Source: Kiloniella litopenaei (lineage in GTDB: Bacteria; Pseudomonadota; Alphaproteobacteria; Kiloniellales; Kiloniellaceae). From it: 64,000 bases of DNA. The stretch lies in the NCBI RefSeq assembly GCF_000982415.1, contig NZ_LANI01000003.1, positions 434,001 to 498,000 of the forward strand, in the 5' to 3' direction. A program made the translations under genes and the position numbers. Below are positions 1 through 64,000 of this stretch, one piece after another. Each line of letters opens with the position of its first letter. Position 1 is the stretch's first letter. Under the pieces are notes generated by a model. That model did no database searches. It saw only the letters and a list, made by a program, of their open reading frames with translations, and was not told the origin of the DNA.

Positions 1-91
1 TAGATTCCAAGGCGACGACAGCTTTTCCCTCGGCCAGCGCCTTCGCTACTTCAGGGGCAATATTCAGGTGTTTTTCCAGTTTAAGATTCAT
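1..91 (-). CDS. psuG: Pseudouridine-5'-phosphate glycosidase, 5' end only
   Basis: The minus strand reads from an ATG at 91 for 30 codons and runs off the left edge. The visible N-terminus ends in AEGKAVVALES, which matches the start of PsuG/IndA glycosidases, where VVALEST is a conserved opening. PsuG splits pseudouridine 5'-phosphate into uracil and ribose 5-phosphate. It lies 29 bp downstream of a PfkB-family kinase on the same strand, the standard psuK-psuG arrangement, and this context supports the call more than the short peptide does. Confidence 0.75.
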   Translation of the reverse strand, partial: MNLKLEKHLNIAPEVAKALAEGKAVVALES

Positions 92-120
92 GCTTTTACC
101 AATAGTTTATTTTTAAGAGT

Positions 121-1134
121 TCAAGAGCCAATAACGCCCAAAGAAAGATCCCGCAAGTTCTCAGATGTCGCGCCCTGATCTTTTACGGTAATACTTGCCG
201 CATTAATGCCCCGTTTCAGGGCAACATCCGGCTTATATCCTTCGGCGATGCCGCTAAGGGTACCGGCGATCAACGAATCACCCGCCCCTGTCACATCCGT
301 AATTTCGACCTCAATCGCCGGAAAATGCTTAAAGTCTTCAGCTTCGAATATATAAGCACCTTTCATTCCCGCCGAGATCACAACGGCTTTTGCCCCTTTG
401 TTCACAAGTGCAAAACCCGCTTTAACAATGTCCTCTTCTGAAACAATCGTTTGTCCGACCAACTCACTTGCTTCATCCACATTACAGAACAGAATATCCA
501 AATACTTCAGAATAGAATTAAGCTTGGACGCCTTTGCAACAGAAACAGCATCAGCCGCCAGAAACGGGTCAGAACCACATTGACGGGAAAGAGCCTCTAA
601 AACAGAAACAGGCATGTTCGTGTCGATGAACCAGATCGGATAGGAAGCCAAACGCTCCTCTAGTCCGGCAAACATCGCTGGACTGACATGGTCATAGATT
701 TCCATATCAGCCAGACCAAAAGCCAATTCGCCGCCGGGCTGTAAAACAGCAGTATAGGTTGCTGTCGAAAAGGTTTCCGATCTGGGTAAGGTCAGGATAT
801 CAAGACCTTGCGCAACAAACTGCTGCTCCAAGGCATCGCCGGCCACATCCTGACCCCAATAACTCAGCAATCCGGCCTTTACACCAAGTCTGTTGAGGTT
901 CATCGCGACATTATGCGCAACCCCACCGGGGTAACGTGAAACAGTGACCGGGTTTGACGTCCCCTGTCGAACGGTTGTGTGACATTCAGAGCGCACATCC
1001 CAGTGGGCCGCGCCAATGCAAAGCACCGACTTAGTATTCTTTTCCAACAAATTTACTCGCGAAATAGGCTTACGGACAGTTAGGGCAATCGTTTTACGCA
1101 GAAACATCCCCATAATACCAGAAGATGTTCGCAC
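121..1134 (-). CDS. psuK: Pseudouridine kinase (PfkB/ribokinase family)
   Basis: This is a PfkB-fold sugar/nucleoside kinase of up to 337 residues. The N-terminal PfkB signature is seen as PGGVAHNVAMNLNRLG, and the C-terminal catalytic signature as DVTGAGDSLIAG, whose Asp is the general base. The specific function, phosphorylating pseudouridine to pseudouridine 5'-phosphate, rests mainly on the adjacent psuG. E. coli PsuK has 313 residues. Here the longest reading starts at GTG 1134, with ATGs at 1113 and 1107. The PfkB core only begins near SVLCIGAAHWD, so about 30 residues at the N-terminus are extra or the real start is further in. No strong Shine-Dalgarno decides between them. Confidence 0.85.
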   Translation of the reverse strand: MRTSSGIMGMFLRKTIALTVRKPISRVNLLEKNTKSVLCIGAAHWDVRSECHTTVRQGTSNPVTVSRYPGGVAHNVAMNLNRLGVKAGLLSYWGQDVAGDALEQQFVAQGLDILTLPRSETFSTATYTAVLQPGGELAFGLADMEIYDHVSPAMFAGLEERLASYPIWFIDTNMPVSVLEALSRQCGSDPFLAADAVSVAKASKLNSILKYLDILFCNVDEASELVGQTIVSEEDIVKAGFALVNKGAKAVVISAGMKGAYIFEAEDFKHFPAIEVEITDVTGAGDSLIAGTLSGIAEGYKPDVALKRGINAASITVKDQGATSENLRDLSLGVIGS

Positions 1135-1255
1135 ATTTGATCAATATCAATGTTTGTTACGCGATGTTGAGTAAAATCTTACGTGAAAATGATTGGAAGG
1201 TCTTTTCTTTATCATTTTCAATCGTAACAACGACACGAAAAGCATAGAGCATCAC

Positions 1256-1732
1256 GTGAAAAGAAACGTTAAAAGAGCGACACAAAAAAAGAGCGGCCTC
1301 TCACCCCGCTTTTTGTCTCGTCGTGCATTTTTTGCGTTCACGGCAATTGTATCTCTATGCTTGCAAATCCTTATTCCGCTGGAACAGAGTTGGGCTAACC
1401 CGCCACAAAATCCGGATATCAATTCAGAAGATGTTTTTGTTATCTGTACACCAACCGGGCTCAGAGTTCTTTCATTAAACTCTGGAGATGATGGCGAACC
1501 AATTGAAAGTACGCTGGATATTTCCTGTCCTGCTTGCTCATTGGCTTCGGTAACCCTTGCTCCTCTACCTGTCGATGATCCCCTTCTATACCAAACAAGC
1601 TTTGCTATAGCGGGGAATTGGGTTGAGCTATCAGAAATATCCCACGATCGACCAGCGCCGCCACCCCCAGCCCGGGCACCACCTGTCACGTTCAAACCGA
1701 AAAAACATACTGAAGTCCTAATAAGATCATAG
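1256..1732 (+). CDS. DUF2946-like secreted or membrane-anchored protein
   Basis: The protein has a basic N-terminus, one hydrophobic helix (FFAFTAIVSLCLQILIPL) ending in SWA that could be a signal peptide, and then about 110 residues with a CPAC motif. A Pro-rich tail ends in RAPP. CPxC in the middle and RAPP near the end are typical of DUF2946, a family of small envelope proteins of unknown role, some of them near metal or TonB genes. I chose GTG at 1256 because it gives a normal signal-peptide length; a TTG at 1193 in the same frame would add 21 residues. The stop codon lies inside the left arm of the following terminator. Confidence 0.55.
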   Translation: MKRNVKRATQKKSGLSPRFLSRRAFFAFTAIVSLCLQILIPLEQSWANPPQNPDINSEDVFVICTPTGLRVLSLNSGDDGEPIESTLDISCPACSLASVTLAPLPVDDPLLYQTSFAIAGNWVELSEISHDRPAPPPPARAPPVTFKPKKHTEVLIRS

Positions 1733-1769
1733 ACTGTGCAAACATACCGTTTCACAGTCTATGATTTTT
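1726..1769 (+). terminator. Rho-independent terminator of the DUF2946-like gene
   Basis: A perfect 13-bp inverted repeat (ATCATAGACTGTG and CACAGTCTATGAT) with a 14-nt loop is followed by TTTTTG on the plus strand. The left arm contains the TAG stop of the upstream gene. The opposite strand has no T run after the stem, so it acts mainly on the plus strand. Confidence 0.8.
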
Positions 1770-1793
1770 GAATTATTCTTATGGTCAGCTTTC

Positions 1794-2693
1794 TCAAGCG
1801 TATGCTTGGCTCATTAACGACCAATATCGTTCACGACAACCAGGAAAAACATTCTGGTGACGGATCATCGCGGGTGGATTAGCGATCAGCTTAAAGCCCA
1901 ATAAAGGAAGCTGCTTATGTAGATCTTCTTGTCGCTCTGGAACATCAATGCGCAATTCTTTATCAGACCGTTCTGCCATATACCTAATCATAGCCAAGGC
2001 AGTTTTACTATCAGGCGCAACCATTGACCCCAAATGATGTTGTCCCCGTTGCGGCGTGGCCATCAGGAATCCAACGATCTCACCTTTTTGGGTTTCGGCA
2101 ACAACGGCATAATCAGCCTGCGCGTACCTTTTTTCAAAAAGACGGCGTCGATTTGCACCAATCGCCTGCGCATCCATAGCGATGACCTTGTCCAGATCAC
2201 ATTCAAACATCGTTCGTAGGTTTGTATCATTTAGCCCCGTGGAAAGCTCAGATACCAAGATCTCTTTTAGAAACTGATCAGAAGATCCAAAAAATTTTCT
2301 AATTCGCCCAGCAACAGCATATCCACATTTCTTATAAAGTGGCTCCCCCTCTTCAGTGGCGACAAGACATAACGTGCGCCCCTGTGCGATTTCATGATTA
2401 TGCAGCGCATCCATTACGGCCCGACCATAGCCTTGTTTCTGGCTTTCCGGGCTTACCATGATCATACCGATTGACGCCAAGTCCTTGCCATAGGGGAAAA
2501 GAGCACCAGTCGCGACGAGATTACCTTTGGCATCACGAGCACCCAGAAAAACACCGACCTCAAGCATAATCTCAAGGTCTTTGACAACATGCGTCCAGGC
2601 AAGACTCTCGATCAGGTTGTAAATTTCGGGTGCATCATCAAGCGTTAAGTCATCAAAAGAAGGAGCTTCGGGCCTATCCATTAACATCGACAA
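1794..2693 (-). CDS. Tandem GNAT-family N-acetyltransferase
   Basis: The protein has 299 residues. The N-terminal half (about residues 15-140) is a GNAT domain with the acetyl-CoA binding loop QKQGYGRAVM and a following CGYAVAGRIRKFFG segment. The C-terminal half (about 150-290) resembles the second domain of YitH/Acetyltransf_18-type proteins. The acceptor is unknown. Its start overlaps the end of acuI by 20 nt, so it is the third gene of the leftward dmdA-acuI cluster and probably translated in coupling with acuI. Whether it takes part in DMSP metabolism is not shown by the sequence. Confidence 0.8.
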   Translation of the reverse strand: MSMLMDRPEAPSFDDLTLDDAPEIYNLIESLAWTHVVKDLEIMLEVGVFLGARDAKGNLVATGALFPYGKDLASIGMIMVSPESQKQGYGRAVMDALHNHEIAQGRTLCLVATEEGEPLYKKCGYAVAGRIRKFFGSSDQFLKEILVSELSTGLNDTNLRTMFECDLDKVIAMDAQAIGANRRRLFEKRYAQADYAVVAETQKGEIVGFLMATPQRGQHHLGSMVAPDSKTALAMIRYMAERSDKELRIDVPERQEDLHKQLPLLGFKLIANPPAMIRHQNVFPGCRERYWSLMSQAYA

Positions 2694-3666
2694 CCACGCG
2701 CCCCTGAACGGCCCCTTTCAAGATCGCAGATCCAAGATTTGGCAAATCATCAAGGGTAGCATGCTGTATCATCTTCTCGAGTTTCCCCAATGGCAGGTCA
2801 GAAACAACACGTTGCCAGGCTCTTTGACGATTTTCGAAAGGCTGCATAACCGAATCAATCCCCAGAAGATTAACACCACGGAGCAGAAAGGGAATAACCG
2901 TTGCGGGTAATGCCGCCCCACCAGCAAGACCTACGGCAGAGACCGAAGCACCATATTTCATCTGTCCCAGAACACGCGCCAACATTGCTCCACCAACGGC
3001 ATCAACACACCCGGACCAGGTTTCACTCTCAAGGGGACGTTTTACTGTCTCGTTCAATTCTTCCCGGGGAATAATTCGACTTACACCAAGGTCTTTAAGA
3101 TAATCCGCAGTATCAGGCCGCCCTGTGACCCCGGCAACACGATAGCCTAGCTTAGCCAAAATAGAGGTTGCGACAGAACCAACACCGCCCGCGGCCCCTG
3201 TAACAAGAACCTCCCCCTGATCAGGTTTTAGACCATGGTCTTCAAGGGCCATAACAGCCAACATTGCCGTAAATCCTGCCGTTCCAACTGCCATTGCCTG
3301 TTTTGTGCTTAAACCACTAGGTAATGGAACCAACCAATCTGCCTTCACCCGCGCTTTTTGGGCATAACCACCCCACCAAGCTTCGCCAACACGCCATCCC
3401 GTCAAGACTACCTTGTCACCAGCTTTATAACGCGCATCATCAGACTGTTCGACCGTCCCGGCAAAATCGATTCCCGGAATATGAGGATAATTACGCACTA
3501 GGCCGCCATTACCGGTTATACAAAGACCATCTTTGTAGTTCACAGTGGAATATTCAACCGCCACAGTTACATTACCGTCAACTGGAAGATGGCTATTCTC
3601 CAGCTCTCGAATCTCAGAACTGACAATACCTTCTTCGGATCTATCAACAACAAGAGCTTTGAACAT
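2674..3666 (-). CDS. acuI: Acrylyl-CoA reductase (NADPH), AcuI/YhdH type
   Basis: This 330-residue zinc-free medium-chain dehydrogenase/reductase begins MFKALVV, with AAGGVGSVA as the nucleotide-binding Rossmann loop near residue 160. The pattern STVNYKDGL near residue 40 and HIPGIDFAG near 65 are typical of the YhdH/AcuI family. AcuI reduces acryloyl-CoA to propionyl-CoA, which detoxifies the acrylate intermediate of DMSP and 3-hydroxypropionate metabolism. A good AAGGA ribosome site precedes ATG 3666. It lies 154 bp downstream of dmdA on the same strand, as in known dmdA-acuI operons of marine Alphaproteobacteria. The length is normal for the family. Confidence 0.9.
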   Translation of the reverse strand: MFKALVVDRSEEGIVSSEIRELENSHLPVDGNVTVAVEYSTVNYKDGLCITGNGGLVRNYPHIPGIDFAGTVEQSDDARYKAGDKVVLTGWRVGEAWWGGYAQKARVKADWLVPLPSGLSTKQAMAVGTAGFTAMLAVMALEDHGLKPDQGEVLVTGAAGGVGSVATSILAKLGYRVAGVTGRPDTADYLKDLGVSRIIPREELNETVKRPLESETWSGCVDAVGGAMLARVLGQMKYGASVSAVGLAGGAALPATVIPFLLRGVNLLGIDSVMQPFENRQRAWQRVVSDLPLGKLEKMIQHATLDDLPNLGSAILKGAVQGRVVVDVNG

Positions 3667-3820
3667 AATTATTCCTTACCAATCTAAAGTGGCCAGTTTG
3701 TAAGTTTGTACACCGGACTTACAGCCAGATCCGGCGACATAATCAAATACCGAAGAGTACTGTGCCCTGTGAACAACTGAAAGAGAGAATTTTCACAAGG
3801 CTTATGAGAAATGGCAAACC

Positions 3821-4954
3821 CTATTCCATCGGAAAAGAAGCAATTCGAGCTTCACGAGAACCAAAGGGCGTCTGTACGAAAACCGTTTCATTATTTTGCC
3901 AGTACTCCTTGGCAATCGTTGCAATTGCAAGAAAAGCACCATGTCTGATAGAATCACAACCCGATGTCAGCTTGCCAATTTGTTGCTCTGCCTTATCGAA
4001 CACGGACCAGTTTTCAAAAACACCTGTGTTAAGTTTCTCGGAAAACAACAAATGGCATATCGTCCTTTGCAAACCTTGATCTATTTCTCTTTGCAAAGCG
4101 TCTCTGGCAACAAAATCAATATCTGCTTCAAGGTTTACATATTTCCCTAACCCACAGTCAAAGGGGGATGTTCCCATCGTCATATCGTTACCATAAGACA
4201 AAAGACTGCCTTCCACCCGTTCGATAGCGTTTGGGCAACCTGCTCGAATATCGAATGCCTGTCCTGCGGCCCAGATTTGATCCCAAAGCTCAAGCGCAAG
4301 TTCTTTTCGGTCCAGATAGATTTCAAAACCACCTTGTTTTGACCAGCCTGAACGTGCCACCACCATTTCATGGCCTTCAAATGCCATTTTTTCAAAGCGG
4401 AAAAACCTGATGTCGCGAACCTTGTCACCAAAAACCGTAGCCATTACCTCTTCAGCTTTAGGCCCTTGAACAGCAAGGGGATATACATCCGCTTCAAAAA
4501 CCTTCGCATCCAAATTGTAGCCTCGGGCAAGTCCTTTTGCCCAGAGCATCACATCGCTATCAGCAATGGATAACCAAAACCTGTCTTCGTCCAATTTTAA
4601 AATAATTGGATCATTGACCATTCCGCCGTCTTCATCGACAAGTGGAGCATAAAAACACTGACCATATTTTGCTTTCGATAAATCGCGACAAGTCATCAAT
4701 TGTGTAAGTCGGGCAGCATCAGGCCCCTTGATCTCGACCTGTCGTTCACAACTTACATCCCAAATCTGTACGGCTTGGCAAAGATGTTTGTAATCTTCTT
4801 CAACACTTCGAAAAACTGTCGCTAACAACATGTGATTATAAACCGTATAGGCTGTAACCCCACAGGCTTCTACTCTGTCTGAAAAGGGGGTCCGCCGCAC
4901 ACGTGTTGCCGGAGAAAGCGTTGGTACAGGCGAAAGCGCAGGTACAGAAGTCAT
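3821..4954 (-). CDS. dmdA: Dimethylsulfoniopropionate demethylase
   Basis: The 377-residue protein has the GcvT/aminomethyltransferase fold. The segment RAGCPNAIERVEGSLLSYG and the following NDMT separate DmdA from ordinary GcvT; the family is about 370 residues long. DmdA moves a methyl group from DMSP to tetrahydrofolate, giving methylmercaptopropionate and 5-methyl-THF in the cytoplasm. The start at 4954 has AGGA about 10 nt upstream. Other GcvT-like demethylases such as dimethylglycine-type enzymes are the main alternative, but the acuI neighbour argues for DmdA. The later pathway genes dmdB, dmdC and dmdD are not in this window. Confidence 0.88.
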   Translation of the reverse strand: MTSVPALSPVPTLSPATRVRRTPFSDRVEACGVTAYTVYNHMLLATVFRSVEEDYKHLCQAVQIWDVSCERQVEIKGPDAARLTQLMTCRDLSKAKYGQCFYAPLVDEDGGMVNDPIILKLDEDRFWLSIADSDVMLWAKGLARGYNLDAKVFEADVYPLAVQGPKAEEVMATVFGDKVRDIRFFRFEKMAFEGHEMVVARSGWSKQGGFEIYLDRKELALELWDQIWAAGQAFDIRAGCPNAIERVEGSLLSYGNDMTMGTSPFDCGLGKYVNLEADIDFVARDALQREIDQGLQRTICHLLFSEKLNTGVFENWSVFDKAEQQIGKLTSGCDSIRHGAFLAIATIAKEYWQNNETVFVQTPFGSREARIASFPME

Positions 4955-5092
4955 GATATTTAATTCCTAGTATATAAAGCCCGAAGCTCAAAAATTTCAG
5001 AACGTGTTGCCTTAGCCGGAAAGAAAACAGATGCACTTGGACCTGTGAAGGCTTATAAGATTCATACCATCATCAATTTTTTTGATAATAAA

Positions 5093-6013
5093 ATGCGTGA
5101 TTTGCCCCCTCTAAAAGCTTTGAGAGCTTTTGAAGCCTGCTATCGTCTTCGCAGTTACACGCGGGCAGCAGAAACACTGAATGTTGGGCAACCGGCAATC
5201 AGCCATCAAATCCGGTTGTTAGAGCAGGATCTTGGCATCAAACTTTTTATCAAGAAAGGATCATTGATTACCGCAACCAGCGAAGCTGATACCTATTATC
5301 TGGAAATTTCTCAGGCTTTGGGAAGAATTGCGGAAGTTAGTCGTAATCTCCGCGACAGGAGTAACAGAAAGAAGCTTAATCTCGCAACGTACCCCGGTAT
5401 TGCCGCTTATTGGACCCTTCCACGCTTGCATGACTGTCGAGAACAAACAAAAAATCTGTCGATAAAAATCACAACCATAGACAAAGAACGCGATATCAAT
5501 TGGAACCAAGTCAATTGCGCTATTTTGTTTGGAACCGGTAATTGGCCCGGATATGAATGTGAAAAACTGATCTCTGAAGACGTGCTTCCGGTAACAGCAC
5601 CATTTCTGGCAGAACAGTTGACCCCCTATACACCTGAAAAAATACTAACGACGGCTCCCCTTATTCATCTGGAAGATACTGAGCGAAGGTGGTTTGACTG
5701 GTCGGACTGGCAAAAAGAGTTTGCCCCGGATGTTAAGTTACCTTCGGATAGTATCGCAGTCACAAATCACGGTCTGGCCATACACCAAGCACTTCAAGGG
5801 CAAGGAATTGTTCTGGGCTGGACACAGATAATTCAAGATTTGATTGAAGGTGGCGCCCTTGTTCCGCTCCATGATAAATCTCTAACATCAGAGCGAGGAT
5901 ACTGGCTTGTTGCTCCGGAAAAATTCTTCACCAGTGACGCGGGGGGAAACATAAAAAACATTCTGACCACTGAACAGGCCCGTCAGAACGCGTGCCCCTT
6001 CCCAACCGTCTAA
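5093..6013 (+). CDS. LysR-family regulator, GcvA-like, divergent from dmdA
   Basis: The protein has about 306 residues from ATG 5093. The N-terminal winged helix-turn-helix is clear (LKALRAFEACYRLRSYTRAA followed by GQPAISHQIRLLEQDLG), and a substrate-binding effector domain follows. The sequence PPLKALRAFEA is typical of GcvA-type LysR regulators. An in-frame upstream start at 5045 would add a 16-residue leader lacking family character. The gene is divergent from dmdA with a shared 138-bp region, so it is a natural candidate for controlling dmdA-acuI in response to DMSP or a breakdown product. This is inference from position; other organisms use a GntR-type regulator. Confidence 0.85.
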   Translation: MRDLPPLKALRAFEACYRLRSYTRAAETLNVGQPAISHQIRLLEQDLGIKLFIKKGSLITATSEADTYYLEISQALGRIAEVSRNLRDRSNRKKLNLATYPGIAAYWTLPRLHDCREQTKNLSIKITTIDKERDINWNQVNCAILFGTGNWPGYECEKLISEDVLPVTAPFLAEQLTPYTPEKILTTAPLIHLEDTERRWFDWSDWQKEFAPDVKLPSDSIAVTNHGLAIHQALQGQGIVLGWTQIIQDLIEGGALVPLHDKSLTSERGYWLVAPEKFFTSDAGGNIKNILTTEQARQNACPFPTV

Positions 6014-6222
6014 GTTCTGTATTCCCTCAAATGGCGGAAAATACATAACGACAGAACAAAGATATTCATAATTTGATTCTCTTGAGCTTTTCTCAAAATC
6101 AGCAGAGAGAACAATAAATACAGCCCCAAACAAAGACACCTCGCAATTTCTCGTAATAGGTGAATTTTTATGTCATTTTGATAATATCGGGTAGCATCCA
6201 GAAAAATCGAAAGAAAGAACCA

Positions 6223-7011
6223 ATGATTTTCAGAGCTAGATTTAAGACATCAATTTTAACAGCGTTTGTATTCGTCTGTGTACAGCTTACATATTTATCT
6301 AGCGCCTCATCGAATGAGGAGGCTTTTCACAAGCTACCTTTGAACATCAAAGAAGCAGGTTATGCAAAGAGCTTGAAAATTTCAAAATGGGTAAGAGAGC
6401 ATCAGCTTCTTGTTGAAAGTTTTCAACACGCAATCAGCACCGCCCCTGATCCAGAAAGCGTTAGGTCCTTTTTAAATAACATCGCTTGGGACGATAGTTA
6501 CTTTTTTAGCTATTTTGGGAGTAGCAACGGGGACATGACGATGTTTCCCGAACTGGCGCTACCCAAAGGATACGACCCCAGACGTCGTCCATGGTATTTA
6601 AAAACACGCACCGCCATGACAACGACGCTATCCGACCCTTATCAAGACGCCGGTACAGAGGAATTTGTGCTAACACTCACCACTCCGGTTTTAAAGGATA
6701 CTGAGTTCCTTGGCGTTTTTGGCGTTGATATCAATACCCGCCCATTAGTCAGTATATTAACTTCAGAAACATATACCGAAATAGATCAGTTTTTTATTGT
6801 GAATCAGAATGGAAAAGTGTTGCTACACCCCAACAGTAAACTATCAAACAATTCTCTCATAGATATCTTTCAAACTGAGCCCCTTGAGATCCAAGAAAAT
6901 CAGGCTATTGCTCTGAACGAAGCAATAGATAAAACCCTTGTTTTTTATAAGATAATGAACCTGCCCGTCTCTGGCTGGTATCTTTGCGCGGTTATAAACA
7001 ATAAATCATAA
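6223..7011 (+). CDS. Stand-alone periplasmic dCache_1 sensor protein
   Basis: From ATG 6223 the product is 262 residues, with a signal peptide (MIFRARFKTSILTAFVFVCV) and then a single dCache_1 domain. The domain keeps the ligand-pocket pattern DPRRRPWY, DPYQD and GVDIN seen in amino-acid-binding Cache domains. The protein stops at SGWYLCAVINNKS, just where the second membrane helix would begin in a chemoreceptor. The next gene is a full chemoreceptor whose sensor domain is clearly paralogous to it. It is therefore either a soluble ligand-binding partner or a decayed duplicate, but the open frame, signal peptide and pocket are all intact. An upstream ATG at 6160 would spoil the signal peptide. 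Confidence 0.8.
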   Translation: MIFRARFKTSILTAFVFVCVQLTYLSSASSNEEAFHKLPLNIKEAGYAKSLKISKWVREHQLLVESFQHAISTAPDPESVRSFLNNIAWDDSYFFSYFGSSNGDMTMFPELALPKGYDPRRRPWYLKTRTAMTTTLSDPYQDAGTEEFVLTLTTPVLKDTEFLGVFGVDINTRPLVSILTSETYTEIDQFFIVNQNGKVLLHPNSKLSNNSLIDIFQTEPLEIQENQAIALNEAIDKTLVFYKIMNLPVSGWYLCAVINNKS

Positions 7012-7222
7012 ATAAGATACAGTTAACCCAAACAACTAAAACAAAAAAAAAGAAAACAAATTTCGACGAAACAAGAAACCAACAACGCCTTTACTATTTT
7101 CGTAAAAAAGATCAGATACACTTAATTACAAAATTTTATCACTTTTTTTATACATTCAATAAATAATAGCTTCCAGCAGCCGATAGAAACTTGAAAATAT
7201 TGGTTATTAGGAGATTGGAACT

Positions 7223-9166
7223 ATGTCCTTTAACATCGGAAGCAGAATTTTAGCAGCAGCAGCCCTGATTGTTGTTGTCACATTTTCTGCTTTTATTTTG
7301 TATTTTGACATCAATCAAAATAACGAAATTCGAACATCCTTGAAATCCAACGTCAATGAAACCGGTGCCTTAGCTACAGCAGGGATTTCCAACTGGATTG
7401 GTGGACGCCAGGCCCTTATTGAAAATGTGGGGCAAAATATTCTTTCAAATCCGGCCTCTGAAAACATTGGAACATTTGTTGATCGAGAGGTGCTGAACAA
7501 CACTTTTATGTTCACCTACTTCGGCAGTAAAGACGGTACTATGACCATGTTCCCGAACGATCCATTGCCTGAGGGCTATGATCCAAGAGAGCGGCCTTGG
7601 TACAAAGATGCTGTTAACGCAAAATCCAGTACCTTGACCGAGCCTTACGAAGATGCATCTACCGGTAATTTGATTGTCACGGTAACAACCCCGGTTATTG
7701 ACGGTAGTAATGTTGTTGGAGTTGCGGGCGGTGACATTGAAATCACAGTTCTGGGGGATTTGGTGCGTTCCGTGGATCTTGGTGGTATTGGTTATGCATT
7801 TCTCGTCAATGATCAGGGCACTATTCTCATTCACCCCGATAAGGAATGGACGTTAAAACCCATCGCAGAAGCTTTTCCAGAGAATACACCGACAGTGGGT
7901 ACCGAAACGTCTGACTTCACTGAAAGCAATGGCGACACCATGTTTGCCTTCTTCAAGGTAGACGGCCTCCCCACAGTTAATTGGTATCTCGGGCTCGCAA
8001 TTGATCGTGATGCTGCTTTTCAAGCACTGACTGATTTTAGGATCACATCGATCATAACAGCAATCGTTGCGGTCCTCGCCATTATGGGTCTCCTTGGCAT
8101 TCTGGTTCGCCAATGGGTTTCCAAACCGGTGTTGGGTATGACGGATGCCATGACACAGCTTGCAAGCGGGAATCTTGATGTTGAGATTCCAGGCAGCGAT
8201 AAAAAAGATGAAATAGGTTCTATGGCAGAGGCGGTAGATGTCTTTAAAACCAATGCAATAGAAATGCGACGTTTAGCGAAAGAAAACGAAGAGGCCACAG
8301 AACGACATGCCCGTGATCGACGGGAAACGTTGAACAAAATGGCAGATTCATTTGAACAATCGGTTCTGTCTATCGTTGAAGCCGTTGTACAGGCATCAAC
8401 AAACACACAAGATGTGGCCAGCCAACTAACGGCAAGTGCGGAAGAGTCCAACGCGCGGACACAAGCTGTTTCAAACGCCGCGATTGAAACCAGCCAAAAT
8501 GTGCAGACAGTTGCAGCCGCAACCGAAGAGTTGTCAGCAGCCATCCGTGAGATTGGCGTTCAGGTAACCCAATCAATTCAAGTGACCGGAGAAGCTGTCG
8601 ATGGCGTTAATAGAACCAACGGAACAGTGACCGAGCTTGCCGGCGCCGCCCAACGCATTGGCGAAGTCGTGAAGTTAATTTCTGACGTCGCCGGGCAAAC
8701 CAACCTCTTGGCCCTGAATGCAACGATCGAAGCCGCAAGAGCAGGTGATGCCGGAAAAGGTTTTGCCGTTGTTGCTTCTGAGGTGAAAACACTGGCAAAC
8801 CAAACTGATCAGGCAACAGGTGACATCCAAACACAGGTTGATGGAATTCAAGGCGCAAGTAGCCAATCAGTCCAGGAGATTACCAACATTAGCTCAACGA
8901 TTGAGCGTATGAACGAGTTTGCAAACGCAATCGCGGCTGCCATCGAAGAACAAGGTGCCGCAACACAAGAAATTTCAAACTCTGTACAAAAAGCGGCGGC
9001 GGGTACACAAGAGGTATCGAGCAATGTTGAAGTGGTGACAAAAGCATCATCACAGGTCAGTGCCGAAGCAAACAACCTGCTGCAATCGTCGCGGGAAATG
9101 CAATCTATGGCCGAGAACCTTCGCACCGAGGTGCAGAGCTTCTTGTCCACAGTGCGAGAGAGCTAA
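7223..9166 (+). CDS. Methyl-accepting chemotaxis protein, dCache_1-HAMP-MCP
   Basis: The 647-residue receptor has a first membrane helix near residues 8-27, a periplasmic dCache_1 domain to about 265, a second helix near 275-295, HAMP to about 355, and a long cytoplasmic methyl-accepting signalling helix pair with the hairpin [20 protein letters not shown]. The pocket residues RPWY, EPYED and GGDI resemble the amino-acid-binding version of dCache_1. It probably directs chemotaxis to an amino acid or related small molecule through CheA/CheW. No CheR-binding pentapeptide is evident at the C-terminus (STVRES). A strong AGGAG lies before ATG 7223, and a terminator follows. Confidence 0.95.
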
Positions 9167-9200
9167 CTAAAGTACCTAATTTGGGTGAAGGCTCATAGCA

Positions 9201-9235
9201 AACAGGCTCCCTTTGTAGAGAGGGAGCCTGTTTTT
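9201..9235 (+). terminator. Rho-independent terminator after the chemoreceptor
   Basis: ACAGGCTCCCT and AGGGAGCCTGT form a GC-rich 11-bp stem with a short loop, followed by TTTTTG on the plus strand. It sits between the chemoreceptor and the convergent diguanylate cyclase. The minus strand has no T run after the stem. Confidence 0.9.
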
Positions 9236-9263
9236 GTATTCAGGTTTATATAAACAAGCAGAA

Positions 9264-10373
9264 CTAAAGATCAGAGAAAAATCCAAAGTTATTTTTGCCT
9301 TTCTTCTTGATCTCATACATAGATTTGTCAGCACAATTCAGCAGTTGCTCGGCAGTAGTGCCATCATCGACGGAGAAGGCAATGCCGACAGATGCTCCAA
9401 CCCGAGCTTCTTCACCATCAAGTACAAAGGGCACATTCAATTGCTCAATTAAGGTTTGCGCAAGCACTTTGACACCATCCCGATCTGTTACTTCTTTTAG
9501 CAGGATAATAAATTCATCCCCACCGATACGCGCAGCCATGTCTTCGGGGGCCAAAAGAGCCCGAATGCGGTCTGCTACGCCAACAAGAATGGCGTCCCCC
9601 GCTTCATGCCCCAACGTATCATTAACCGCCTTAAACCCATCGAGATCAATAAAGAATACTGCTGTTTTCCCGTTCCCTTGTCGATCTTCGGCCAAAATAT
9701 CCTTAAGGTATTTCAAACAAAGACGACGGCTGGGTAATAGAGTCAACGCATCGTGGTTGGCCAAGAATTTCATCTTCTGCTCGGCCGCCTGTAGATCCTC
9801 GGCAAGCCAGACCATTTCCTGCGCCTGTGCCGCCATACGCTCTTCGCTATCAATCAGCTCTGAAACCTGAATTTGAAGACGTTCTTCAGACAAGCGGAGC
9901 GCTTTTTCAGCTTCAATTCGTTTTTCAATATTCAGCTGCTGCTCTTCGGCGATAATTGCCAGTTCTTCTGCTTGCGCTTCCAATCTCTCCCCGATATCGC
10001 GGAAATTGTGCCGTTCGATATCAAAGCGCTCTTCAGCCAAGATCAAGGCATCGCTAATTTTCTGCTCTATCGCTTTTTCTCTCTGTTGTTCAATCTCCAG
10101 AACAGAGGCTAAAGCCCTTGCCAGCAAGTCATCCACTTCATTGGAAGGTGGCTCATCATCCCACCAAACCACATCGGAAACCTGGACCCGCTGACTGTTG
10201 GTTTTAGATTGCCCATTAAAAGAAATAGTCGCAATGAAACGTGGCACAAGCGTGCGCAGAACATATCTTCTAGAATCGGCCCCCCGACCAAGAACAAATT
10301 CTTCTACCCCAAGCTCTGCCCCGAGTTCCTCTTCGGGGTTACCGAACGCCAACATTACCGAAACTACCCCCAC
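9264..10373 (-). CDS. Diguanylate cyclase with coiled-coil N-terminus
   Basis: The protein has up to 369 residues. About the first 75 form a small beta-rich region (RRYVLRTLVPRFIATI), then residues 80-200 are a Glu-rich heptad coiled coil, and the C-terminal 160 residues are a GGDEF domain. The catalytic motif is intact (RIGGDEFIILL), as is the upstream FFIDLDGFKAVNDTLGHEAG. No membrane helix is present, so it is a cytosolic c-di-GMP synthase, probably dimerised by the coiled coil. The longest reading starts at GTG 10373; ATG 10355 is an alternative and neither has a strong ribosome site. Confidence 0.88.
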   Translation of the reverse strand: MGVVSVMLAFGNPEEELGAELGVEEFVLGRGADSRRYVLRTLVPRFIATISFNGQSKTNSQRVQVSDVVWWDDEPPSNEVDDLLARALASVLEIEQQREKAIEQKISDALILAEERFDIERHNFRDIGERLEAQAEELAIIAEEQQLNIEKRIEAEKALRLSEERLQIQVSELIDSEERMAAQAQEMVWLAEDLQAAEQKMKFLANHDALTLLPSRRLCLKYLKDILAEDRQGNGKTAVFFIDLDGFKAVNDTLGHEAGDAILVGVADRIRALLAPEDMAARIGGDEFIILLKEVTDRDGVKVLAQTLIEQLNVPFVLDGEEARVGASVGIAFSVDDGTTAEQLLNCADKSMYEIKKKGKNNFGFFSDL

Positions 10374-10672
10374 TACCCTTTTGCACCAACGGATCCAACA
10401 GATCTTTTAATCTATGGTGGAGTGTTATTTCTTATGAAACAATGATTTCAACCAGATGTAACTATAGTGTTATTTTTCTTATTGCATTTTGTCCTAACAC
10501 ACTTTGGTTAATAAAGCATGTTTTTAGTTATTAATGCCGGGTCAACATCCGGATAAATATTCCCAGGGATTTAGCGCGTATTTCCCAAAGCAACCTCTTG
10601 ACCAAAAGATTTGTTACGCTAAGTAATGAACCCGAACAACAACCTGACTGCAACAGCTAAGCACGACATCAA
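10374..10672. other. Intergenic region between divergent genes
   Basis: About 300 bp separate the divergent diguanylate cyclase and sodium channel genes. The region is AT-rich and must hold both promoters. I see no gene, RNA, repeat or clear operator in it. Confidence 0.5.
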
Positions 10673-11560
10673 ATGACCTTGGATAAAATGACGCAAGACA
10701 CACCCCAGACAAAGGCTAAGACCACAAGCCTTTCAAACACAAAGTTGCGCACGTTTTTAGAAGGCAATACCTTTACCTGGGTAATAACGTCATTGATTTT
10801 GGTTAATGCCGTGACTTTAGGGCTTGAAACAAGCTCTAGCCTGACAGCCACACAGAGCACGCTTCTCTACTGGGCCGACAAAGCAATTCTCGTCGTTTTC
10901 TCTCTGGAACTTGCACTCAAGTTCTTGGCATATCGCGTAGATTTTTTTAAATCTGGGTGGAATATTTTTGATCTGCTTATTGTCACCATTGCCTGGGTTC
11001 CTGCCAGCGGTCCCTTTGCAGTACTTCGCGCCTTGCGTATCTTGCGTGTTCTACGCCTAATTTCAGTCGTTCCACAAATGCGTCGGGTCATTGGCGCAAT
11101 CGTTGCCTCTGTGCCCGGTATGCTTTCAGTCGTCGGCGTGCTCTCCATCGTCTTTTATGTTGCTGCCGTTCTAACCACCAAACTTTTTGGTCAACACCCC
11201 GACCCTAATATGCAGGAATGGTTTGGAACAATATCAGCCTCGGCCTATACCCTGTTTCAAGTCATGACCCTCGAAAGCTGGTCCATGGGAATTGTCCGCC
11301 CGACAATGGAGATTTTCCCCCATTCCTGGATTTTCTTTATTCCCTTTATCATCATCACCAGCTTTGCAGTGCTGAACCTTTTTATCGGCATTATCGTCGA
11401 TGCCATGCAGACATCTCATGAAGAGACTGATGACAAAATTACTGAAATGGCGAACATCACCCACGAAGATCTTCGCACACTGATCAATCGTTTTGAAAAT
11501 CTGGAAAACAAGATCGATCGCCTGTCTGATTCAGGGCGTCAGTCACCTTCCAAGGATTAG
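10673..11560 (+). CDS. Voltage-gated sodium channel, NavBac/NaChBac type
   Basis: The 295-residue protein has one six-helix ion-transport domain. The S4 voltage sensor carries spaced arginines at about residues 119, 122, 125 and 128 (RALRILRVLRL), with more basic residues at 137-138. The selectivity filter is TLESWS at 199-204, the signature of homotetrameric bacterial sodium channels. After S6 a C-terminal helix (LRTLINRFENLENKIDRL) fits the coiled-coil tetramer bundle of NavBac. In marine and alkaliphilic bacteria these channels link sodium entry to motility and pH homeostasis. ATG 10673 and ATG 10688 are both possible starts. Confidence 0.93.
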   Translation: MTLDKMTQDTPQTKAKTTSLSNTKLRTFLEGNTFTWVITSLILVNAVTLGLETSSSLTATQSTLLYWADKAILVVFSLELALKFLAYRVDFFKSGWNIFDLLIVTIAWVPASGPFAVLRALRILRVLRLISVVPQMRRVIGAIVASVPGMLSVVGVLSIVFYVAAVLTTKLFGQHPDPNMQEWFGTISASAYTLFQVMTLESWSMGIVRPTMEIFPHSWIFFIPFIIITSFAVLNLFIGIIVDAMQTSHEETDDKITEMANITHEDLRTLINRFENLENKIDRLSDSGRQSPSKD

Positions 11561-11675
11561 GAACAGTCTGACGGTCCATTAAACTAACCGGGTTTTGGCA
11601 CGTTTTATAATACCAAACGACCGTTACCAGACAAAACATAACCGATGAAAAAGACGCCCTTGCGGACAAATCGGG

Positions 11676-12524
11676 TCACGACATTTCTTCCAGGTCAGCA
11701 GACGTATCGTTCACAGCAATTGCGGTGCCACCAGAAAGCAGTTCTATATTTTCAGCCTTAAGAGCACTCAACAAAGCCGTGTTCACACGATAGCGTTCTT
11801 GATAATAACGTTGACTGGGGACCCAATACCGCAACCCAATGACAATTCCGCCATAGGTAAAATCATGCACCCCGATCTGGGCACGGGGATCATTGGGCAC
11901 CAAATCATCCCCGTCTAAAACCCGTCGCAACACATTGATAGCCCGGTCGGCATCAACAGACCCGGCAAGAGGAATACGGGTTTCAACAATCCGGTTGCTG
12001 TGGGAATTGGTAATGACCTCACCAACAATCCGTTTATTCGGAATTGTAATCAATTCCTTGTCTTCCCCGATCAACTGGGTATAGGCCAACTTAACCTCGT
12101 GCACGACACCACTTCCCCCCTTGACGATAATGGTATCGCCGATGGTAAAGGGACGCGTAAGAATAATGGAAAGTCCGGCACCATAGTTAGACAAAGGCCC
12201 CTGTATCGCCAAGGTAGCCCCAAAGGCACTTGCCCCAGCCAAGGCAATCAAAGGGGCCGTACTGATACCGAAATTGCCTAGGGTGATGATAATAACAAAG
12301 GCGATCAAAACAACTTTGACAATGTTCCCGATAAAACCGGACAGCGTCTGATCAAATTCTTTACGCAGGCAAAGTCCCGTGACCTTGCCACCAATCCAGC
12401 CCGCTACCTTGAGGCCAATAATCAAAACAATGATGGCGCCGATTATCTGAAAACCGTAGGCAACCGCGAATTCGATCCCTTTATCGATCAAGGCTTCAGC
12501 CGTTTTAAGTTCTTCATCCATCAT
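11676..12524 (-). CDS. mscS: Small-conductance mechanosensitive channel (MscS family)
   Basis: The protein has 282 residues, close to E. coli MscS (286). Helices lie at about 20-45, 65-90 and the pore-lining third helix with GASAFGATLAIQGPLSNYGAG, followed by the beta domain (TRPFTIGDTIIVKGGSG) and an alpha/beta cytoplasmic domain. It releases osmolytes on hypoosmotic shock. It is convergent with the sodium channel gene, the two stops being 115 bp apart. Translation may start at either of two adjacent ATGs (12524 or 12521). Confidence 0.93.
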   Translation of the reverse strand: MMDEELKTAEALIDKGIEFAVAYGFQIIGAIIVLIIGLKVAGWIGGKVTGLCLRKEFDQTLSGFIGNIVKVVLIAFVIIITLGNFGISTAPLIALAGASAFGATLAIQGPLSNYGAGLSIILTRPFTIGDTIIVKGGSGVVHEVKLAYTQLIGEDKELITIPNKRIVGEVITNSHSNRIVETRIPLAGSVDADRAINVLRRVLDGDDLVPNDPRAQIGVHDFTYGGIVIGLRYWVPSQRYYQERYRVNTALLSALKAENIELLSGGTAIAVNDTSADLEEMS

Positions 12525-12760
12525 TTACCAACCCTCAAATATTATCCGACCAATAATCTGGCTTATCGACATCTATGATTTAAATATTTCCGCTCCATAT
12601 CAAAGCGTGAAGCAGGAAGGTCATCAACCGTTAATCTACATCCCTCCAAATTTGTATGGCTATTTGAAGATATATTTAACCTCTTTACAGCATTATCATT
12701 GTCAAAATTTGCAACGTATCTCTCTTGTATTCTAGGTTTATTGTGGAAAAACAGCATTAA

Positions 12761-13249
12761 ATGGCAAAACCAAAAAAATTTTACACACCAAGTTTTGACG
12801 AAGGTTTTTTGGATCATTGTGACGACCGGATTGCCGCATTTTACAATATGTGGAAATCTAAATGTAAGAACAACGTCATCCCAGCACGGAGTGATTTTGA
12901 TCCTATCGATATGGTGGAATTTTTGCCTGGTATCACTTTGGTCGATGTTGATCAGAAAACCTTGGATTTGACCTATCGTCTCGTTGGAACAAACGAAGTT
13001 GCCGTGCGGGGCAAAGATCCGACAGGCGATAGTGTCAGAGAACACTTTCATGCAACCACCTGGGAGGATACATGGCAAAATTACCACCATGCCATCGTAA
13101 ATCAAGGAATTGTCTTTGACGATATGGATATGCCTAACGCGAACGGTATCATCGTTGGTGACGAGACAATCTTTGTACCACTCTCCCCGGACGGAGAGCA
13201 TGTAAATATGGTGATGCTCTATAGCATACAAAGAGAACCTAGTAAGTAA
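12761..13249 (+). CDS. PAS_5 (pfam07310-like) domain protein
   Basis: The 162-residue protein is made of one domain. The pattern RSDFDPIDMVEFLPGITLVDV followed by a Tyr-Arg-Leu-Val-Gly-Thr strand is characteristic of the PAS_5 family, abundant in Rhodospirillales-like Alphaproteobacteria and often present in many copies. There is no output domain, signal peptide or membrane helix. Its ligand and partner are unknown. It is a single-gene unit, with MscS divergent upstream. Confidence 0.8.
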   Translation: MAKPKKFYTPSFDEGFLDHCDDRIAAFYNMWKSKCKNNVIPARSDFDPIDMVEFLPGITLVDVDQKTLDLTYRLVGTNEVAVRGKDPTGDSVREHFHATTWEDTWQNYHHAIVNQGIVFDDMDMPNANGIIVGDETIFVPLSPDGEHVNMVMLYSIQREPSK

Positions 13250-13515
13250 TTTACAATCGGCACGTCTTCGGAACCGATAAATCCCGGAGCTATAAATCAA
13301 GCAGCATCTTCTCTTAATTTACCTAGATAACCACGATCGATTTTTTAATTCAGAGGCCGTGTTTGCTGTAAAACAGCTTGTTTTATAGTTCTCAACAAAC
13401 TTGACGAAACACCCGATACATATAATTTTGTCGAATGAACTAGTTCACAAGGTGTAGCGAGAATTATTTATCTCGCAAGAATACCCCTTTTGGAGGATGA
13501 ACCATCTATTACGAT

Positions 13516-14379
13516 ATGCCGCTCTATCGCCCTCCGAGTGAAGGGAACAACCTGATCATACAGGCAACGCTTGGGTGCTCGGCCAATTACTGCACCTTTT
13601 GTTCCATGTACAAAACCAAGACATATCGGGCCAGACCGCTGGATCAGGTATTAGCAGATATCGATCAAGCCGCGCACGAATGGCCCACGGCAAGCCGTAT
13701 CTTCCTTGCGGATGGCGATGCCCTGACCCTGTCGATGGATAATCTGCGTGCGATCTTAAACAAACTCCACGAAACATTTCCTGGACTGACAAGAGTATCG
13801 GCCTATGCCACGCCGAAAAACCTGATCGATAAAACAGTTGATGAGCTGCGCGAACTGAAAACCATGAAACTCAGCCTGGTTTATATGGGCATAGAATCAG
13901 GTTCGACACAGGTCCTCAAGCGCGTGATCAAAGGTGCCTCGCACAAGACCCACGGCATGGCACTGGATAATGCCAATGCAGCTGGCTTGAAAGTATCCGC
14001 CACGGTAATTCTCGGCCTTGCCGGACGTGCAGGGTGGGAAGATCATATTGCAAGTACCGCACAGCTGATCAACAATCATCCGCCGACCTATCTCTCGACC
14101 CTGCAACTTACACTGGATGAAGGCGCCATTGATGAATTCATGGCAGAGCAGGAAGCCGGGTTTGAATTTCAGGATGACGATGCCATTCTTCTGGAACAGG
14201 AACAGCTGCTCAAGCTGTTGAACCCACCAAAACCGGTTATTTTTCGATCCAACCATGCATCGAACTGTTTACCATTAGCGGGCAACCTTCCAAGAGACCG
14301 GGATAAATTATTGGACATTATTACGGCAGCAAAAGAGCAAATTCACTTGCGCCGCTCGCCCTTTATACGTGGCCTATGA
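13516..14379 (+). CDS. Radical SAM protein
   Basis: The 287-residue protein has near its N-terminus the cluster motif CSANYCTFCSMYK, that is C-x4-C-x2-C with the aromatic residue before the last Cys. This spacing belongs to a radical SAM subfamily usually annotated generically (for example GCPWNRCTFC-type proteins). Later parts show the TIM-barrel pattern, with MGIESGSTQVLK as the SAM-binding region and VILGLAG further on. There is no B12-binding or SPASM domain visible, and the substrate is unknown. A GGAGG sequence lies 19 nt before the chosen ATG, which is too far for a normal ribosome site, so the start is not certain. Confidence 0.85.
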   Translation: MPLYRPPSEGNNLIIQATLGCSANYCTFCSMYKTKTYRARPLDQVLADIDQAAHEWPTASRIFLADGDALTLSMDNLRAILNKLHETFPGLTRVSAYATPKNLIDKTVDELRELKTMKLSLVYMGIESGSTQVLKRVIKGASHKTHGMALDNANAAGLKVSATVILGLAGRAGWEDHIASTAQLINNHPPTYLSTLQLTLDEGAIDEFMAEQEAGFEFQDDDAILLEQEQLLKLLNPPKPVIFRSNHASNCLPLAGNLPRDRDKLLDIITAAKEQIHLRRSPFIRGL

Positions 14380-14468
14380 TCAAAGAGCCTGTAATAATGA
14401 CAAAGCGTCTGCCATGACGGATCAATGACGCAAAACTTCTCAATGCTTAACGTGACACTGAAACTTTC

Positions 14469-15149
14469 ATGAAACTTTTTCCTCGTCTTTCTTTCCTCTC
14501 TGTCAAGGGGGTCCCAACCCTGTCTTGGAGTTCACCCAAGCCATTGAACCTGCGACCTGACCTGGTCACCGTGATCTTGTTGGTTGTCGGCCTGACAATA
14601 TTTGGTCTTGGAGAGGCCCTGTTGATTGCTGCGGGAACGGGTGTCAGCCCCTGGACAGTCCTGGCACAGGGTGTCAGCCAACAGGCCGGTTGGAGCATCG
14701 GTTTATCGACCTTTCTCGTCAGCATCACCGTACTGATTCTATGGTGGCCGCTGAAACAAGTGCCGGGTATTGGCACCATCCTGAATGCCATTATTATTGC
14801 CCTCGTGCTGGAATTTGCCCTGCCCTACCTCCCGACACCAGATGCCTATATATCCCAGGTCCTGCTCACCCTTTTGGGTATTCTGGTAACGGGCCTTGGT
14901 AGTGGCATTTACCTGATCGCCAACCTAGGTCCCGGCCCCAGAGACGGCCTGATGACCGGATTGCAACAACAGACAAACTTTCCCATTGCATGGATCAGAA
15001 GCGGTATAGAACTCTCGGCCGTGATCATCGGTTGGTCCCTCGGCGGTGTCGTCGGCCTCGGCACCGTGCTGTTCGCCGTTTTGATCGGGCCTTCCGTGGC
15101 ACTTAGCCTGTTTGTTCTGGACAAATTTTTTGGCAACGAAAAGAAATAG
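14469..15149 (+). CDS. YczE/YyaS/YitT-like integral membrane protein
   Basis: The 226-residue protein has about five hydrophobic helices. The conserved loop GTGVSPWTVLAQG near the first helix and NLGPGPRDGLMTGL between later helices identify the YczE-like family of membrane proteins, whose function is not settled. It lies 89 bp after the radical SAM gene on the same strand and could be cotranscribed. The first 25 residues are unusually long for the family, so the true start may be further in. Confidence 0.75.
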   Translation: MKLFPRLSFLSVKGVPTLSWSSPKPLNLRPDLVTVILLVVGLTIFGLGEALLIAAGTGVSPWTVLAQGVSQQAGWSIGLSTFLVSITVLILWWPLKQVPGIGTILNAIIIALVLEFALPYLPTPDAYISQVLLTLLGILVTGLGSGIYLIANLGPGPRDGLMTGLQQQTNFPIAWIRSGIELSAVIIGWSLGGVVGLGTVLFAVLIGPSVALSLFVLDKFFGNEKK

Positions 15150-15217
15150 AGAAACTCAACACTCGGCAAACTTTATTGTACAAACCTGATTACCCTAATC
15201 AGGTGCCTGATCAAGAA

Positions 15218-15802
15218 TTATACAGGGCATACCCCTAGACGCTGATCTCTTTTCCGAAGCAAGATAATCAAGGGTAATGCCAGCAAAATCATCCATGATT
15301 TACCCAGCACCTGCCCGAGTAAAAAATCAAGGTTGCCAAAGGCGAGTTGTAGAAAAACAACACTATCAATCACCAATCCAACGGCACCACTGGCAAATAC
15401 TGCCAGTACTAATCGGCGCTCTTGTAGCGGTGTATAAACGGCAAAGTCCGCAAGTTCTGAAAGCAGGAAAGCAGCAGCAGAGGCAACAACCAGTGCAGCA
15501 GGAGCAACATAAGCGGAAAGAGCGGCCCCCATAAATATTGCGATCAACGCCCACTTCTTTCCCAAGCGTCTCTGCACCATGTCCCTCAGCACAAGCGCCA
15601 CCCCAATCATCAGAACACCACTTGGGGCCATAATGTCGGGACCAACAGGCAACAGGCAGGGGCCATCAGGCACACAAACAGTACCGACATTGCCAATCAT
15701 CCAGTTCGCAAGCGGTATACAAAGAAGGAATGCAATAAAGTAAATTCCACCTTCCACTTTTAATCTATTCATTTCCCGCGCCCATTTTAAATAACGCCCC
15801 AT
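15218..15802 (-). CDS. VUT-family (YhhQ-like) putative transporter
   Basis: The 194-residue protein has five or six hydrophobic helices. The segments MIGVALVLRDMVQRRLG and ELADFAVYTPLQER match the VUT/YhhQ family (Vut_1), some of whose members are queuosine-precursor uptake carriers. Residues specific for queuosine precursors cannot be judged here. ATG 15802 gives the longest form; ATG 15772 (MNRLKVEGG) is also plausible. The left end of the Tn7-like element begins only 79 bp upstream of this gene's start, so the insertion may have replaced or displaced its promoter. Confidence 0.75.
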   Translation of the reverse strand: MGRYLKWAREMNRLKVEGGIYFIAFLLCIPLANWMIGNVGTVCVPDGPCLLPVGPDIMAPSGVLMIGVALVLRDMVQRRLGKKWALIAIFMGAALSAYVAPAALVVASAAAFLLSELADFAVYTPLQERRLVLAVFASGAVGLVIDSVVFLQLAFGNLDFLLGQVLGKSWMILLALPLIILLRKRDQRLGVCPV

Positions 15803-15880
15803 AACCCGTTCCAGATGTATTGAAAAATCTTCATAAGAATTCTCATGCTGTATAAAACGTCAGTATGGTGCATCGATTTC

Positions 15881-16013
15881 TGTAGGGCGTCGCATAAGCT
15901 GTCACCATCTCTGACACAAAGCAAGGCTTTGGAGCGAATTTTTGACGCATAATTTAGCCTAAAAATGACGCATAAGATGTCATCCGCCTAAATTATGGAC
16001 CCAAATAGTGTCA
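15881..16013 (+). repeat. Left end of the Tn7-like element with TnsB-type sites
   Basis: Copies of a roughly 17-bp motif, near consensus TGACGCATAAGCTGTCA, occur at 15889-15904, 15943-15959 (TGACGCATAATTTAGCC) and 15966-15982 (TGACGCATAAGATGTCA). A weaker one is at 15997-16013 (GGACCCAAATAGTGTCA). The outermost bases are TGTAGGG. Several direct copies of such a site at each end are the normal TnsB-binding arrangement of Tn7-like elements. Confidence 0.8.
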
Positions 16014-16140
16014 TTTCACAAAATTGTTCAGATTTATTTTACATAAGCACAATTATGCGAATCACGGCTCAGGGCACCGGGCCTTAATTTAAGATGTGTC
16101 CTATATGAGAATAAGCAAATCTTACTCTTAGAAAAGCACA

Positions 16141-16174
16141 AAAAAATAGCCCGGGAAAATCCCGAGCTATTTTT
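16141..16174 (-). terminator. Terminator for the 101-residue element gene
   Basis: AAAAATAGCCCGGGA and TCCCGAGCTATTTTT form a nearly perfect stem (one mismatch) with a 3-nt loop. Read on the minus strand it is followed by a run of T, so it ends the transcript of the gene stopping at 16195. The plus-strand side also has a T run and the structure may act both ways. Confidence 0.8.
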
Positions 16175-16194
16175 AGAGAAATATTACTTAGACT

Positions 16195-16500
16195 TTATCG
16201 TCGATCCGTTTTCTCTTTAACTCGAACCCCGCCGTCACCATGATTATCTGGAGTAACAATCCATCCCTCATTCCACGCATTTAAGCATTCTGAAATTAAC
16301 TCAAATGCATTGCCATTATAGGAATCTATAATAGTGCCCTCAAAAACTGTTTCCCCATCTTCTGATTTAATCTGGTATTTATAATCAGAACTCATTCGAT
16401 AGGTATGAGGCCCTGTGATATTTGCAATTTTAATTTCCCCAATTTGTTTTTGTTTTGAATAATCGCCCCGCGGAATAACATCTACTTTCACCAAAATCAT
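16195..16500 (-). CDS. Hypothetical protein, element-borne
   Basis: I do not recognise this 101-residue protein. It starts MILVKVDVIPRGDYSKQKQIG, is predicted mostly beta-strand with a helix in SYNGNAFELISECLNAW, and ends in a charged tail. A GGGGAG sequence lies about 10 nt before ATG 16500 and a strong terminator follows the stop, so it is very likely expressed. It has no membrane segment. It sits between the left end and the Xre/MbcA-like remnant, but it shows no RES-type or other toxin motif. Confidence 0.6.
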   Translation of the reverse strand: MILVKVDVIPRGDYSKQKQIGEIKIANITGPHTYRMSSDYKYQIKSEDGETVFEGTIIDSYNGNAFELISECLNAWNEGWIVTPDNHGDGGVRVKEKTDRR

Positions 16501-16583
16501 CTTGCCTAACTCCCCAATTAAAACAAAATTAGATAATCGAGTTCGCTGCTATTAATATAAAAAAATCAGGTTTTCTTTCCTTT

Positions 16584-16898
16584 CTACCAAACGTCGCTCT
16601 CTAAATATTTTCGAACGCCCTTAATATCTATTATCATCATTTCAAATGCACACTTTCCTCCCCAAATTTTATTCGGCTTTTTTACCCATTTGTTTCTCCT
16701 TTCCTCATCTACAAACCAAAACTTTAAAGCAGTTCGAATTCTTAAAGCCTCACAAATTTTCTCATCAACTTCACCGCTAAAGCCTTCGATCTTGCCTTGC
16801 TTCATTTCCTGATATTCATCTAGGGTACACCCGAGAATTTCACGCCCTTCCTTCTCAGTTAATCCTCATTTATCGAATAAAACACAGATCAAATTCAT
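16584..16898 (-). pseudogene. Xre/MbcA-type antitoxin-like gene with an in-frame TGA
   Basis: A 73-codon open frame starts at ATG 16805. Its C-terminal half (NKWVKKPNKIWGGKCAFEMM, ending GVRKYLESDVW) resembles the MbcA/ParS/Xre toxin-binding domain (DUF2384), where a LGGKTPLE-like loop is typical. Read upstream in the same frame, the sequence gives GLTEKEGREILGCTLDEYQE, which looks like an Xre helix-turn-helix. It is cut off by a TGA at 16868-16866; ten codons further up is an ATG at 16898 with a good AGGAG. So either the gene is broken by a nonsense mutation or a truncated form is made from 16805. No RES toxin partner is nearby. Confidence 0.55.
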
Positions 16899-16916
16899 CT
16901 CCTGTAGTTATGAAAG

Positions 16917-18509
16917 CTACGTCGTTACAAGAGACCGGATACCTGACTTCATTTGAAGAATGCCTTGAACCGATAAATCCCCCTTTCTTACGAGAATGTC
17001 ACCAAGAACCTTTGGTGGATCCCTTTGCAAATAGACCGATAGTTCACCGCCCAGAACCATCATTATCGCATCTAGGTGGCTTACTCCGTATTGCCGCAAC
17101 CCTGAAAATGCTTCGTTAAGGCTAACCAAATCTTGAGATGAGATGCCTTTGCTAGATATAGCTTTATTAGCCAAGCTATCTAGGAAGGTCTGTGGTGCTG
17201 TTGGCGTAAATACCCAGTTCCTATTTCCATCGACATTCGGTCCGCGAGCTGCTTTTAATAGCCCCTGAGCGGCCAAGTCATCTCCGACCTGACGACTGAC
17301 ACCAATTATCCGACAGAGTTGATCTAGGCTTATAAGGCTAGACAGATAGCTTTTAGCCTGGGCCACATTCTCTGCAGTGTAGTTACGGTATTTCTTCTCG
17401 TTTGATTCAAGCGTAACTGGCTTGAGAATACCAATCTCCTCGAGCCATTGAATTTTCTTTGGGCCAACTTGCAAAAACTTCCCTGTTTCTTCCCGGCTCA
17501 AAGTTTCTTTTTGGCGACCCGTTCCCCAGACAGATGTACAACCTTGATGCTTTACTGTTTGATCGTAACCACGATCCCTGAGGTAGTCCTTAAAGGTATC
17601 TCTAAAGAGCTGTAGAGATACACTATATTCAGTACCATACAGCCCCTTGTAGAGCGCCCCGAATGCCCCTTGGAGGCCCGCGCTTTTCTTTTTGGAGCTC
17701 AGCAGATGTGCACGATAAACATCAATCTGGTTCCAGAAGTTATAAGGCCAATTATCAAGAAGCATGGCAGCTTCCTCCATTAGCCCAGCACACCCCTCTA
17801 AAGACAATCCTGCCAAACGACTACTTTTACGGCTGTCTAACTTAAGGAGCACCGCCCCTAAAAGCGAAATCACCTTGTGAAAATCGACCACATCCAGCTT
17901 GGCCATAGAGGCAAATGGTTCTGGTAGATTTTTAGAAATCGCAACACCTGAAGAGCTCTCAAGTGCTGACATCAAAAGTGAAAGGGGAGCTGAGTTAACA
18001 AAATTGGGCTCTACAGAGCTCAACTCTTCCCCACAGCGACAGTGACAAAGTGTTGTACGGGACCAGGATAGTTTTCTCCCGCAAGTAGGACATACCCCTA
18101 TTAAAGCGCAGTGATGTTTTGGACAGTGCGTATAACCAACAAGATCCCACACCTGTTTATGATAAGGTTCTTCCTTTAAACACTGGGGGCATAGCTTACT
18201 TTTCGATAGATCGACAAGTTCTCTATCAAGCTTCTGCTCACCAAATCCCAGAATGGAACCTTTAGACGATTTGTCTGATTGATAACCTTTTTCTTTAAGC
18301 TTATCGGCTGAAGTATGCAGACACGGTTCAAGCACCTCAGAGTAATTCGCGAGCTTCACCAAGCCAGAAGCGCCACGTACATTTAGGCCTAACGCATTTG
18401 GGACAACACTGATGGAACTATAAAGGTTTTCACCTGATAGCCGTAATAAATACCCATGAAGGCTTTCACCATCTTCAAGTGGTGCAGTTAGTGGGATGGA
18501 CAATCTCAT
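16917..18509 (-). CDS. tniQ: TniQ/TnsD-like target-selection protein
   Basis: The protein has 530 residues, near TnsD of Tn7 (508) and longer than short TniQ proteins. The N-terminal TniQ domain (LEDGESLHGYLLRLSGEN) is followed by zinc-ligand pairs: C107/C110, C129/H132, C140/C143 and C155-C159. The C-terminal half contains helix-turn-helix-like segments (for example SLDQLCRIIGVSRQVGDDLA) that could read DNA. In Tn7, TnsD binds the attachment site and recruits TnsC. With no CRISPR effector here, this protein is the likely reader of the tRNA-Arg site. Its ATG overlaps the tnsC stop as ATGA, showing coupled translation. Confidence 0.88.
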   Translation of the reverse strand: MRLSIPLTAPLEDGESLHGYLLRLSGENLYSSISVVPNALGLNVRGASGLVKLANYSEVLEPCLHTSADKLKEKGYQSDKSSKGSILGFGEQKLDRELVDLSKSKLCPQCLKEEPYHKQVWDLVGYTHCPKHHCALIGVCPTCGRKLSWSRTTLCHCRCGEELSSVEPNFVNSAPLSLLMSALESSSGVAISKNLPEPFASMAKLDVVDFHKVISLLGAVLLKLDSRKSSRLAGLSLEGCAGLMEEAAMLLDNWPYNFWNQIDVYRAHLLSSKKKSAGLQGAFGALYKGLYGTEYSVSLQLFRDTFKDYLRDRGYDQTVKHQGCTSVWGTGRQKETLSREETGKFLQVGPKKIQWLEEIGILKPVTLESNEKKYRNYTAENVAQAKSYLSSLISLDQLCRIIGVSRQVGDDLAAQGLLKAARGPNVDGNRNWVFTPTAPQTFLDSLANKAISSKGISSQDLVSLNEAFSGLRQYGVSHLDAIMMVLGGELSVYLQRDPPKVLGDILVRKGDLSVQGILQMKSGIRSLVTT

Positions 18510-19369
18510 TGTACCATCCCCAGAAAAGGATTCCCGTTTGATTTTTCTTCTCTATTTGCCAGTTCAATAAAAGCTTCACTTAACGACGAGGGGCTTAAAC
18601 GGCTTTCTTCATTCCAAAACGAAATCTCCGCGGCACGCTCAATCAACCTTATTGCCCGACCTCTTAGTCTGCTACTTCCGATCCAGAGAGCCTGGGCCAT
18701 CTTAGGTTCTTCAAGATTGCTATCACCATGAAAAGGCAACGCATTAGAGATGACATGTAAGAAATGAAGCCAGTCTTTCCTAGCTTGCTCATCACCTGAT
18801 TGATTTTGATTAAATTCCAAACGCCCCTTCAGACGCCTTTCGAGTTGCTCATTTTCTGCAAAGACACTGTTCAGCCTATCAAGCCCAGTTAATAATATTG
18901 GCACCTTCCACTCATTAAGACCGTTCTTAAGCCAATCGGCCACATCATAAATCACACTTTTCTTTTTTGTTTCGACAAAATGCTGGGCTTCGTCAAAAAC
19001 GATTAAATCAATACCTTTTTTTTCAAGCACGTATTTTATTTTCATTGAAAGCTGAACACCGGTTGAGCGCGTGTTCGCCCAACCAATATCTCCAAGGCAT
19101 TTTAAAATTTCTTGTGTGAATGCTTTAATAGAGCATGACGGCGGCACATCTACTCTCAAGATTTTCAATTCGGGATTTCGAGATATAAAGTTCTGAATGA
19201 AAGTCGTTTTACCTGCCCCAGAATCCCCAATTAGGCACATACAAGACCCTTGCCGGGATTGTTTTTCCGACATCACATAATTTAATAATCTTTGATGGGC
19301 GAAATGTGTTCCTTGGTTCTCAACAAACACATTTCTAATTTCAGCGATCTGATTAAATTCATATTCCAT
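18506..19369 (-). CDS. tnsC: TnsC/TniB AAA+ transposition regulator
   Basis: The 287-residue AAA+ ATPase has Walker A GDSGAGKT at residues 48-55 and Walker B LIVFDEAQH near 122-130. An arginine-rich sensor region (SSRLRGRAIRLIERA) lies near the C-terminus. At this size it is closer to TniB than to the 555-residue TnsC of Tn7. It links the target protein TniQ with the TnsA-TnsB transposase through ATP-dependent assembly on DNA. It starts 40 nt after the tnsB stop with a strong AAGGAG. A motif repeated elsewhere in the element lies in this short gap. Confidence 0.9.
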   Translation of the reverse strand: MEYEFNQIAEIRNVFVENQGTHFAHQRLLNYVMSEKQSRQGSCMCLIGDSGAGKTTFIQNFISRNPELKILRVDVPPSCSIKAFTQEILKCLGDIGWANTRSTGVQLSMKIKYVLEKKGIDLIVFDEAQHFVETKKKSVIYDVADWLKNGLNEWKVPILLTGLDRLNSVFAENEQLERRLKGRLEFNQNQSGDEQARKDWLHFLHVISNALPFHGDSNLEEPKMAQALWIGSSRLRGRAIRLIERAAEISFWNEESRLSPSSLSEAFIELANREEKSNGNPFLGMVQ

Positions 19370-19397
19370 TTTTTTTACTCCTTAAATTAACCGTGAG

Positions 19398-19412
19398 TAA
19401 AAAATAGGATCA
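19398..19412 (-). promoter_or_regulatory. Shared element motif, copy before tnsC
   Basis: On the minus strand this reads TGATCCTATTTTTTA, 29-43 nt before the tnsC ATG and overlapping the tnsB stop. Very similar sequences precede tnsA and the 132-residue gene. Its role is not known. Confidence 0.45.
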
Positions 19413-21398
19413 TTTTTCAATTTTATATTTATTTAAATAATTTTCGTAATTAACCGAAAAATTAAATTCATTTTCTTCTGAATTAAGTGTTTTATTTGAA
19501 ACACTTATATTTTCAGAAAATCCAAATTCTGAAGCAAATTTATTGCTAGAATAAATATCATCAAATCCATTTGATGAAGCCGGAATATTTTTTTGAGCCT
19601 CTTTAATTAATTTATCCGGATTACTAGAACCCGCTTGTAAATAACCTCGCTTCTTTGAAGCATCCCAGTTCTGCCCCTCAAAAAACTCAGCTTTACGCGA
19701 CAACCGATCAACACAGTTTTTATTTTTAGTTTTATTGGCGGCTCTTTTGCTCGTGATAAGTCGATGCTGATATGCTTTTAATCCACGCGTATACTCTTGA
19801 TCACATGCAGGCACAGAAACGAAACGGCCATTATCAGGATCCTTGAGGAAAACCTCACTCAAATCGTCCGGATCATAACGAATTTCAAACTCATGACCTT
19901 GAAGACAGTTAGCCCTGTAATATCCCAAATCAGGCATATTATATTTCAGCCCAAATACCTCAATCCCATAAGGTTGAACGGTCCGTGCAACCTTTCGCAT
20001 TAATTTATATTTAAACTCAGTACCCAGATTTAGATAGCCAGACATTCCCTGCTCTACACTTTCATTCCATAATTCAAGCGGTTTACAGGAAATACCCCCA
20101 TGCCATTCACTGGGGTAAATTTTAGTAAAAAACGTCTTGGTCATAGCCTCTAATTCATTCAGTGTTAAACTGGCTTCTTTAATAGAATCATACCCTTCAC
20201 GCGCTTTGGTATCGCCAAAGGTTGTGCCCTTTATCTGATGAAGAAACATTGTATTAAGAGTTCTGAAAATGCGCTCAACATGAGCTTTTTGTACAGGGTC
20301 ACCAGCTTCACAATATTTGATGACGCAATTCATCTGGAAAGAGGCCTCAACCATCTCCTGTGAATGAAATTCAGCACCATTATCAAGAAGTAACATTTCA
20401 GGAGGATTATACGTTGGGACTAATCCGTTAGGGTCAATTATATCTGCGAGACATTTACCTACGCTACTAAAACTCGGCTTATCCAAAGAGATATAATAAC
20501 CAACAACCATTCGTGTATATTGATCAAGAGCAACGGTTAACCAAGGTCTTGCTGTAAGCCCCTTACCTATCAAAGCCACAACATCCATTTGAGTGTGATC
20601 CATCTGTACGCACTGCATGGGACGACTTACAGGGGTAGATGCATAATATTGCTTAAATCGGCGATTAGCTTCAGCTTCATCAAATTTATGAACACATACG
20701 GTGTAAGGATCTCTTCTCTGAATTGCTCGTAATACAGTTGATTCGCTGGGCAAATCTACTGCATGAGCAGGTGATACTTTCTCATTATATTTAGCAAGTA
20801 TTCTAAATACTTCCGCTCGTATCCGATCAACACTAGCCTTCTCTCTTCGCATGTAGATTCGATCAATTACATCATCTATCGTATCAATCACCTTATTCGG
20901 CAATCTTGGCGTATGATTGCCTTTCTTGCTGTGTGCGGGAATCAAGGCCCTAATATCTTCTCCCGCATTTTTATATGCCTCAAACCACCTACTAAGAGTA
21001 CGTACGCTAAAAGGCTTCTTTAGGTTATCCTCAACTTTAAATTCCTCTAGGACCTCTTTGTATTCAGATTTCTTATACTTTCCAGGCCCGAACTTTGATT
21101 TCAATCGGCGAATATATTTGTACCTACTAAGAGCTTCAGCCTTATTCTCCTCAGAATAAGCATCAAACGCCTTGGACTGGATGCCTCCGTCAAAATACCA
21201 AGCCTGCTGATTTAATTCTAATTCCTCACTCTGGGTAAGGGCGACAAAATCACGTGTCGAGAGGCTCATTACCTCGCCTGTATCAACACGCTCTAATTGG
21301 ATATTCCCTTTAACTTGCTTGATGTAGGTATAGTTCTGACCTTTGAAAACAATTTCCGTATCTTTAGGTAAAGTAAGTGATGGCACCATAATTCCCAT
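19410..21398 (-). CDS. tnsB: TnsB DDE transposase
   Basis: The 662-residue protein has the retroviral-integrase-type catalytic core with D267 (QMDHTQMD), D339 (LLLDNGAEF) and E375 (KAHVERIFR), giving the classic D-x35-E spacing. N-terminal helical segments (about 80-240) fit DNA-binding domains for the end repeats. A Mu-type C-terminal beta domain (SEVFLKDPDNGRFVSVPA) follows, and the low-complexity tail probably contacts TnsC. TnsB cuts the 3' ends and joins them to target DNA. The ATG lies 3 nt after the tnsA stop with GGAGG upstream. All three catalytic acids are present, so the element may still be active. Confidence 0.93.
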   Translation of the reverse strand: MGIMVPSLTLPKDTEIVFKGQNYTYIKQVKGNIQLERVDTGEVMSLSTRDFVALTQSEELELNQQAWYFDGGIQSKAFDAYSEENKAEALSRYKYIRRLKSKFGPGKYKKSEYKEVLEEFKVEDNLKKPFSVRTLSRWFEAYKNAGEDIRALIPAHSKKGNHTPRLPNKVIDTIDDVIDRIYMRREKASVDRIRAEVFRILAKYNEKVSPAHAVDLPSESTVLRAIQRRDPYTVCVHKFDEAEANRRFKQYYASTPVSRPMQCVQMDHTQMDVVALIGKGLTARPWLTVALDQYTRMVVGYYISLDKPSFSSVGKCLADIIDPNGLVPTYNPPEMLLLDNGAEFHSQEMVEASFQMNCVIKYCEAGDPVQKAHVERIFRTLNTMFLHQIKGTTFGDTKAREGYDSIKEASLTLNELEAMTKTFFTKIYPSEWHGGISCKPLELWNESVEQGMSGYLNLGTEFKYKLMRKVARTVQPYGIEVFGLKYNMPDLGYYRANCLQGHEFEIRYDPDDLSEVFLKDPDNGRFVSVPACDQEYTRGLKAYQHRLITSKRAANKTKNKNCVDRLSRKAEFFEGQNWDASKKRGYLQAGSSNPDKLIKEAQKNIPASSNGFDDIYSSNKFASEFGFSENISVSNKTLNSEENEFNFSVNYENYLNKYKIEK

Positions 21399-21401
21399 AA
21401 C

Positions 21402-22055
21402 TTAGCCCTCCACTGCTGTGCTTAATGAAACAAAAGATGCTGGTGTTAATTTCTTCGAATGGTCGATAATTAGATAGCCAGCCCAAATTAGCGCGTAAAC
21501 AATTGGCATAGGTAAATAGGAACTAAGTACTTTGATCGTAACCTCATGCCCTGGCGCCAAGTAATCCCTTGCAATCACCTTATGATCTTCAGTTACAGGT
21601 ACCCGTACATATCTGAGCAGCTCTTTTGAATTTGGTAGCAGTGGTTCCTGCCTGATTTCAAACTCAGTAAAGAGCTTATAAATAAGACGTTGCTCTCTAT
21701 ACACCTCTGCGATTGCTTCGTACGTAGCTTCTGTCTCTTTGTTTTCAAACCTCTGAAAAGGCTTCACTTCAAAGAACTCCTCGACACCATCCCGTAAGGT
21801 CACAAAATCTACAGTGTTAGTGTGAGATCTTTGATGACGAGTATAAGTGACCTGCTTAGGCTGCTCACAATAAGCCTGTACGAGAGGATCAGCTTCAAAT
21901 AAACAAATGGCATCAAGTTCCAGTGTTGATTCATAACCGATCATTCGGTTCATTTTCGTACTTGGGAAATATCCGCAATATGTGCCCTTCTTTTTACGAA
22001 CAGGGTTACGAACGGGTGTGTAATCAAAATTAATCATTGTTTTCTCCAAACTCAT
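21402..22055 (-). CDS. tnsA: TnsA endonuclease
   Basis: The 217-residue protein has a type-II-restriction-like N-terminal nuclease domain with candidate catalytic residues E46 (STLELDAI), D83 (NTVDFV) and the EVK triad E96-K98 (FFEVKPF), followed by a helical C-terminal part. TnsA cuts the 5' ends so that Tn7-like elements move by cut-and-paste. Its presence separates this element from TnsA-less Tn5053-type transposons. It is the first gene of the leftward transposition operon; the region upstream (22056-22178) is AT-rich and holds two copies of the repeated motif in opposite directions. Confidence 0.9.
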   Translation of the reverse strand: MSLEKTMINFDYTPVRNPVRKKKGTYCGYFPSTKMNRMIGYESTLELDAICLFEADPLVQAYCEQPKQVTYTRHQRSHTNTVDFVTLRDGVEEFFEVKPFQRFENKETEATYEAIAEVYREQRLIYKLFTEFEIRQEPLLPNSKELLRYVRVPVTEDHKVIARDYLAPGHEVTIKVLSSYLPMPIVYALIWAGYLIIDHSKKLTPASFVSLSTAVEG

Positions 22056-22066
22056 ATATTGGTTCA

Positions 22067-22082
22067 GAAAAAATAGGGTCGA
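22067..22082 (-). promoter_or_regulatory. Shared element motif, copy before tnsA
   Basis: On the minus strand this reads TCGACCCTATTTTTTC, 12-27 nt before the tnsA ATG. It shares GACCCTATTTTTT with the copy at 22648-22662. Confidence 0.45.
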
Positions 22083-22157
22083 TTTTGAAATTTATTTTTG
22101 AGCTGTATTTTTGTGTGTTTAATTAATTAAACAATTAAATACCTGCTGTTTTTTATG

Positions 22158-22169
22158 CCCTATTTTTTA
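22158..22169 (+). promoter_or_regulatory. Shared element motif, inverted copy upstream of tnsA
   Basis: CCCTATTTTTTA occurs here on the plus strand, facing the copy at 22067-22082 about 75 bp away. It also forms part of the A/T run beyond the terminator at 22179-22207, so the match could be partly compositional. Confidence 0.3.
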
Positions 22170-22178
22170 ATTAAAATA

Positions 22179-22207
22179 AGCACAGCCAAGACGAACCTGG
22201 CTGTGCT
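22179..22207 (-). terminator. Terminator between the 132-residue gene and tnsA
   Basis: AGCACAGCCA and TGGCTGTGCT form a perfect 10-bp stem with a 9-nt loop. On the minus strand the stem is followed by TATTTTAATT. It ends the transcript of the gene stopping at 22220 and insulates the tns operon. Confidence 0.85.
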
Positions 22208-22219
22208 GAATTATTTTAA

Positions 22220-22618
22220 TCAACAAGTTAAATCAACGTGTTCAGGCACTTTTGAAATTGAAATATATAGATATTTAATTGGAAAAGAATTTTCGGAATT
22301 AAATATTTGCTCCCCCATTTCACCAACAATATATTTTTTAATTTTAAATTCTGATTTTAAATTATCGGCCAAAAGTAATTTTTCATATTCCCCGATTAAA
22401 TCGGCGACCATTTGTTTGGCGTCTTCGCGGGCAAAGGCTTCCGCAGGATTATAGGCGGAACAGCTTTTAATACTATTAGCTAAGGAAAAGGCCTCTTCAA
22501 GCCATTCACTAGCTTCAACCAGCCTTTCGCGCTGAGCCTTAGGAAGGTTATTTGGAACAGTCCAAACAATGTCCCAAATTTTTTCTGAAAGAATAATATT
22601 TATAAGAGTTTTATTCAT
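22220..22618 (-). CDS. Hypothetical protein upstream of tnsA
   Basis: I do not recognise this 132-residue protein. It begins MNKTLINIILSEKIWDIVW, is largely helical in the middle (ERLVEASEWLEEAFSLANSI and FAREDAKQMVADLIGEYEKL) and ends in beta-like segments. There is no signal peptide, helix-turn-helix or nuclease motif visible. A following perfect terminator and an upstream copy of the motif also found before tnsA and tnsC suggest it is a real gene regulated together with transposition. A regulator or accessory of transposition is possible but not shown. Confidence 0.55.
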   Translation of the reverse strand: MNKTLINIILSEKIWDIVWTVPNNLPKAQRERLVEASEWLEEAFSLANSIKSCSAYNPAEAFAREDAKQMVADLIGEYEKLLLADNLKSEFKIKKYIVGEMGEQIFNSENSFPIKYLYISISKVPEHVDLTC

Positions 22619-22647
22619 AAGAAATTCCCATAACAGTTTCAGATGAA

Positions 22648-22662
22648 TAAAAAATAGGGTCG
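22648..22662 (-). promoter_or_regulatory. Shared element motif, copy before the 132-residue gene
   Basis: On the minus strand this reads CGACCCTATTTTTTA, 30-44 nt before ATG 22618. It is the closest match to the tnsA copy. Confidence 0.45.
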
Positions 22663-22680
22663 TAATTTCGGGGTTTTGAT

Positions 22681-22710
22681 ATTTTTTTATATTTTTTTAT
22701 ATTTTTTTAA
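22681..22710. repeat. Three 10-bp phased T-tract repeats
   Basis: Three tandem 10-bp units (ATTTTTTTAT twice, then ATTTTTTTAA) place T7 tracts one helical turn apart. Phased A/T tracts of this kind usually bend DNA. The repeat lies in the 209-bp gap between the PLD-type gene and the 132-residue gene, just upstream of the latter, and may act as an UP-like or protein-binding element. Confidence 0.6.
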
Positions 22711-22827
22711 ATCATGAAAAAATTGATTATTGATTTTTAATTTCAAAATATATTTTAAATTTATTTTTTAAAAACTCAGAAACAAAGTTAACGTCAATTC
22801 GGGATAAGAGCTGTTGTATATACCCCC

Positions 22828-25275
22828 TTAAGGAGCTTCTCGTTTTGAGCACATATGGGCACTTCTTATCACACCAGCATCTATGCCTAGCCGCTCCGCA
22901 TACTGGGAGCTCAATCCTTCCATGACCGTCACCACTGAATCGGCGGAGAGTTCTTGCTCGGTCAAGTGCGTGCGCAGATACACCTGCCTTACTAAAGATT
23001 CAATGTAACGGTCGATTCTAGCCCGCTCCTTCTTGGACATTGGTGCTGCAAGGCAAGCCTGGATGCACCAGAAGCACGTTGCCCAACACTCAATCAGATC
23101 GACTGGAAGTTGATCGTGATCGGTTTCGAGTTTCAAGCTTGCAATCGCAGGATTTGGACCACCGAATATCTTGAACAGCAGCCGCCCTATGATAATCGGC
23201 CAACTGTCTGGATCATCCTCGACGGGAAGGACCTGCAAAGCATCTTGTCCCGCCTGCTTTTCCCTTGTCCGATTTGTGCCTTTCCATGCCGCTGCGCAGA
23301 TGATCATCAGCAGCGCGCGCAACCTCAGAAAGTCGCGAGTGGAAAGAGAGCCAGCCTGTTGCTTAATATCTATCCTATTAGCGAATTTGGTCGCAGCCGA
23401 GACTATCTGCTCTTTGGTAGACTCGCGTTGCATCGCCCTGAGGCGTTGCTCCTCTTTATCAAGCTCTTTCGTTGTATCATGCCGGGCTTCGATGTCGAAT
23501 TCATCGCCTGCCGCAATCTCAGCCTCCGCATTTTCTGTTTCGTCACCCAGATAGAATGCAGCTTTTAAATCCTGATCGTTGTCATCATCATCTTCGATCT
23601 CGACCGTGAGGCCGCTCAGACCGACAATTCGGTTCAAAACCCCCCTTACGACAGAAACATCGCTGCTTCCCAAGCTATTGTGAAGAACCGAGCCTGCTTG
23701 ATGTAAGCGGCGTCCTGCGATGAATTCTTCGTAGGTCAAGATACGGTGGTTTGGGACATCACTGTCGCCATGCTTCTTTTGTGCTTTGGGGATAGAAATC
23801 CCCTCGCTTGTTCCGACCTCATCATTTTCCTCAATCTTCTCCAAAACGTCGAGCACTTCGAGCAAGGCAAGCCCTGCTTCGGTTTCCCCGTCAAGCTGTG
23901 AGAGAGCGTTTTCCGTCTTGCGTGAGTGTGTCTCACGTATCGCCACCTGAAGTGCATCTACATGGGTGATGATAGCGGGCGGGAAATTCACCGGCCCGAG
24001 TACACGCGCGAATGTAGGCACTTCATCAAAAGTTTCAATCAGGTATCGAACTACTTCCTCCGAGGAACTTTCGAGCTTGCGCGGGACGATGTCGAGATTG
24101 TTGCCCGAGGCACTCATCAATTCGATCCGGCAATCGGCAGAGGCAAGATTCTGTGAGGGTTGCCAATCTAGGATGTCACCTCGCAACGAAAACATTCCGG
24201 GATGCTGAGAGACCAACTGATCTAGCGGAATATCGTCTTCATAATTTTGTTGAGCCAGGTCTTCAGCGGCAATCTGATTCTCTTGATCGAGAAGTTTCGC
24301 AAGGCCTAGTGCCGCAACAACCGAACCTGGAGGCAAGCGACGATAAATGCTTGCCTCATCATTGCGACCAGAAAATGAACCGTTACCAAGTGCCGCCTTC
24401 GTGCAGTTCGCACTCCCAATCAGAAGGTGATCGGCACTAGCTGTCTCGGCAATAAGTGCCTTTGCATGGATGAATCGGCCCGTTTCGAAGCCGCTTCGTT
24501 GGTACAGCTTCAGATTCGGTATTGAACTCGCCGCATCGCGTGGGAAGAGCTCTGTATCTTGATCAATCAATACGGAAATTTCGCGCGGTCCAAGTTCCTC
24601 GCTCAGGAAAGCAAGCGCTGCAAGCTCATCATCCCAATAGGGGCTGATCACTATCAAGCGATCCACACGCTCGTTTATAAGAGCCGTAAAGCGGGAACCA
24701 ATTCCCGTTTGCGTGTTCGCAATCAAAAGCGCCGCCACACTACCATCGCCAAGCGTCACCGGGTTTTCGCTCGGCTCCGCTGTGCGAAGCCAAGGAGCAC
24801 GATTGAGCATCCACTTTCGCTGCGTCAAGAGCATCTGATTTCCAGGATCAATCAGTCCCTCCAGGTACTGCCAAGCTTGAGCAATCAAGCTCTGCGTTCC
24901 TTCATCCTCGGAATCGTAGCCAAGTATCGTCACGAGTTCGAGATTACCTGCGAGTCCGGCAGCGGTTAGGTTTGCTGAACCAATAATCAGGCGTCCAGCT
25001 TTACGGCCAACTTGAAGGAAGAGCTTAGGGTGGAAAAGCCCTTGTGCTGCTGCGCCTTCAACAGTGTAGAGCTTGCCTGCTTGTCTTGGGAGCGGAGAGG
25101 CACCGTCAAGTGCATGAGTCAACATCCTGCGATCTGCAAGCAAAATATTGTTCCGGCAGCCTGCACCTCTCAATCGGGGGAGAACGATGTTTTCATAAGC
25201 GTCGAAATTGATGCCAAATGTTGTGGCAATACTTGTATGATAACCCTTATCGGCAAAACGTTCATAAAGCCTCAT
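22828..25275 (-). CDS. Phospholipase-D-fold protein (putative nuclease), defence cargo
   Basis: The 815-residue protein has two PLD-type half-sites in its N-terminal third: H82-x-K84 with GSANLT at 99-104, and H270-x-K272 with GSANCT at 287-292. The usual acidic residue after HxK is Val in the first motif and Glu at the nearby position in the second, as in some PLD nucleases. The remainder (about 330-815) is acidic and helical with no family I know. The start overlaps the stop of the upstream 529-residue gene by 4 nt. Nuclease activity on DNA is inferred from the fold and the defence setting; phospholipase activity is unlikely without a signal peptide. Confidence 0.75.
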   Translation of the reverse strand: MRLYERFADKGYHTSIATTFGINFDAYENIVLPRLRGAGCRNNILLADRRMLTHALDGASPLPRQAGKLYTVEGAAAQGLFHPKLFLQVGRKAGRLIIGSANLTAAGLAGNLELVTILGYDSEDEGTQSLIAQAWQYLEGLIDPGNQMLLTQRKWMLNRAPWLRTAEPSENPVTLGDGSVAALLIANTQTGIGSRFTALINERVDRLIVISPYWDDELAALAFLSEELGPREISVLIDQDTELFPRDAASSIPNLKLYQRSGFETGRFIHAKALIAETASADHLLIGSANCTKAALGNGSFSGRNDEASIYRRLPPGSVVAALGLAKLLDQENQIAAEDLAQQNYEDDIPLDQLVSQHPGMFSLRGDILDWQPSQNLASADCRIELMSASGNNLDIVPRKLESSSEEVVRYLIETFDEVPTFARVLGPVNFPPAIITHVDALQVAIRETHSRKTENALSQLDGETEAGLALLEVLDVLEKIEENDEVGTSEGISIPKAQKKHGDSDVPNHRILTYEEFIAGRRLHQAGSVLHNSLGSSDVSVVRGVLNRIVGLSGLTVEIEDDDDNDQDLKAAFYLGDETENAEAEIAAGDEFDIEARHDTTKELDKEEQRLRAMQRESTKEQIVSAATKFANRIDIKQQAGSLSTRDFLRLRALLMIICAAAWKGTNRTREKQAGQDALQVLPVEDDPDSWPIIIGRLLFKIFGGPNPAIASLKLETDHDQLPVDLIECWATCFWCIQACLAAPMSKKERARIDRYIESLVRQVYLRTHLTEQELSADSVVTVMEGLSSQYAERLGIDAGVIRSAHMCSKREAP

Positions 25276-26861
25276 ACGCTGACAGCCTCCGCACCCTGCG
25301 AAGTTAATCCATCATCGCCAAGCATTCCCACATCCTTGAGAAAGGTGATTGCCGGACCAAGGCGCGGGTTGGTGAATACTGGGCCGTCCTTTTCACGCAG
25401 ACGAAGCCTGCCATTATCGGCCTCAATCAGAAAAGTGTAGTCGCCCTGATGTCGCAACTTTCGTAAAGCTATCCACAAGTGTCGCCGAATAATGCGCTCT
25501 TCAATGATGCGCTCAATTGTTTTTCGGAAGGGCTCTTCCTTCTGGCTGTCGAGAAACCTTGTCTCACTTAGTAGAGAGCGAAACGCATCGGTATTAAATC
25601 CACCGAGCGATTCGTAGAGGTCTGTGTTGGTGTCTCTGATCCTACGATGGAGTATTGCCAGCAGGTGAAGTGCTTTTGCCGCTGTCTCCGATGTGCAAAC
25701 CGTGGCGTCATCGCGACCAGCACGTATGATGTTACTTGCGAGAGTGATTTCGGCGCCAACTTTGAGACTATCAAATGCGTTATTTTCGAGCTCGATGGCA
25801 CTTACCAGCGTGTCCCAACTCTTGGGATGATCTTCAAACTCGTCCAATATCTTTTCAGTACACTGTCCAACGAGGTTAGCAAGACCTATCCCTGCCCGAT
25901 GGTCGCCAAGAATATCGAGAGTGAATTTGAGAAGTACTTCGTGAGCGACGTGGCACAAATCGTTTGCTTGATAGACCCACCAACGCAGGCGTTGGGCTTC
26001 CAGCGCCGGATTATTTAAAACGAGAGGTTCGCCATTCTGATCGCATCCTGCATATAGCACCCACCGGATTTCATCGGGGTGGGGCTCACGCCCTAGAAGG
26101 GTGGCAACCTTCAGTATGAGTTGGACGCTCAATTTGCGAGACAACGCGCCTGCAGTAGGAGCATTCTTCTGCGTCACTAAGATCTCCCGATAATATTTTT
26201 GTTCGGTACTGTCCGGCGAGATTACAGAAGGGAGTAATGGGGCCAATTCGTCAAGCTCGGCGATTGTTGCAACGCCTCTCTCGACGATATTGAAGTACAG
26301 GTCTGCTAAAGGCCCTGCCGCATCAGCGAATGCCTCGGCAAGCCCTTCGCCCAAGGGTCTGCTCGGCAATGGTATTTCATGAATATGCGAGCTGTCGAAA
26401 ATTCCGATTTCGAAAAGCTGGCTTCGGTAGGCTGCACCGAAAGCTCCCCAAACCTGCTTGAGATAGTAGTTCTCGCTTCCTGGCTCGGCGGCTTCAGCAA
26501 ATTCGATACTATCTCCTTGCTGTTCTGACAGCGCAGAGGTAGCCCATTCAATCCCTGCAATACCTGTTTCGCCTGTATGGTGACTGGCTACCAGAGCGTA
26601 AAGCGCTTCCGCCCGTCTGACATAGCGCTTCCAGTTCTGAAGATCCGTATCACTGACTTCTTTGGCATATCGCTGCGCAAGCCATGCATAGAGTCCGTAG
26701 TAACGCATACGCAGTGTCACGTTTGAGATACCTGGCAAGAATGTCTGATAGAGGCTGACGCTGCTATTCTGCATACCGAGAGGATCGAGACCGTTCTTTT
26801 TCCGATACTCGGTCCATTCCGGGTACGCGATCCGAACTGGCTCCGTATTTTCTTTGCTCAT
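25272..26861 (-). CDS. Uncharacterised partner of the PLD-fold protein
   Basis: From ATG 26861, which has a strong GGGGAAGAGGGG leader, the protein is 529 residues. Longer in-frame readings up to 26948 would add a hydrophobic stretch that looks untranslated. I do not recognise a domain. The N-terminal motif QTFLPGISNVTLRMRYYGLY weakly recalls the FPG-S-T-RxRY pattern near the start of DUF6361-type proteins; the rest is helical. The 4-nt overlap with the PLD gene indicates a stable two-protein unit. Its promoter lies in the 135 bp shared with the divergent Mrr-like gene. Confidence 0.6.
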   Translation of the reverse strand: MSKENTEPVRIAYPEWTEYRKKNGLDPLGMQNSSVSLYQTFLPGISNVTLRMRYYGLYAWLAQRYAKEVSDTDLQNWKRYVRRAEALYALVASHHTGETGIAGIEWATSALSEQQGDSIEFAEAAEPGSENYYLKQVWGAFGAAYRSQLFEIGIFDSSHIHEIPLPSRPLGEGLAEAFADAAGPLADLYFNIVERGVATIAELDELAPLLPSVISPDSTEQKYYREILVTQKNAPTAGALSRKLSVQLILKVATLLGREPHPDEIRWVLYAGCDQNGEPLVLNNPALEAQRLRWWVYQANDLCHVAHEVLLKFTLDILGDHRAGIGLANLVGQCTEKILDEFEDHPKSWDTLVSAIELENNAFDSLKVGAEITLASNIIRAGRDDATVCTSETAAKALHLLAILHRRIRDTNTDLYESLGGFNTDAFRSLLSETRFLDSQKEEPFRKTIERIIEERIIRRHLWIALRKLRHQGDYTFLIEADNGRLRLREKDGPVFTNPRLGPAITFLKDVGMLGDDGLTSQGAEAVSV

Positions 26862-26996
26862 CCCCTCTTCCCCCATATCAAAACAAACAACACCAAATAC
26901 AAGCATTAAATGCAAATAAAATCTCGCCATTGTTGTATTGCTCATCATACGTGACTATCATTGCATCCGACTCATATAAAAGATTTGGTGGGGTAT

Positions 26997-27920
26997 ATGA
27001 TTCCTGATTATCAAACATTGATGTTGCCAGTATTAAAATCAGCATCTCAGGGTGAAATTAAGACGACAGACGTCATTGATCGTCTGGCCCTTGAATTTAA
27101 TCTTACAGAAGAAGAAAAGAACGCCTTTCTCCCTAGCGGAGGAAAAAAGATCTTTTATGACCGAGTGCATTGGGCAAAAAGTTATCTAAAGCAATCTGGA
27201 CTTTTACATTACCCATCCCGAGGGTACTTTGAGCTAACAGATGCCGGACGCGCTGAACTCGCCAAGAAGCCAAAACGCATAGATAACCAATATTTAGAAA
27301 AATTCGAAGGTTATCGATCCTTCAAAGCTCGTTTAAATTCCAAAAAAGATACTGAGAACGAGATAGGTTCAAGCCCCCCCCCAATAACCTTTAATTCGGA
27401 TCTAACCCCCGATGAGGCTCTACGTTCAGCACATCGAACCATTAACGACGCATTAGCTTCTGATTTATTACAACGTGTGCGTGAAGCTTCCCCTCAATTT
27501 TTTGAAGAACTCATCATATCGCTTCTAGTTGCGATGGGTTATGGCGGCTCTTCTGAAGAGGCAGGTCAAGCCCTAGGTAAAAGCGGCGACGATGGCGTCG
27601 ACGGAGTTATCGATCAAGATCCTCTAGGGGTAGACCAAATCTATGTTCAAGCTAAACGATATGCCGAAGGCAATAATGTTGGCTCTCCTGCTATTCGTGA
27701 TTTCTTTGGAGCCCTAAGCCTTAAAAAAGCTCAAAAGGGAATTTTCTTCACGACATCCAAGTTCAGCACATCTGGAATTCAAACAGCAAAAGAACTTGGC
27801 ATGCGTATCGTCTTAATAGATGGTCAGCAATTAACTAAATTAATGATTCGATACAACATTGGTTGTCGCGATGAAGAAATCCTACACCTGAAAAAGGTGG
27901 ATGAAGAATTTTTTGAGTAA
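26997..27920 (+). CDS. mrr: Mrr-like type IV restriction endonuclease
   Basis: From ATG 26997 (GGTGGGG just upstream) the protein is 307 residues. The N-terminal winged-helix domain (IPDYQTLMLPVLKSA, later RVHWAKSYLKQSGLLHYPSRG) is the Mrr_N type. The C-terminal PD-(D/E)xK nuclease domain shows GDDGVDGVI and the QAK of IYVQAKRY, the catalytic pattern of Mrr. Mrr proteins cut methylated or otherwise modified DNA. An in-frame ATG at 26961 would add 12 residues without family character. No methyltransferase is needed for its action, but it stands 157 bp before one. Confidence 0.9.
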   Translation: MIPDYQTLMLPVLKSASQGEIKTTDVIDRLALEFNLTEEEKNAFLPSGGKKIFYDRVHWAKSYLKQSGLLHYPSRGYFELTDAGRAELAKKPKRIDNQYLEKFEGYRSFKARLNSKKDTENEIGSSPPPITFNSDLTPDEALRSAHRTINDALASDLLQRVREASPQFFEELIISLLVAMGYGGSSEEAGQALGKSGDDGVDGVIDQDPLGVDQIYVQAKRYAEGNNVGSPAIRDFFGALSLKKAQKGIFFTTSKFSTSGIQTAKELGMRIVLIDGQQLTKLMIRYNIGCRDEEILHLKKVDEEFFE

Positions 27921-28077
27921 AAAGTTTTCTATAATTGTCGAAAACAACAATGAACGACTCACTCAACTCAACTTCAAGAAATATCCTAATTCTTATACAC
28001 AAAAAGACCGTTTTACAGTTGTGAGATGCCCCCTACCTAAGTACTTTTGCTACGGGTATTCATAGGAGAATAATTAA

Positions 28078-30834
28078 GTGAACGCTGTAGAGATCGAAGA
28101 GGCTATATCAAAGTTGATTGAGCAGGAATTCGATGCTGCTGAATTCCCTTTTGCGTTCCTGGAAAGCTATGGCAACAAACCGCCGACCATTAAGCGTCTG
28201 CGCACAGGCAATACCAACAAAACTGATATTGATGGCGCGGTACTGCAAACCAACAATATTCATATGCTTGTTTGTGATGAAGGCACTGTTGCAGATGGCC
28301 TTGATCGGCTTCGTACCAGCCCGCGTACGGAAAAGAATAAGGCTAAGTTCATTTTTGCCACAGACGGTAAAGAGATTCAGGCCGAGGATCTAAAGTCAGG
28401 CGATACGCTTGCCTGTGATTTTGATGACTTTCCCTCCCACTTTCTTTTCTTTGCAGCTCTTGCTGGGATCAGCTTCACCAAGTCCATTGAGAACCCAGAG
28501 CTGGATGTTCGTGCCACAGGTCGGCTAAACCGTCTTTATGTGGAGCTGTTGAAGCATAATCCCGACTGGGCAACGGCAGAGCGCCGCCATGATATGAACC
28601 AATTTATGGCGCGGATGATTTTTTGCTTCTTTGCTGAGGATACAGACATCTTTAACGGCGATGATCTGTTCACAAGTACAATTGAACAAATGAGTGATAG
28701 CCAGTCCACCAATACCCATGAAGTGATTGCGGAACTGTTCCGCGCTATGGATACAAAGATTGCTGATCGACCTGCCGGCAATTTCCGTCCTTGGGCAGAT
28801 GCTTTTCCTTATGTGAATGGTGGCCTATTTGCAGGTGTGCGTGATGCGCCAAAGTTCAGCCGGATTGCCAGAACCTATTTGATCCATGCTGGCAAGCTGG
28901 ATTGGCAAAAAATCAATCCTGATATTTTTGGCTCTATGATTCAAGCCGTTACGGATGAGGAAGAGCGTGGTTCACTGGGAATGCATTACACCAGTGTTGA
29001 AAATATCCTGAAGCTCCTCAATCCGCTCTTTCTTGATGATTTGCGGGATAAGCTGGAAAAGGCAGGCGACAATAAGGCCAAGCTACTGAACCTACGCAAG
29101 CGTATGGCTAAAATCCGTGTATTTGACCCTGCTTGTGGCAGTGGCAACTTCCTTGTGATTGCATACAAGCAGATGCGGGAAATCGAGTTTGAGATTAACA
29201 AGCGGCGCGGCGAAACAGATCAGCGATCAGAAATTCCTTTGACCAATTTCAGGGGCATCGAACTCCGTGACTTCCCTGCTGAAATCGCACGTCTTGCACT
29301 GATCATCGCAGAGTTCCAATGTGATGTGATCTATCGCGGTCAGAAAGATGCTCTTGCTGAGTTCTTACCCTTAAATGCAATGAATTGGATTACGCAGGGG
29401 AATGCCCTACAAATAGACTGGCTGAGTGTATGCCCATCAACAGGGACTACGGTTAAATATCAAGGCGATGACTTGTTCAGCACACCGTTAGATCAGGCAG
29501 AAATCGATTTTGAAAATGAAGGCGGGGAGACCTTTATTTGCGGCAACCCTCCATACCTAGGCCGTAATAGGCAAAACTCTGAACAAAAATCAGACACGAA
29601 AGAGGTCTTTTCTAAGTATCAAGGATCGTTTGGCACCTTGGATTACGTTGCTGGTTGGATCATAAAATCTGCGTTGTATTGCACTCAGACCAATGCAAAA
29701 GCTGCGTTAGTGACAACTAATTCGATTTGTCAAGGCGAGCAAGTCGCAAAGCTTTGGCCGTTGGTTTATAATTTGCAACAAGACATTATTTTTGCAAGAA
29801 CCTCTTTTACATGGTCAAACTTAGCTAGTAACAAGGCTGGTGTAACTGTAATTGTAGTTGCAATAGGGCCGAAATCTCAAAAAACTAAAACATTATTTGA
29901 TGCTGACAGCGCCCGGTCTGTAGATGTGATTGGGCCATATCTAATAGCTGGAAATAACGTAACAGTATCAAAGAGAGAAACTCCATTATCGTCTTTGCCT
30001 AAAATGTATTTGGGTAATATGGCTAAAGATGGTGGAAACCTGATCATGGATAGCTCTGAAGCAACATCGCTGATTGAAAAAAATCCAGATACTAGGGAAT
30101 TTATTCGCAAATTTTATGGTTCTGAAGAGCTTATACATTCGAAGCCTAGAGCATGCATATGGGTTGAAGAGGCTTGTGTTGAAGAAGCTTATGGCATTCC
30201 TGAACTTGATAATATTTTTACAAGAGTAACAGAGTTTAGAAATAGTAGCTCAGCAGCATCCACCAGACATCATTCCAAGACCCCTCATAGATTCGTGCAG
30301 CTGTCTGCCAAATCTGGGGAGCGATTATTTGTTATCCCTCGCGTATCATCTGAAAACAGGCCTTATCTGCCAGTTGATTATCTCAAATCAGGGGCTGTAA
30401 TTGGAGATAAATGCTATGCAATTTATGATGAAGAACTATGGAATCTTTCGATCATAGCATCCAAAATGCATATCGTTTGGATTGGTACAGTTTGCTCTAG
30501 ATTGCGAACTGATTTTTCATATGGAAATAAGTTAGGCTGGAATACATTTCCAGTTCCAAAGCTGACCGAAAAAAATAAGGCTGACCTGACCAAATGCGCT
30601 GAGGACATTTTATTGGCGCGGGAAGCGCATTTTCCAGCCACCATAGCTGATCTCTATAACCCAGACACTATGCCAGAAAACCTGCGCCGCGCCCATGAAC
30701 GCAACGATGAAGTGCTGGAGCGCATCTACATTGGTCGCCGTTTTAAGAACGACACAGAACGACTGGAAAAACTTTTTGATCTTTATACTAAAATGACCTC
30801 TTCAGAGGCACAAATCAGCGCGAAGGGGGCGTGA
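28078..30834 (+). CDS. MmeI-like class I DNA methyltransferase of a restriction cassette
   Basis: The 918-residue protein has an N-terminal region (1-150), a helical spacer, a methyltransferase core with motif I FDPACGSGNF (349-358) and motif IV NPPY (490-493), then a target-recognition region and a C-terminal helix bundle. The layout matches MmeI-type proteins, and NPPY points to N6-adenine methylation. In MmeI the N-terminus is a D-ExK nuclease; here the equivalent stretch (TDIDGAVLQTNNIHMLVC) shows no ExK, so cutting may be left to other subunits. It starts with GTG preceded by AGGAGA, and its end overlaps or abuts the helicase start. Confidence 0.85.
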   Translation: MNAVEIEEAISKLIEQEFDAAEFPFAFLESYGNKPPTIKRLRTGNTNKTDIDGAVLQTNNIHMLVCDEGTVADGLDRLRTSPRTEKNKAKFIFATDGKEIQAEDLKSGDTLACDFDDFPSHFLFFAALAGISFTKSIENPELDVRATGRLNRLYVELLKHNPDWATAERRHDMNQFMARMIFCFFAEDTDIFNGDDLFTSTIEQMSDSQSTNTHEVIAELFRAMDTKIADRPAGNFRPWADAFPYVNGGLFAGVRDAPKFSRIARTYLIHAGKLDWQKINPDIFGSMIQAVTDEEERGSLGMHYTSVENILKLLNPLFLDDLRDKLEKAGDNKAKLLNLRKRMAKIRVFDPACGSGNFLVIAYKQMREIEFEINKRRGETDQRSEIPLTNFRGIELRDFPAEIARLALIIAEFQCDVIYRGQKDALAEFLPLNAMNWITQGNALQIDWLSVCPSTGTTVKYQGDDLFSTPLDQAEIDFENEGGETFICGNPPYLGRNRQNSEQKSDTKEVFSKYQGSFGTLDYVAGWIIKSALYCTQTNAKAALVTTNSICQGEQVAKLWPLVYNLQQDIIFARTSFTWSNLASNKAGVTVIVVAIGPKSQKTKTLFDADSARSVDVIGPYLIAGNNVTVSKRETPLSSLPKMYLGNMAKDGGNLIMDSSEATSLIEKNPDTREFIRKFYGSEELIHSKPRACIWVEEACVEEAYGIPELDNIFTRVTEFRNSSSAASTRHHSKTPHRFVQLSAKSGERLFVIPRVSSENRPYLPVDYLKSGAVIGDKCYAIYDEELWNLSIIASKMHIVWIGTVCSRLRTDFSYGNKLGWNTFPVPKLTEKNKADLTKCAEDILLAREAHFPATIADLYNPDTMPENLRRAHERNDEVLERIYIGRRFKNDTERLEKLFDLYTKMTSSEAQISAKGA

Positions 30835-30839
30835 GGATA

Positions 30840-32882
30840 ATGACAGCGCATAAATCAGTTCCATCGGTATCGGTGAATTATGCCACCAACGGCAACTCGA
30901 CTAGCTCTAACGAGCTTGGCATGCGGGTGATGCAGGAACGTGCCTATGAAAAGCGCGGTGAACAGTATCTTCTGATCAAATCACCACCTGCATCTGGTAA
31001 AAGCCGCGCCTTAATGTTTATCGCCCTTGACAAGCTGAATAACCAAGGAATTGATAAAGCCATTATCACCGTTCCTGAAAAATCCATTGGTTCCAGTTTT
31101 GCAGACGAAGAGCTAATGAAATTTGGTTTCTACTGGGACTGGCAGGTGAACCCAAAATGGAACCTGTGTAATGCCCCTGGTGAAGATGGTAGTAAAGCCA
31201 ATGCTGTGAAATCCTTCATGGAAAGTGATGATGCTGTTCTGGTATGCCCTCATGCCACATTCCGTAATGCTGTGGAAAAATTTGGTGTTGAGCTATTTGA
31301 TGGCAGCCTAATTGCCATTGATGAATTCCATCATGTATCAGCTAATCCTAACAATAAGCTTGGTGCACAGTTAGGACAGCTTATTGAACGCGATAAGGTT
31401 CATGTTGTGGCTATGACTGGCTCCTACTTCCGTGGTGACGCAGAAGCCGTAATAATGCCAGAAGATGAAGCCAAGTTCGATACGGTGACATACACTTACT
31501 ATGAGCAGCTTAATGGCTATAGGCACCTAAAGAAGCTGGATATTGGCTATTATTTCTATGCAGGCTCCTACGCAGACAGCATCCTTGAGGTGCTAGACCC
31601 GCATGAAAAGACAATTGTGCATATCCCAAGTGTGATGTCCCGTGAAAGCACGAAGGACAAATACAAAGAAGTTGAACACATCATTCACGAGCTTGGTGAA
31701 TGGCTCGGTGTTGAAGATGAAACAGGCTTCCACCGTGTAAAGACTGAAGGCGGCAAGATTATCAAGATTGCTGATCTGGTTGATGACACTGATCCTAAAC
31801 AACGTGAGAAGGTTCAAAGCGCGCTCAAGTCCCGCGTAGCCAAAGATAACCGCGACCATGTGGATATTATCATTGCGCTTGGTATGGCGAAAGAAGGCTT
31901 TGACTGGATATGGTGCGAACATGCGCTGACTGTTGGGTATCGCTCCAGCTTGACAGAAATCATTCAGATCATTGGTCGTGCGACCCGAGATGCTGAGGGT
32001 AAAACTCATGCTCGTTTCACAAACCTGATTGCAGAACCGCAGGCAGATGAAGAGGTGGTGACAGATGCAGTTAATGACACGCTGAAAGCCATTGCTGCCA
32101 GCCTATTGATGGAGCAGGTTTTGGCTCCGCGCTTTAACTTCACACCTAAGACACCGCAAAGCGGTCCAGAAGATGGATTTGACTATGGTGAAGATGGGTA
32201 TGATCCGAATAAGTCCAATGTGGGCTTTAATGAAGACACAGGCGAGTTTCAGATTGAAATTAAAGGCCTGACTGAGCCGAAGTCAGAGGAAGCACAACGT
32301 ATCTGCGAACAAGACTTGAATGAGGTTATCACGGCCTTTGTACAGGATAAGACAGCAATTGAACGCGGACTGTTTGATGAAGAAATGGTGCCACAAGAGC
32401 TAACTCTGGTTAAAATGGGTAAAATCATAAAAGAGAAATTCCCAAAGCTTGACGACGAAGACCAAGAAGCGGTTCGCCAACACGCTATTGCAGCACTGAA
32501 CCTGACACAGAAGGCCAAAGATATTGCCAGTGATGAAACTGGCGGCAGTACAGCCCTGATTGACGGTGTGCGCAAGTTCACAATGGATGTACGAGATCTT
32601 GAGATTGATCTGATCGACAGCATTAATCCGTTTGGTGAGGCATACTCTATCCTGTCCAAGACAATGTCAGAAGATAGCTTGAAACAGGTTGCAGCCGTGA
32701 TCTCTGCCAAGAAGGTTAAGCTGACACATGAAGAAGCCCGCGATCTGGCCTTCCGTGCGTTACAGTTCAAGAAAGAACGTGGTCGCCTGCCTGATATTAA
32801 TTCCGCGGATCCTTGGGAAAAACGGATGGCAGAAGGCATAGCCTTCTTGCAACAAAATGCGAAGGAGGCTGCGGATGGCTGA
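30840..32882 (+). CDS. SF2 DEAD/DEAH-type helicase of the cassette
   Basis: From ATG 30840 the protein is 680 residues. A GTG at 30831 overlapping the methyltransferase stop is an alternative start. Motif I is SPPASGKSR (K54), the DExH box is IAIDEFHHVS (161-164 DEFH), and motif VI is IIGRATRD. About 280 further residues are charged and helical. It resembles the translocating or unwinding subunits of ATP-dependent restriction systems. The very tight packing with the genes on both sides argues that all three proteins work together. Confidence 0.85.
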   Translation: MTAHKSVPSVSVNYATNGNSTSSNELGMRVMQERAYEKRGEQYLLIKSPPASGKSRALMFIALDKLNNQGIDKAIITVPEKSIGSSFADEELMKFGFYWDWQVNPKWNLCNAPGEDGSKANAVKSFMESDDAVLVCPHATFRNAVEKFGVELFDGSLIAIDEFHHVSANPNNKLGAQLGQLIERDKVHVVAMTGSYFRGDAEAVIMPEDEAKFDTVTYTYYEQLNGYRHLKKLDIGYYFYAGSYADSILEVLDPHEKTIVHIPSVMSRESTKDKYKEVEHIIHELGEWLGVEDETGFHRVKTEGGKIIKIADLVDDTDPKQREKVQSALKSRVAKDNRDHVDIIIALGMAKEGFDWIWCEHALTVGYRSSLTEIIQIIGRATRDAEGKTHARFTNLIAEPQADEEVVTDAVNDTLKAIAASLLMEQVLAPRFNFTPKTPQSGPEDGFDYGEDGYDPNKSNVGFNEDTGEFQIEIKGLTEPKSEEAQRICEQDLNEVITAFVQDKTAIERGLFDEEMVPQELTLVKMGKIIKEKFPKLDDEDQEAVRQHAIAALNLTQKAKDIASDETGGSTALIDGVRKFTMDVRDLEIDLIDSINPFGEAYSILSKTMSEDSLKQVAAVISAKKVKLTHEEARDLAFRALQFKKERGRLPDINSADPWEKRMAEGIAFLQQNAKEAADG

Positions 32883-34077
32883 ACTATCAGACCTTGAGCT
32901 TCTTGATGCATTAGGCGTTGAAGCCAAGGAAGAGAAAAAGAAAAAACGAACGCCGAAAGAAGAGCGCATTATTGCAGGCTTTGAAGAAATTCAGAAGTTT
33001 GTTGATGATAATGGTCGCTTACCTGCTCACGGTGAAGGCAATGATATTTTTGAGCGGCTTTATGCCACACGCCTCGACCAGATCAGGAAACAAGCTGAGT
33101 GCCGTGACCTTGTGACTGAACTGGATCATCAAGGCCTGCTGGATGGTGCTAGTGAACCTGTTGAAGAAATCCCAACAGATATTGATGATGATGCTCTGCT
33201 TGCTGAGCTAGGTGTTGAAGCCAAAACTGATGATGTAACAGTTTTAAAGCATGTCAAAACCCGCGCTGAAAAGCGTATGGTTGAAGAAATGGCTAACCGC
33301 ACAAAGTGCGAGGACTTTGACAAATTCAAGCCACTCTTTGAAGCAATTCAAAACGATCTCGATAATGGTAACAGGGAAACCAAGAAATTCAGAAAAGACG
33401 CAGGCTTTTCAAAGACAGACATTAAGGCAGGTCAGTTTTTTATTCTTGGTGGTCAAACAGCATATATCGCTAAAGTGGGTGAAGAGTTTACAGCTCCTAA
33501 TGGCCAACCAGATGCTCGTATGAGAGTGATTTATTCCAACGGGACTGAAAGCGACCTGCTTCTGCGGTCTATGCAGCGTGCCCTTTATAAGGATGAGACT
33601 AGTAGGATCGTCTCTGACCCTGTTGCAGGCCCGTTGTTCTCAGGTGAGGCAGAAGCTGATGATCTGCCAAGTGGTACTATCTATGTGCTTCGCAGTAAGT
33701 CTGAAGATCCATATGTTTCAGAACGTCATGAGGTGCTGCACAAGATTGGCGTGACTGGTGGGGATGTAAACAAGCGCATTGCAAACGCTAAACACGATGC
33801 GACATATCTACTGGCTGATGTAGAGATCGTAGCCACATATAAACTCGCAAATATTAATCGCAAGAAAATGGAAAAACTACTTCACAAGTTTTTTGATGCT
33901 GCTCGTTTGAACATTGAAATTAAAGATCGCTTTGGTAACCCAGTATCACCACGAGAGTGGTTCCTTGTGCCTTTGTTTATCATCGATGAAGTAGTGGACA
34001 AGATTAAAGACGGTACGATAAGTGACTACACTTACGATCTTGAGCAAGTGAAGCTTGTAAAAAGCAAAAAAGCATAG
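32875..34077 (+). CDS. GIY-YIG nuclease of the cassette (T5orf172/MUG113-like)
   Basis: From ATG 32875, which overlaps the helicase stop, the protein is 400 residues. Residues 1-120 are acidic and helical; two similar stretches (ELSDLELLDALGVEAK and DIDDDALLAELGVEAK) form a short internal repeat at about 3-18 and 102-117. The C-terminal domain (about 265-380) is a GIY-YIG nuclease with IYVL (269-272), HKIG (289-292), R301 and E333 in the expected order. It is the most likely cutting subunit of the methyltransferase-helicase cassette. Confidence 0.82.
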   Translation: MAELSDLELLDALGVEAKEEKKKKRTPKEERIIAGFEEIQKFVDDNGRLPAHGEGNDIFERLYATRLDQIRKQAECRDLVTELDHQGLLDGASEPVEEIPTDIDDDALLAELGVEAKTDDVTVLKHVKTRAEKRMVEEMANRTKCEDFDKFKPLFEAIQNDLDNGNRETKKFRKDAGFSKTDIKAGQFFILGGQTAYIAKVGEEFTAPNGQPDARMRVIYSNGTESDLLLRSMQRALYKDETSRIVSDPVAGPLFSGEAEADDLPSGTIYVLRSKSEDPYVSERHEVLHKIGVTGGDVNKRIANAKHDATYLLADVEIVATYKLANINRKKMEKLLHKFFDAARLNIEIKDRFGNPVSPREWFLVPLFIIDEVVDKIKDGTISDYTYDLEQVKLVKSKKA

Positions 34078-34226
34078 CCTTGAACTTACATTACAATCGA
34101 CAATCTTGAACATATTTTTGCTTTCTTTTTAACCACTTTATCTACACACTTTATAGGTGAAAATAAAATTTTCTTTTCCGTTGAATTGGGCTGTCTCTGG
34201 ATAATTATTAGGCATAGATATAAAAC

Positions 34227-36800
34227 ATGACTGGTTTAGCTTTAATCCATTACAAAGATTTCGATCAATCATTATCAAAATTATCAAGAGGTGGGGGGGA
34301 AAGAAAAAGGATCGCTGATAAAGTATATTCTGCGATACAAAAACATGTACTAGGTCATGGAAATCTTGCAGATCTCCCCATTACAAAGAATGGTGAGACT
34401 CGAATACAGCATTGCACAAAGTATGATCTTGGAAATGGCTATAGACTAGTTACCATTCAGCTAAAAAAATACATTGCATTATGCTTTATAGGGAATCACG
34501 ATTCTTGCGACCAATGGTTAGATCGAAATTCTGGCTTAACTTTTACAATTGATAGCGATGGTACTCTTGGTGCAGATTATAAAAGTAACTCATCTGAAGG
34601 CGTAAATATTGTTCGCGCTCCCAAACCAAATACCGGTCAATTATTGACACTGCTTCCTGAGAGTTATCAAGCAAAATTATTAGCTAATGTCCCCCCCCTT
34701 ATTTCAATAAAAGTATCTCAACTTCAAGGGTTTGTTCTCCCAGATGAAATAGACAGACTGTGCAATGAAATTGATGATTTACAGACTAAATCATTTGTTA
34801 GAGATACATTACTTCTTTTATCGAATGACGACCTTCATAGTGCAAAAAAACGCATTGAACTTGAATATAAGCAATCAATTGAACTCGAAGATGCTGACGA
34901 AAACCAAATCCTAAACATCAAAGATGGAGATCAAGTGCGTCGCCTCATCATTGGTTCGCAAGAGTACGAAAATTGGATAAATAGATTTTCAAAAGAAGCT
35001 GAATATTATGACTGGCTATTATTCATGCACCCTGAACAAGAAGCCCTTGTTCATGAACACTTCACAGGATCAGCGATGTTATCCGGAGTATCCGGATCAG
35101 GTAAAACCTGTATAGCAGTTAAAAGGGCACTTAAGTTATCTAATGACAATACAGATAATAAAGTTCTACTGGTTACTCTTAACAGAAGTTTAGCGCATCT
35201 AATAAAAATGATGCTAATCCAAGCTACTATAGATAAAGAAGAAATTAACAACATAAAAGTATGTTCTTTTTTCGAGCTTTGCCAAGAGCTCCTCATAGAA
35301 TATGAGCCAGAAAATAAGAGAATTTATTCTGATGTTTCCTGGAAGTTAGAAGAACACATAGACGAAATTTTCCGTGAGTACTATAGGTGTTGGAGTAACA
35401 ATAAGAGTGCTGAAATCCTTCTTCCTATTCATGCAAGCCTTACAGCAAAAGGACTGTCTGCAGAAGACTATTTACGCGAAGAATTTGACTGGATAAGAAG
35501 CGCTATACCTAAGTCAGATAGAAGCAAATATATCAGAATCGATAGAGAAGGAAGAAAATACCCTATTCTAGAGCACAGGAGGCAATTAATACTCAAAGGC
35601 TTAGATTCATGGGAAAAGAAAATGACAGCAATTGGTGTCATTGACTACCTAGGACTAACAACTCAGCTATCTAATCATTTAGACAAAATATCCTCTAGGT
35701 ATGAACATATCATAATTGACGAAGCCCAAGATTTTGGAACAACAGAGCTCTCCATCATAAAAAACCTATCAATACCTGGAGAGAATGATATTTTCATGTG
35801 TGGAGACATAGCTCAGCATGTTTTACCCAAGCATCGAAGCTTAAAAATAGCAGGTATAAACACTCAAAGCCGTCAAAGAACTATTACCAAAAATTATCGA
35901 AACACAAGACAAATACTTAAAGCTGCATATTCTGTTCTCGAACAAAACTTAGATGAAGAACAATTCAATAGCCATGACCTAGAAATTTTAGACCCTGACT
36001 TTGCAAATAGGTCATCCAATGAACCTCTTGTCTTAGAGGCCAGTAACCTAACTAAAGAATTTGCATATGCATTTTTTTTAGTTGAGCACCATATAGAAGT
36101 AAATCCCAATCATACATGCTGCATTGCTGTTGCAGGTTTTTCACAAAGGGAGATTGAGCAGTATGGCGCCCTCAGAGACATTCCGGTCTTACAAGGGTTA
36201 CACAGCCCTGAAAAACACCCATTAGTATTATCTGATTTAGAACAAACTAAAGGATATGAGTTCAATTTAATGATTATCCTAAATTGCTGCGACAAGGTTC
36301 TTCCACCTACCAACATGCCCGAAGAAGAAAGTTTTAGAGAAGGATGTAAGTTATATGTTGCAATGACAAGAGCCCGTGATGAACTTTATCTTTCATTCCA
36401 TGGAGAACCAAGCAAATGGTTAAGTAGAGATAATTCTGATTTATTCTTTGATAAATGGGAAGATGTCTGTGAATTTAAAAAGTGTCATCTACACACCCCC
36501 CCCATACATCTAGAGGAAATTGAAGCCTCTGAAAAAAGAACTTTACTGCAACTATCCGGGCGAGAATTTATATATACCTCAAACGCCTTAGGACTCAGCA
36601 AAGGTGCCCTTAATAAAATCGACGAGTTGGTAGATGGTGTTGGCATGACCAGAAACGGCAATATGATTAGATGGAGAAATGTTGGGGCCATGTTGACCGA
36701 TTTAGAGCGCTCACCGAGGGCTAAACAATTATTTGGCCCTAAAATTCAGGAAGAAATAAGAAGCAAACTATCTGAGCTTGTAACTCTTGCTATCACATGA
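34227..36800 (+). CDS. UvrD-like SF1 helicase with RelE/ParE-like N-terminus
   Basis: The 857-residue protein starts with about 100 residues resembling RelE/ParE toxins (NGYRLVTIQLKKYIALCFIG then HDSCDQWL). A linker leads to an SF1 helicase with Walker A GVSGSGKT (287-294), Walker B IIIDEAQDFG, an arginine-containing NYRNT motif and motif VI YVAMTRARDELYLS. The toxin-like part may act as an RNase or as a protein-interaction module; its catalytic residues cannot be judged. The gene is much richer in A/T than its neighbours and has no strong ribosome site. It ends 36 bp before the outermost visible right-end repeat. Confidence 0.82.
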   Translation: MTGLALIHYKDFDQSLSKLSRGGGERKRIADKVYSAIQKHVLGHGNLADLPITKNGETRIQHCTKYDLGNGYRLVTIQLKKYIALCFIGNHDSCDQWLDRNSGLTFTIDSDGTLGADYKSNSSEGVNIVRAPKPNTGQLLTLLPESYQAKLLANVPPLISIKVSQLQGFVLPDEIDRLCNEIDDLQTKSFVRDTLLLLSNDDLHSAKKRIELEYKQSIELEDADENQILNIKDGDQVRRLIIGSQEYENWINRFSKEAEYYDWLLFMHPEQEALVHEHFTGSAMLSGVSGSGKTCIAVKRALKLSNDNTDNKVLLVTLNRSLAHLIKMMLIQATIDKEEINNIKVCSFFELCQELLIEYEPENKRIYSDVSWKLEEHIDEIFREYYRCWSNNKSAEILLPIHASLTAKGLSAEDYLREEFDWIRSAIPKSDRSKYIRIDREGRKYPILEHRRQLILKGLDSWEKKMTAIGVIDYLGLTTQLSNHLDKISSRYEHIIIDEAQDFGTTELSIIKNLSIPGENDIFMCGDIAQHVLPKHRSLKIAGINTQSRQRTITKNYRNTRQILKAAYSVLEQNLDEEQFNSHDLEILDPDFANRSSNEPLVLEASNLTKEFAYAFFLVEHHIEVNPNHTCCIAVAGFSQREIEQYGALRDIPVLQGLHSPEKHPLVLSDLEQTKGYEFNLMIILNCCDKVLPPTNMPEEESFREGCKLYVAMTRARDELYLSFHGEPSKWLSRDNSDLFFDKWEDVCEFKKCHLHTPPIHLEEIEASEKRTLLQLSGREFIYTSNALGLSKGALNKIDELVDGVGMTRNGNMIRWRNVGAMLTDLERSPRAKQLFGPKIQEEIRSKLSELVTLAIT

Positions 36801-36835
36801 TTTTAAAAAGTGAAAAAACGGCTATTTTACCTCAA

Positions 36836-36915
36836 TGACAGCTTATGGGTCCGTCGCTCACACAAAATCAATGACTTAGCATCAATTTCAACAACAGCTT
36901 ATGTGACGCCCTACA
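36836..36915 (-). repeat. Right end of the Tn7-like element with TnsB-type sites
   Basis: On the minus strand from 36915 the sequence is TGTAGGGCGTCACATAAGC followed by TGTTG, matching the left end. A second site, GGACCCATAAGCTGTCA, lies at 36852-36836, and a weaker one (TGATGCTAAGTCATTG) lies between them. A further CCCTACA at 36916-36922 repeats the terminal heptamer outside the end. Confidence 0.8.
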
Positions 36916-36929
36916 CCCTACACAATAAA

Positions 36930-37006
36930 TGGTGGTCCCGGCGCGATTCGAACGCGCGACCCTCAGATTAGGAATCTGATGCTCTATCCTGCTGAGCTAC
37001 GGGACC
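36930..37006 (-). tRNA. tRNA-Arg(CCU)
   Basis: The 77-nt minus-strand sequence folds as a complete cloverleaf: acceptor GGTCCCG with CGGGACC, D stem GCTC/GAGC, anticodon arm TCAGA-TTCCTAA-TCTGA with anticodon CCT, T arm GCGCG-TTCGAAT-CGCGC, and an encoded CCA. It reads AGG codons. The Tn7-like element ends 14 bp past its 3' end and leaves the gene intact, so it is probably the attachment site. Confidence 0.97.
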
Positions 37007-37106
37007 ACTGTGTCTTTTCATGACTACAGGGCTATCTGTATAGTTCAGTGTTTCTTTTCTGCCAAGCCATCGACCATCAAGTTTCGTCAGATCGATGACT
37101 TTCTAA

Positions 37107-38063
37107 TCAATTAAGCGTACGGAATTTATCCATTGCCTCAACCAATGCTTTTGCAATCCCCGGCTCAAAGGCTGAATGCCCGGCATCATCAATAAATTTG
37201 AATTCAGCTTCGGGCCACGCCTTATGCAGATCATAGGCCGTTGAGGCAGGGCAGACGATGTCATAGCGACCATGCACAATAACGGCGGGAATATTCCTGA
37301 TGCGATCAATGCCGCCCAGCAAGCCGCCTTCGGGTAAAAAGCACCCATTGACAAAATAGTGCGCGATCAAACGACCAACCGGAAGTGCCCGTTCATCATC
37401 CAGGGATGCTTTGACAATTTCCGGGTTGGGCAAAAGCGTTACACAGCTAGCTTCGTAACTGCTCCATGATTTGGCAGCGGGCAAATGAACCGACGGATCC
37501 GGATCTGTCAGGCGTTTATAATAGGACCCGAGAACATCCTCGCGCTCTTTTTCATCTAGAAGAGAGATAAAGTCATCATAGGCTTCCGGAAAAATCGACC
37601 CGACACCCTGTTCGCTTAAATACCATTCCAGCTCTTTGGGGCGGGACAGGAAGATACCCCGCACGACCAACGCATCTGTGCGTTTCGGATGGGCCTGCGC
37701 ATAAGCCAGCGACAGGGTTGATCCCCACGATCCGCCAAAAACGATCCAGCTTTCAATATCCAGCTTTTCGCGCAGAAGCTCCATATCGGCAATCAGATGG
37801 GGCGTGTCATTATTTTCAAGTGAACCCAACGGCAAAGATTTCCCACAACCACGCTGATCAAACAAAACAATGCGATAGTGCGCAGGGTCAAAAAACCGAC
37901 GATGGGCCGCCCCGGTACCAGCCCCTGGTCCGCCATGGACGAACAATACGGGCTTGCCCTGTGGGTTGCCGGAAACCTCCCAATAGATCTCGTGCTCATC
38001 ACCAACAGAGAGAAAACCCATGTCATAGGGTTCGATTTCAGGATACAGATCTTTTGGGTTCAT
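37107..38063 (-). CDS. pip: Proline iminopeptidase
   Basis: This 318-residue alpha/beta hydrolase shows the oxyanion region HGGPGAG, then FDQRGCGKS typical of the prolyl aminopeptidase family, and the nucleophile elbow GGSWGS with Ser. The catalytic His lies in DAGHSAFEPG and the Asp in HGRYDIVCPAS. The enzyme removes N-terminal proline from peptides in the cytoplasm. The length is typical. It lies upstream of tRNA-Arg on the same strand. Confidence 0.93.
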   Translation of the reverse strand: MNPKDLYPEIEPYDMGFLSVGDEHEIYWEVSGNPQGKPVLFVHGGPGAGTGAAHRRFFDPAHYRIVLFDQRGCGKSLPLGSLENNDTPHLIADMELLREKLDIESWIVFGGSWGSTLSLAYAQAHPKRTDALVVRGIFLSRPKELEWYLSEQGVGSIFPEAYDDFISLLDEKEREDVLGSYYKRLTDPDPSVHLPAAKSWSSYEASCVTLLPNPEIVKASLDDERALPVGRLIAHYFVNGCFLPEGGLLGGIDRIRNIPAVIVHGRYDIVCPASTAYDLHKAWPEAEFKFIDDAGHSAFEPGIAKALVEAMDKFRTLN

Positions 38064-38124
38064 ATTATGACTCGAAATACTATTAAGGATTGAAAAGCAA
38101 TTGTTACCCTACTATGACGAGACT

Positions 38125-38949
38125 ATGCCCGGATTAAAAGCTTTCTTCAGCGGATTTTTGTGCTTCTTTCTGTTTCATTACAGCTGGCTTGCGTTCAGCA
38201 ACAAAACACTTGCCCAAACAGCCACACTCCCCATAGCTCCGCAACTGGATGCCCCCGTTAAAGTTACAGAAATAACGGCAGAACATCACTTGATCCTGGA
38301 TGATGGGACTATTGTAAAGCTTGCTGGTTTGCTGCTACCGACACAACAGGATTGCACCCGTTTAAAGGTCGTTTGTCCCCTTGTAGAACAGCTGACACAC
38401 TATTTGGAAAAAACACTCACCAACCAGCAGGCCTTTATCGCCAAAAGCCCGCGTTACTTCGATAGATATGACCGGTTATTGGCACAGGTAAAAAGTAAAG
38501 AGGGCAACTGGATACAAAAAGAAATATTGGAACAGGGGTTCGCCAGAACAATCACAACCACCGCAAACCAGACAGATTTAACGCCTATGCTTCATATCGA
38601 GAATCAAGCGAGATATGCACGGCAAGGCATATGGCAGCTAGAGGCTTTTCAGGTTTTACAAACAGATCGTCTTGATAGCAAAACCAATCGATTTCAAATC
38701 ATCGAAGGCATTGTTCAAACCACCGCAAACATCCGCGGTACAATCTATCTGAACTTTGGTCAGGACTGGCGAACCGATTTCACGATTAAACTGGAAAAGA
38801 ACAATCAGACAGCCTTTACCAACAAAGGTGCCGACCTGTTGGAAACAGTTGGTCGCAAGATCCGAATACGGGGCTGGCTGTTCTGGGAAAACGGACCTAT
38901 GATATCCCTCTACACACCAAAACAGCTAGAGTACCTATCAGTAGAATAA
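38125..38949 (+). CDS. Secreted SNase-fold (thermonuclease-like) protein
   Basis: From ATG 38125 the protein has about 274 residues and a signal peptide (PGLKAFFSGFLCFFLFHYSW, cleavage near LAQTA). A staphylococcal-nuclease-like OB domain follows (about 50-180), with the family's DRYDRLLAQV and EILEQGFAR segments. The catalytic Arg and Glu cannot be assigned with certainty. The C-terminal part (about 190-270) resembles a second beta-barrel. It is divergent from pip. A TTG at 38101 would add eight residues to the leader. Confidence 0.65.
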   Translation: MPGLKAFFSGFLCFFLFHYSWLAFSNKTLAQTATLPIAPQLDAPVKVTEITAEHHLILDDGTIVKLAGLLLPTQQDCTRLKVVCPLVEQLTHYLEKTLTNQQAFIAKSPRYFDRYDRLLAQVKSKEGNWIQKEILEQGFARTITTTANQTDLTPMLHIENQARYARQGIWQLEAFQVLQTDRLDSKTNRFQIIEGIVQTTANIRGTIYLNFGQDWRTDFTIKLEKNNQTAFTNKGADLLETVGRKIRIRGWLFWENGPMISLYTPKQLEYLSVE

Positions 38950-38983
38950 TTTTGATCAAGTACTTCGTCAGGATCAATCAAAG

Positions 38984-39403
38984 ATGCCCCACAGTAAAGC
39001 CGAAGACACCACTGCCCCAAAAGTAAGCTTGCAAAAACTTCTGGACACAGCGCAAACACAAATAACGGAATACACCCCCGAAGAAACAAAAGCACTGCTT
39101 TCACAGGATGATGTCATCCTGATTGATATTCGGGATATACGAGAGCTAAAACGCGAGGGCATTATCCCGGGCAGCTATCACTGTCCCCGTGGCATGCTTG
39201 AATTCTGGATTGCCCCCGACAGCCCATATTACAAGCCAGCTCTGTCACCGGACCACCATTTTATTCTGCACTGCGCCATGGGCTGGCGGTCTGCCCTTGC
39301 AGCAAAAACCCTGCAAGACATGGGGGTTCCCAAAGTCAGCCATATGTCGGGCGGTTTTAGCGCCTGGAAAGAAGGCGGATTAGAAGTCGAAGAAAAGACA
39401 TAA
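38984..39403 (+). CDS. Rhodanese-like sulfurtransferase
   Basis: This single-domain rhodanese of 139 residues has the sequence DVILIDIRD near the middle and the active-site loop HCAMGWRS, with Cys as the persulfide carrier. GGFSAWKEGG is the usual C-terminal signature. It lacks a signal peptide and is cytosolic. The sulfur acceptor is not known, and the neighbours give no clear hint. Confidence 0.88.
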   Translation: MPHSKAEDTTAPKVSLQKLLDTAQTQITEYTPEETKALLSQDDVILIDIRDIRELKREGIIPGSYHCPRGMLEFWIAPDSPYYKPALSPDHHFILHCAMGWRSALAAKTLQDMGVPKVSHMSGGFSAWKEGGLEVEEKT

Positions 39404-39432
39404 TTCCTTTATAAATTCCTCATAAAGGAATT
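39402..39432 (+). terminator. Hairpin after the rhodanese gene, possible terminator
   Basis: AATTCCTTTAT and ATAAAGGAATT form a perfect 11-bp stem with a 9-nt loop directly after the stop codon. No T run follows, so termination is uncertain; it may instead protect the 3' end of the transcript. Confidence 0.35.
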
Positions 39433-39464
39433 AACCGTACAATTTCAAGAAACAGCGCGAACTG

Positions 39465-40949
39465 ATGACCATGACAATTCTTTCCCGTTTCAAAACACCC
39501 CTATTAGCTCTTGCCCTTGTTTCAGCTGGGCCTTTGCTTTCTGGCTGTTCAACATCAGAGGCAACGGGGCGTACCTTCTTTAATGGAGGACTAACCCCTG
39601 CGCAGGAACAAAAGCTTGGGGCCAGCGAACATGTCAAAATCGTCAAGGAATTCGGTGGGACTTATGATGAAGATCCCGCGCTCGCAAAATATATCACCAG
39701 CTTAGGTAACTTCCTTGCCAAGACCTCTGAGACGCCTGATCAGAAATTCACGTTCACCCTGTTGGACAGTCCTGTCGTCAACGCTTTTGCCTTACCTGGC
39801 GGGTACGTTTACACCACACGCGGCCTTTTGGCTTTGGCCAATGATGAGGCCGAGGTTGCCGGTGTGATCGCACATGAAATCGGACACGTCACTGCTAAGC
39901 ATTCCGCCGAAAGATATGGTTCGACCATGACGGCAAATATTCTTGCCGCTGGCGTTGGCATTTTAACCGGCAGCGGACAGGCAGCCCAGGCCGTCGGCAC
40001 CGCCGGAGCTGTCGCAGTACAAAGCTTTTCTAGGGATCAGGAATTCGAAGCTGACCTTTTGGGTGTACGTTATCTTTCCCGTGGTGGGTTTGACCCCAAT
40101 GGAATGGGTGACTTCTTAAGCCAGCTTCAGGCCAGTAGTCGACTGGATGCTGAAATCGCAGGGGATCCCGGGCGCGCTGATCAATTCAACATCATGCAAA
40201 CACACCCAAGAACAGCAGATCGCATTCAACGGGCCATACAACAGGCTGGCACAAAAACAGTCAAAAATCCGATTATCGGGCGGGACGTCTATCTCAAAAA
40301 AATCGATGGTATGCTCTACGGGGACAACCCTTCACAAGGCTATATTCGTGGACAAAAATTCTCTCACCCGGAACTAAAACTTACCTTTACCGCACCAAGT
40401 GGCTTTCGCTTGATCAATAGCAAGACAAAAGTTGCCGCAGTCGGCCCAGATGATTCGCTTATTATCTTTGACGGCGCAAAAGGAAACGTTAGCGGCAGTC
40501 TCAGGAACTACCTGACAAATGTTTGGGCGGAAAAGATTAACCTTAATGGTGTTGAAAAGATAACGGTCAATGGCATGGAAGCTGTTACAGGTAGTACACA
40601 GATCAATACCAGGAACGGGAAGAAAGACTTTCGATTAATTGCTATTCGTTATGCCGGGGGTAAAGTGTATCGCTTTACCTTTATTACAAACCCCGGCCAA
40701 ACAAATCGCTTTTCAGAAGACTTCAGACGCACCACATACTCATTTAAGAAACTATCCAATGCGGAAGCTGCCAAATTAAAACCCTATCGAATCAAGATTC
40801 ATACCGTCCGGTCGGGTGAAACGTTAAACAGTCTGGCCCGAAAAATGCCTTTTGCAGATTTCAAACTGGAACGGTTACTTGTTCTTAACGGATTACATAA
40901 AAACAGTCAGCTTGTTCGCGGGCAAAAAATTAAACTCGTTACCGAGTAA
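39465..40949 (+). CDS. M48-family metalloprotease lipoprotein with LysM
   Basis: The 494-residue protein has a lipoprotein signal (LLSGC, Cys at 28) and a zinc-protease domain with HEIGH at 137-141 and the third-ligand helix DQEFEADLLG. An alpha/beta region follows, and a C-terminal LysM domain (VRSGETLNSLARKM, then LVRGQKIKL) binds peptidoglycan. It should act in the periplasm, anchored in a membrane, on misfolded or envelope proteins, as the related BepA and LoiP do. The LysM addition is a common alphaproteobacterial variant. The adenylate cyclase gene follows after 14 bp. Confidence 0.9.
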   Translation: MTMTILSRFKTPLLALALVSAGPLLSGCSTSEATGRTFFNGGLTPAQEQKLGASEHVKIVKEFGGTYDEDPALAKYITSLGNFLAKTSETPDQKFTFTLLDSPVVNAFALPGGYVYTTRGLLALANDEAEVAGVIAHEIGHVTAKHSAERYGSTMTANILAAGVGILTGSGQAAQAVGTAGAVAVQSFSRDQEFEADLLGVRYLSRGGFDPNGMGDFLSQLQASSRLDAEIAGDPGRADQFNIMQTHPRTADRIQRAIQQAGTKTVKNPIIGRDVYLKKIDGMLYGDNPSQGYIRGQKFSHPELKLTFTAPSGFRLINSKTKVAAVGPDDSLIIFDGAKGNVSGSLRNYLTNVWAEKINLNGVEKITVNGMEAVTGSTQINTRNGKKDFRLIAIRYAGGKVYRFTFITNPGQTNRFSEDFRRTTYSFKKLSNAEAAKLKPYRIKIHTVRSGETLNSLARKMPFADFKLERLLVLNGLHKNSQLVRGQKIKLVTE

Positions 40950-40963
40950 TTGGAATCTGAAAT

Positions 40964-42862
40964 TTGGTAGATACGACTAACAAGCACCTCCTTGATCCCC
41001 TTTCCCCCCACATGGAATGTGCTGTCAAAAAACACTGGCGCCCATCAATTGCCATGGCCTTGTCATTCGGGTTTGGTGGTATGACCATGGTCGCGCTTGC
41101 CATCGTTATCTGGCTTTCTTTTGACACAGCCAAGGATAATACCTTTGCCCTGACCCAAGAGGTAACCGAAGTCAGTTTTGGCTCTATCCGTTCACATCTG
41201 GATAACAATCTGAATGCAGCGGCGAGCCAGGTAACCTATATGGCTGAACTGGTTCATCAGGGTTTACTGGACCCCAACGATGAAAAAGCCATTACCCAGA
41301 CGATAAAAGGTGCCCTGGCGGCAACACCTCAGGTTCGTGGCATGTCATTAATGCGTACGGACGGATCGGCAGTACAGGCAGGGTGGTTCGATGAAACTTC
41401 TTTTTTTAGCCGAAACCAAAAAAATGATAACGAGTACCGTTTTGCATCCATTTTGCAGGATGCGAGCCGGGAAGATGGTGTTTATTGGGGCGGCATTATC
41501 TGGATCGAAGAACTAAAAGAACCCCATATTTCCGTTTTTCATCCCATCTATCAAGGCGATCGCTTTATCGGTGCGATAGGGGCCATTATCTCGATTAGTT
41601 CACTATCAGATTACATCAACAAACTCGATAAAGAGACAGGCAATCACACCTATCTTCTCCTCAACCGTAATCGAGTACTTGCTCACCCCTCTCTGATTGA
41701 CATGAGCCGTTCGGGCTTATCTGCGGAAAACCCACTCCCGACTCTTAACCAGGTCATCGATGGTAACCTGCGCCGAATCTGGGATGAACCCCTTTACGAT
41801 TTCACCGAAGTTTTGGGTAATGGGGATATCAAAGGCCACGCCGTTGATTCTTTTGCAGGTGAGCTTTCTTTTCTCCACACCAGCTTTTCTGCCTATGGGT
41901 TTGATGACTTAACACTTGGCATTTATTTTATGGAAGGAGAGCTAGAGGGATATTATGAACGCCTGTATCTAACGGGTATTGCAGCACTGGTCATTGCACT
42001 CATCACCGTTGTGATTATATTTTTTGCCGGAAAATTCATTGCCATGCCCCTCCAGCGGCTTGCGCTAACCTCGCAGCAGGTTGGGCAACTGGATCTCGTT
42101 CACACGCAACGATTACCCGGAAGTATGTTCCGAGAGCTTGATACAGCCGCAACGGCCTATAATTCAATGCTGGGTGGGCTAAAATGGTTCGAGAACTACG
42201 TACCTAAAAAGCTGGTAAAGCAATTGATGGAGACAAACGGCGAAGGCATTATCTCGGAAGAACGGGAAATCACCGTGATGTTTACCGACATCGTCAGCTT
42301 TACACCCCTTAGCGAATCAATGCCCGCCACAGAGCTTGCCAATCTTCTTAACCATCACTTTGATCTCTTGGGTGCTATTATCGAGCAAGAAGGTGGCACC
42401 ATCGACAAATATATTGGTGATTCAGTGATGGCTTTCTGGGGCGCACCAACACAAATGGATGATCATGCAAAGCATGCCTGTAAGGCGGCTCTACGTATTG
42501 AACAGGCCTTGCAAGAGGATAATCGCCAAAGAAAAGAGATGGGCCTGCCCGCTATCAACATTCGGATAGGCATACATAGCGGTTTGGCCGTGGCTGGTAA
42601 TATTGGTGCCAAGGGCAGAGTAAATTATACCCTAATCGGTGATACAGTGAACACGGCACAACGTCTTGAAAGTTTGGCAAAAGAAGTTCTTGCCAACAGC
42701 ACGGAGACTGCAAAAACACTTATTTCAGCGGCGACTTGGAATTATATAAAATCAGATTCAAAAATGGAAACAACGCCAAAAGGCTTTTTTGCCCTGCGCG
42801 GAAGAGAAGCTGAGACAGAAGCCTATGAACTAAAAAATCCGTTAAAGAACAATGTCACGTAA
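40964..42862 (+). CDS. Membrane-bound class III adenylate/guanylate cyclase
   Basis: The protein has up to 632 residues: a membrane helix near 30-52, a periplasmic Cache-like sensor to about 335, a second helix near 338-360, a HAMP-like linker, and a class III cyclase domain (about 425-600). The metal-binding FTDIVSFTPLSE and the second-metal region KYIGDSVMAFWG are intact, as is the transition-state stretch VNYTLIGDTVNTAQRLE. It most likely makes cAMP. The longest reading starts with TTG 40964; ATG 41012 is an alternative without a good ribosome site. Confidence 0.9.
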   Translation: MVDTTNKHLLDPLSPHMECAVKKHWRPSIAMALSFGFGGMTMVALAIVIWLSFDTAKDNTFALTQEVTEVSFGSIRSHLDNNLNAAASQVTYMAELVHQGLLDPNDEKAITQTIKGALAATPQVRGMSLMRTDGSAVQAGWFDETSFFSRNQKNDNEYRFASILQDASREDGVYWGGIIWIEELKEPHISVFHPIYQGDRFIGAIGAIISISSLSDYINKLDKETGNHTYLLLNRNRVLAHPSLIDMSRSGLSAENPLPTLNQVIDGNLRRIWDEPLYDFTEVLGNGDIKGHAVDSFAGELSFLHTSFSAYGFDDLTLGIYFMEGELEGYYERLYLTGIAALVIALITVVIIFFAGKFIAMPLQRLALTSQQVGQLDLVHTQRLPGSMFRELDTAATAYNSMLGGLKWFENYVPKKLVKQLMETNGEGIISEEREITVMFTDIVSFTPLSESMPATELANLLNHHFDLLGAIIEQEGGTIDKYIGDSVMAFWGAPTQMDDHAKHACKAALRIEQALQEDNRQRKEMGLPAINIRIGIHSGLAVAGNIGAKGRVNYTLIGDTVNTAQRLESLAKEVLANSTETAKTLISAATWNYIKSDSKMETTPKGFFALRGREAETEAYELKNPLKNNVT

Positions 42863-42879
42863 AATGATAAAGCTACAAT

Positions 42880-43566
42880 TTAAGGGCTTGTTGCTTCTAG
42901 GTGCTTGAGGAAATCATCATAGGTCTTCCCTCTTTCATTGGGGAATCGTTCTTCCAGAACAATCATTTGTTCGATACGGTCAAGTCGGAATACGCGAAAA
43001 CCTTTGCGTAATTCACACCAGGCACCCAACATCCAGATCGCGCGATAAAGCTGTAACCCCAACGGCCAAAGTGTGCGCTGGCTTTTATCGCCCCGACCAT
43101 CCCGGTAGTTAATCAGAACTTTATTCTGCTTGCGAATGCCATGTCGTAAATCACCGACATCAATCGTAATGGGTTCAGGCAAGGCATCACCATGTGCAAC
43201 CAAATTTGGTTTGGCCAGCCTCGGGCGCAACAGGTCCGGTAGCACACTGTCAATCTTTTGAAGAACGTCGGTTGCAGCAAGTGCCAGTTTGGGGTCTGCC
43301 CACGCCTGTACCATCGTCATACCAAAGGTAAGTGCTTCCAGTTCTTCGGCATCAAACATCAAAGGCGGCAGATCATACCCTTCATAAAGCAAATACCCTA
43401 CGCCAGCCTCGCCCTCTACGGGGACACCTGATCCAATTAAATCCTTGATATCTCGATAGACGGTACGAGTGGAAACTTCCAGTTCTTCGGCAAGTTTATC
43501 CGCGGTAATCAAGCGGCCACGACGTAAAATTTGAACCAGACGGAATAAACGGTCGGCCCGTCGCAT
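42880..43566 (-). CDS. YafY-type HTH/WYL transcriptional regulator
   Basis: The 228-residue protein has an N-terminal winged helix (DRLFRLVQILRRGRLITADK, then LEVSTRTVYRDIKDLIGSG) and a WYL ligand-binding domain, although its WYL-like core reads RAIWMLGAWCE. The start ATG overlaps the stop of the phosphatase-fold gene by one base (TGATG), so the two are translated together. The ligand and targets are unknown. Confidence 0.88.
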   Translation of the reverse strand: MRRADRLFRLVQILRRGRLITADKLAEELEVSTRTVYRDIKDLIGSGVPVEGEAGVGYLLYEGYDLPPLMFDAEELEALTFGMTMVQAWADPKLALAATDVLQKIDSVLPDLLRPRLAKPNLVAHGDALPEPITIDVGDLRHGIRKQNKVLINYRDGRGDKSQRTLWPLGLQLYRAIWMLGAWCELRKGFRVFRLDRIEQMIVLEERFPNERGKTYDDFLKHLEATSP

Positions 43567-44366
43567 CAGCTTTCCAGCACTTCCAGAACCTGGCCGTCAA
43601 GGCCTATGCAAGCTGCGATTAACTTGCCACCAAACCCACAACCGCCATCAAGTGTAACCGCAAACTCGTCATATTTTGGGCCAGCCTGTTCAGGGTCATA
43701 ACCCCGGAAAAGACGCGTAAAGGGGCCAAAGTTTCCCTTGACCTGTTGAAAGCCCTTATTTGCCCACCAAAAGCTATCTTTTTGAGTTTCCAATGGACGA
43801 CTGGGATTGATCCCCGCATTCACAAAAAGGGTCGTTCCGTTATCGGGATAGGCCGCGCGCTTTAACTGGCCCAGGACCTGATAGTGACCCGGTTTTTCTT
43901 GCATGGCACGACGGACTTTATTGGTCCAGCGCGTTAATTGCATTGCCCCTGCCGCTGCTTCGCGGAAACCTTCTTGCGGATTAAAGCCATAGGCTTGTAG
44001 AGAGGCACCAACCCCTTGATCCAGCATCCATTGAAGAACCCCCCTCGGGTCTGTCGCGAACTGTAACTGGAGCAGCTTTTGCCACATCTCTTCCTGTGAG
44101 CCTCTTAAATAGACTATATCGCGGGCAAAATTCTGATATCTGGCAAGGAAAAACCGTCGAAAAGAAATAAGTTCGTCCAGAGTCTCACTGACCTTGTCGC
44201 CATGGCCCATAAAGTTACCAAGATAGATAACGCGATCACCACGTCTCAATCGCGTTTCAAGCGCGGCATGGATATTTCGCAATGGGTCAACCTCACCGTG
44301 GATGGCACTAACAGCCCAAATACGGTGTGTGGCAGTCAGGATTGCAAATTTTTGCACATCGCCCAT
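43566..44366 (-). CDS. Metallophosphatase-fold protein with degenerate active site
   Basis: The 266-residue protein aligns with PPP-type calcineurin-like phosphatases in the order of its motifs, but the metal ligands are changed: GDxHG is seen as SAIHGE (Asp lost), GDxxDRG as GNFMGHG (both Asp lost) and GNHE as GSQEE (Asn and His lost). The fold prediction rests on the spacing and the surrounding hydrophobic strands (RVIYLGN, IVYLRGS). It is probably not a normal phosphatase and could have a binding or regulatory role. It is coupled to the WYL regulator downstream. Confidence 0.65.
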   Translation of the reverse strand: MGDVQKFAILTATHRIWAVSAIHGEVDPLRNIHAALETRLRRGDRVIYLGNFMGHGDKVSETLDELISFRRFFLARYQNFARDIVYLRGSQEEMWQKLLQLQFATDPRGVLQWMLDQGVGASLQAYGFNPQEGFREAAAGAMQLTRWTNKVRRAMQEKPGHYQVLGQLKRAAYPDNGTTLFVNAGINPSRPLETQKDSFWWANKGFQQVKGNFGPFTRLFRGYDPEQAGPKYDEFAVTLDGGCGFGGKLIAACIGLDGQVLEVLES

Positions 44367-44529
44367 GGAAAGGACGGTACCCCTGTTACAGCTATAGCGA
44401 GAAATGAGAGCTTGAAAAAGAAGCGCTATATTCTCGCTCGATTGCCCGACAAACGGACGGTTAAAGACGAAGAAGATACAAACGCGGCCCCGCGTTAACG
44501 GAACCGCGTTTCACATGTTCTCCGTAAAA

Positions 44530-45027
44530 CTAGGCTGCTGCAAGCATTTCTTCTAGTTTTACTGCTGCGGTATCTTCGTCGATATCTTCAACAGCAGCAA
44601 ATTCACGGGCCAATCTCTCGAGAGCGGCCTGATACATCTGGCGCTCACTAAAGGATTGCTCTGGTTGTTCGGGGCCACGGTGCAGGTCACGGACAACTTC
44701 AGCGATAGAAACCGGATCACCGGAATTAATCTTTGCTTCGTATTCCTGGGCACGACGGCTCCACATTGTCCGTTTCGCACGTGACCGCCCCTTGAGTGTT
44801 GTCAGGGCATCTTCCATAAGTTTGCGGCTAGACAGTTTACGCAGGCCAGAGCTTTCGGCACGTACCAAAGGCACACGCAATGTCATTCTGTCTTGTTCAA
44901 AAGTCACAATAAGCAATTCAAGCGTAACGCCAGAAATTTCTTGGGTTTCAATACCCTGAACGCGTCCTACACCATGGGTTGGGTAGACCACGTAATCACC
45001 GGCACTATATTCTGCTTGTTTACCCAT
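44530..45027 (-). CDS. carD: CarD/CdnL-family transcription factor
   Basis: The 165-residue protein has an N-terminal CarD/TRCF RNA-polymerase-interaction domain (AGDYVVYPTHGVGRVQGIE) and a C-terminal helical DNA-binding domain (RAKRTMWSRRAQEYEAKINS). It stabilises open complexes at many promoters, rRNA among them, and is conserved across Alphaproteobacteria. It is preceded by a 463-bp intergenic region and the fdxA gene on the same strand, the usual local order. Confidence 0.93.
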   Translation of the reverse strand: MGKQAEYSAGDYVVYPTHGVGRVQGIETQEISGVTLELLIVTFEQDRMTLRVPLVRAESSGLRKLSSRKLMEDALTTLKGRSRAKRTMWSRRAQEYEAKINSGDPVSIAEVVRDLHRGPEQPEQSFSERQMYQAALERLAREFAAVEDIDEDTAAVKLEEMLAAA

Positions 45028-45490
45028 TAGATCTCATCTCTCCGTTTTGTCGGCCTGCAATTTAACCAGACTCTACATTCATATAGGTATGTTTTCGAGC
45101 TTAGCCATCCCTGACTTATAAAAAAGCACCAGAAAACGTACCAAAACGCATGGATACAGCATCCCCACTCAATTAAAAAATTGGCAGGGTCAGAAGTTCG
45201 TTGTTAAGTGAAACTTACTAAAGGCGAAGGAATATTCTTTGTCCAACACCGTACCAGCTATCCATCCGTAACGGATATGTTATACAGTAATTACAGTAAA
45301 ATTTCAATATTCGCATAGCACATGCCAGCCACGCAATTAGAGCATAGTTCGATGGATACCAAGCAATCTATGTTCTGAAGAGTATCTAAAGCTTTGTGAT
45401 ACTCAGATTTTTGTTCCCCCGTAAAACAGGGAATGATCGAAACAGAGAATGATCCGTAGAGCACCCTGTCACAGGTGCTCACGCATTTAA
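45028..45490. other. Intergenic region between fdxA and carD
   Basis: These 463 bp separate fdxA from carD, both on the minus strand. An imperfect hairpin at 45459-45480 (GAGCAC and GTGCTC arms) follows the fdxA stop but has no T run. A short direct repeat (TACAGTAA) occurs near 45285-45300. A 63-codon GTG-started frame (45291-45482, minus) lies in it but has no support beyond being open. Confidence 0.5.
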
Positions 45491-45829
45491 TCAGCCTGTA
45501 TCGCCAGGCTTTTCACTGAAATGATCCTGTAGCTTATTGCCTACACCATTCCATTCATCTGCATCAGCAGGCTTTTCACCCATACGAGTGATATTCGGCC
45601 AGATATCTGCCCACTTCTTGTTGAGGTCCATCACAGACTCAGAAGCAGGGTCAGTATCAGGCAGAATTGCTTCCGCAGGACATTCTGGCTCGCAAACACC
45701 GCAATCAATACATTCATCCGGATGAATGACGAGCATGTTTTCCCCTTCGTAGAAACAATCCACGGGGCAAACTTCAACGCAGTCCATATATTTGCATTTA
45801 ATGCAATTTTCCAGGACGACATATGTCAT
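45491..45829 (-). CDS. fdxA: Seven-iron ferredoxin (FdxA type)
   Basis: The 112-residue protein begins [17 protein letters not shown] and has two cysteine clusters: C9, C12, C17, C21 and then [12 protein letters not shown]. The pattern and the C-terminal extension are those of alphaproteobacterial FdxA with one [3Fe-4S] and one [4Fe-4S] cluster. It carries electrons in the cytoplasm. Its place next to carD is conserved. Confidence 0.93.
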
Positions 45830-45917
45830 CGTCTAATCTCCACTTGGCTCCTGACCAACTACAGGATTTACCCTGTGTTATTTTTTGGCATTCCCGTTTG
45901 GGTTTATGAAAAAGGGC

Positions 45918-46400
45918 CTACCCTTTCAAGCCCAAACGAGCAAGAGCTTTTTTACGAGCATCACCGTTATCGCGATCAGACACATAGAGCAACCCGGCAA
46001 TTCGCCGCATCAAATTAGCTTCGTAATGGTGCAATTCGCCATCCGCATAGACAACTTCCCACATCATTTCCATAAACTCTGTGCGTTCTTCGGGGCTATG
46101 GCTATCATTGATAACCCGTGTAAAGGCAAAAAGTTGACTGGAGCTCCCCGCTTTCTCTTCAGCAAGTGAGAGCAGCTCAACACCATCTTCAGCGCTCAAG
46201 CCCAATCGACTCTGGATAAGTTCGATAATCTTTTCCCGCTCTTCAGGACCAAAATCATCGTCCATCCCGGCGGCTTCGACCATCAAAGCAGCCGCCGCAA
46301 CTTTTTTGTCGCTATGATGAACCAAAGCACCTTGCGGCTTTTGGGTAATTTCCCCCAACAATTCTTTTATCCGACCAAACAAATAACTGTCCTCAACCAT
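45918..46400 (-). CDS. TerB-like protein
   Basis: The 160-residue, all-helical protein matches the TerB/DjlA N-terminal family: DKKVAAAALMVEAAGMDDDF then FMEMMWEVVYADGELHHYE. The acidic D/E-rich helix pairs are thought to bind divalent metal. In this form it is widespread as a single gene in Alphaproteobacteria and not evidence of tellurite resistance. It lies 88 bp upstream of fdxA on the same strand. Confidence 0.85.
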   Translation of the reverse strand: MVEDSYLFGRIKELLGEITQKPQGALVHHSDKKVAAAALMVEAAGMDDDFGPEEREKIIELIQSRLGLSAEDGVELLSLAEEKAGSSSQLFAFTRVINDSHSPEERTEFMEMMWEVVYADGELHHYEANLMRRIAGLLYVSDRDNGDARKKALARLGLKG

Positions 46401-46539
46401 TATCTAAAGACACAGGGACACGCCAAAAAATCCTGCGATCAACCTCTTCAAGACAGTATCTTGAAGACATGCCCCATTAAGCATATCTATAATCTAGTGT
46501 CACCCCGGCGTTTAAACAACATTTCGCAGATCAGCTATC

Positions 46540-47211
46540 ATGACCTCCCAGCCCGCAAAATCATCTTCACCTGTCGCTGACCACAGACGTTATGCCCCGG
46601 CAACAGAACGCAACAGAGAAGCGATTTATGAGGTTTTGAAAAATAATCTGCCGGAAACAGGAACGTTACTAGAGATTGCCAGCGGAACAGGTGAACACGC
46701 CGCATGGATTGGGGCGCGCTTACCCGCCATTAGCTGGCAAACCAGTGAATATGACAGAGATCTTTTTCCCAGCATCAAGGCGCATATTCAGGCATCGGAA
46801 GCAAATAACATATCCCCCCCTGTTCATATTGATGTTATGCAAGACGACTGGGGGCTTGGAAAAGAAAAACAGGCACAATTCCAAAATAAAACCGACGCCA
46901 TCATCTGTGCCAATATGATACATATCGCCCCTTGGGACGCTGCAATCGGCCTCGTGCAAGGGGCATCAAGGCTTCTGAGCGAAAATGGTCATCTGTTTAT
47001 TTATGGCCCCTTCTTCCAAAGCGATGTGAAAACGGCCCCTTCAAATATCGAATTTGATCAATGGCTGAAGGAGCGAAATGCATCATGGGGCATTCGACAG
47101 CTCGATGATGTAAGAAACCTTGGTCATAATCATGGCCTTGTTCTTCACAAAATCCATACCATGCCAGCCAATAATCTTTTTCTACAGTTCAAGAAAACGA
47201 CCAACGTTTAG
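46540..47211 (+). CDS. DUF938 SAM-dependent methyltransferase
   Basis: The 223-residue protein has a class I methyltransferase fold. Motif I is LEIASGTGEHAAWIGARLP; PATERNREAI just before it and ANMIHIAPWDA are signatures of the DUF938 family. SAM binding is likely, but the acceptor is unknown. It is convergent with the LysR gene, only 2 bp between the stops. Confidence 0.88.
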   Translation: MTSQPAKSSSPVADHRRYAPATERNREAIYEVLKNNLPETGTLLEIASGTGEHAAWIGARLPAISWQTSEYDRDLFPSIKAHIQASEANNISPPVHIDVMQDDWGLGKEKQAQFQNKTDAIICANMIHIAPWDAAIGLVQGASRLLSENGHLFIYGPFFQSDVKTAPSNIEFDQWLKERNASWGIRQLDDVRNLGHNHGLVLHKIHTMPANNLFLQFKKTTNV

Positions 47212-47213
47212 GG

Positions 47214-48128
47214 CTAAGTACCACCCAGATCACTCCAAAGCGGCGAAGACATCGCTTCGTTTTGGATCCATGATAAAAATGCTTTGTTCTTTTTCCGTTG
47301 CGCATCGCGAGAAATAACAGTGTAAACTTGGCCATTGGGCACAAAGCCGAACGGCGCGACCAGACGGCCAGCACGAATATCTTCACTTACCAATGCCCAA
47401 GGGGCGATGGCAGCGCCCAATCCGCCCATCGCGGCCTCTAGCATAAAATAAATATGCTCCAGCTCCACCCCCTTATCAGTATCTGGCACCGAAATACCGG
47501 TGACCTCGGACCAATCCTGCCAAGCGGACCTTCGGGTTAAGCTGTGTAGCAAAGGCACCTCTTCCCGCCCCAAAAGACTTTGCGTCTCGGAAACAACAAA
47601 TCGCGTTTCCAGTTCCGGAGTCATGACCGGCCCCACCAATTCAGCAAACAAAGGAGTAACATCAACATTTGGTGGCCAACTATTATCGCCCACAACAATC
47701 GCCAGATCGCACGCGGCATTTGCGAGATTAGGTATCACCGTCGTTGTACTCAAACGTACATCAATATTTGGATAATGCGCGGAAAAGCGATGTAAACGCG
47801 GCAAAAGCCATCGCATCATAAAGGTTCCGATACAGGCGACATCCAATGCCCCCTCTTCACTATCAACAACGCTGGCAATAGTCATTTCAAGCTGATCAAA
47901 AATTGCCGTCAATTGCGGCTGTAACTTTACCCCCGCCTCGGTCAACTGCAATCGATTGCGCGGCCCTTCGAACAGACGCACCCCCATGACATCTTCGAGA
48001 TGACGGATCTGTTTGCTAATCGCCCCATAGGTAACATTTAGCTCCTGCGCGGCATCAATCATACGACCTTTTCGGGCAGTAACTTCAAAAGCCCGGATTG
48101 CATTCAAGGGCGGTAACGACGATCGATT
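47214..48128 (-). CDS. LysR-family regulator, GcvA-like, divergent from an EamA transporter
   Basis: From ATG 48128 the protein has 304 residues: an N-terminal helix-turn-helix (LNAIRAFEVTARKGRMIDAA then TYGAISKQIRHLEDVMG) and an effector domain. A GTG at 48146 could add six residues. It is divergent from the EamA-family exporter with a 143-bp AT-rich gap, so it probably regulates that gene. It is more like GcvA than other LysR groups; its ligand is unknown. Confidence 0.85.
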   Translation of the reverse strand, partial: NRSSLPPLNAIRAFEVTARKGRMIDAAQELNVTYGAISKQIRHLEDVMGVRLFEGPRNRLQLTEAGVKLQPQLTAIFDQLEMTIASVVDSEEGALDVACIGTFMMRWLLPRLHRFSAHYPNIDVRLSTTTVIPNLANAACDLAIVVGDNSWPPNVDVTPLFAELVGPVMTPELETRFVVSETQSLLGREEVPLLHSLTRRSAWQDWSEVTGISVPDTDKGVELEHIYFMLEAAMGGLGAAIAPWALVSEDIRAGRLVAPFGFVPNGQVYTVISRDAQRKKNKAFLSWIQNEAMSSPLWSDLGGT

Positions 48129-48271
48129 CATAATAGTTTTTCTCACATATACTAGAGAAATGATCGATTTATTCTTTGTAAATCAAACGATTTAATCAAC
48201 AAACTTTTTCAAAAGTGAGAAAAAATCATAATCAATTATTTTAATGCCGCAATCGGAAAGCACCTCTTTTA

Positions 48272-49114
48272 ATGGACACAATCGTCTTTCTTGCCATAAT
48301 GGTTGGCGCCTTGATGCATGCCGGATGGAACGCCGTTATCAAGATTGGTCTGGACCGCTTTTCGGCCATTCTTTTACTTTCACTTTTTCAAGGTGCGATT
48401 TCCTTCACCCTCATTCCCTTTTTCCCCGCCATCGCCGGTGATGCCTGGCCATGGCTGTTTGCCTCTATCCTGTTACACGTCGGATACAAATTTTTCCTGA
48501 TCAAAGCTTATGCTTTGGGGGACCTAAGCCAGATATATCCGCTCGCACGAGGAACAGCCCCGTTAATCGTCTCTGTCATTAGCGTCCTGTATCTGGGTGA
48601 AGTGCTTTCACTGACCAACGCCCTTGGCATTGTCTCTATCGGTCTGGGCATCATGGCCATGGCAATAAGCAAGGGGCCTGACACACCACCTCTCTCAAGA
48701 AAAGCACTGGTCTTTGCCTTTTGCACAGCTTCTTTTACAGCTGCCTATACACTCGTTGACGGGATCGGCGCACGGCTGTCTTTCAATGCATCAAGCTTCA
48801 CTCTATGGCTATTCGCTGGCGATAGCCTGATCATGCTGGCCTCTGCTTTGGTGCTTAGAGGCAGAGGAGCAATTACAAAGACCTTGCCGGAATGGAAAAG
48901 CGGTTTGGTAGCTGGCGCTCTTTCGCTCGGATCCTACTGGATTGCCATATGGGCAATGACCAAAGCCCCAATCGCGCTGGTTTCCGGCCTACGGGAAAGC
49001 AGTGTGCTATTCGCAATGTTCATTGCAGTCTTCTTGCTGAAAGAAAAAGCCGGGATCGTCAGGTGGTTGGCCGCCTTTTCTATCGGAACAGGGATTCTTC
49101 TTACCCGCTTCTAA
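48272..49114 (+). CDS. EamA-family (DMT superfamily) transporter
   Basis: The 280-residue membrane protein has about ten helices arranged as two EamA repeats (the second begins near residue 145). The segments YPLARGTAPLIVSVISVL and SGLRESSVLFAMFIAVFLL are the matching conserved ends of the two repeats. Such proteins export or import metabolites; the substrate cannot be told from sequence. Confidence 0.88.
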   Translation: MDTIVFLAIMVGALMHAGWNAVIKIGLDRFSAILLLSLFQGAISFTLIPFFPAIAGDAWPWLFASILLHVGYKFFLIKAYALGDLSQIYPLARGTAPLIVSVISVLYLGEVLSLTNALGIVSIGLGIMAMAISKGPDTPPLSRKALVFAFCTASFTAAYTLVDGIGARLSFNASSFTLWLFAGDSLIMLASALVLRGRGAITKTLPEWKSGLVAGALSLGSYWIAIWAMTKAPIALVSGLRESSVLFAMFIAVFLLKEKAGIVRWLAAFSIGTGILLTRF

Positions 49115-49205
49115 CACGCCACACACCAACGTCTCACTGTCCAAGGATCAGTATTACGAGAAGCTAAAGAATTAATGATATCAATAGAAGAGTAATATCC
49201 CTTCT

Positions 49206-49601
49206 CTACGGAAGGTGATCAACTTTAGGTATTGCCACTAAGTCCCGATCCCAAGTAGCTCTGCTAGACATACAGATATGAGCATTTGGGCGAATGGATA
49301 TATCACTATCCAGACTGCCAGCAGGCACCACGAGCAATTCTCCTCCCATTTGCATATTGGGAACCGCCGAACCACACACAGAACAAAAACTTCTTGAGTG
49401 TTGCGTTTCCGGCACCCGATACGTCTTAATTTTCTCTTGGCCTGAAGACCAATTTATTACCGCAGTTGTGGAAAACAAATTGGCGGCATGAGCCGTGCCC
49501 GTTCCCTTTTGACAGCGCGAGCAATGACAAAGAAAAAACTGATTAAATTCGCCAGAGATCTCAAAGGTGACTGTTTTACAAAGACAAGACCCAACTATCA
49601 T
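49206..49601 (-). CDS. GFA/CENP-V-family zinc protein
   Basis: The 131-residue protein shows the GFA zinc pattern: GSCLCKTVTFEI, CHCSRCQKGTG, and FCSVCGSAVP. The family was named after a proposed glutathione-dependent formaldehyde-activating enzyme, but most members have no proven function. It is a single gene, near the S4 protein. Confidence 0.88.
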   Translation of the reverse strand: MIVGSCLCKTVTFEISGEFNQFFLCHCSRCQKGTGTAHAANLFSTTAVINWSSGQEKIKTYRVPETQHSRSFCSVCGSAVPNMQMGGELLVVPAGSLDSDISIRPNAHICMSSRATWDRDLVAIPKVDHLP

Positions 49602-49664
49602 CTAAGCAACAACCTTTCTATTCCTGTTAAAGGGCATAGTTATGATAAAGGCAAAAAGCCCCCA

Positions 49665-50060
49665 TCAATCTGCTTCCCGAAGCTTGTCTATATCTCGACG
49701 GTCTTTTTTCGTCGGGCGCCCCGCCCCCATATCGCGAACAGCAGTATTCCCAATAGGAACGGCCTTCGGGGATTTCTGATTATCGATCGGGGCAAGATCT
49801 TCGTACAATTCACGCGCTTCTGGGGCTGGCCCACGGCGACTTCCCAAAGCCAGGATTTTAACAACACGTATGTTGGCCCCCTGCGTAAAAGTCAGGACAT
49901 CATCAGGCTTAATCAACTGACTGGCTTTGCTTACCGCTTTGCCACCGATACGTACCCGGCCACCATTACAAACCGTACTGGCGATTGAGCGGGTTTTGAA
50001 AAAACGGGCGTACCAAAGCCATTTATCAATGCGAAGACTTGCCTTTTCATCACCAGCCAT
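49665..50060 (-). CDS. S4-domain RNA-binding protein (Hsp15-like)
   Basis: The 131-residue protein begins with an S4 domain (SLRIDKWLWYARFFKTRSIA then GGRVRIGGKAV) and has a basic C-terminal tail (GRPTKKDRRDIDKL). Hsp15-like proteins bind stalled 50S subunits. It starts 11 bp after the stop of the large helicase gene, so the two are in one transcript, a conserved alphaproteobacterial pair. Confidence 0.9.
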   Translation of the reverse strand: MAGDEKASLRIDKWLWYARFFKTRSIASTVCNGGRVRIGGKAVSKASQLIKPDDVLTFTQGANIRVVKILALGSRRGPAPEARELYEDLAPIDNQKSPKAVPIGNTAVRDMGAGRPTKKDRRDIDKLREAD

Positions 50061-50071
50061 CGCAGACCCAT

Positions 50072-52825
50072 CTAGCGTTTGAAAGACATGTCCTGAAGCA
50101 CAGCAAAAGGTGAATCCGCCATTCTGGCTTTTTCAGCTTCGACCTGTTTTTTCCGGGCTTCTTTTTTTCTGGGGTCCTGTTTCTTCGGCCCCCGCAAGCC
50201 AAAGGCCGTGATACCGCCCTTTAGTCTGTTTGGATGGAACCGCAGAGATTTAAGAACAAAGGCAATCTGTTGGTCATCCAGACCAGAGACTTTTCTCATT
50301 TCGTCATTAATCACGAAGGATCCCGCTGGAAGCTTCAGATCATCTTCTGCTTTTTTCGCTTCGGGTGCTTCACTCTCAGCTTTATCCACCGCTTTCACCT
50401 CGACTTCGGAACCCGCTTTGGGATCAGACGCAGTAACAGCAGTATCATCAACAATCGGCGTTTCTACAGCAGGCGTTGCAATTTCAACAACTTTAGCTTT
50501 GGAATCAGCTTCCTTTTTATCCGATTTCTTTTCGCCGTCATCCTTGCTCAAGCGAAGCAGCTTATAGGCTTCGTGGGAAATCCGCTCCAAAACATCAGCC
50601 CGCAGAACAAGCTCACGCCCTTTGCGGTTTGAAAGATGACGGTAACCAACAGATGCACAAAAAATATCTTTCTGCGCGTCGGACGGTGTGAAGTATTTGC
50701 TCTCGAAATCAGGGAGCTCGGGAACAGAAGTTTCGTTCCATGCCGCCCATAGCAGCGCACGAATCCGACTTGGCCTTGGGCGATTCAAATTCGGCAGAAA
50801 AACGCTTTCCCGCCCCAGGCGCAGTCCCAGATCCGCCAAGGCTTTCCGGTCAGCTTTACTCAGGCCGTTAATCTGATCGCGCAGCAGATAGCGCGGAACC
50901 AGGCCCAAGCCTTCAATGACCTGAAAAGCAATACCGCGAGCGGTTCCCTCAAGTTTGGCATCGGACAAATAGAACAAAGGTTTCAGTTGTGCCCGCAGAT
51001 GACGTTCCAACCACCCCACAAGACGGAGTCTGATTTTTTCGCGCATCGGGCTATCAATGAACTCGGTTGAATAGACGTCAACAGCAGGGTTGAGTGAGCT
51101 TTCGCCCTTGATCAGCTTGCCAACCGGGATACCACGCCACGTCAGCTCACCAGAATCATTCAACAGGAACGATCCGTCGTTATCTTCTTCGAGCATCGAG
51201 ACCCGTGCAGGCATTTCACTCAGCAATGTTTTGCGCGCAGCTGTCAGCCCCGGCTTGATATCCGATCCCTGAAGACTTTCATCCAGAACAAAAGAGAACC
51301 CGACGATACGCCCAAGGAGTTCACCTTCGACAATAACATCACCATTTGCTTTAACCGCTGACACTATATTTTCTCCCGCCCGAAGGCTTCGTACTAATTT
51401 TGCTGCCCGTCTATCGACAAACCTTTGAGTTAGACGCTCGTGAAGTGCGTCCGATAACCGATCTTCTATCGCACGACTGACGCCTTGCCAATGCTCATTA
51501 TCTCTTATCCAGTCTGACCGATGACTAATATAGGTCCAGGTCCTGATATGAGAAATGCGCGATACCAAAGTATCAATGTCGCCATCAATGCGATCAATAC
51601 GCTTGATTTGAGTTGCAATCCAATCTTCCGGAAGCACCCCATGGTTGCTCATCAAATAATGATATATCTGAGAAAGCAACCGAATATGTTGATCTGTCAG
51701 AATTTTTCTGAAATCCGGAACCTGACAGACCTCCCAAAGCAGCTTGACCCGTGACGGGTTTGTTGCGCTGTGTTGAACAGTGCTTTCCTGTGCCAGCGCC
51801 ATTAATGCCTGGTGATCTTCCGCATCGCGCACTCGTGACAGAATTTTGTCATCTGCCCGTCTTTCCAAAGAAGCAATCAACTGTTCTGGCGAACGATAGT
51901 CCAGATCAGCATTGCGCCAATAGATAACACGCAACGGGTCATAATCATGATTCTCGACACGGGCGATCAGATCGTCATCTAACGGACCGACATTATTTGT
52001 GGTTCCAAAGGTCCCGTCCCGGGTATGGCGCCCAGCGCGTCCGGCAATCTGTCCGACTTCTGATGCATAGAGGTAACGTGAAATACGGCCATCAAACTTT
52101 TCCATTCTGGAAAAGGCCACATGGTTCACATCAAGGTTCAGCCCCATCCCGATTGCATCAGTTGCCACCAGATAATCAACATCACCGTTTTCGAACAACT
52201 CCACCTGGGCATTTCTGGTCCGCGGACTCAAAGCCCCCAGCACCACGGCGGTTCCCCCCCGGTGCTGGCGAATGGTTTCAGCCAGCTGATAGACATCTGT
52301 CGCAGAGAAAGCAACCACTGCGGACCGTGGCGGCAAGCGTACAATCTTTTTGCTACCGGAAAAGCTCAGGTTTGAAAAACGGGGCCGTTCAATAAACTCG
52401 ATATCCCTGACAAGCTTTTTAAGGATCGGCGCTATCGTGCTCGATCCCATAAACATGGTCTCGGCGGTGCCGCGTGCATTCAACAGCCTGTCGGTAAAGA
52501 TATGCCCCCGTTCCTCATCCGCCGCCAGTTGAATTTCATCAACGGCCAGAAACTCGACCAGCTTATCCACCGGCATGGATTCAACTGTACAAAAGAAATA
52601 ACGGGCAGATTTGGGTAAGATCTTTTCTTCACCCGTCACCAAGGCACACTTTGAGGCCCCTTTTATGGCGACGGCTTTGTCATAGTTCTCCCGGGCCAAT
52701 AGCCGCAAGGGAAAACCAATCATGCCCGAGCTATAACCAAGCATCCGTTCCATCGCCAAATAGGTTTTACCCGTATTTGTCGGCCCAAGAACGGCTGTGA
52801 TTTTAGCTGATGCGAGAAAGCTCAT
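50072..52825 (-). CDS. Suv3-like DExH RNA helicase
   Basis: The 917-residue protein has Walker A LGPTNTGKTYLAMER at the N-terminus, the DExH-type box FLAVDEIQLA near residue 95 and motif VI QIAGRAGRHTRDGTFG. The layout is that of Suv3/MgpS helicases, which act in RNA decay in mitochondria and probably in Alphaproteobacteria. After about residue 770 a low-complexity acidic Ala/Glu/Lys-rich stretch is followed by a conserved tail rich in Lys/Arg. The Shine-Dalgarno (AGGAGG, 52836-52831) can pair with an upstream CCTCCT. Confidence 0.9.
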   Translation of the reverse strand: MSFLASAKITAVLGPTNTGKTYLAMERMLGYSSGMIGFPLRLLARENYDKAVAIKGASKCALVTGEEKILPKSARYFFCTVESMPVDKLVEFLAVDEIQLAADEERGHIFTDRLLNARGTAETMFMGSSTIAPILKKLVRDIEFIERPRFSNLSFSGSKKIVRLPPRSAVVAFSATDVYQLAETIRQHRGGTAVVLGALSPRTRNAQVELFENGDVDYLVATDAIGMGLNLDVNHVAFSRMEKFDGRISRYLYASEVGQIAGRAGRHTRDGTFGTTNNVGPLDDDLIARVENHDYDPLRVIYWRNADLDYRSPEQLIASLERRADDKILSRVRDAEDHQALMALAQESTVQHSATNPSRVKLLWEVCQVPDFRKILTDQHIRLLSQIYHYLMSNHGVLPEDWIATQIKRIDRIDGDIDTLVSRISHIRTWTYISHRSDWIRDNEHWQGVSRAIEDRLSDALHERLTQRFVDRRAAKLVRSLRAGENIVSAVKANGDVIVEGELLGRIVGFSFVLDESLQGSDIKPGLTAARKTLLSEMPARVSMLEEDNDGSFLLNDSGELTWRGIPVGKLIKGESSLNPAVDVYSTEFIDSPMREKIRLRLVGWLERHLRAQLKPLFYLSDAKLEGTARGIAFQVIEGLGLVPRYLLRDQINGLSKADRKALADLGLRLGRESVFLPNLNRPRPSRIRALLWAAWNETSVPELPDFESKYFTPSDAQKDIFCASVGYRHLSNRKGRELVLRADVLERISHEAYKLLRLSKDDGEKKSDKKEADSKAKVVEIATPAVETPIVDDTAVTASDPKAGSEVEVKAVDKAESEAPEAKKAEDDLKLPAGSFVINDEMRKVSGLDDQQIAFVLKSLRFHPNRLKGGITAFGLRGPKKQDPRKKEARKKQVEAEKARMADSPFAVLQDMSFKR

Positions 52826-52830
52826 CTATC

Positions 52831-52848
52831 CCTCCTACACAAAGGAGG
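52831..52848 (-). promoter_or_regulatory. Hairpin covering the helicase Shine-Dalgarno
   Basis: On the minus strand CCTCCT (52848-52843), a 6-nt loop TTGTGT and AGGAGG (52836-52831) form a perfect 6-bp stem. AGGAGG is the ribosome site 5-10 nt before ATG 52825. Such a stem could hold back translation at low temperature or until bound by a factor. Confidence 0.45.
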
Positions 52849-53046
52849 TGGTAATTACAGAACACGTAAAAATCCAAATCAAAAATTATGAGATGATTTT
52901 ATACACAGAAAATCAACAGAAGAAAATGTAATTAAGACGCCAAGCCTACTAATAAAACAGCAGCTTTTCAGCTTGCTAAACGAAATCGACCAAGACACCA
53001 TGGACAATAAATTTAGACCACGTCCAAAGCAATTAGGTTGAGAACT

Positions 53047-53484
53047 TTACAAGGTCCGAGGTTCAGTTGGTACATGCAACACCCGCCAATAGCTTTCAAA
53101 CATGTTCACAACATCAATAAAGTTGATCCCTGCTTCTTCTTTCACAAAATAGCCAGCTACTTTTTTATTATAACTTTCGACGATATCCTGGTCCGATTTT
53201 GACGTTGTCAACACAAAAACCAAGGTATCATCAAGTTCTGGATCAGCGCGTAATTTATCAAGAAATTCCAAACCATTCATTCGGGGCATCTGAAGATCCA
53301 GCAAAACCATAAAGGGATAGGGTACAGCCCCACCTTTCAATAACTCAAACGCCTCCACACCATCATGAGCCCGGATAATGGAATTACCAATCCGTTGTTT
53401 CAGAAAGCTACGCTCAATAGATGCTGCATCAATATCATCATCTTCCACCAGCAATAAGGTAACTTCGCTTGTATCGGCTTTCAT
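53047..53484 (-). CDS. Rcp1-like single-domain response regulator
   Basis: From ATG 53484 (GGAG 9 nt before) the protein is 145 residues with a receiver domain only. The acidic pocket is LLVEDDDIDAAS, the phospho-accepting Asp is in VLLDLQMPRMNG, Thr in VLTTSKS, and Lys in YFVKEE. The LLVEDDDID and PRMNGLEFL forms are typical of Rcp1-type regulators that pair with phytochrome-like or CHASE kinases. It lies 47 bp downstream of such a kinase. Confidence 0.9.
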   Translation of the reverse strand: MKADTSEVTLLLVEDDDIDAASIERSFLKQRIGNSIIRAHDGVEAFELLKGGAVPYPFMVLLDLQMPRMNGLEFLDKLRADPELDDTLVFVLTTSKSDQDIVESYNKKVAGYFVKEEAGINFIDVVNMFESYWRVLHVPTEPRTL

Positions 53485-53531
53485 CCACAATTCTCCGTAA
53501 GTTCAGGCGTTACAGTTATCAAAATATTCCT

Positions 53532-55301
53532 TTATTCGAAAGGCCAAAAGATAATGTAACAAGTACCCCGTTCTCGATTTTCTTCCAATTGAAATGTCCC
53601 CTTGTGGTGCTCAACGATTTTCTTGACCATAGCAAGCCCCATACCACTTCCTTCAACCTTGTCTCGGGGTTGAAGTGTCTGAAACATTTCCAATGCTTTG
53701 CTATGCATATCATCAGGAATTCCCGGGCCATCATCCTCAACCCGAATGAAATGTCCATGATCACGCTCTTCATAGATAATCTTGATAATGCCGTTCTCTT
53801 TATCGTGATGCTTGATTGAGTTTGAAATAAGGTTACGCAGCACAATATCTAATGGAACACGAGGTATATTAATGGTTATATCCGGCACTTCACATGAAAA
53901 CTTTTGGTCTTTCCCATGTAAAACTAAAATATCATTAGATATTTGTCGTAGAGAAACTGGCTCACTGGAATATTCAAACCGACCAACTTTTGAATAGTCC
54001 AACAAATCTTTCAACAAAGTCATCATTCGCTGACAACGTCCTTTGACCATGCCGATATGTTCTTTGGACTTTTCGGGCAACAAATCCCTGCAGTCTTCTT
54101 CAATCCAGCTAACAACCTGGTTTATGGAATTAAGGGGGGCCTTGAGATCATGTGACGCAACATAGGCAAACTGCTCCAGATCATGATTGGTTTTTATCAA
54201 ACGCTGTGATTCATCCCGTAATGCCGCGGTCATTTTATCAGCATAGGCCAAGGCTTTACGATTAACTCTGGTCAAAAAAACGAACAATGCCAATAACATG
54301 CTGTCAATCACCAATCCCCCAATCAAAATCCAGGACGGCTGATCATTGGATGGATCTTCTCTGAAACTCAAGCCGGATTCAATGTTGAATAGCCACGTTC
54401 TACCGTACATCTCAACCCCAACATTTTTAACAAAAAGCGGGTTATCATCCCTGGGATTAGCAGCATTCGCACCTTGATCATCATCTGCATATAAAAGGGT
54501 TTCATTATCGCTGATTTTAATCCGGACCTGTCGATTTTCACTCGCCAGTGTTCCCAACATCAGCTTGCTCATGATAAAGGGTGCATAAGTTACACCAACG
54601 ATATCAGCGCGACGATCATCAATGGTTTCTGGCTTTTTCCCCTCTTTATAAAAAGGCGTATAGAACAAGAAACCAGGTGTTTTTTTTGCATCCTGAACCA
54701 ACACAATAGGACCTGTGATCTGTGCTTTCCCTGTGTCTCTTGCTTTTTGGATCGCTGAATAACGGTTATTTTCAAAGGCCATATCAAGCCCCACGGCTTT
54801 TGCATTATTCTTGGATGGTTCGATATATGTGATCGGCCAGTATTCTTTTTCTTTGTGTGCCGGGTGTAAACCATAGTCCGGGCGTAGTTTTCGTTCTTCC
54901 GCAAGATAGTCTTCAAGTTGAGCGGGCTTAATATTGTATATCACGCCAATCCCATTGATCCCCGGATACACCTGATCTAAATCAAGACTACTTGCATAGA
55001 TAAGCCATTGTGAGTAATTTGTTTTTCCTCTGTTAGCATCCAAAAAAGCAACCCCACCCCAAAGAGCATTTTCATAAAGATGCATTCTCTCTTCGACGAG
55101 GCCGATTACCTGTTCGGCCTGACGCTGAAATTTTTCCTGATTTTTTTGAGCAACCTGCTCACTGGCAATATACCAAGCGCCAACCGTCAAAATAATTGAT
55201 AAAAAAACCACCAACCAGTGAACCCAGTGCAAAGATCCTCTGCGTACCAGCTGACTTCGTTCTTCGGTTTCTAGTGAATCAGCTTTATTGACCTCGGCCA
55301 T
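53532..55301 (-). CDS. CHASE-domain sensor histidine kinase
   Basis: The 589-residue protein has a first membrane helix near 27-47, a periplasmic CHASE domain to about 310 (GINGIGVIYNI, then FLFYTPFYKEG), a second helix near 320-340, and the kinase core. The phosphorylated His is in YVASHDLKAPLNSINQV, the N box is LRNLISNSIKHH, and the G boxes are VEDDGPGIPDD and GSGMGLAMVKKIVEHH. The core is of the phytochrome-like HWE-independent HisKA class. It is the middle gene of the leftward cluster and probably phosphorylates the Rcp1-like regulator. Confidence 0.9.
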   Translation of the reverse strand: MAEVNKADSLETEERSQLVRRGSLHWVHWLVVFLSIILTVGAWYIASEQVAQKNQEKFQRQAEQVIGLVEERMHLYENALWGGVAFLDANRGKTNYSQWLIYASSLDLDQVYPGINGIGVIYNIKPAQLEDYLAEERKLRPDYGLHPAHKEKEYWPITYIEPSKNNAKAVGLDMAFENNRYSAIQKARDTGKAQITGPIVLVQDAKKTPGFLFYTPFYKEGKKPETIDDRRADIVGVTYAPFIMSKLMLGTLASENRQVRIKISDNETLLYADDDQGANAANPRDDNPLFVKNVGVEMYGRTWLFNIESGLSFREDPSNDQPSWILIGGLVIDSMLLALFVFLTRVNRKALAYADKMTAALRDESQRLIKTNHDLEQFAYVASHDLKAPLNSINQVVSWIEEDCRDLLPEKSKEHIGMVKGRCQRMMTLLKDLLDYSKVGRFEYSSEPVSLRQISNDILVLHGKDQKFSCEVPDITINIPRVPLDIVLRNLISNSIKHHDKENGIIKIIYEERDHGHFIRVEDDGPGIPDDMHSKALEMFQTLQPRDKVEGSGMGLAMVKKIVEHHKGTFQLEENRERGTCYIIFWPFE

Positions 55302-55360
55302 TTTACGTTTCCTGAAAATTTCAAAAAAGGGATCGCTTTGTTTAGGAAGGATAAATGATT

Positions 55361-57079
55361 TCAGACAGGTAATTTCGCATTTGAAAGCAGTATCTCAAAT
55401 TCATCCACAGGCATCGGCTTTGCAAAATAGAATCCTTGGATACGGTCAAAGGCCAGCTTTTGACACCATTCTTTCTGTGCCGTTGTTTCAACACCCTCAA
55501 CAACAGTAAGAATGCCCAATGTTTTGGAAAAAGCATTTATTGCCTCTAAAAACAAAATATCCTGAGGATTATCTTCGATGGACTGAACAAAAGATCTATC
55601 AATTTTCAAAATTTGAAATGGGTATTTTTGCAATTGAGATAAAGATGAGTGCCCGGTACCAAAATCATCCAGGGCGAGGGGAATTCCAAGATTAGAGAGA
55701 CCCAGTAATACTTGAGCACTTGCATCAGTCCCTTTGATCAAGGTGCTTTCCGTCACCTCAAATTCCAATTGTCGTGGACTGACATTATGCGCCGCCAATG
55801 CGTCCTGAACATTCTTCACAAACCCATGCAAGCTCAACTGTAGCGGGGACAAGTTAACGGCAACAGAAAAATTCCCGTCCGAAAGGCTATATATTTTATT
55901 CCACTTTCCCAATTGGGCACAGGCAGTTTCCAATACACACTGACCAATTTTATCAATCAGGCCAATTTCTTCTGCAATGGGGATAAACTCAAAAGGACCA
56001 ATAAGCCCCTTCTCTGGATGCTGCCAGCGAACCAAAGCCTCCGCACCGATAACTTCTTCGCTGATGCAATCATATTGTGGCTGATAGTAGACAACAAATT
56101 CATTATGGGCGACAGCGTTATGGAGTTCACGCTCAAGTTCGACCTTTCTATGAATCGCATCATGAATTTTTTTTGAATAAAAATGGGTCTGGTTTTTTCC
56201 CATTTCTTTCGAGCGATACATGGCAACATCAGCGCATTTGAAAAGCTGTGCGGCATCCGTTGCGCAATCCGGATAGTTCGCCACGCCTATACTAGTTGTG
56301 ATTATCAATTCGGCATCATCTATGACAAAAGGTTCCGTGAGTGCCGCTAAAATTCTTCTGGTCAAGTGCTCTAATAACAACGGATTATCAATATTATGGA
56401 CGAGGATTGCAAATTCATCACCACCAATGCGGCAAAGAATATCCCCTTCACGCACCAAAGCGCTCAATCTTTTGGCAGCTTCGACCAACAGCTTGTCACC
56501 GATGGAATGCCCTAGCGTATCATTAATATTCTTAAAATTATCCAGATCCAGCATCAAAAGTGCCAGACCACGGCAATGCCGTTTCGCATAGGGAATCGCG
56601 GCATCCAGACTGGTCTCAAATACATAGCGATTGGACAGACCGGTTAGCGGATCTTTTTCTGCAAGGAACTGGAGCTCTTTTTGGCTTTCTCTCAATTCCT
56701 GTTCAATTTTATACCGTTCTTTTGCATGTCGAATTGCCCGGATCAACCTGGCTGCTGTAACTTCATTTTTTACAATAAAATCCTGTGCCCCCGCCTCTAT
56801 ACACTTAATGGCAAGATCTTCGTCTTCCATATTACTCAACATGACAACGGCGATATTTGCATGACTGGACTCGTTCAAGGCCCTTAACAAATCCAAACCA
56901 GTCATTGTTGGCAGTTTATAATCTAACAGGATGATATCAAAACTCTTGTCCTTATGATATTTCAGGCCTTCTTCAGCAGAGGCAGCCTCTGTAATATTCA
57001 GGGGATACCCCGACCTATCCAGTGCTCTGATAGAATTTTCCCGATCAATGTTGTCATCATCTATTAGAAGTAAGTTCAA
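55361..57079 (-). CDS. Response regulator with GGDEF and EAL domains
   Basis: The 572-residue protein has a receiver domain (acidic LLLIDDDNIDREN, Asp in IILLDYKLPTMTG) to about 125, then GGDEF (about 140-300) with RIGGDEFAIL intact, and EAL (about 315-560) with GAEALVRWQHP and DDFGTGHSSLSQL intact. It can in principle both make and break c-di-GMP, controlled by phosphorylation. Translation starts with TTG 57079, preceded by AAGGA. It is the first gene of the cluster with the CHASE kinase and Rcp1-like regulator. Confidence 0.92.
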   Translation of the reverse strand: MNLLLIDDDNIDRENSIRALDRSGYPLNITEAASAEEGLKYHKDKSFDIILLDYKLPTMTGLDLLRALNESSHANIAVVMLSNMEDEDLAIKCIEAGAQDFIVKNEVTAARLIRAIRHAKERYKIEQELRESQKELQFLAEKDPLTGLSNRYVFETSLDAAIPYAKRHCRGLALLMLDLDNFKNINDTLGHSIGDKLLVEAAKRLSALVREGDILCRIGGDEFAILVHNIDNPLLLEHLTRRILAALTEPFVIDDAELIITTSIGVANYPDCATDAAQLFKCADVAMYRSKEMGKNQTHFYSKKIHDAIHRKVELERELHNAVAHNEFVVYYQPQYDCISEEVIGAEALVRWQHPEKGLIGPFEFIPIAEEIGLIDKIGQCVLETACAQLGKWNKIYSLSDGNFSVAVNLSPLQLSLHGFVKNVQDALAAHNVSPRQLEFEVTESTLIKGTDASAQVLLGLSNLGIPLALDDFGTGHSSLSQLQKYPFQILKIDRSFVQSIEDNPQDILFLEAINAFSKTLGILTVVEGVETTAQKEWCQKLAFDRIQGFYFAKPMPVDEFEILLSNAKLPV

Positions 57080-57354
57080 AGCCTTGTATTCCTTATGGCG
57101 TCTTGCAAAAAAAGTTCAAAAGGCGGGGCATTTTAATTAAATGCCTAAAATACTCTCCCAAAATAAACCAAAGGTATTAAAAATTATTAACGCACACCCT
57201 ATAGAGGCAACTTCATGTAAAAAATCTTTTGTCGTCTATGAAGCAGTCTTGGTTTCACAGAGAAAGCTTGTTTTGAGTCGTCAACCTCTTGACCTTTCGC
57301 CTGCTAGAAGGTTTACGGTTTAGACAATGATCAATATGAAAGTAGGCAAGAAAA

Positions 57355-57726
57355 ATGTTGAACATCTCTTCCTCGCGCCCTGTCAAATTGCTGGTTGTTC
57401 TTTTATTTATCGTATTCATCCCAAGCCTGAGTTTCGCACATACAAAAGTTGCTCAAACTATTCCAGCAAACGGGGCGACACTTGCAACGTCACCGGACGA
57501 GATCAAATTGATTTTCTCTGACACTCTGAAAATTACAGCTATGAAGTTGCTGGATTATCAAGGTAAAGAACTTATTTTAAAGCACGATAAAGCCCCAAAA
57601 GCTCTGAAAGAAAAAGTAGCAATCCCCCAGACATTAGCGGCAGGAACCTATAGAGTTATCTGGCGAGGTATTTCGGCAGATGGGCACCCGATCAAGGGGC
57701 AAATTACCTTTACTATTGCTCCTTAG
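57355..57726 (+). CDS. copC: CopC-domain periplasmic copper-binding protein
   Basis: The 123-residue protein has a signal peptide ending before AHTKVAQTIPANG. The mature N-terminus starts with His after cleavage at FA-H, and the second site includes ISADGHPIKG: these are the usual copper(II)-binding positions of CopC. It lies 15 bp before a CopD-type gene, a common pair for copper uptake or handling in the periplasm. Confidence 0.88.
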   Translation: MLNISSSRPVKLLVVLLFIVFIPSLSFAHTKVAQTIPANGATLATSPDEIKLIFSDTLKITAMKLLDYQGKELILKHDKAPKALKEKVAIPQTLAAGTYRVIWRGISADGHPIKGQITFTIAP

Positions 57727-57741
57727 AACCAAGATATTCTT

Positions 57742-58617
57742 ATGATCGAGAATACGGATTATTTATTAGTATTTCTGAAAACCGTTATTTATGGCTGTAG
57801 CCTCTTTTCAGGCGGCACGTTACTTTTTCTCTATACATTTTCCACAGAAACCAACGACATAAAAGTTAAGCTATTTAGCTTCATCACCAGGTCAAGCTTC
57901 CTGGGAATTACGCTTATTGTTATCAACTTAGGAACACAAGTCATCTGGCTTTCCGCAGGAGAGATAGATGCGCTTTACGACCCTGATATGATTAATCTGG
58001 TGGCGTCTTCCACAGCAGGTCATGCCCAAATATTTTTGGGGTTAGGTTTGCTTGGAATCATCTCTGCTTCCAAAATACACCACCCTGTTTATGGGTTGTT
58101 GATTTTATTATCAATTCCAACCTCTTATGCTTTATCAGGCCATACAGGCTTCTATTCACCAGTATGGTTATTGAAAATTTTCATTATTGTGCATTTATCT
58201 ATTCTATGTTTTTGGGTCGGCAGCTTTATCCCCCTTCTGACATTGATCGATCAGAAAAAACAAACCGCCGCAGATACGTCAGAGCGATTTGGGAACATAG
58301 CTGCTTTTCTAATCCCCCTTTTGCTTGCGACAGGTGTTGGCATGACCTGGTTCATTGTTGGGGGGATCAAAGGACTGACAACTGATTATGGCTTAATGCT
58401 CCTTGGAAAGCTCAGTCTTGTAATTCTGTTGTTATGCTTTGCCGCCATAAATAAGCTTCGACTGGTCCCTCAGCTCAAAACAGGCCACCCCTTGGCAGCC
58501 CAAAAACTCAAACGGTCAATAAAAACTGAAATCGTACTCGTGTTGGCAATACTTACCCTTACAGCAGTTATTACCACGGTCATACCGCCAGAAAATCTCG
58601 GTCATCGTATTGGCTAA
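57742..58617 (+). CDS. copD: CopD-family membrane protein
   Basis: The 291-residue membrane protein has about eight helices. Periplasm- or membrane-facing His residues in segments such as SSTAGHAQIFLGL and SGHTGFY, and FWVGSFIPLLTLI, are typical of CopD. With CopC it is thought to bring copper into the cytoplasm or to deliver it for cuproenzymes. The copC stop is 15 bp upstream. Confidence 0.88.
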   Translation: MIENTDYLLVFLKTVIYGCSLFSGGTLLFLYTFSTETNDIKVKLFSFITRSSFLGITLIVINLGTQVIWLSAGEIDALYDPDMINLVASSTAGHAQIFLGLGLLGIISASKIHHPVYGLLILLSIPTSYALSGHTGFYSPVWLLKIFIIVHLSILCFWVGSFIPLLTLIDQKKQTAADTSERFGNIAAFLIPLLLATGVGMTWFIVGGIKGLTTDYGLMLLGKLSLVILLLCFAAINKLRLVPQLKTGHPLAAQKLKRSIKTEIVLVLAILTLTAVITTVIPPENLGHRIG

Positions 58618-58659
58618 GCTTTCATAACCAATACACGTTTACGACATTTCCCAGTAGAT

Positions 58660-59304
58660 TTATTGAAGTGCAGCAGGAACAGGACCGTCTTTCTCAGGAT
58701 CCCATCCAGAAGACCACATTTCATAGGGCACGATATGCGGTTTCACACCACTATTCTCAAACCAGGAATCAATGGCGTAGCTCTGCCCCGTTGAAATATC
58801 CACAACAGCTGCTGAAGTATGGGGCCATCCGCCAATAAAAAAACCACGAGTCACCTGAGACCGTAATCTATGATGTTTGATCAGCCCAAGTTCATTCAAG
58901 AACATCAACGTAGTCGTGGTGTTTATAGATTCATCTTCACAATCAAGTTGCCCTGACTGCCCATACCCGGTAAAGGTCCCGCCAATATCATTTTCTGTCC
59001 CCGCTTTCGGGGCATTCATTTGTTCCATATAGGCAACAGCATTTGCCATGGATGCTCGTTCTTGTTGCGGGTTTTGTGGTGCACCAAAGGCTTTGATTAA
59101 CCCTTGTTTATCTGCATCACTCACTGTCAGGGTTATTTGTCTCGCGCAACCGTAGCCGTGGCAATACTGATATTGCGCCATGGTAGGAACAGCCACCCCC
59201 TTACGCTCAAAAACCATATTTGGCGAAGAATTTGGTCCAGCAGCACACCCACCAAGTATCAAGGTAAAAGCCAATAATACCGATTTCAAAAACCGATCAG
59301 ACAT
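58660..59304 (-). CDS. Lipoprotein with possible Cys-His-Asp triad
   Basis: From ATG 59304 (AAAGGA upstream) the protein has 214 residues and a lipobox LILGGC with Cys near 19. I do not recognise the family firmly. The conserved-looking part has a Cys in GQLDCEDESINT followed by a helix, a His in GGWPHTSAAVVDI, and an Asp in YAIDSWFENSG. This order and spacing recall transglutaminase-like/BTLCP Cys proteases. It would act in the periplasm. A longer in-frame start at 59343 would break the signal sequence. Confidence 0.65.
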   Translation of the reverse strand: MSDRFLKSVLLAFTLILGGCAAGPNSSPNMVFERKGVAVPTMAQYQYCHGYGCARQITLTVSDADKQGLIKAFGAPQNPQQERASMANAVAYMEQMNAPKAGTENDIGGTFTGYGQSGQLDCEDESINTTTTLMFLNELGLIKHHRLRSQVTRGFFIGGWPHTSAAVVDISTGQSYAIDSWFENSGVKPHIVPYEMWSSGWDPEKDGPVPAALQ

Positions 59305-59538
59305 AATGATTAAATCCTTTGTCCGAATAGACGGATCAAGCAATCACAATAAATTATCTGTTCGTTTTTACAGGATCGAAAAATTCCTGCAACTGCTTTG
59401 AATAAACCCTTATGTCCGCCCCAAACGAGATACCTTGAAAAACTGTCTTTATTAAGCCATATGTCTTTTGCTCTTGATACAAGTGACCAAGAGATTAGCA
59501 ATATTACTTCGACTAGTTAAAAGGTGGATTATACAATC

Positions 59539-61440
59539 ATGTCTGAGGAACAACTTTCCTTCCAGGCCGAGGTTTCTCGCCTCTTGGACATTGTGGCCCA
59601 TTCGCTTTATTCCAATAAAGAAATCTTCCTGCGCGAACTTATCTCCAACGCGTCTGACGCGTGCGACAAGCTTCGCTACCTGGCAGTAACAGATGGTGAC
59701 CTGATGAAAGACGATCCGGATTTCAGGATCGACTTGGAAATAGACTCAAACGCCAACACGCTCACCATCAGCGATAACGGCATTGGCATGAACCGCCAAG
59801 AGCTTATTGATAATCTTGGTACCATCGCACGTTCCGGCACCAGCGCCTTTATGGAGCAGATGGAAAGCAGCAAGGACGGCAGCAATCTGATTGGTCAGTT
59901 CGGTGTTGGTTTCTATTCCAGCTATATGGTTGCCGACAAAGTCAGCGTCACCAGTCGCCGTGCAGGCGAAGATCAAGGTTGGCAATGGGATTCTGACGGC
60001 AAAGGTAAATTCACCATCGCCGAAGTTGAAAAGCCAGGTCGCGGAACCTCAATCACCCTGCACCTGAAAGAAGAGCAAAAAGAATATAGCGAAGAACTAC
60101 GTCTTCGCACCATTATCAAAACCTATTCCGATCATATCCCCATTCCGATCCGTCTCAAAAAAGCGCCAGAAAAGAATGAAGATGGCAGCATTGAAAACAA
60201 TGGCGATTGGGAAACTCTGAATTCAGCGTCTGCAATCTGGACACGAAGCAAATCCGACGTGACTGACGAACAGTACAAAGAGTTTTATCATCACGTTGCC
60301 CATGCCTATGACGACCCGTGGTTACGCGAACACTTCCGCGTTGAAGGCGTATTGGAATATTCCGGTCTTCTTTATATTCCTGGCAGCAAACCCTTTGATC
60401 TTTTTCACCCGGATCGTAAACACGGCGTGAAACTCTATGTCCGCCGTGTCTTTATCACCGATGACTGTCAGGAACTTATTCCCGCCTATATGCGTTTCCT
60501 GAAGGGCGTTATTGATTCAGAAGATCTGCCCCTCAACATCAGCCGTGAAATGCTGCAGGACAATCCGATGCTGCGTAAAATTCGCGGCGGTATCGTGAAA
60601 CGTGTCCTTGGCATCCTCGATAAAAAAGCCGAGAACGAGCAGGAAGAATACCTGAAATTCTGGGAAAACTTTGGCTCTGTTCTCAAAGAAGGTCTCTACG
60701 AAGATCTTCCGCAAAAAGATGCTCTCTTGAAACTCTGCCGCTTCAAGTCCATCAAAACCGACAGCTGGATCAGCCTCGCGGATTACCTCGAAAACATGAA
60801 AGAGGGCCAAGAGCATATCTATTATATCTCTGGTGAAGACGAACAGGCTCTGCGTCGCAGCCCACAGATCGAAGGTTTCAAAGCCAAAGATGTGGATGTA
60901 CTGGTTCTTCACGACCCCGTCGATGAATTCTGGGTCACATCAGTCAACGAGTACGAAGGTAAAGGCTTCAAATCTGTGACCCGAGGTGGCGCAGATCTGA
61001 ACAAGATTGACAGTGCAGATGACAAAGATGATTCATCAAAGGACAAAGAAGAAGATAAAGCAGAACTCGGTGCCCTGCTCGGTTATATGAAACTGACCCT
61101 GGAAGGGGAAGTCAAGGATATCCGCAGTTCAGAACGCCTCACCGACTCTGCTGTCTGTCTTGTGGCCGATGAAGGTGACATGGATATCCATCTGGAACGC
61201 ATTCTGCGCAGCCATAAACAGGTTGATGAAGCCAGTAAACGGGTCCTTGAAATCAATCCGAAACACGATCTGGTCAAACGTCTTTCAGACTTGATCAAGG
61301 AAGACGGCGCAGCCAAAGAGCTCGAGGACATTGCCTGGCTTCTGCTGGATCAGGCCAGAATTCTCGAAGGACAGATGCCATCCGATGCCGCAACATTCGC
61401 ACAAAGGATGTCCCGGGTTATGGGCAAAGGTCTTTCATAA
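59539..61440 (+). CDS. htpG: Hsp90-family chaperone HtpG
   Basis: From ATG 59539 the protein is 633 residues. The GHKL ATPase signature is EIFLRELISNASDACDKLRY, followed by DNGIGM and the lid GQFGVGFYSSY. The middle domain (about 230-500) has the conserved arginine loop LNISREMLQDN, and the C-terminal dimerisation domain is present. It folds client proteins in the cytoplasm with ATP. A GTG 15 bp upstream (59524) is also in frame, but AAGGTGG fits ATG 59539. A strong terminator follows. Confidence 0.97.
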   Translation: MSEEQLSFQAEVSRLLDIVAHSLYSNKEIFLRELISNASDACDKLRYLAVTDGDLMKDDPDFRIDLEIDSNANTLTISDNGIGMNRQELIDNLGTIARSGTSAFMEQMESSKDGSNLIGQFGVGFYSSYMVADKVSVTSRRAGEDQGWQWDSDGKGKFTIAEVEKPGRGTSITLHLKEEQKEYSEELRLRTIIKTYSDHIPIPIRLKKAPEKNEDGSIENNGDWETLNSASAIWTRSKSDVTDEQYKEFYHHVAHAYDDPWLREHFRVEGVLEYSGLLYIPGSKPFDLFHPDRKHGVKLYVRRVFITDDCQELIPAYMRFLKGVIDSEDLPLNISREMLQDNPMLRKIRGGIVKRVLGILDKKAENEQEEYLKFWENFGSVLKEGLYEDLPQKDALLKLCRFKSIKTDSWISLADYLENMKEGQEHIYYISGEDEQALRRSPQIEGFKAKDVDVLVLHDPVDEFWVTSVNEYEGKGFKSVTRGGADLNKIDSADDKDDSSKDKEEDKAELGALLGYMKLTLEGEVKDIRSSERLTDSAVCLVADEGDMDIHLERILRSHKQVDEASKRVLEINPKHDLVKRLSDLIKEDGAAKELEDIAWLLLDQARILEGQMPSDAATFAQRMSRVMGKGLS

Positions 61441-61463
61441 GATCCCCCTACCCGAAAAACACC

Positions 61464-61496
61464 AAAAGGCGGTTGAGTTACCTCAATCGCCTTTTT
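61464..61496 (+). terminator. Rho-independent terminator of htpG
   Basis: AAAAGGCGGTTGAG and CTCAATCGCCTTTT form a 14-bp stem with one G-T pair and a TTAC loop, ending in TTTTTCG on the plus strand. It lies 24 bp after the htpG stop. Confidence 0.9.
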
Positions 61497-61522
61497 CGTT
61501 CCGAATACCATAGAGTAAATAC

Positions 61523-62371
61523 TTAACTGGGATTACTCTCATGCAGAACAGCTCCGATAATTGCGCCGCCAGTGCCATCTTGCAGCAACAAGGCACACCC
61601 GTCGGTCGGTGATAATCCAAGCGAGGCAAAACTGAAGGAAAGGGACGCATCCCTACCGTTCCATTCCCCGGCGCGTTCGAACCCGCGAACGACGTGCTTG
61701 TTGACCATAAACAGCCCCTTGTTCTCGCCCCTTTGAATTTCTGTCTCGTGCTGTTCATCAAAAACGGCCACCCACAAGGTCGCTGATCTACCAAGCGGAA
61801 GCTCGTTACTAAAATTCACCGTTGGCTCAGACAGGCTCTTCCCCGCAATCGAGAGAGACACAGCTTTTCCCGCTTTGGCGGCCTCTTCAATTTCAAGCAG
61901 AACATCCCCCCGACGTGACCCCACCAATTCTTTGCGGCCATCAATAACCAATTGCGGGGTATAGACATATCGCAATGACATACTTGAAGCATAGTCACGT
62001 TGTCGCTGTGTTGCTTCCGGGCTGGAAAAAGGATCTTTCCAACCAATATAATCCCAGTAATCAACATGGTAAGACAGAGCAATAATGCCGGGCTGATCAG
62101 CAAGCTCGGTTAAAAGCGCATCAGCAGGCGGGCAAGAGCTACAGCCCTGCGACGTGAAAAGCTCAATAACCACAGGGGCGGCTTCGGAAAGGCCCGCTAC
62201 GCTGGCAGCCTGAGAAACCAACTGCCCCTGAGCCAAGCGCTTTTCCGCAGCCCGAACCGTCTCGCCAGAGGGACCGCTTATGGCCATATAGGCCCAAGCT
62301 AAAGAGAGGCCAAGCGCAACAAAGGCAACCTGCACAAACGGACGTTTGAAGAGAGTCTTTAAATATTTCAT
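61523..62371 (-). CDS. DUF1223 thioredoxin-fold protein
   Basis: From ATG 62371 the protein has 282 residues, a membrane-anchoring or signal helix near residues 10-27, and then a thioredoxin-like domain with CSSCPPADALL. VIELFTSQGCSSCPPAD is the opening signature of DUF1223. YHVDYWDYIGWKDPF and QRQRDYA are further family motifs. The CxxC suggests periplasmic redox activity, which has not been shown for the family. A TTG at 62377 is an alternative start. Confidence 0.88.
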   Translation of the reverse strand: MKYLKTLFKRPFVQVAFVALGLSLAWAYMAISGPSGETVRAAEKRLAQGQLVSQAASVAGLSEAAPVVIELFTSQGCSSCPPADALLTELADQPGIIALSYHVDYWDYIGWKDPFSSPEATQRQRDYASSMSLRYVYTPQLVIDGRKELVGSRRGDVLLEIEEAAKAGKAVSLSIAGKSLSEPTVNFSNELPLGRSATLWVAVFDEQHETEIQRGENKGLFMVNKHVVRGFERAGEWNGRDASLSFSFASLGLSPTDGCALLLQDGTGGAIIGAVLHESNPS

Positions 62372-62491
62372 ACTCAAAGACTATGCCTCTTTCAGCAAGA
62401 GCTCCAGTCACGTCAACTTCAAGTTTGCGCGAGCAGGGCAAAGCTTGCCCTTTGCCTGTAATTCTTAAGTACGGGACACACCCACACCTAA

Positions 62492-62522
62492 AGAAAAAAG
62501 GCAGCCCGTCTGGACTGCCTTT
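62492..62522 (-). terminator. Rho-independent terminator of acnA
   Basis: On the minus strand AAAGGCAG and CTGCCTTT enclose a 10-nt loop and are followed by a run of T (TTTCTTT). It lies 21 bp after the acnA stop. Confidence 0.85.
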
Positions 62523-62542
62523 GAAGCACCTATAAACCGACG

Positions 62543-64000
62543 TTATGCCGCGTCATGAATCAGGTTGCGAAGCACATAGTGCAGAATACCACCATGGCGG
62601 AAATACTCGACTTCATCTGCGGTATCAATACGGCACGTCAGTTTGATATTCTCAACAGAGCCATCCGGGCGGCTGATGTGACAATCAACATCCATGCCCG
62701 GCGTTATCCCCTTTTCAACCCCAGAAATATCGATCGTTTCATCACCTGTAATCCCCAATGTCTCTCGGGTTACGCCATCTTTAAAGACAAGCGGCAAAAC
62801 CCCCATAAAAACAAGGTTGGAACGGTGAATACGCTCAAAGCTTTCAACGATAACAGCCTTAACGCCCAACAAACGCGTTCCCTTGGCAGCCCAGTCACGG
62901 GAAGACCCCATGCCGTATTCCTTACCACCAAAAACTACCAGTGGTGTGCCGTCATCAATGTATTTCATTGCGGCATCATACACCGGCATAACTTCGCCCT
63001 TGTACTTGGAAAAACCACCTTCGGTCCCCGGAACCATTTCGTTTTTAATACGAATATTGGCAAAGGTACCCCGCATCATAACCTCGTGATTACCGCGACG
63101 AGACCCGTAAGAGTTAAAATCAATCGGACGCACCTGATGGCTTGTAAGATACTCACCACCCGGGCTATCTGCTTTGATCGCGCCAGCGGGCGAGATATGG
63201 TCAGTCGTAATATTATCAGCCAGGACCAACAACGGGCGTGCACCAGTGATATCACTAAGATCGCCAGCTTCCCTGCTCATACCCTCAAAGAACGGTGGGT
63301 ATTGAACATATGTACTTTGGTCATTCCAGTCATATGTCAAACCAGTCGCCGTTTCGATTTCCTTCCACTGCTGAGGGCCTTCGAAAACATTCTCGTACCG
63401 CGCCTTGAACATTTCCGGCGACAGTGAAACATTCGCGATTTCCTGGATCTCCTGCGAGGTCGGCCAGATATCTTTTAGGTAAACATCCTGACCATCCTTG
63501 CCCTGACCGATTGGATCATTCAACAGGTCAATCGTCACATTACCCGCCAACGCATAAGCAACGACAAGCGGTGGTGATGCGAGATAGTTCAAGCGTGTCT
63601 GCGGGCTGACGCGACCTTCGAAATTGCGGTTTCCAGACAGAACGGCAGCAACCTGTAGTTCTTTGTTGTCAATGGCAGCAATATGTTCATCTGCAAGGGG
63701 GCCAGAGTTTCCAATACAGGTCGTACAACCATACCCAACGAGATCAAAACCAATCTGGTTGAGATAATCCTGAAGCCCCGCTTTTTCCAGATAATCCGTC
63801 ACAACCTGTGATCCCGGGGCCAGTGATGTCTTCACCCAAGGCTTTGAAGTAAGCCCCAGTTCGACCGCCTTCTTCGCGACAAGCCCTGCTCCGATGAGAA
63901 CAGAGGGATTCGATGTATTGGTACAGCTGGTAATGGCTGCAATCATCACATCGCCATTACTCAGCTCATAATCCTTGCCTTCAACAGGGGATTTATCCCC
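62543..64000 (-). CDS. acnA: Aconitate hydratase A, C-terminal part
   Basis: The reading frame enters from the right edge (first visible residues [17 protein letters not shown]) and gives the last 485 residues of an approximately 890-residue aconitase. The first cluster Cys is in [12 protein letters not shown] and the next two in [12 protein letters not shown]. The swivel domain has [13 protein letters not shown] and [10 protein letters not shown]. The enzyme interconverts citrate and isocitrate with a [4Fe-4S] cluster. It is of the AcnA/IRP1 type and not AcnB. Because the N-terminus is beyond the window, regulation upstream cannot be seen. Confidence 0.97.

Follow-up and report, generated by a model that had tools for sequence, protein, structure and literature searches.

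The locus raises the question of whether a 21-kb segment filled with restriction-type genes and adjoining a tRNA gene is a mobile element, how such an element would find its site, and whether its cargo is one defence system or several. The analysed DNA, hereafter the window, is a 64-kb stretch of Kiloniella litopenaei contig NZ_LANI01000003.1 (434,001-498,000 of the forward strand), and all positions are those of the window. We interpret the segment, which spans 15881-36915, as a CRISPR-free Tn7-like transposon that homes to the tRNA-Arg(CCT) gene and contains an exchangeable cargo bay with four probably independent defence modules. The probability of this reading as a whole is about 0.9. The features of the locus are as follows.

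15881..15902, +, left terminal repeat TGTAGGGCGTCGCATAAGCTGT; the TnsB-site-like CATAAGCTGTCA starts at 15893; homologous left end in congener G012 (L047)
15971..15982, +, internal left-end repeat CATAAGATGTCA, TnsB-site-like; present in G012 too
16195..16500, -, 101-aa ORF adjoining the left end; homologue (68% identity) at the corresponding position of G012
16917..18509, -, TniQ/TnsD-like target selector, 530 aa; TniQ core and C-terminal MerR-like helix-turn-helix
18506..19369, -, TnsC AAA+ ATPase, 287 aa (Pfam TniB/AAA)
19410..21398, -, TnsB DDE transposase, 662 aa (Pfam rve and Mu-transpos_C)
21402..22055, -, TnsA endonuclease, 217 aa (Pfam TnsA N-terminal)
22220..22618, -, core ORF of 132 aa, upstream of tnsA; identical in all three sister elements over residues 1-53
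22828..25275, -, PLD-family protein, 815 aa, ZacB-like; HxK...GSxN motif seen twice by eye
25272..26948, -, PLD-protein partner, 558 aa; matches ZacA weakly
26961..27920, +, Mrr-type type IV restriction endonuclease with Mrr_N and Mrr_cat domains
28078..30834, +, DnmA/YeeA-like (MmeI-family) DNA methyltransferase; no conserved nuclease motif by eye
30831..32882, +, YeeB-like SF2 helicase (DEAD helicase)
32857..34077, +, YeeC-like T5orf172/GIY-YIG protein
34227..36800, +, ArmD-like UvrD/GajB-type helicase with N-terminal RelE-like domain
36836..36847, -, internal right-end repeat CATAAGCTGTCA, TnsB-site-like
36894..36915, -, right terminal repeat; extra TGTAGGG copy at 36916-36922
36930..37006, -, tRNA-Arg(CCT), attachment site; sole Rfam match

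The 22-base end TGTAGGGCGTCRCATAAGCTGT occurs at 15881-15902 on the forward strand and as an inverted copy at 36894-36915. A search of both strands of the whole window with up to three mismatches gave two matches, against a mean of 0.00 in 100 shuffles. The end coordinates of the preliminary description were exact, and its worry that the repeats were chance matches did not materialise. Judged by sequence, the inverted TGT...ACA ends with repeated putative TnsB sites are of the Tn7-like kind. The second TGTAGGG just beyond the right end means that the outer boundary could sit 7 bases further right. A 5-bp target-site duplication is the usual mark of Tn7-like insertion and is lost once the junctions change. 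None is visible at the element of the window, where the flanks are atttc and cccta (the latter becoming caata with the outer repeat taken as the end), and none in G012. Therefore, the junctions may be composite.

The genes for TnsA, TnsB, TnsC and TniQ/TnsD form one operon characteristic of Tn7-like elements, and all four are open. Pfam matches and alignments to solved relatives bear out the complete operon reported earlier. The alignments place DDE residues in TnsB, E/D/ExK residues in TnsA and Walker A/B motifs in TnsC, which we take to be catalytically intact. A residue check of TnsA and TnsC found the same motifs in both sister elements. The C-terminus of TniQ matches MerR_1 at 22.0 bits, with a cut-off of 21.6. 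Structure predictions from three-sequence alignments had a mean pLDDT of 34.5 for TniQ, a useless model, and 44.7 for the 132-aa ORF, which might, as a guess, be a regulator.

The tRNA gene and the right end are separated by 14 bases in the window, 11 in G012 and 16 in G013. The site is empty in the congener G007 (L040), where the aligned blocks of the left-flank gene and the tRNA are 15 bases apart, compared with 21.8 kb in the window. A fixed attachment site, vacant in a relative, is a property of Tn7-like elements. The comparison with relatives proposed in the preliminary description thus produced the empty tRNA-Arg site, and the shared ancestral region that it named as an objection did not appear. 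In G012, one contig (L002) has the same core and the same right end, again at this tRNA, and the left end is elsewhere (L047). In G013, the same core and a right end at the same tRNA are on separate contigs (L003, L041). Since the left end, core and right end of G013 are on three contigs and the left end of G012 lies apart, it is an assumption that each represents one element. The cargo of G012 differs from that of the window and includes an N6 methyltransferase, a HATPase protein and an HNH nuclease, so these sister elements hold different restriction-type cargo at the same site.

We propose the following mechanism. TnsB, together with TnsA, would bind and cut the TGTAGGGCG ends, and TnsC would bridge. 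The long TniQ/TnsD-like protein probably uses its C-terminal helix-turn-helix part to recognise the tRNA-Arg(CCT) gene, and would steer the element to a point a few bases beyond the 3' end of the tRNA, which thereby stays intact. The space from tnsA to the tRNA-proximal end would serve as the exchangeable cargo bay, with the PLD pair, Mrr, DnmA-YeeB-YeeC and the ArmD-like helicase as its modules, each probably independent of the others and each presumably acting against phages. A guide-like copy of the tRNA region inside the element was sought and rejected; two exact 12-mers were found, both within genes.

The defence-type character of the cargo noted earlier holds for Mrr, the MmeI-family methyltransferase, the DEAD helicase, T5orf172/GIY-YIG, the UvrD helicase and the PLD pair. 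The claim that the combination was undescribed is doubtful, as the modules are mostly of kinds already described. The methyltransferase, SF2 helicase and T5orf172 genes have the same order and belong to the same three protein families as DnmA-YeeB-YeeC of B. subtilis and V. crassostreae in the available text of PMC9973331, and differ in riding on a Tn7-like element. According to the same text, the system did not protect B. subtilis against phage. A candidate report of the cassette tested in Zymomonas was discarded, as the accessible part of PMC8432527 contains no such system. The helicase and nuclease genes are neighbours in each of 22 other loci. No PD-ExK motif was conserved by eye among 22 aligned methyltransferases (one truncated); stray D/E-x-K triplets are present in some N-termini, including that of the window. 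The match of the methyltransferase to solved MmeI begins only at residue 84, and its best PADLOC model is a restriction-methylase fusion. One weak PADLOC match of the helicase to Cas3 (1e-4) is taken as general helicase likeness.

For the PLD pair, a record-level literature search found no paper. In the loci tested with PADLOC, the PLD protein matches ZacB in 5/5 and its partner matches ZacA in 4/5, with weak scores, and the models are 586 and 396 long, versus 815 and 558 here. No meaning or system definition of PADLOC Zac was found in the literature. The partner occurs in one of nine genomes of the genus, the window's own. The UvrD-type helicase resembles ArmD of ARMADA type II (preprint PMC12458937, as far as its available text goes) in being a UvrD/GajB-like helicase with an N-terminal RelE-like domain. 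Unlike in that system, of ArmA, ArmB, YprA-like ArmC and ArmD, the locus has only the ArmD-like gene and a YeeA-type methyltransferase, with neither ArmA nor YprA-like ArmC beside it. The C-terminus of the protein is longer than in six aligned relatives, and at E 1e-40 it was found among 398 genomes of the phylum only in its own. No relatives of the PLD partner or of the UvrD protein were confirmed in viral contigs.

That the region is ancestral chromosome is practically negligible as an explanation; nothing was found in its favour, and the empty site, the differing cargo of the window and G012, and a core more alike between species than its host flanks argue against it. Between the window and G013, synonymous changes affect 23/528 codons of tniQ, 24/288 of tnsC and 13/216 of tnsA, versus 27-48% of codons in five flanking genes. 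The core probably moved between species recently, and the element may still move. A composite island, its left and right ends derived from different insertions at one hot spot and no longer transposing as a unit, is the less likely account, though one to be taken seriously. The missing duplication and the tandem TGTAGGG are in keeping with it, as is a Vut_1 gene that in the window and G013, though in neither G012 nor G007, separates the flank gene from the left end. Repeated use of the site is suggested by the degenerate left end of G013 and by the right-end remnant that the congener G008 carries. However, the 22-base repeat and the internal site are kept at both ends, the tns genes are all open, and the window resembles G013 much more closely in tnsA, tnsC and tniQ than in the host flanks. 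An older right-end remnant in the left flank of the window was considered and dismissed, as its best local score of 32 was matched by at least 20 of 1598 scored window stretches; shuffles alone gave 0.016-0.54 for the four ends tried.

A type I-F3 CRISPR-associated transposon that decayed and lost its Cas genes is a very improbable origin. Among solved structures, TnsB and TnsC score best against Tn6677/PseCAST, and the best PADLOC model for TniQ is I-F, with 30ga TniQ.1 among the best solved matches of this protein. However, Pfam and PADLOC profile searches found no Cas family among the larger ORFs of the element, as stated earlier, and no CRISPR-like array was detected, so the Cas effector and array of a CAST were not found inside it. 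None of the five larger ORFs scanned in the G012 cargo is a Cas gene, and TniQ is long, at 530 aa, with its own DNA-binding part. Furthermore, the PADLOC models matched by TnsB and TnsC are V-K, and the plasmid proteins that best match TnsB come from cyanobacteria (28-31%). Improbable, too, is a hybrid in which DnmA-YeeB-YeeC and the ARMADA-like RelE-UvrD helicase act as one coordinated system. The UvrD gene and the cassette are co-oriented with 149 bases between them, and in ARMADA II, according to the available text of PMC12458937, a YeeA-related methyltransferase is likewise paired with ArmD. However, G+C drops from about 0.46 to 0.36 at the UvrD gene, and none of the 26 other cassette loci (22 genome, 4 plasmid) has a UvrD match at 1e-6, and the pair was rejected as a unit.

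The preferred reading, a Tn7-like transposon with independent modules, agrees with the available text of Benler 2021 (PMC8649781), in which Tn7-like transposons insert downstream of tRNAs, restriction genes are the commonest defence cargo and median lengths are 14-29 kb. The tnsABC and tniQ core, site, cargo and length are all alike; the lack of a visible target duplication differs. In CAST I-D (CyCAST), as given in the accessible text of Faure 2023 (PMC10293859), TnsD likewise targets a site downstream of a tRNA gene, but the target is tRNA-Leu and insertion is 30-33 bases past it rather than 14 past tRNA-Arg; in the present element, neither Cascade nor an array was found. Among the genomes searched, no other genus yielded a core of this type, and a DNA search of plasmids gave no match. 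A TniQ search of 385 genomes of the class returned its own and two weak matches (22-27%); G012 and G013 were not among the matches and are perhaps not in that sample. With this locus, an alphaproteobacterial genus is seen to harbour, at a tRNA-Arg site, a CRISPR-free Tn7-like element whose best solved relatives belong to the I-F3 CAST lineage.

In one pair, the window and a congener, one member being a metagenome assembly, tnsA, tnsC and tniQ are 3-6% different, whereas the difference is 26% for the TnsB body and 20% for the right ends. The break falls within TnsB in this single pair, and the tail stays with tnsC-tniQ. We tentatively suggest, at somewhat less than even odds, that a transposase-and-ends unit and a targeting unit recombine separately in this element family, with a natural cut inside tnsB that leaves the body (about residues 1-587) with the ends and the C-terminal tail (about 588-662) with tnsC-tniQ. 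If true, the cut in tnsB would document, from nature, the point at which a Tn7-like machine can be divided and put together again. It would mark nature's separation of end recognition from target selection, and would bear on how such elements change target.

The preliminary description of a Tn7-like transposon at positions 15881–36915 of the window is correct, both factually and in its principal interpretation. The end coordinates that it gave are exact: TGTAGGGCGTCRCATAAGCTGT is present in two copies in the 64-kb window, at 15881–15902 on the plus strand and at 36894–36915 on the minus strand, where a mean of 0.00 matches is expected by chance (100 shuffles). A second repeat lies within the element, and a tRNA gene lies beside it:

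15971 and 36836, internal repeat CATAAG[C/A]TGTCA, inward of both ends
36930–37006, minus strand, tRNA-Arg(cct)

Because of the position and orientation of the tRNA gene, the right end is located 14 bases beyond the tRNA 3' end. An extra copy of TGTAGGG occurs directly outside the right end, and the distance shrinks to seven bases if this outer copy is the true boundary. The tns operon runs on the minus strand toward the left end in the order 132-residue ORF (orf132), tnsA, tnsB, tnsC and tniQ. Three phased 10-base AT repeats (22674–22712) are located directly upstream of orf132, at the border of core and cargo.

The attachment site was compared among nine genomes of the genus, including the source genome; the tRNA 3' flank was readable in eight of them, and G010 was incomplete. 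The empty tRNA-Arg site proposed as a check was found in G007, which lacks the element and in which 15 bases separate the block aligned to the left flank gene from that aligned to the tRNA. The same right end is positioned beyond the same tRNA in G012 (11 bases) and G013 (16 bases), and a remnant of it is retained at the tRNA-Arg of G008. Unrelated sequence follows the tRNA in G009, G011, the flanks of which are on separate contigs, and G014, where the insert contains a patatin-like gene. In G009, a two-partner-secretion locus encoding ShlB together with a large TPS protein that contains haemagglutinin repeats (L073, 902–12747) occupies the tRNA-Arg site in place of the transposon. On contig L002 of G012, the core and cargo lie together with the right end and the tRNA, and the left end abuts the flank gene on a separate contig, L047; in G013, three different contigs contain the core, the right end and the left flank. 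TnsB matches at E 1e-20 were found in 4 of 23 genomes of the family, including the source genome, and the close relatives are those of G012 (81%) and G013 (76%). Contig 327 of G013 (L079) encodes another TnsB-like protein, and since this is only 29% identical to that of the window, G013 may harbour a further element of Tn7-like or related type.

No 5-base duplication is visible at the junctions of the window or G012. A Vut_1-like gene separates the flank gene from the left end in the window and in G013, where the left end is degenerate yet significant (0 of 300 shuffles). The tRNA site was apparently used repeatedly, and the junctions seen today are possibly composites. An older right end was searched for in the left flank of the window, and the candidate was rejected.

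The best solved relatives of TnsB and TnsC are Tn6677 and PseCAST; ShCAST and, for TnsB, also Tn7 rank behind these. Among solved structures, TnsA matches the PseTnsAB fusion and TniQ several TniQs, the top TniQ match overall being the PADLOC I-F model. However, the PADLOC models matched by TnsB and TnsC are V-K ones, and the top plasmid matches to TnsB are cyanobacterial (28–31%), which would argue against a neat lineage placement. TniQ is consistent with a TnsD-like selector with presumed DNA binding, because a Pfam core at residues 6–136 is accompanied, in the last 231 residues, by matches to MerR_1 (22.0 bits, cut-off 21.6) and to HTH_17, the latter under its cut-off. The tRNA-homing TnsD of CyCAST (PMC10293859) provides a comparison. 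Carriage of defence genes by Tn7-like elements and their insertion beyond tRNAs are already described (PMC8649781); no paper combining a Tn7-like element, tRNA-Arg and TnsD was found, with most subscription literature outside the search. The reported absence of Cas genes held: the scan, which covered the larger ORFs plus a few small ORFs, gave no Cas family other than one weak PADLOC Cas3 match to a helicase. No CRISPR-like array was found, nor any Rfam RNA besides the tRNA.

The cargo had been considered an unfamiliar combination; most of its parts belong to types already described. The cassette of methyltransferase, helicase and GIY-YIG genes is DnmA-YeeB-YeeC. In a sample of 398 genomes from the phylum, 22 encode its helicase, the source genome among them. 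Besides the window's copy there are 22 loci, counting a second one in the source genome. The GIY-YIG gene is 3' of the helicase on the same strand in all 22, and a methyltransferase with at least 560 matched residues is 5' of it in 20; one of the remaining two has a 34-residue methyltransferase match and the other none. Within the genus, only the source genome and G007 (two of nine) have the helicase, in G007 on another contig. The second cassette of the source genome (L123, 307–6159, on contig 13) is diverged, with a helicase copy at 54%. Some plasmid cassettes contain one to three additional genes between methyltransferase and helicase (L066, 2582–11235; L067, 4436–11229). An alignment of 22 methyltransferases (from 17 genome loci, four plasmids and the window; one truncated, three gene-bearing loci left out) showed no conserved nuclease motif by eye, though some of the sequences contain stray D/E-x-K triplets. 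According to PMC9973331, the same conserved cluster occurs in B. subtilis, where it gave no protection; deletion mutants of V. crassostreae, cited therein, had raised phage sensitivity.

The 857-residue helicase resembles ArmD of ARMADA type II (PMC12458937). Its N-terminus has no Pfam match of its own and is alignable across seven proteins, the helicase and its relatives; the N-termini of four of five relatives match RelE-superfamily toxin models, all under the curated cut-offs. The helicase gene is 3' of a very large DEAD/DEAH helicase gene in three of the six plasmid relatives fetched, one record being without annotation. The genes for the PLD protein and its 558-residue partner are neighbours on the same strand in all nine loci fetched (five genome, four plasmid); a Zorya-like operon adjoins one of these loci, and another is flanked by hsdS and hsdR. 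The two proteins match PADLOC ZacA/ZacB weakly. The domains of Mrr are those of an ordinary type IV enzyme. An N6 methyltransferase, an HATPase protein and an HNH nuclease are among five cargo ORFs scanned in the G012 element.

The nucleotide divergence between the window and G013 is 2.9% in tniQ, 4.3% in tnsC, 5.9% in tnsA, 8.3% in orf132 and 23.5% in tnsB, and 14.5–26% in five flanking genes, with synonymous changes in 27–48% of codons. Since the similarity of tnsA, tnsC and tniQ far exceeds that of the hosts, we read these genes as probably transferred recently between species. A two-breakpoint scan of 16950–22618 against L003 of G013, leaving out positions gapped in either relative, delimited a divergent segment at 19637–21396 (26.4% inside, 4.4% outside), with a log-likelihood gain of 268 versus a maximum of 11 when sites were shuffled 40 times, a mild control. 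When G012 was used in the scans, the gains were smaller (28 and 51) and the borders different, and tnsA also contains a divergent patch (21661–21760). The segment extends from the start of tnsB to approximately residue 587, outside which the C-terminal tail differs in about one of 62 residues (601–662). The right ends differ by 20% between the window and G013 over 95 columns, and by 18–20% pairwise among the window, G012 and G013. Because the TnsB body thus matches the ends in divergence and the tail matches tnsC-tniQ, the body would travel with the ends and the tail with tnsC-tniQ. The C-terminus of TnsB contacts TnsC in related systems. The mosaic rests on one genome pair, and G013, a metagenome assembly, may be chimeric. 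The mosaic of tnsB is the part of the finding that deserves a second look.
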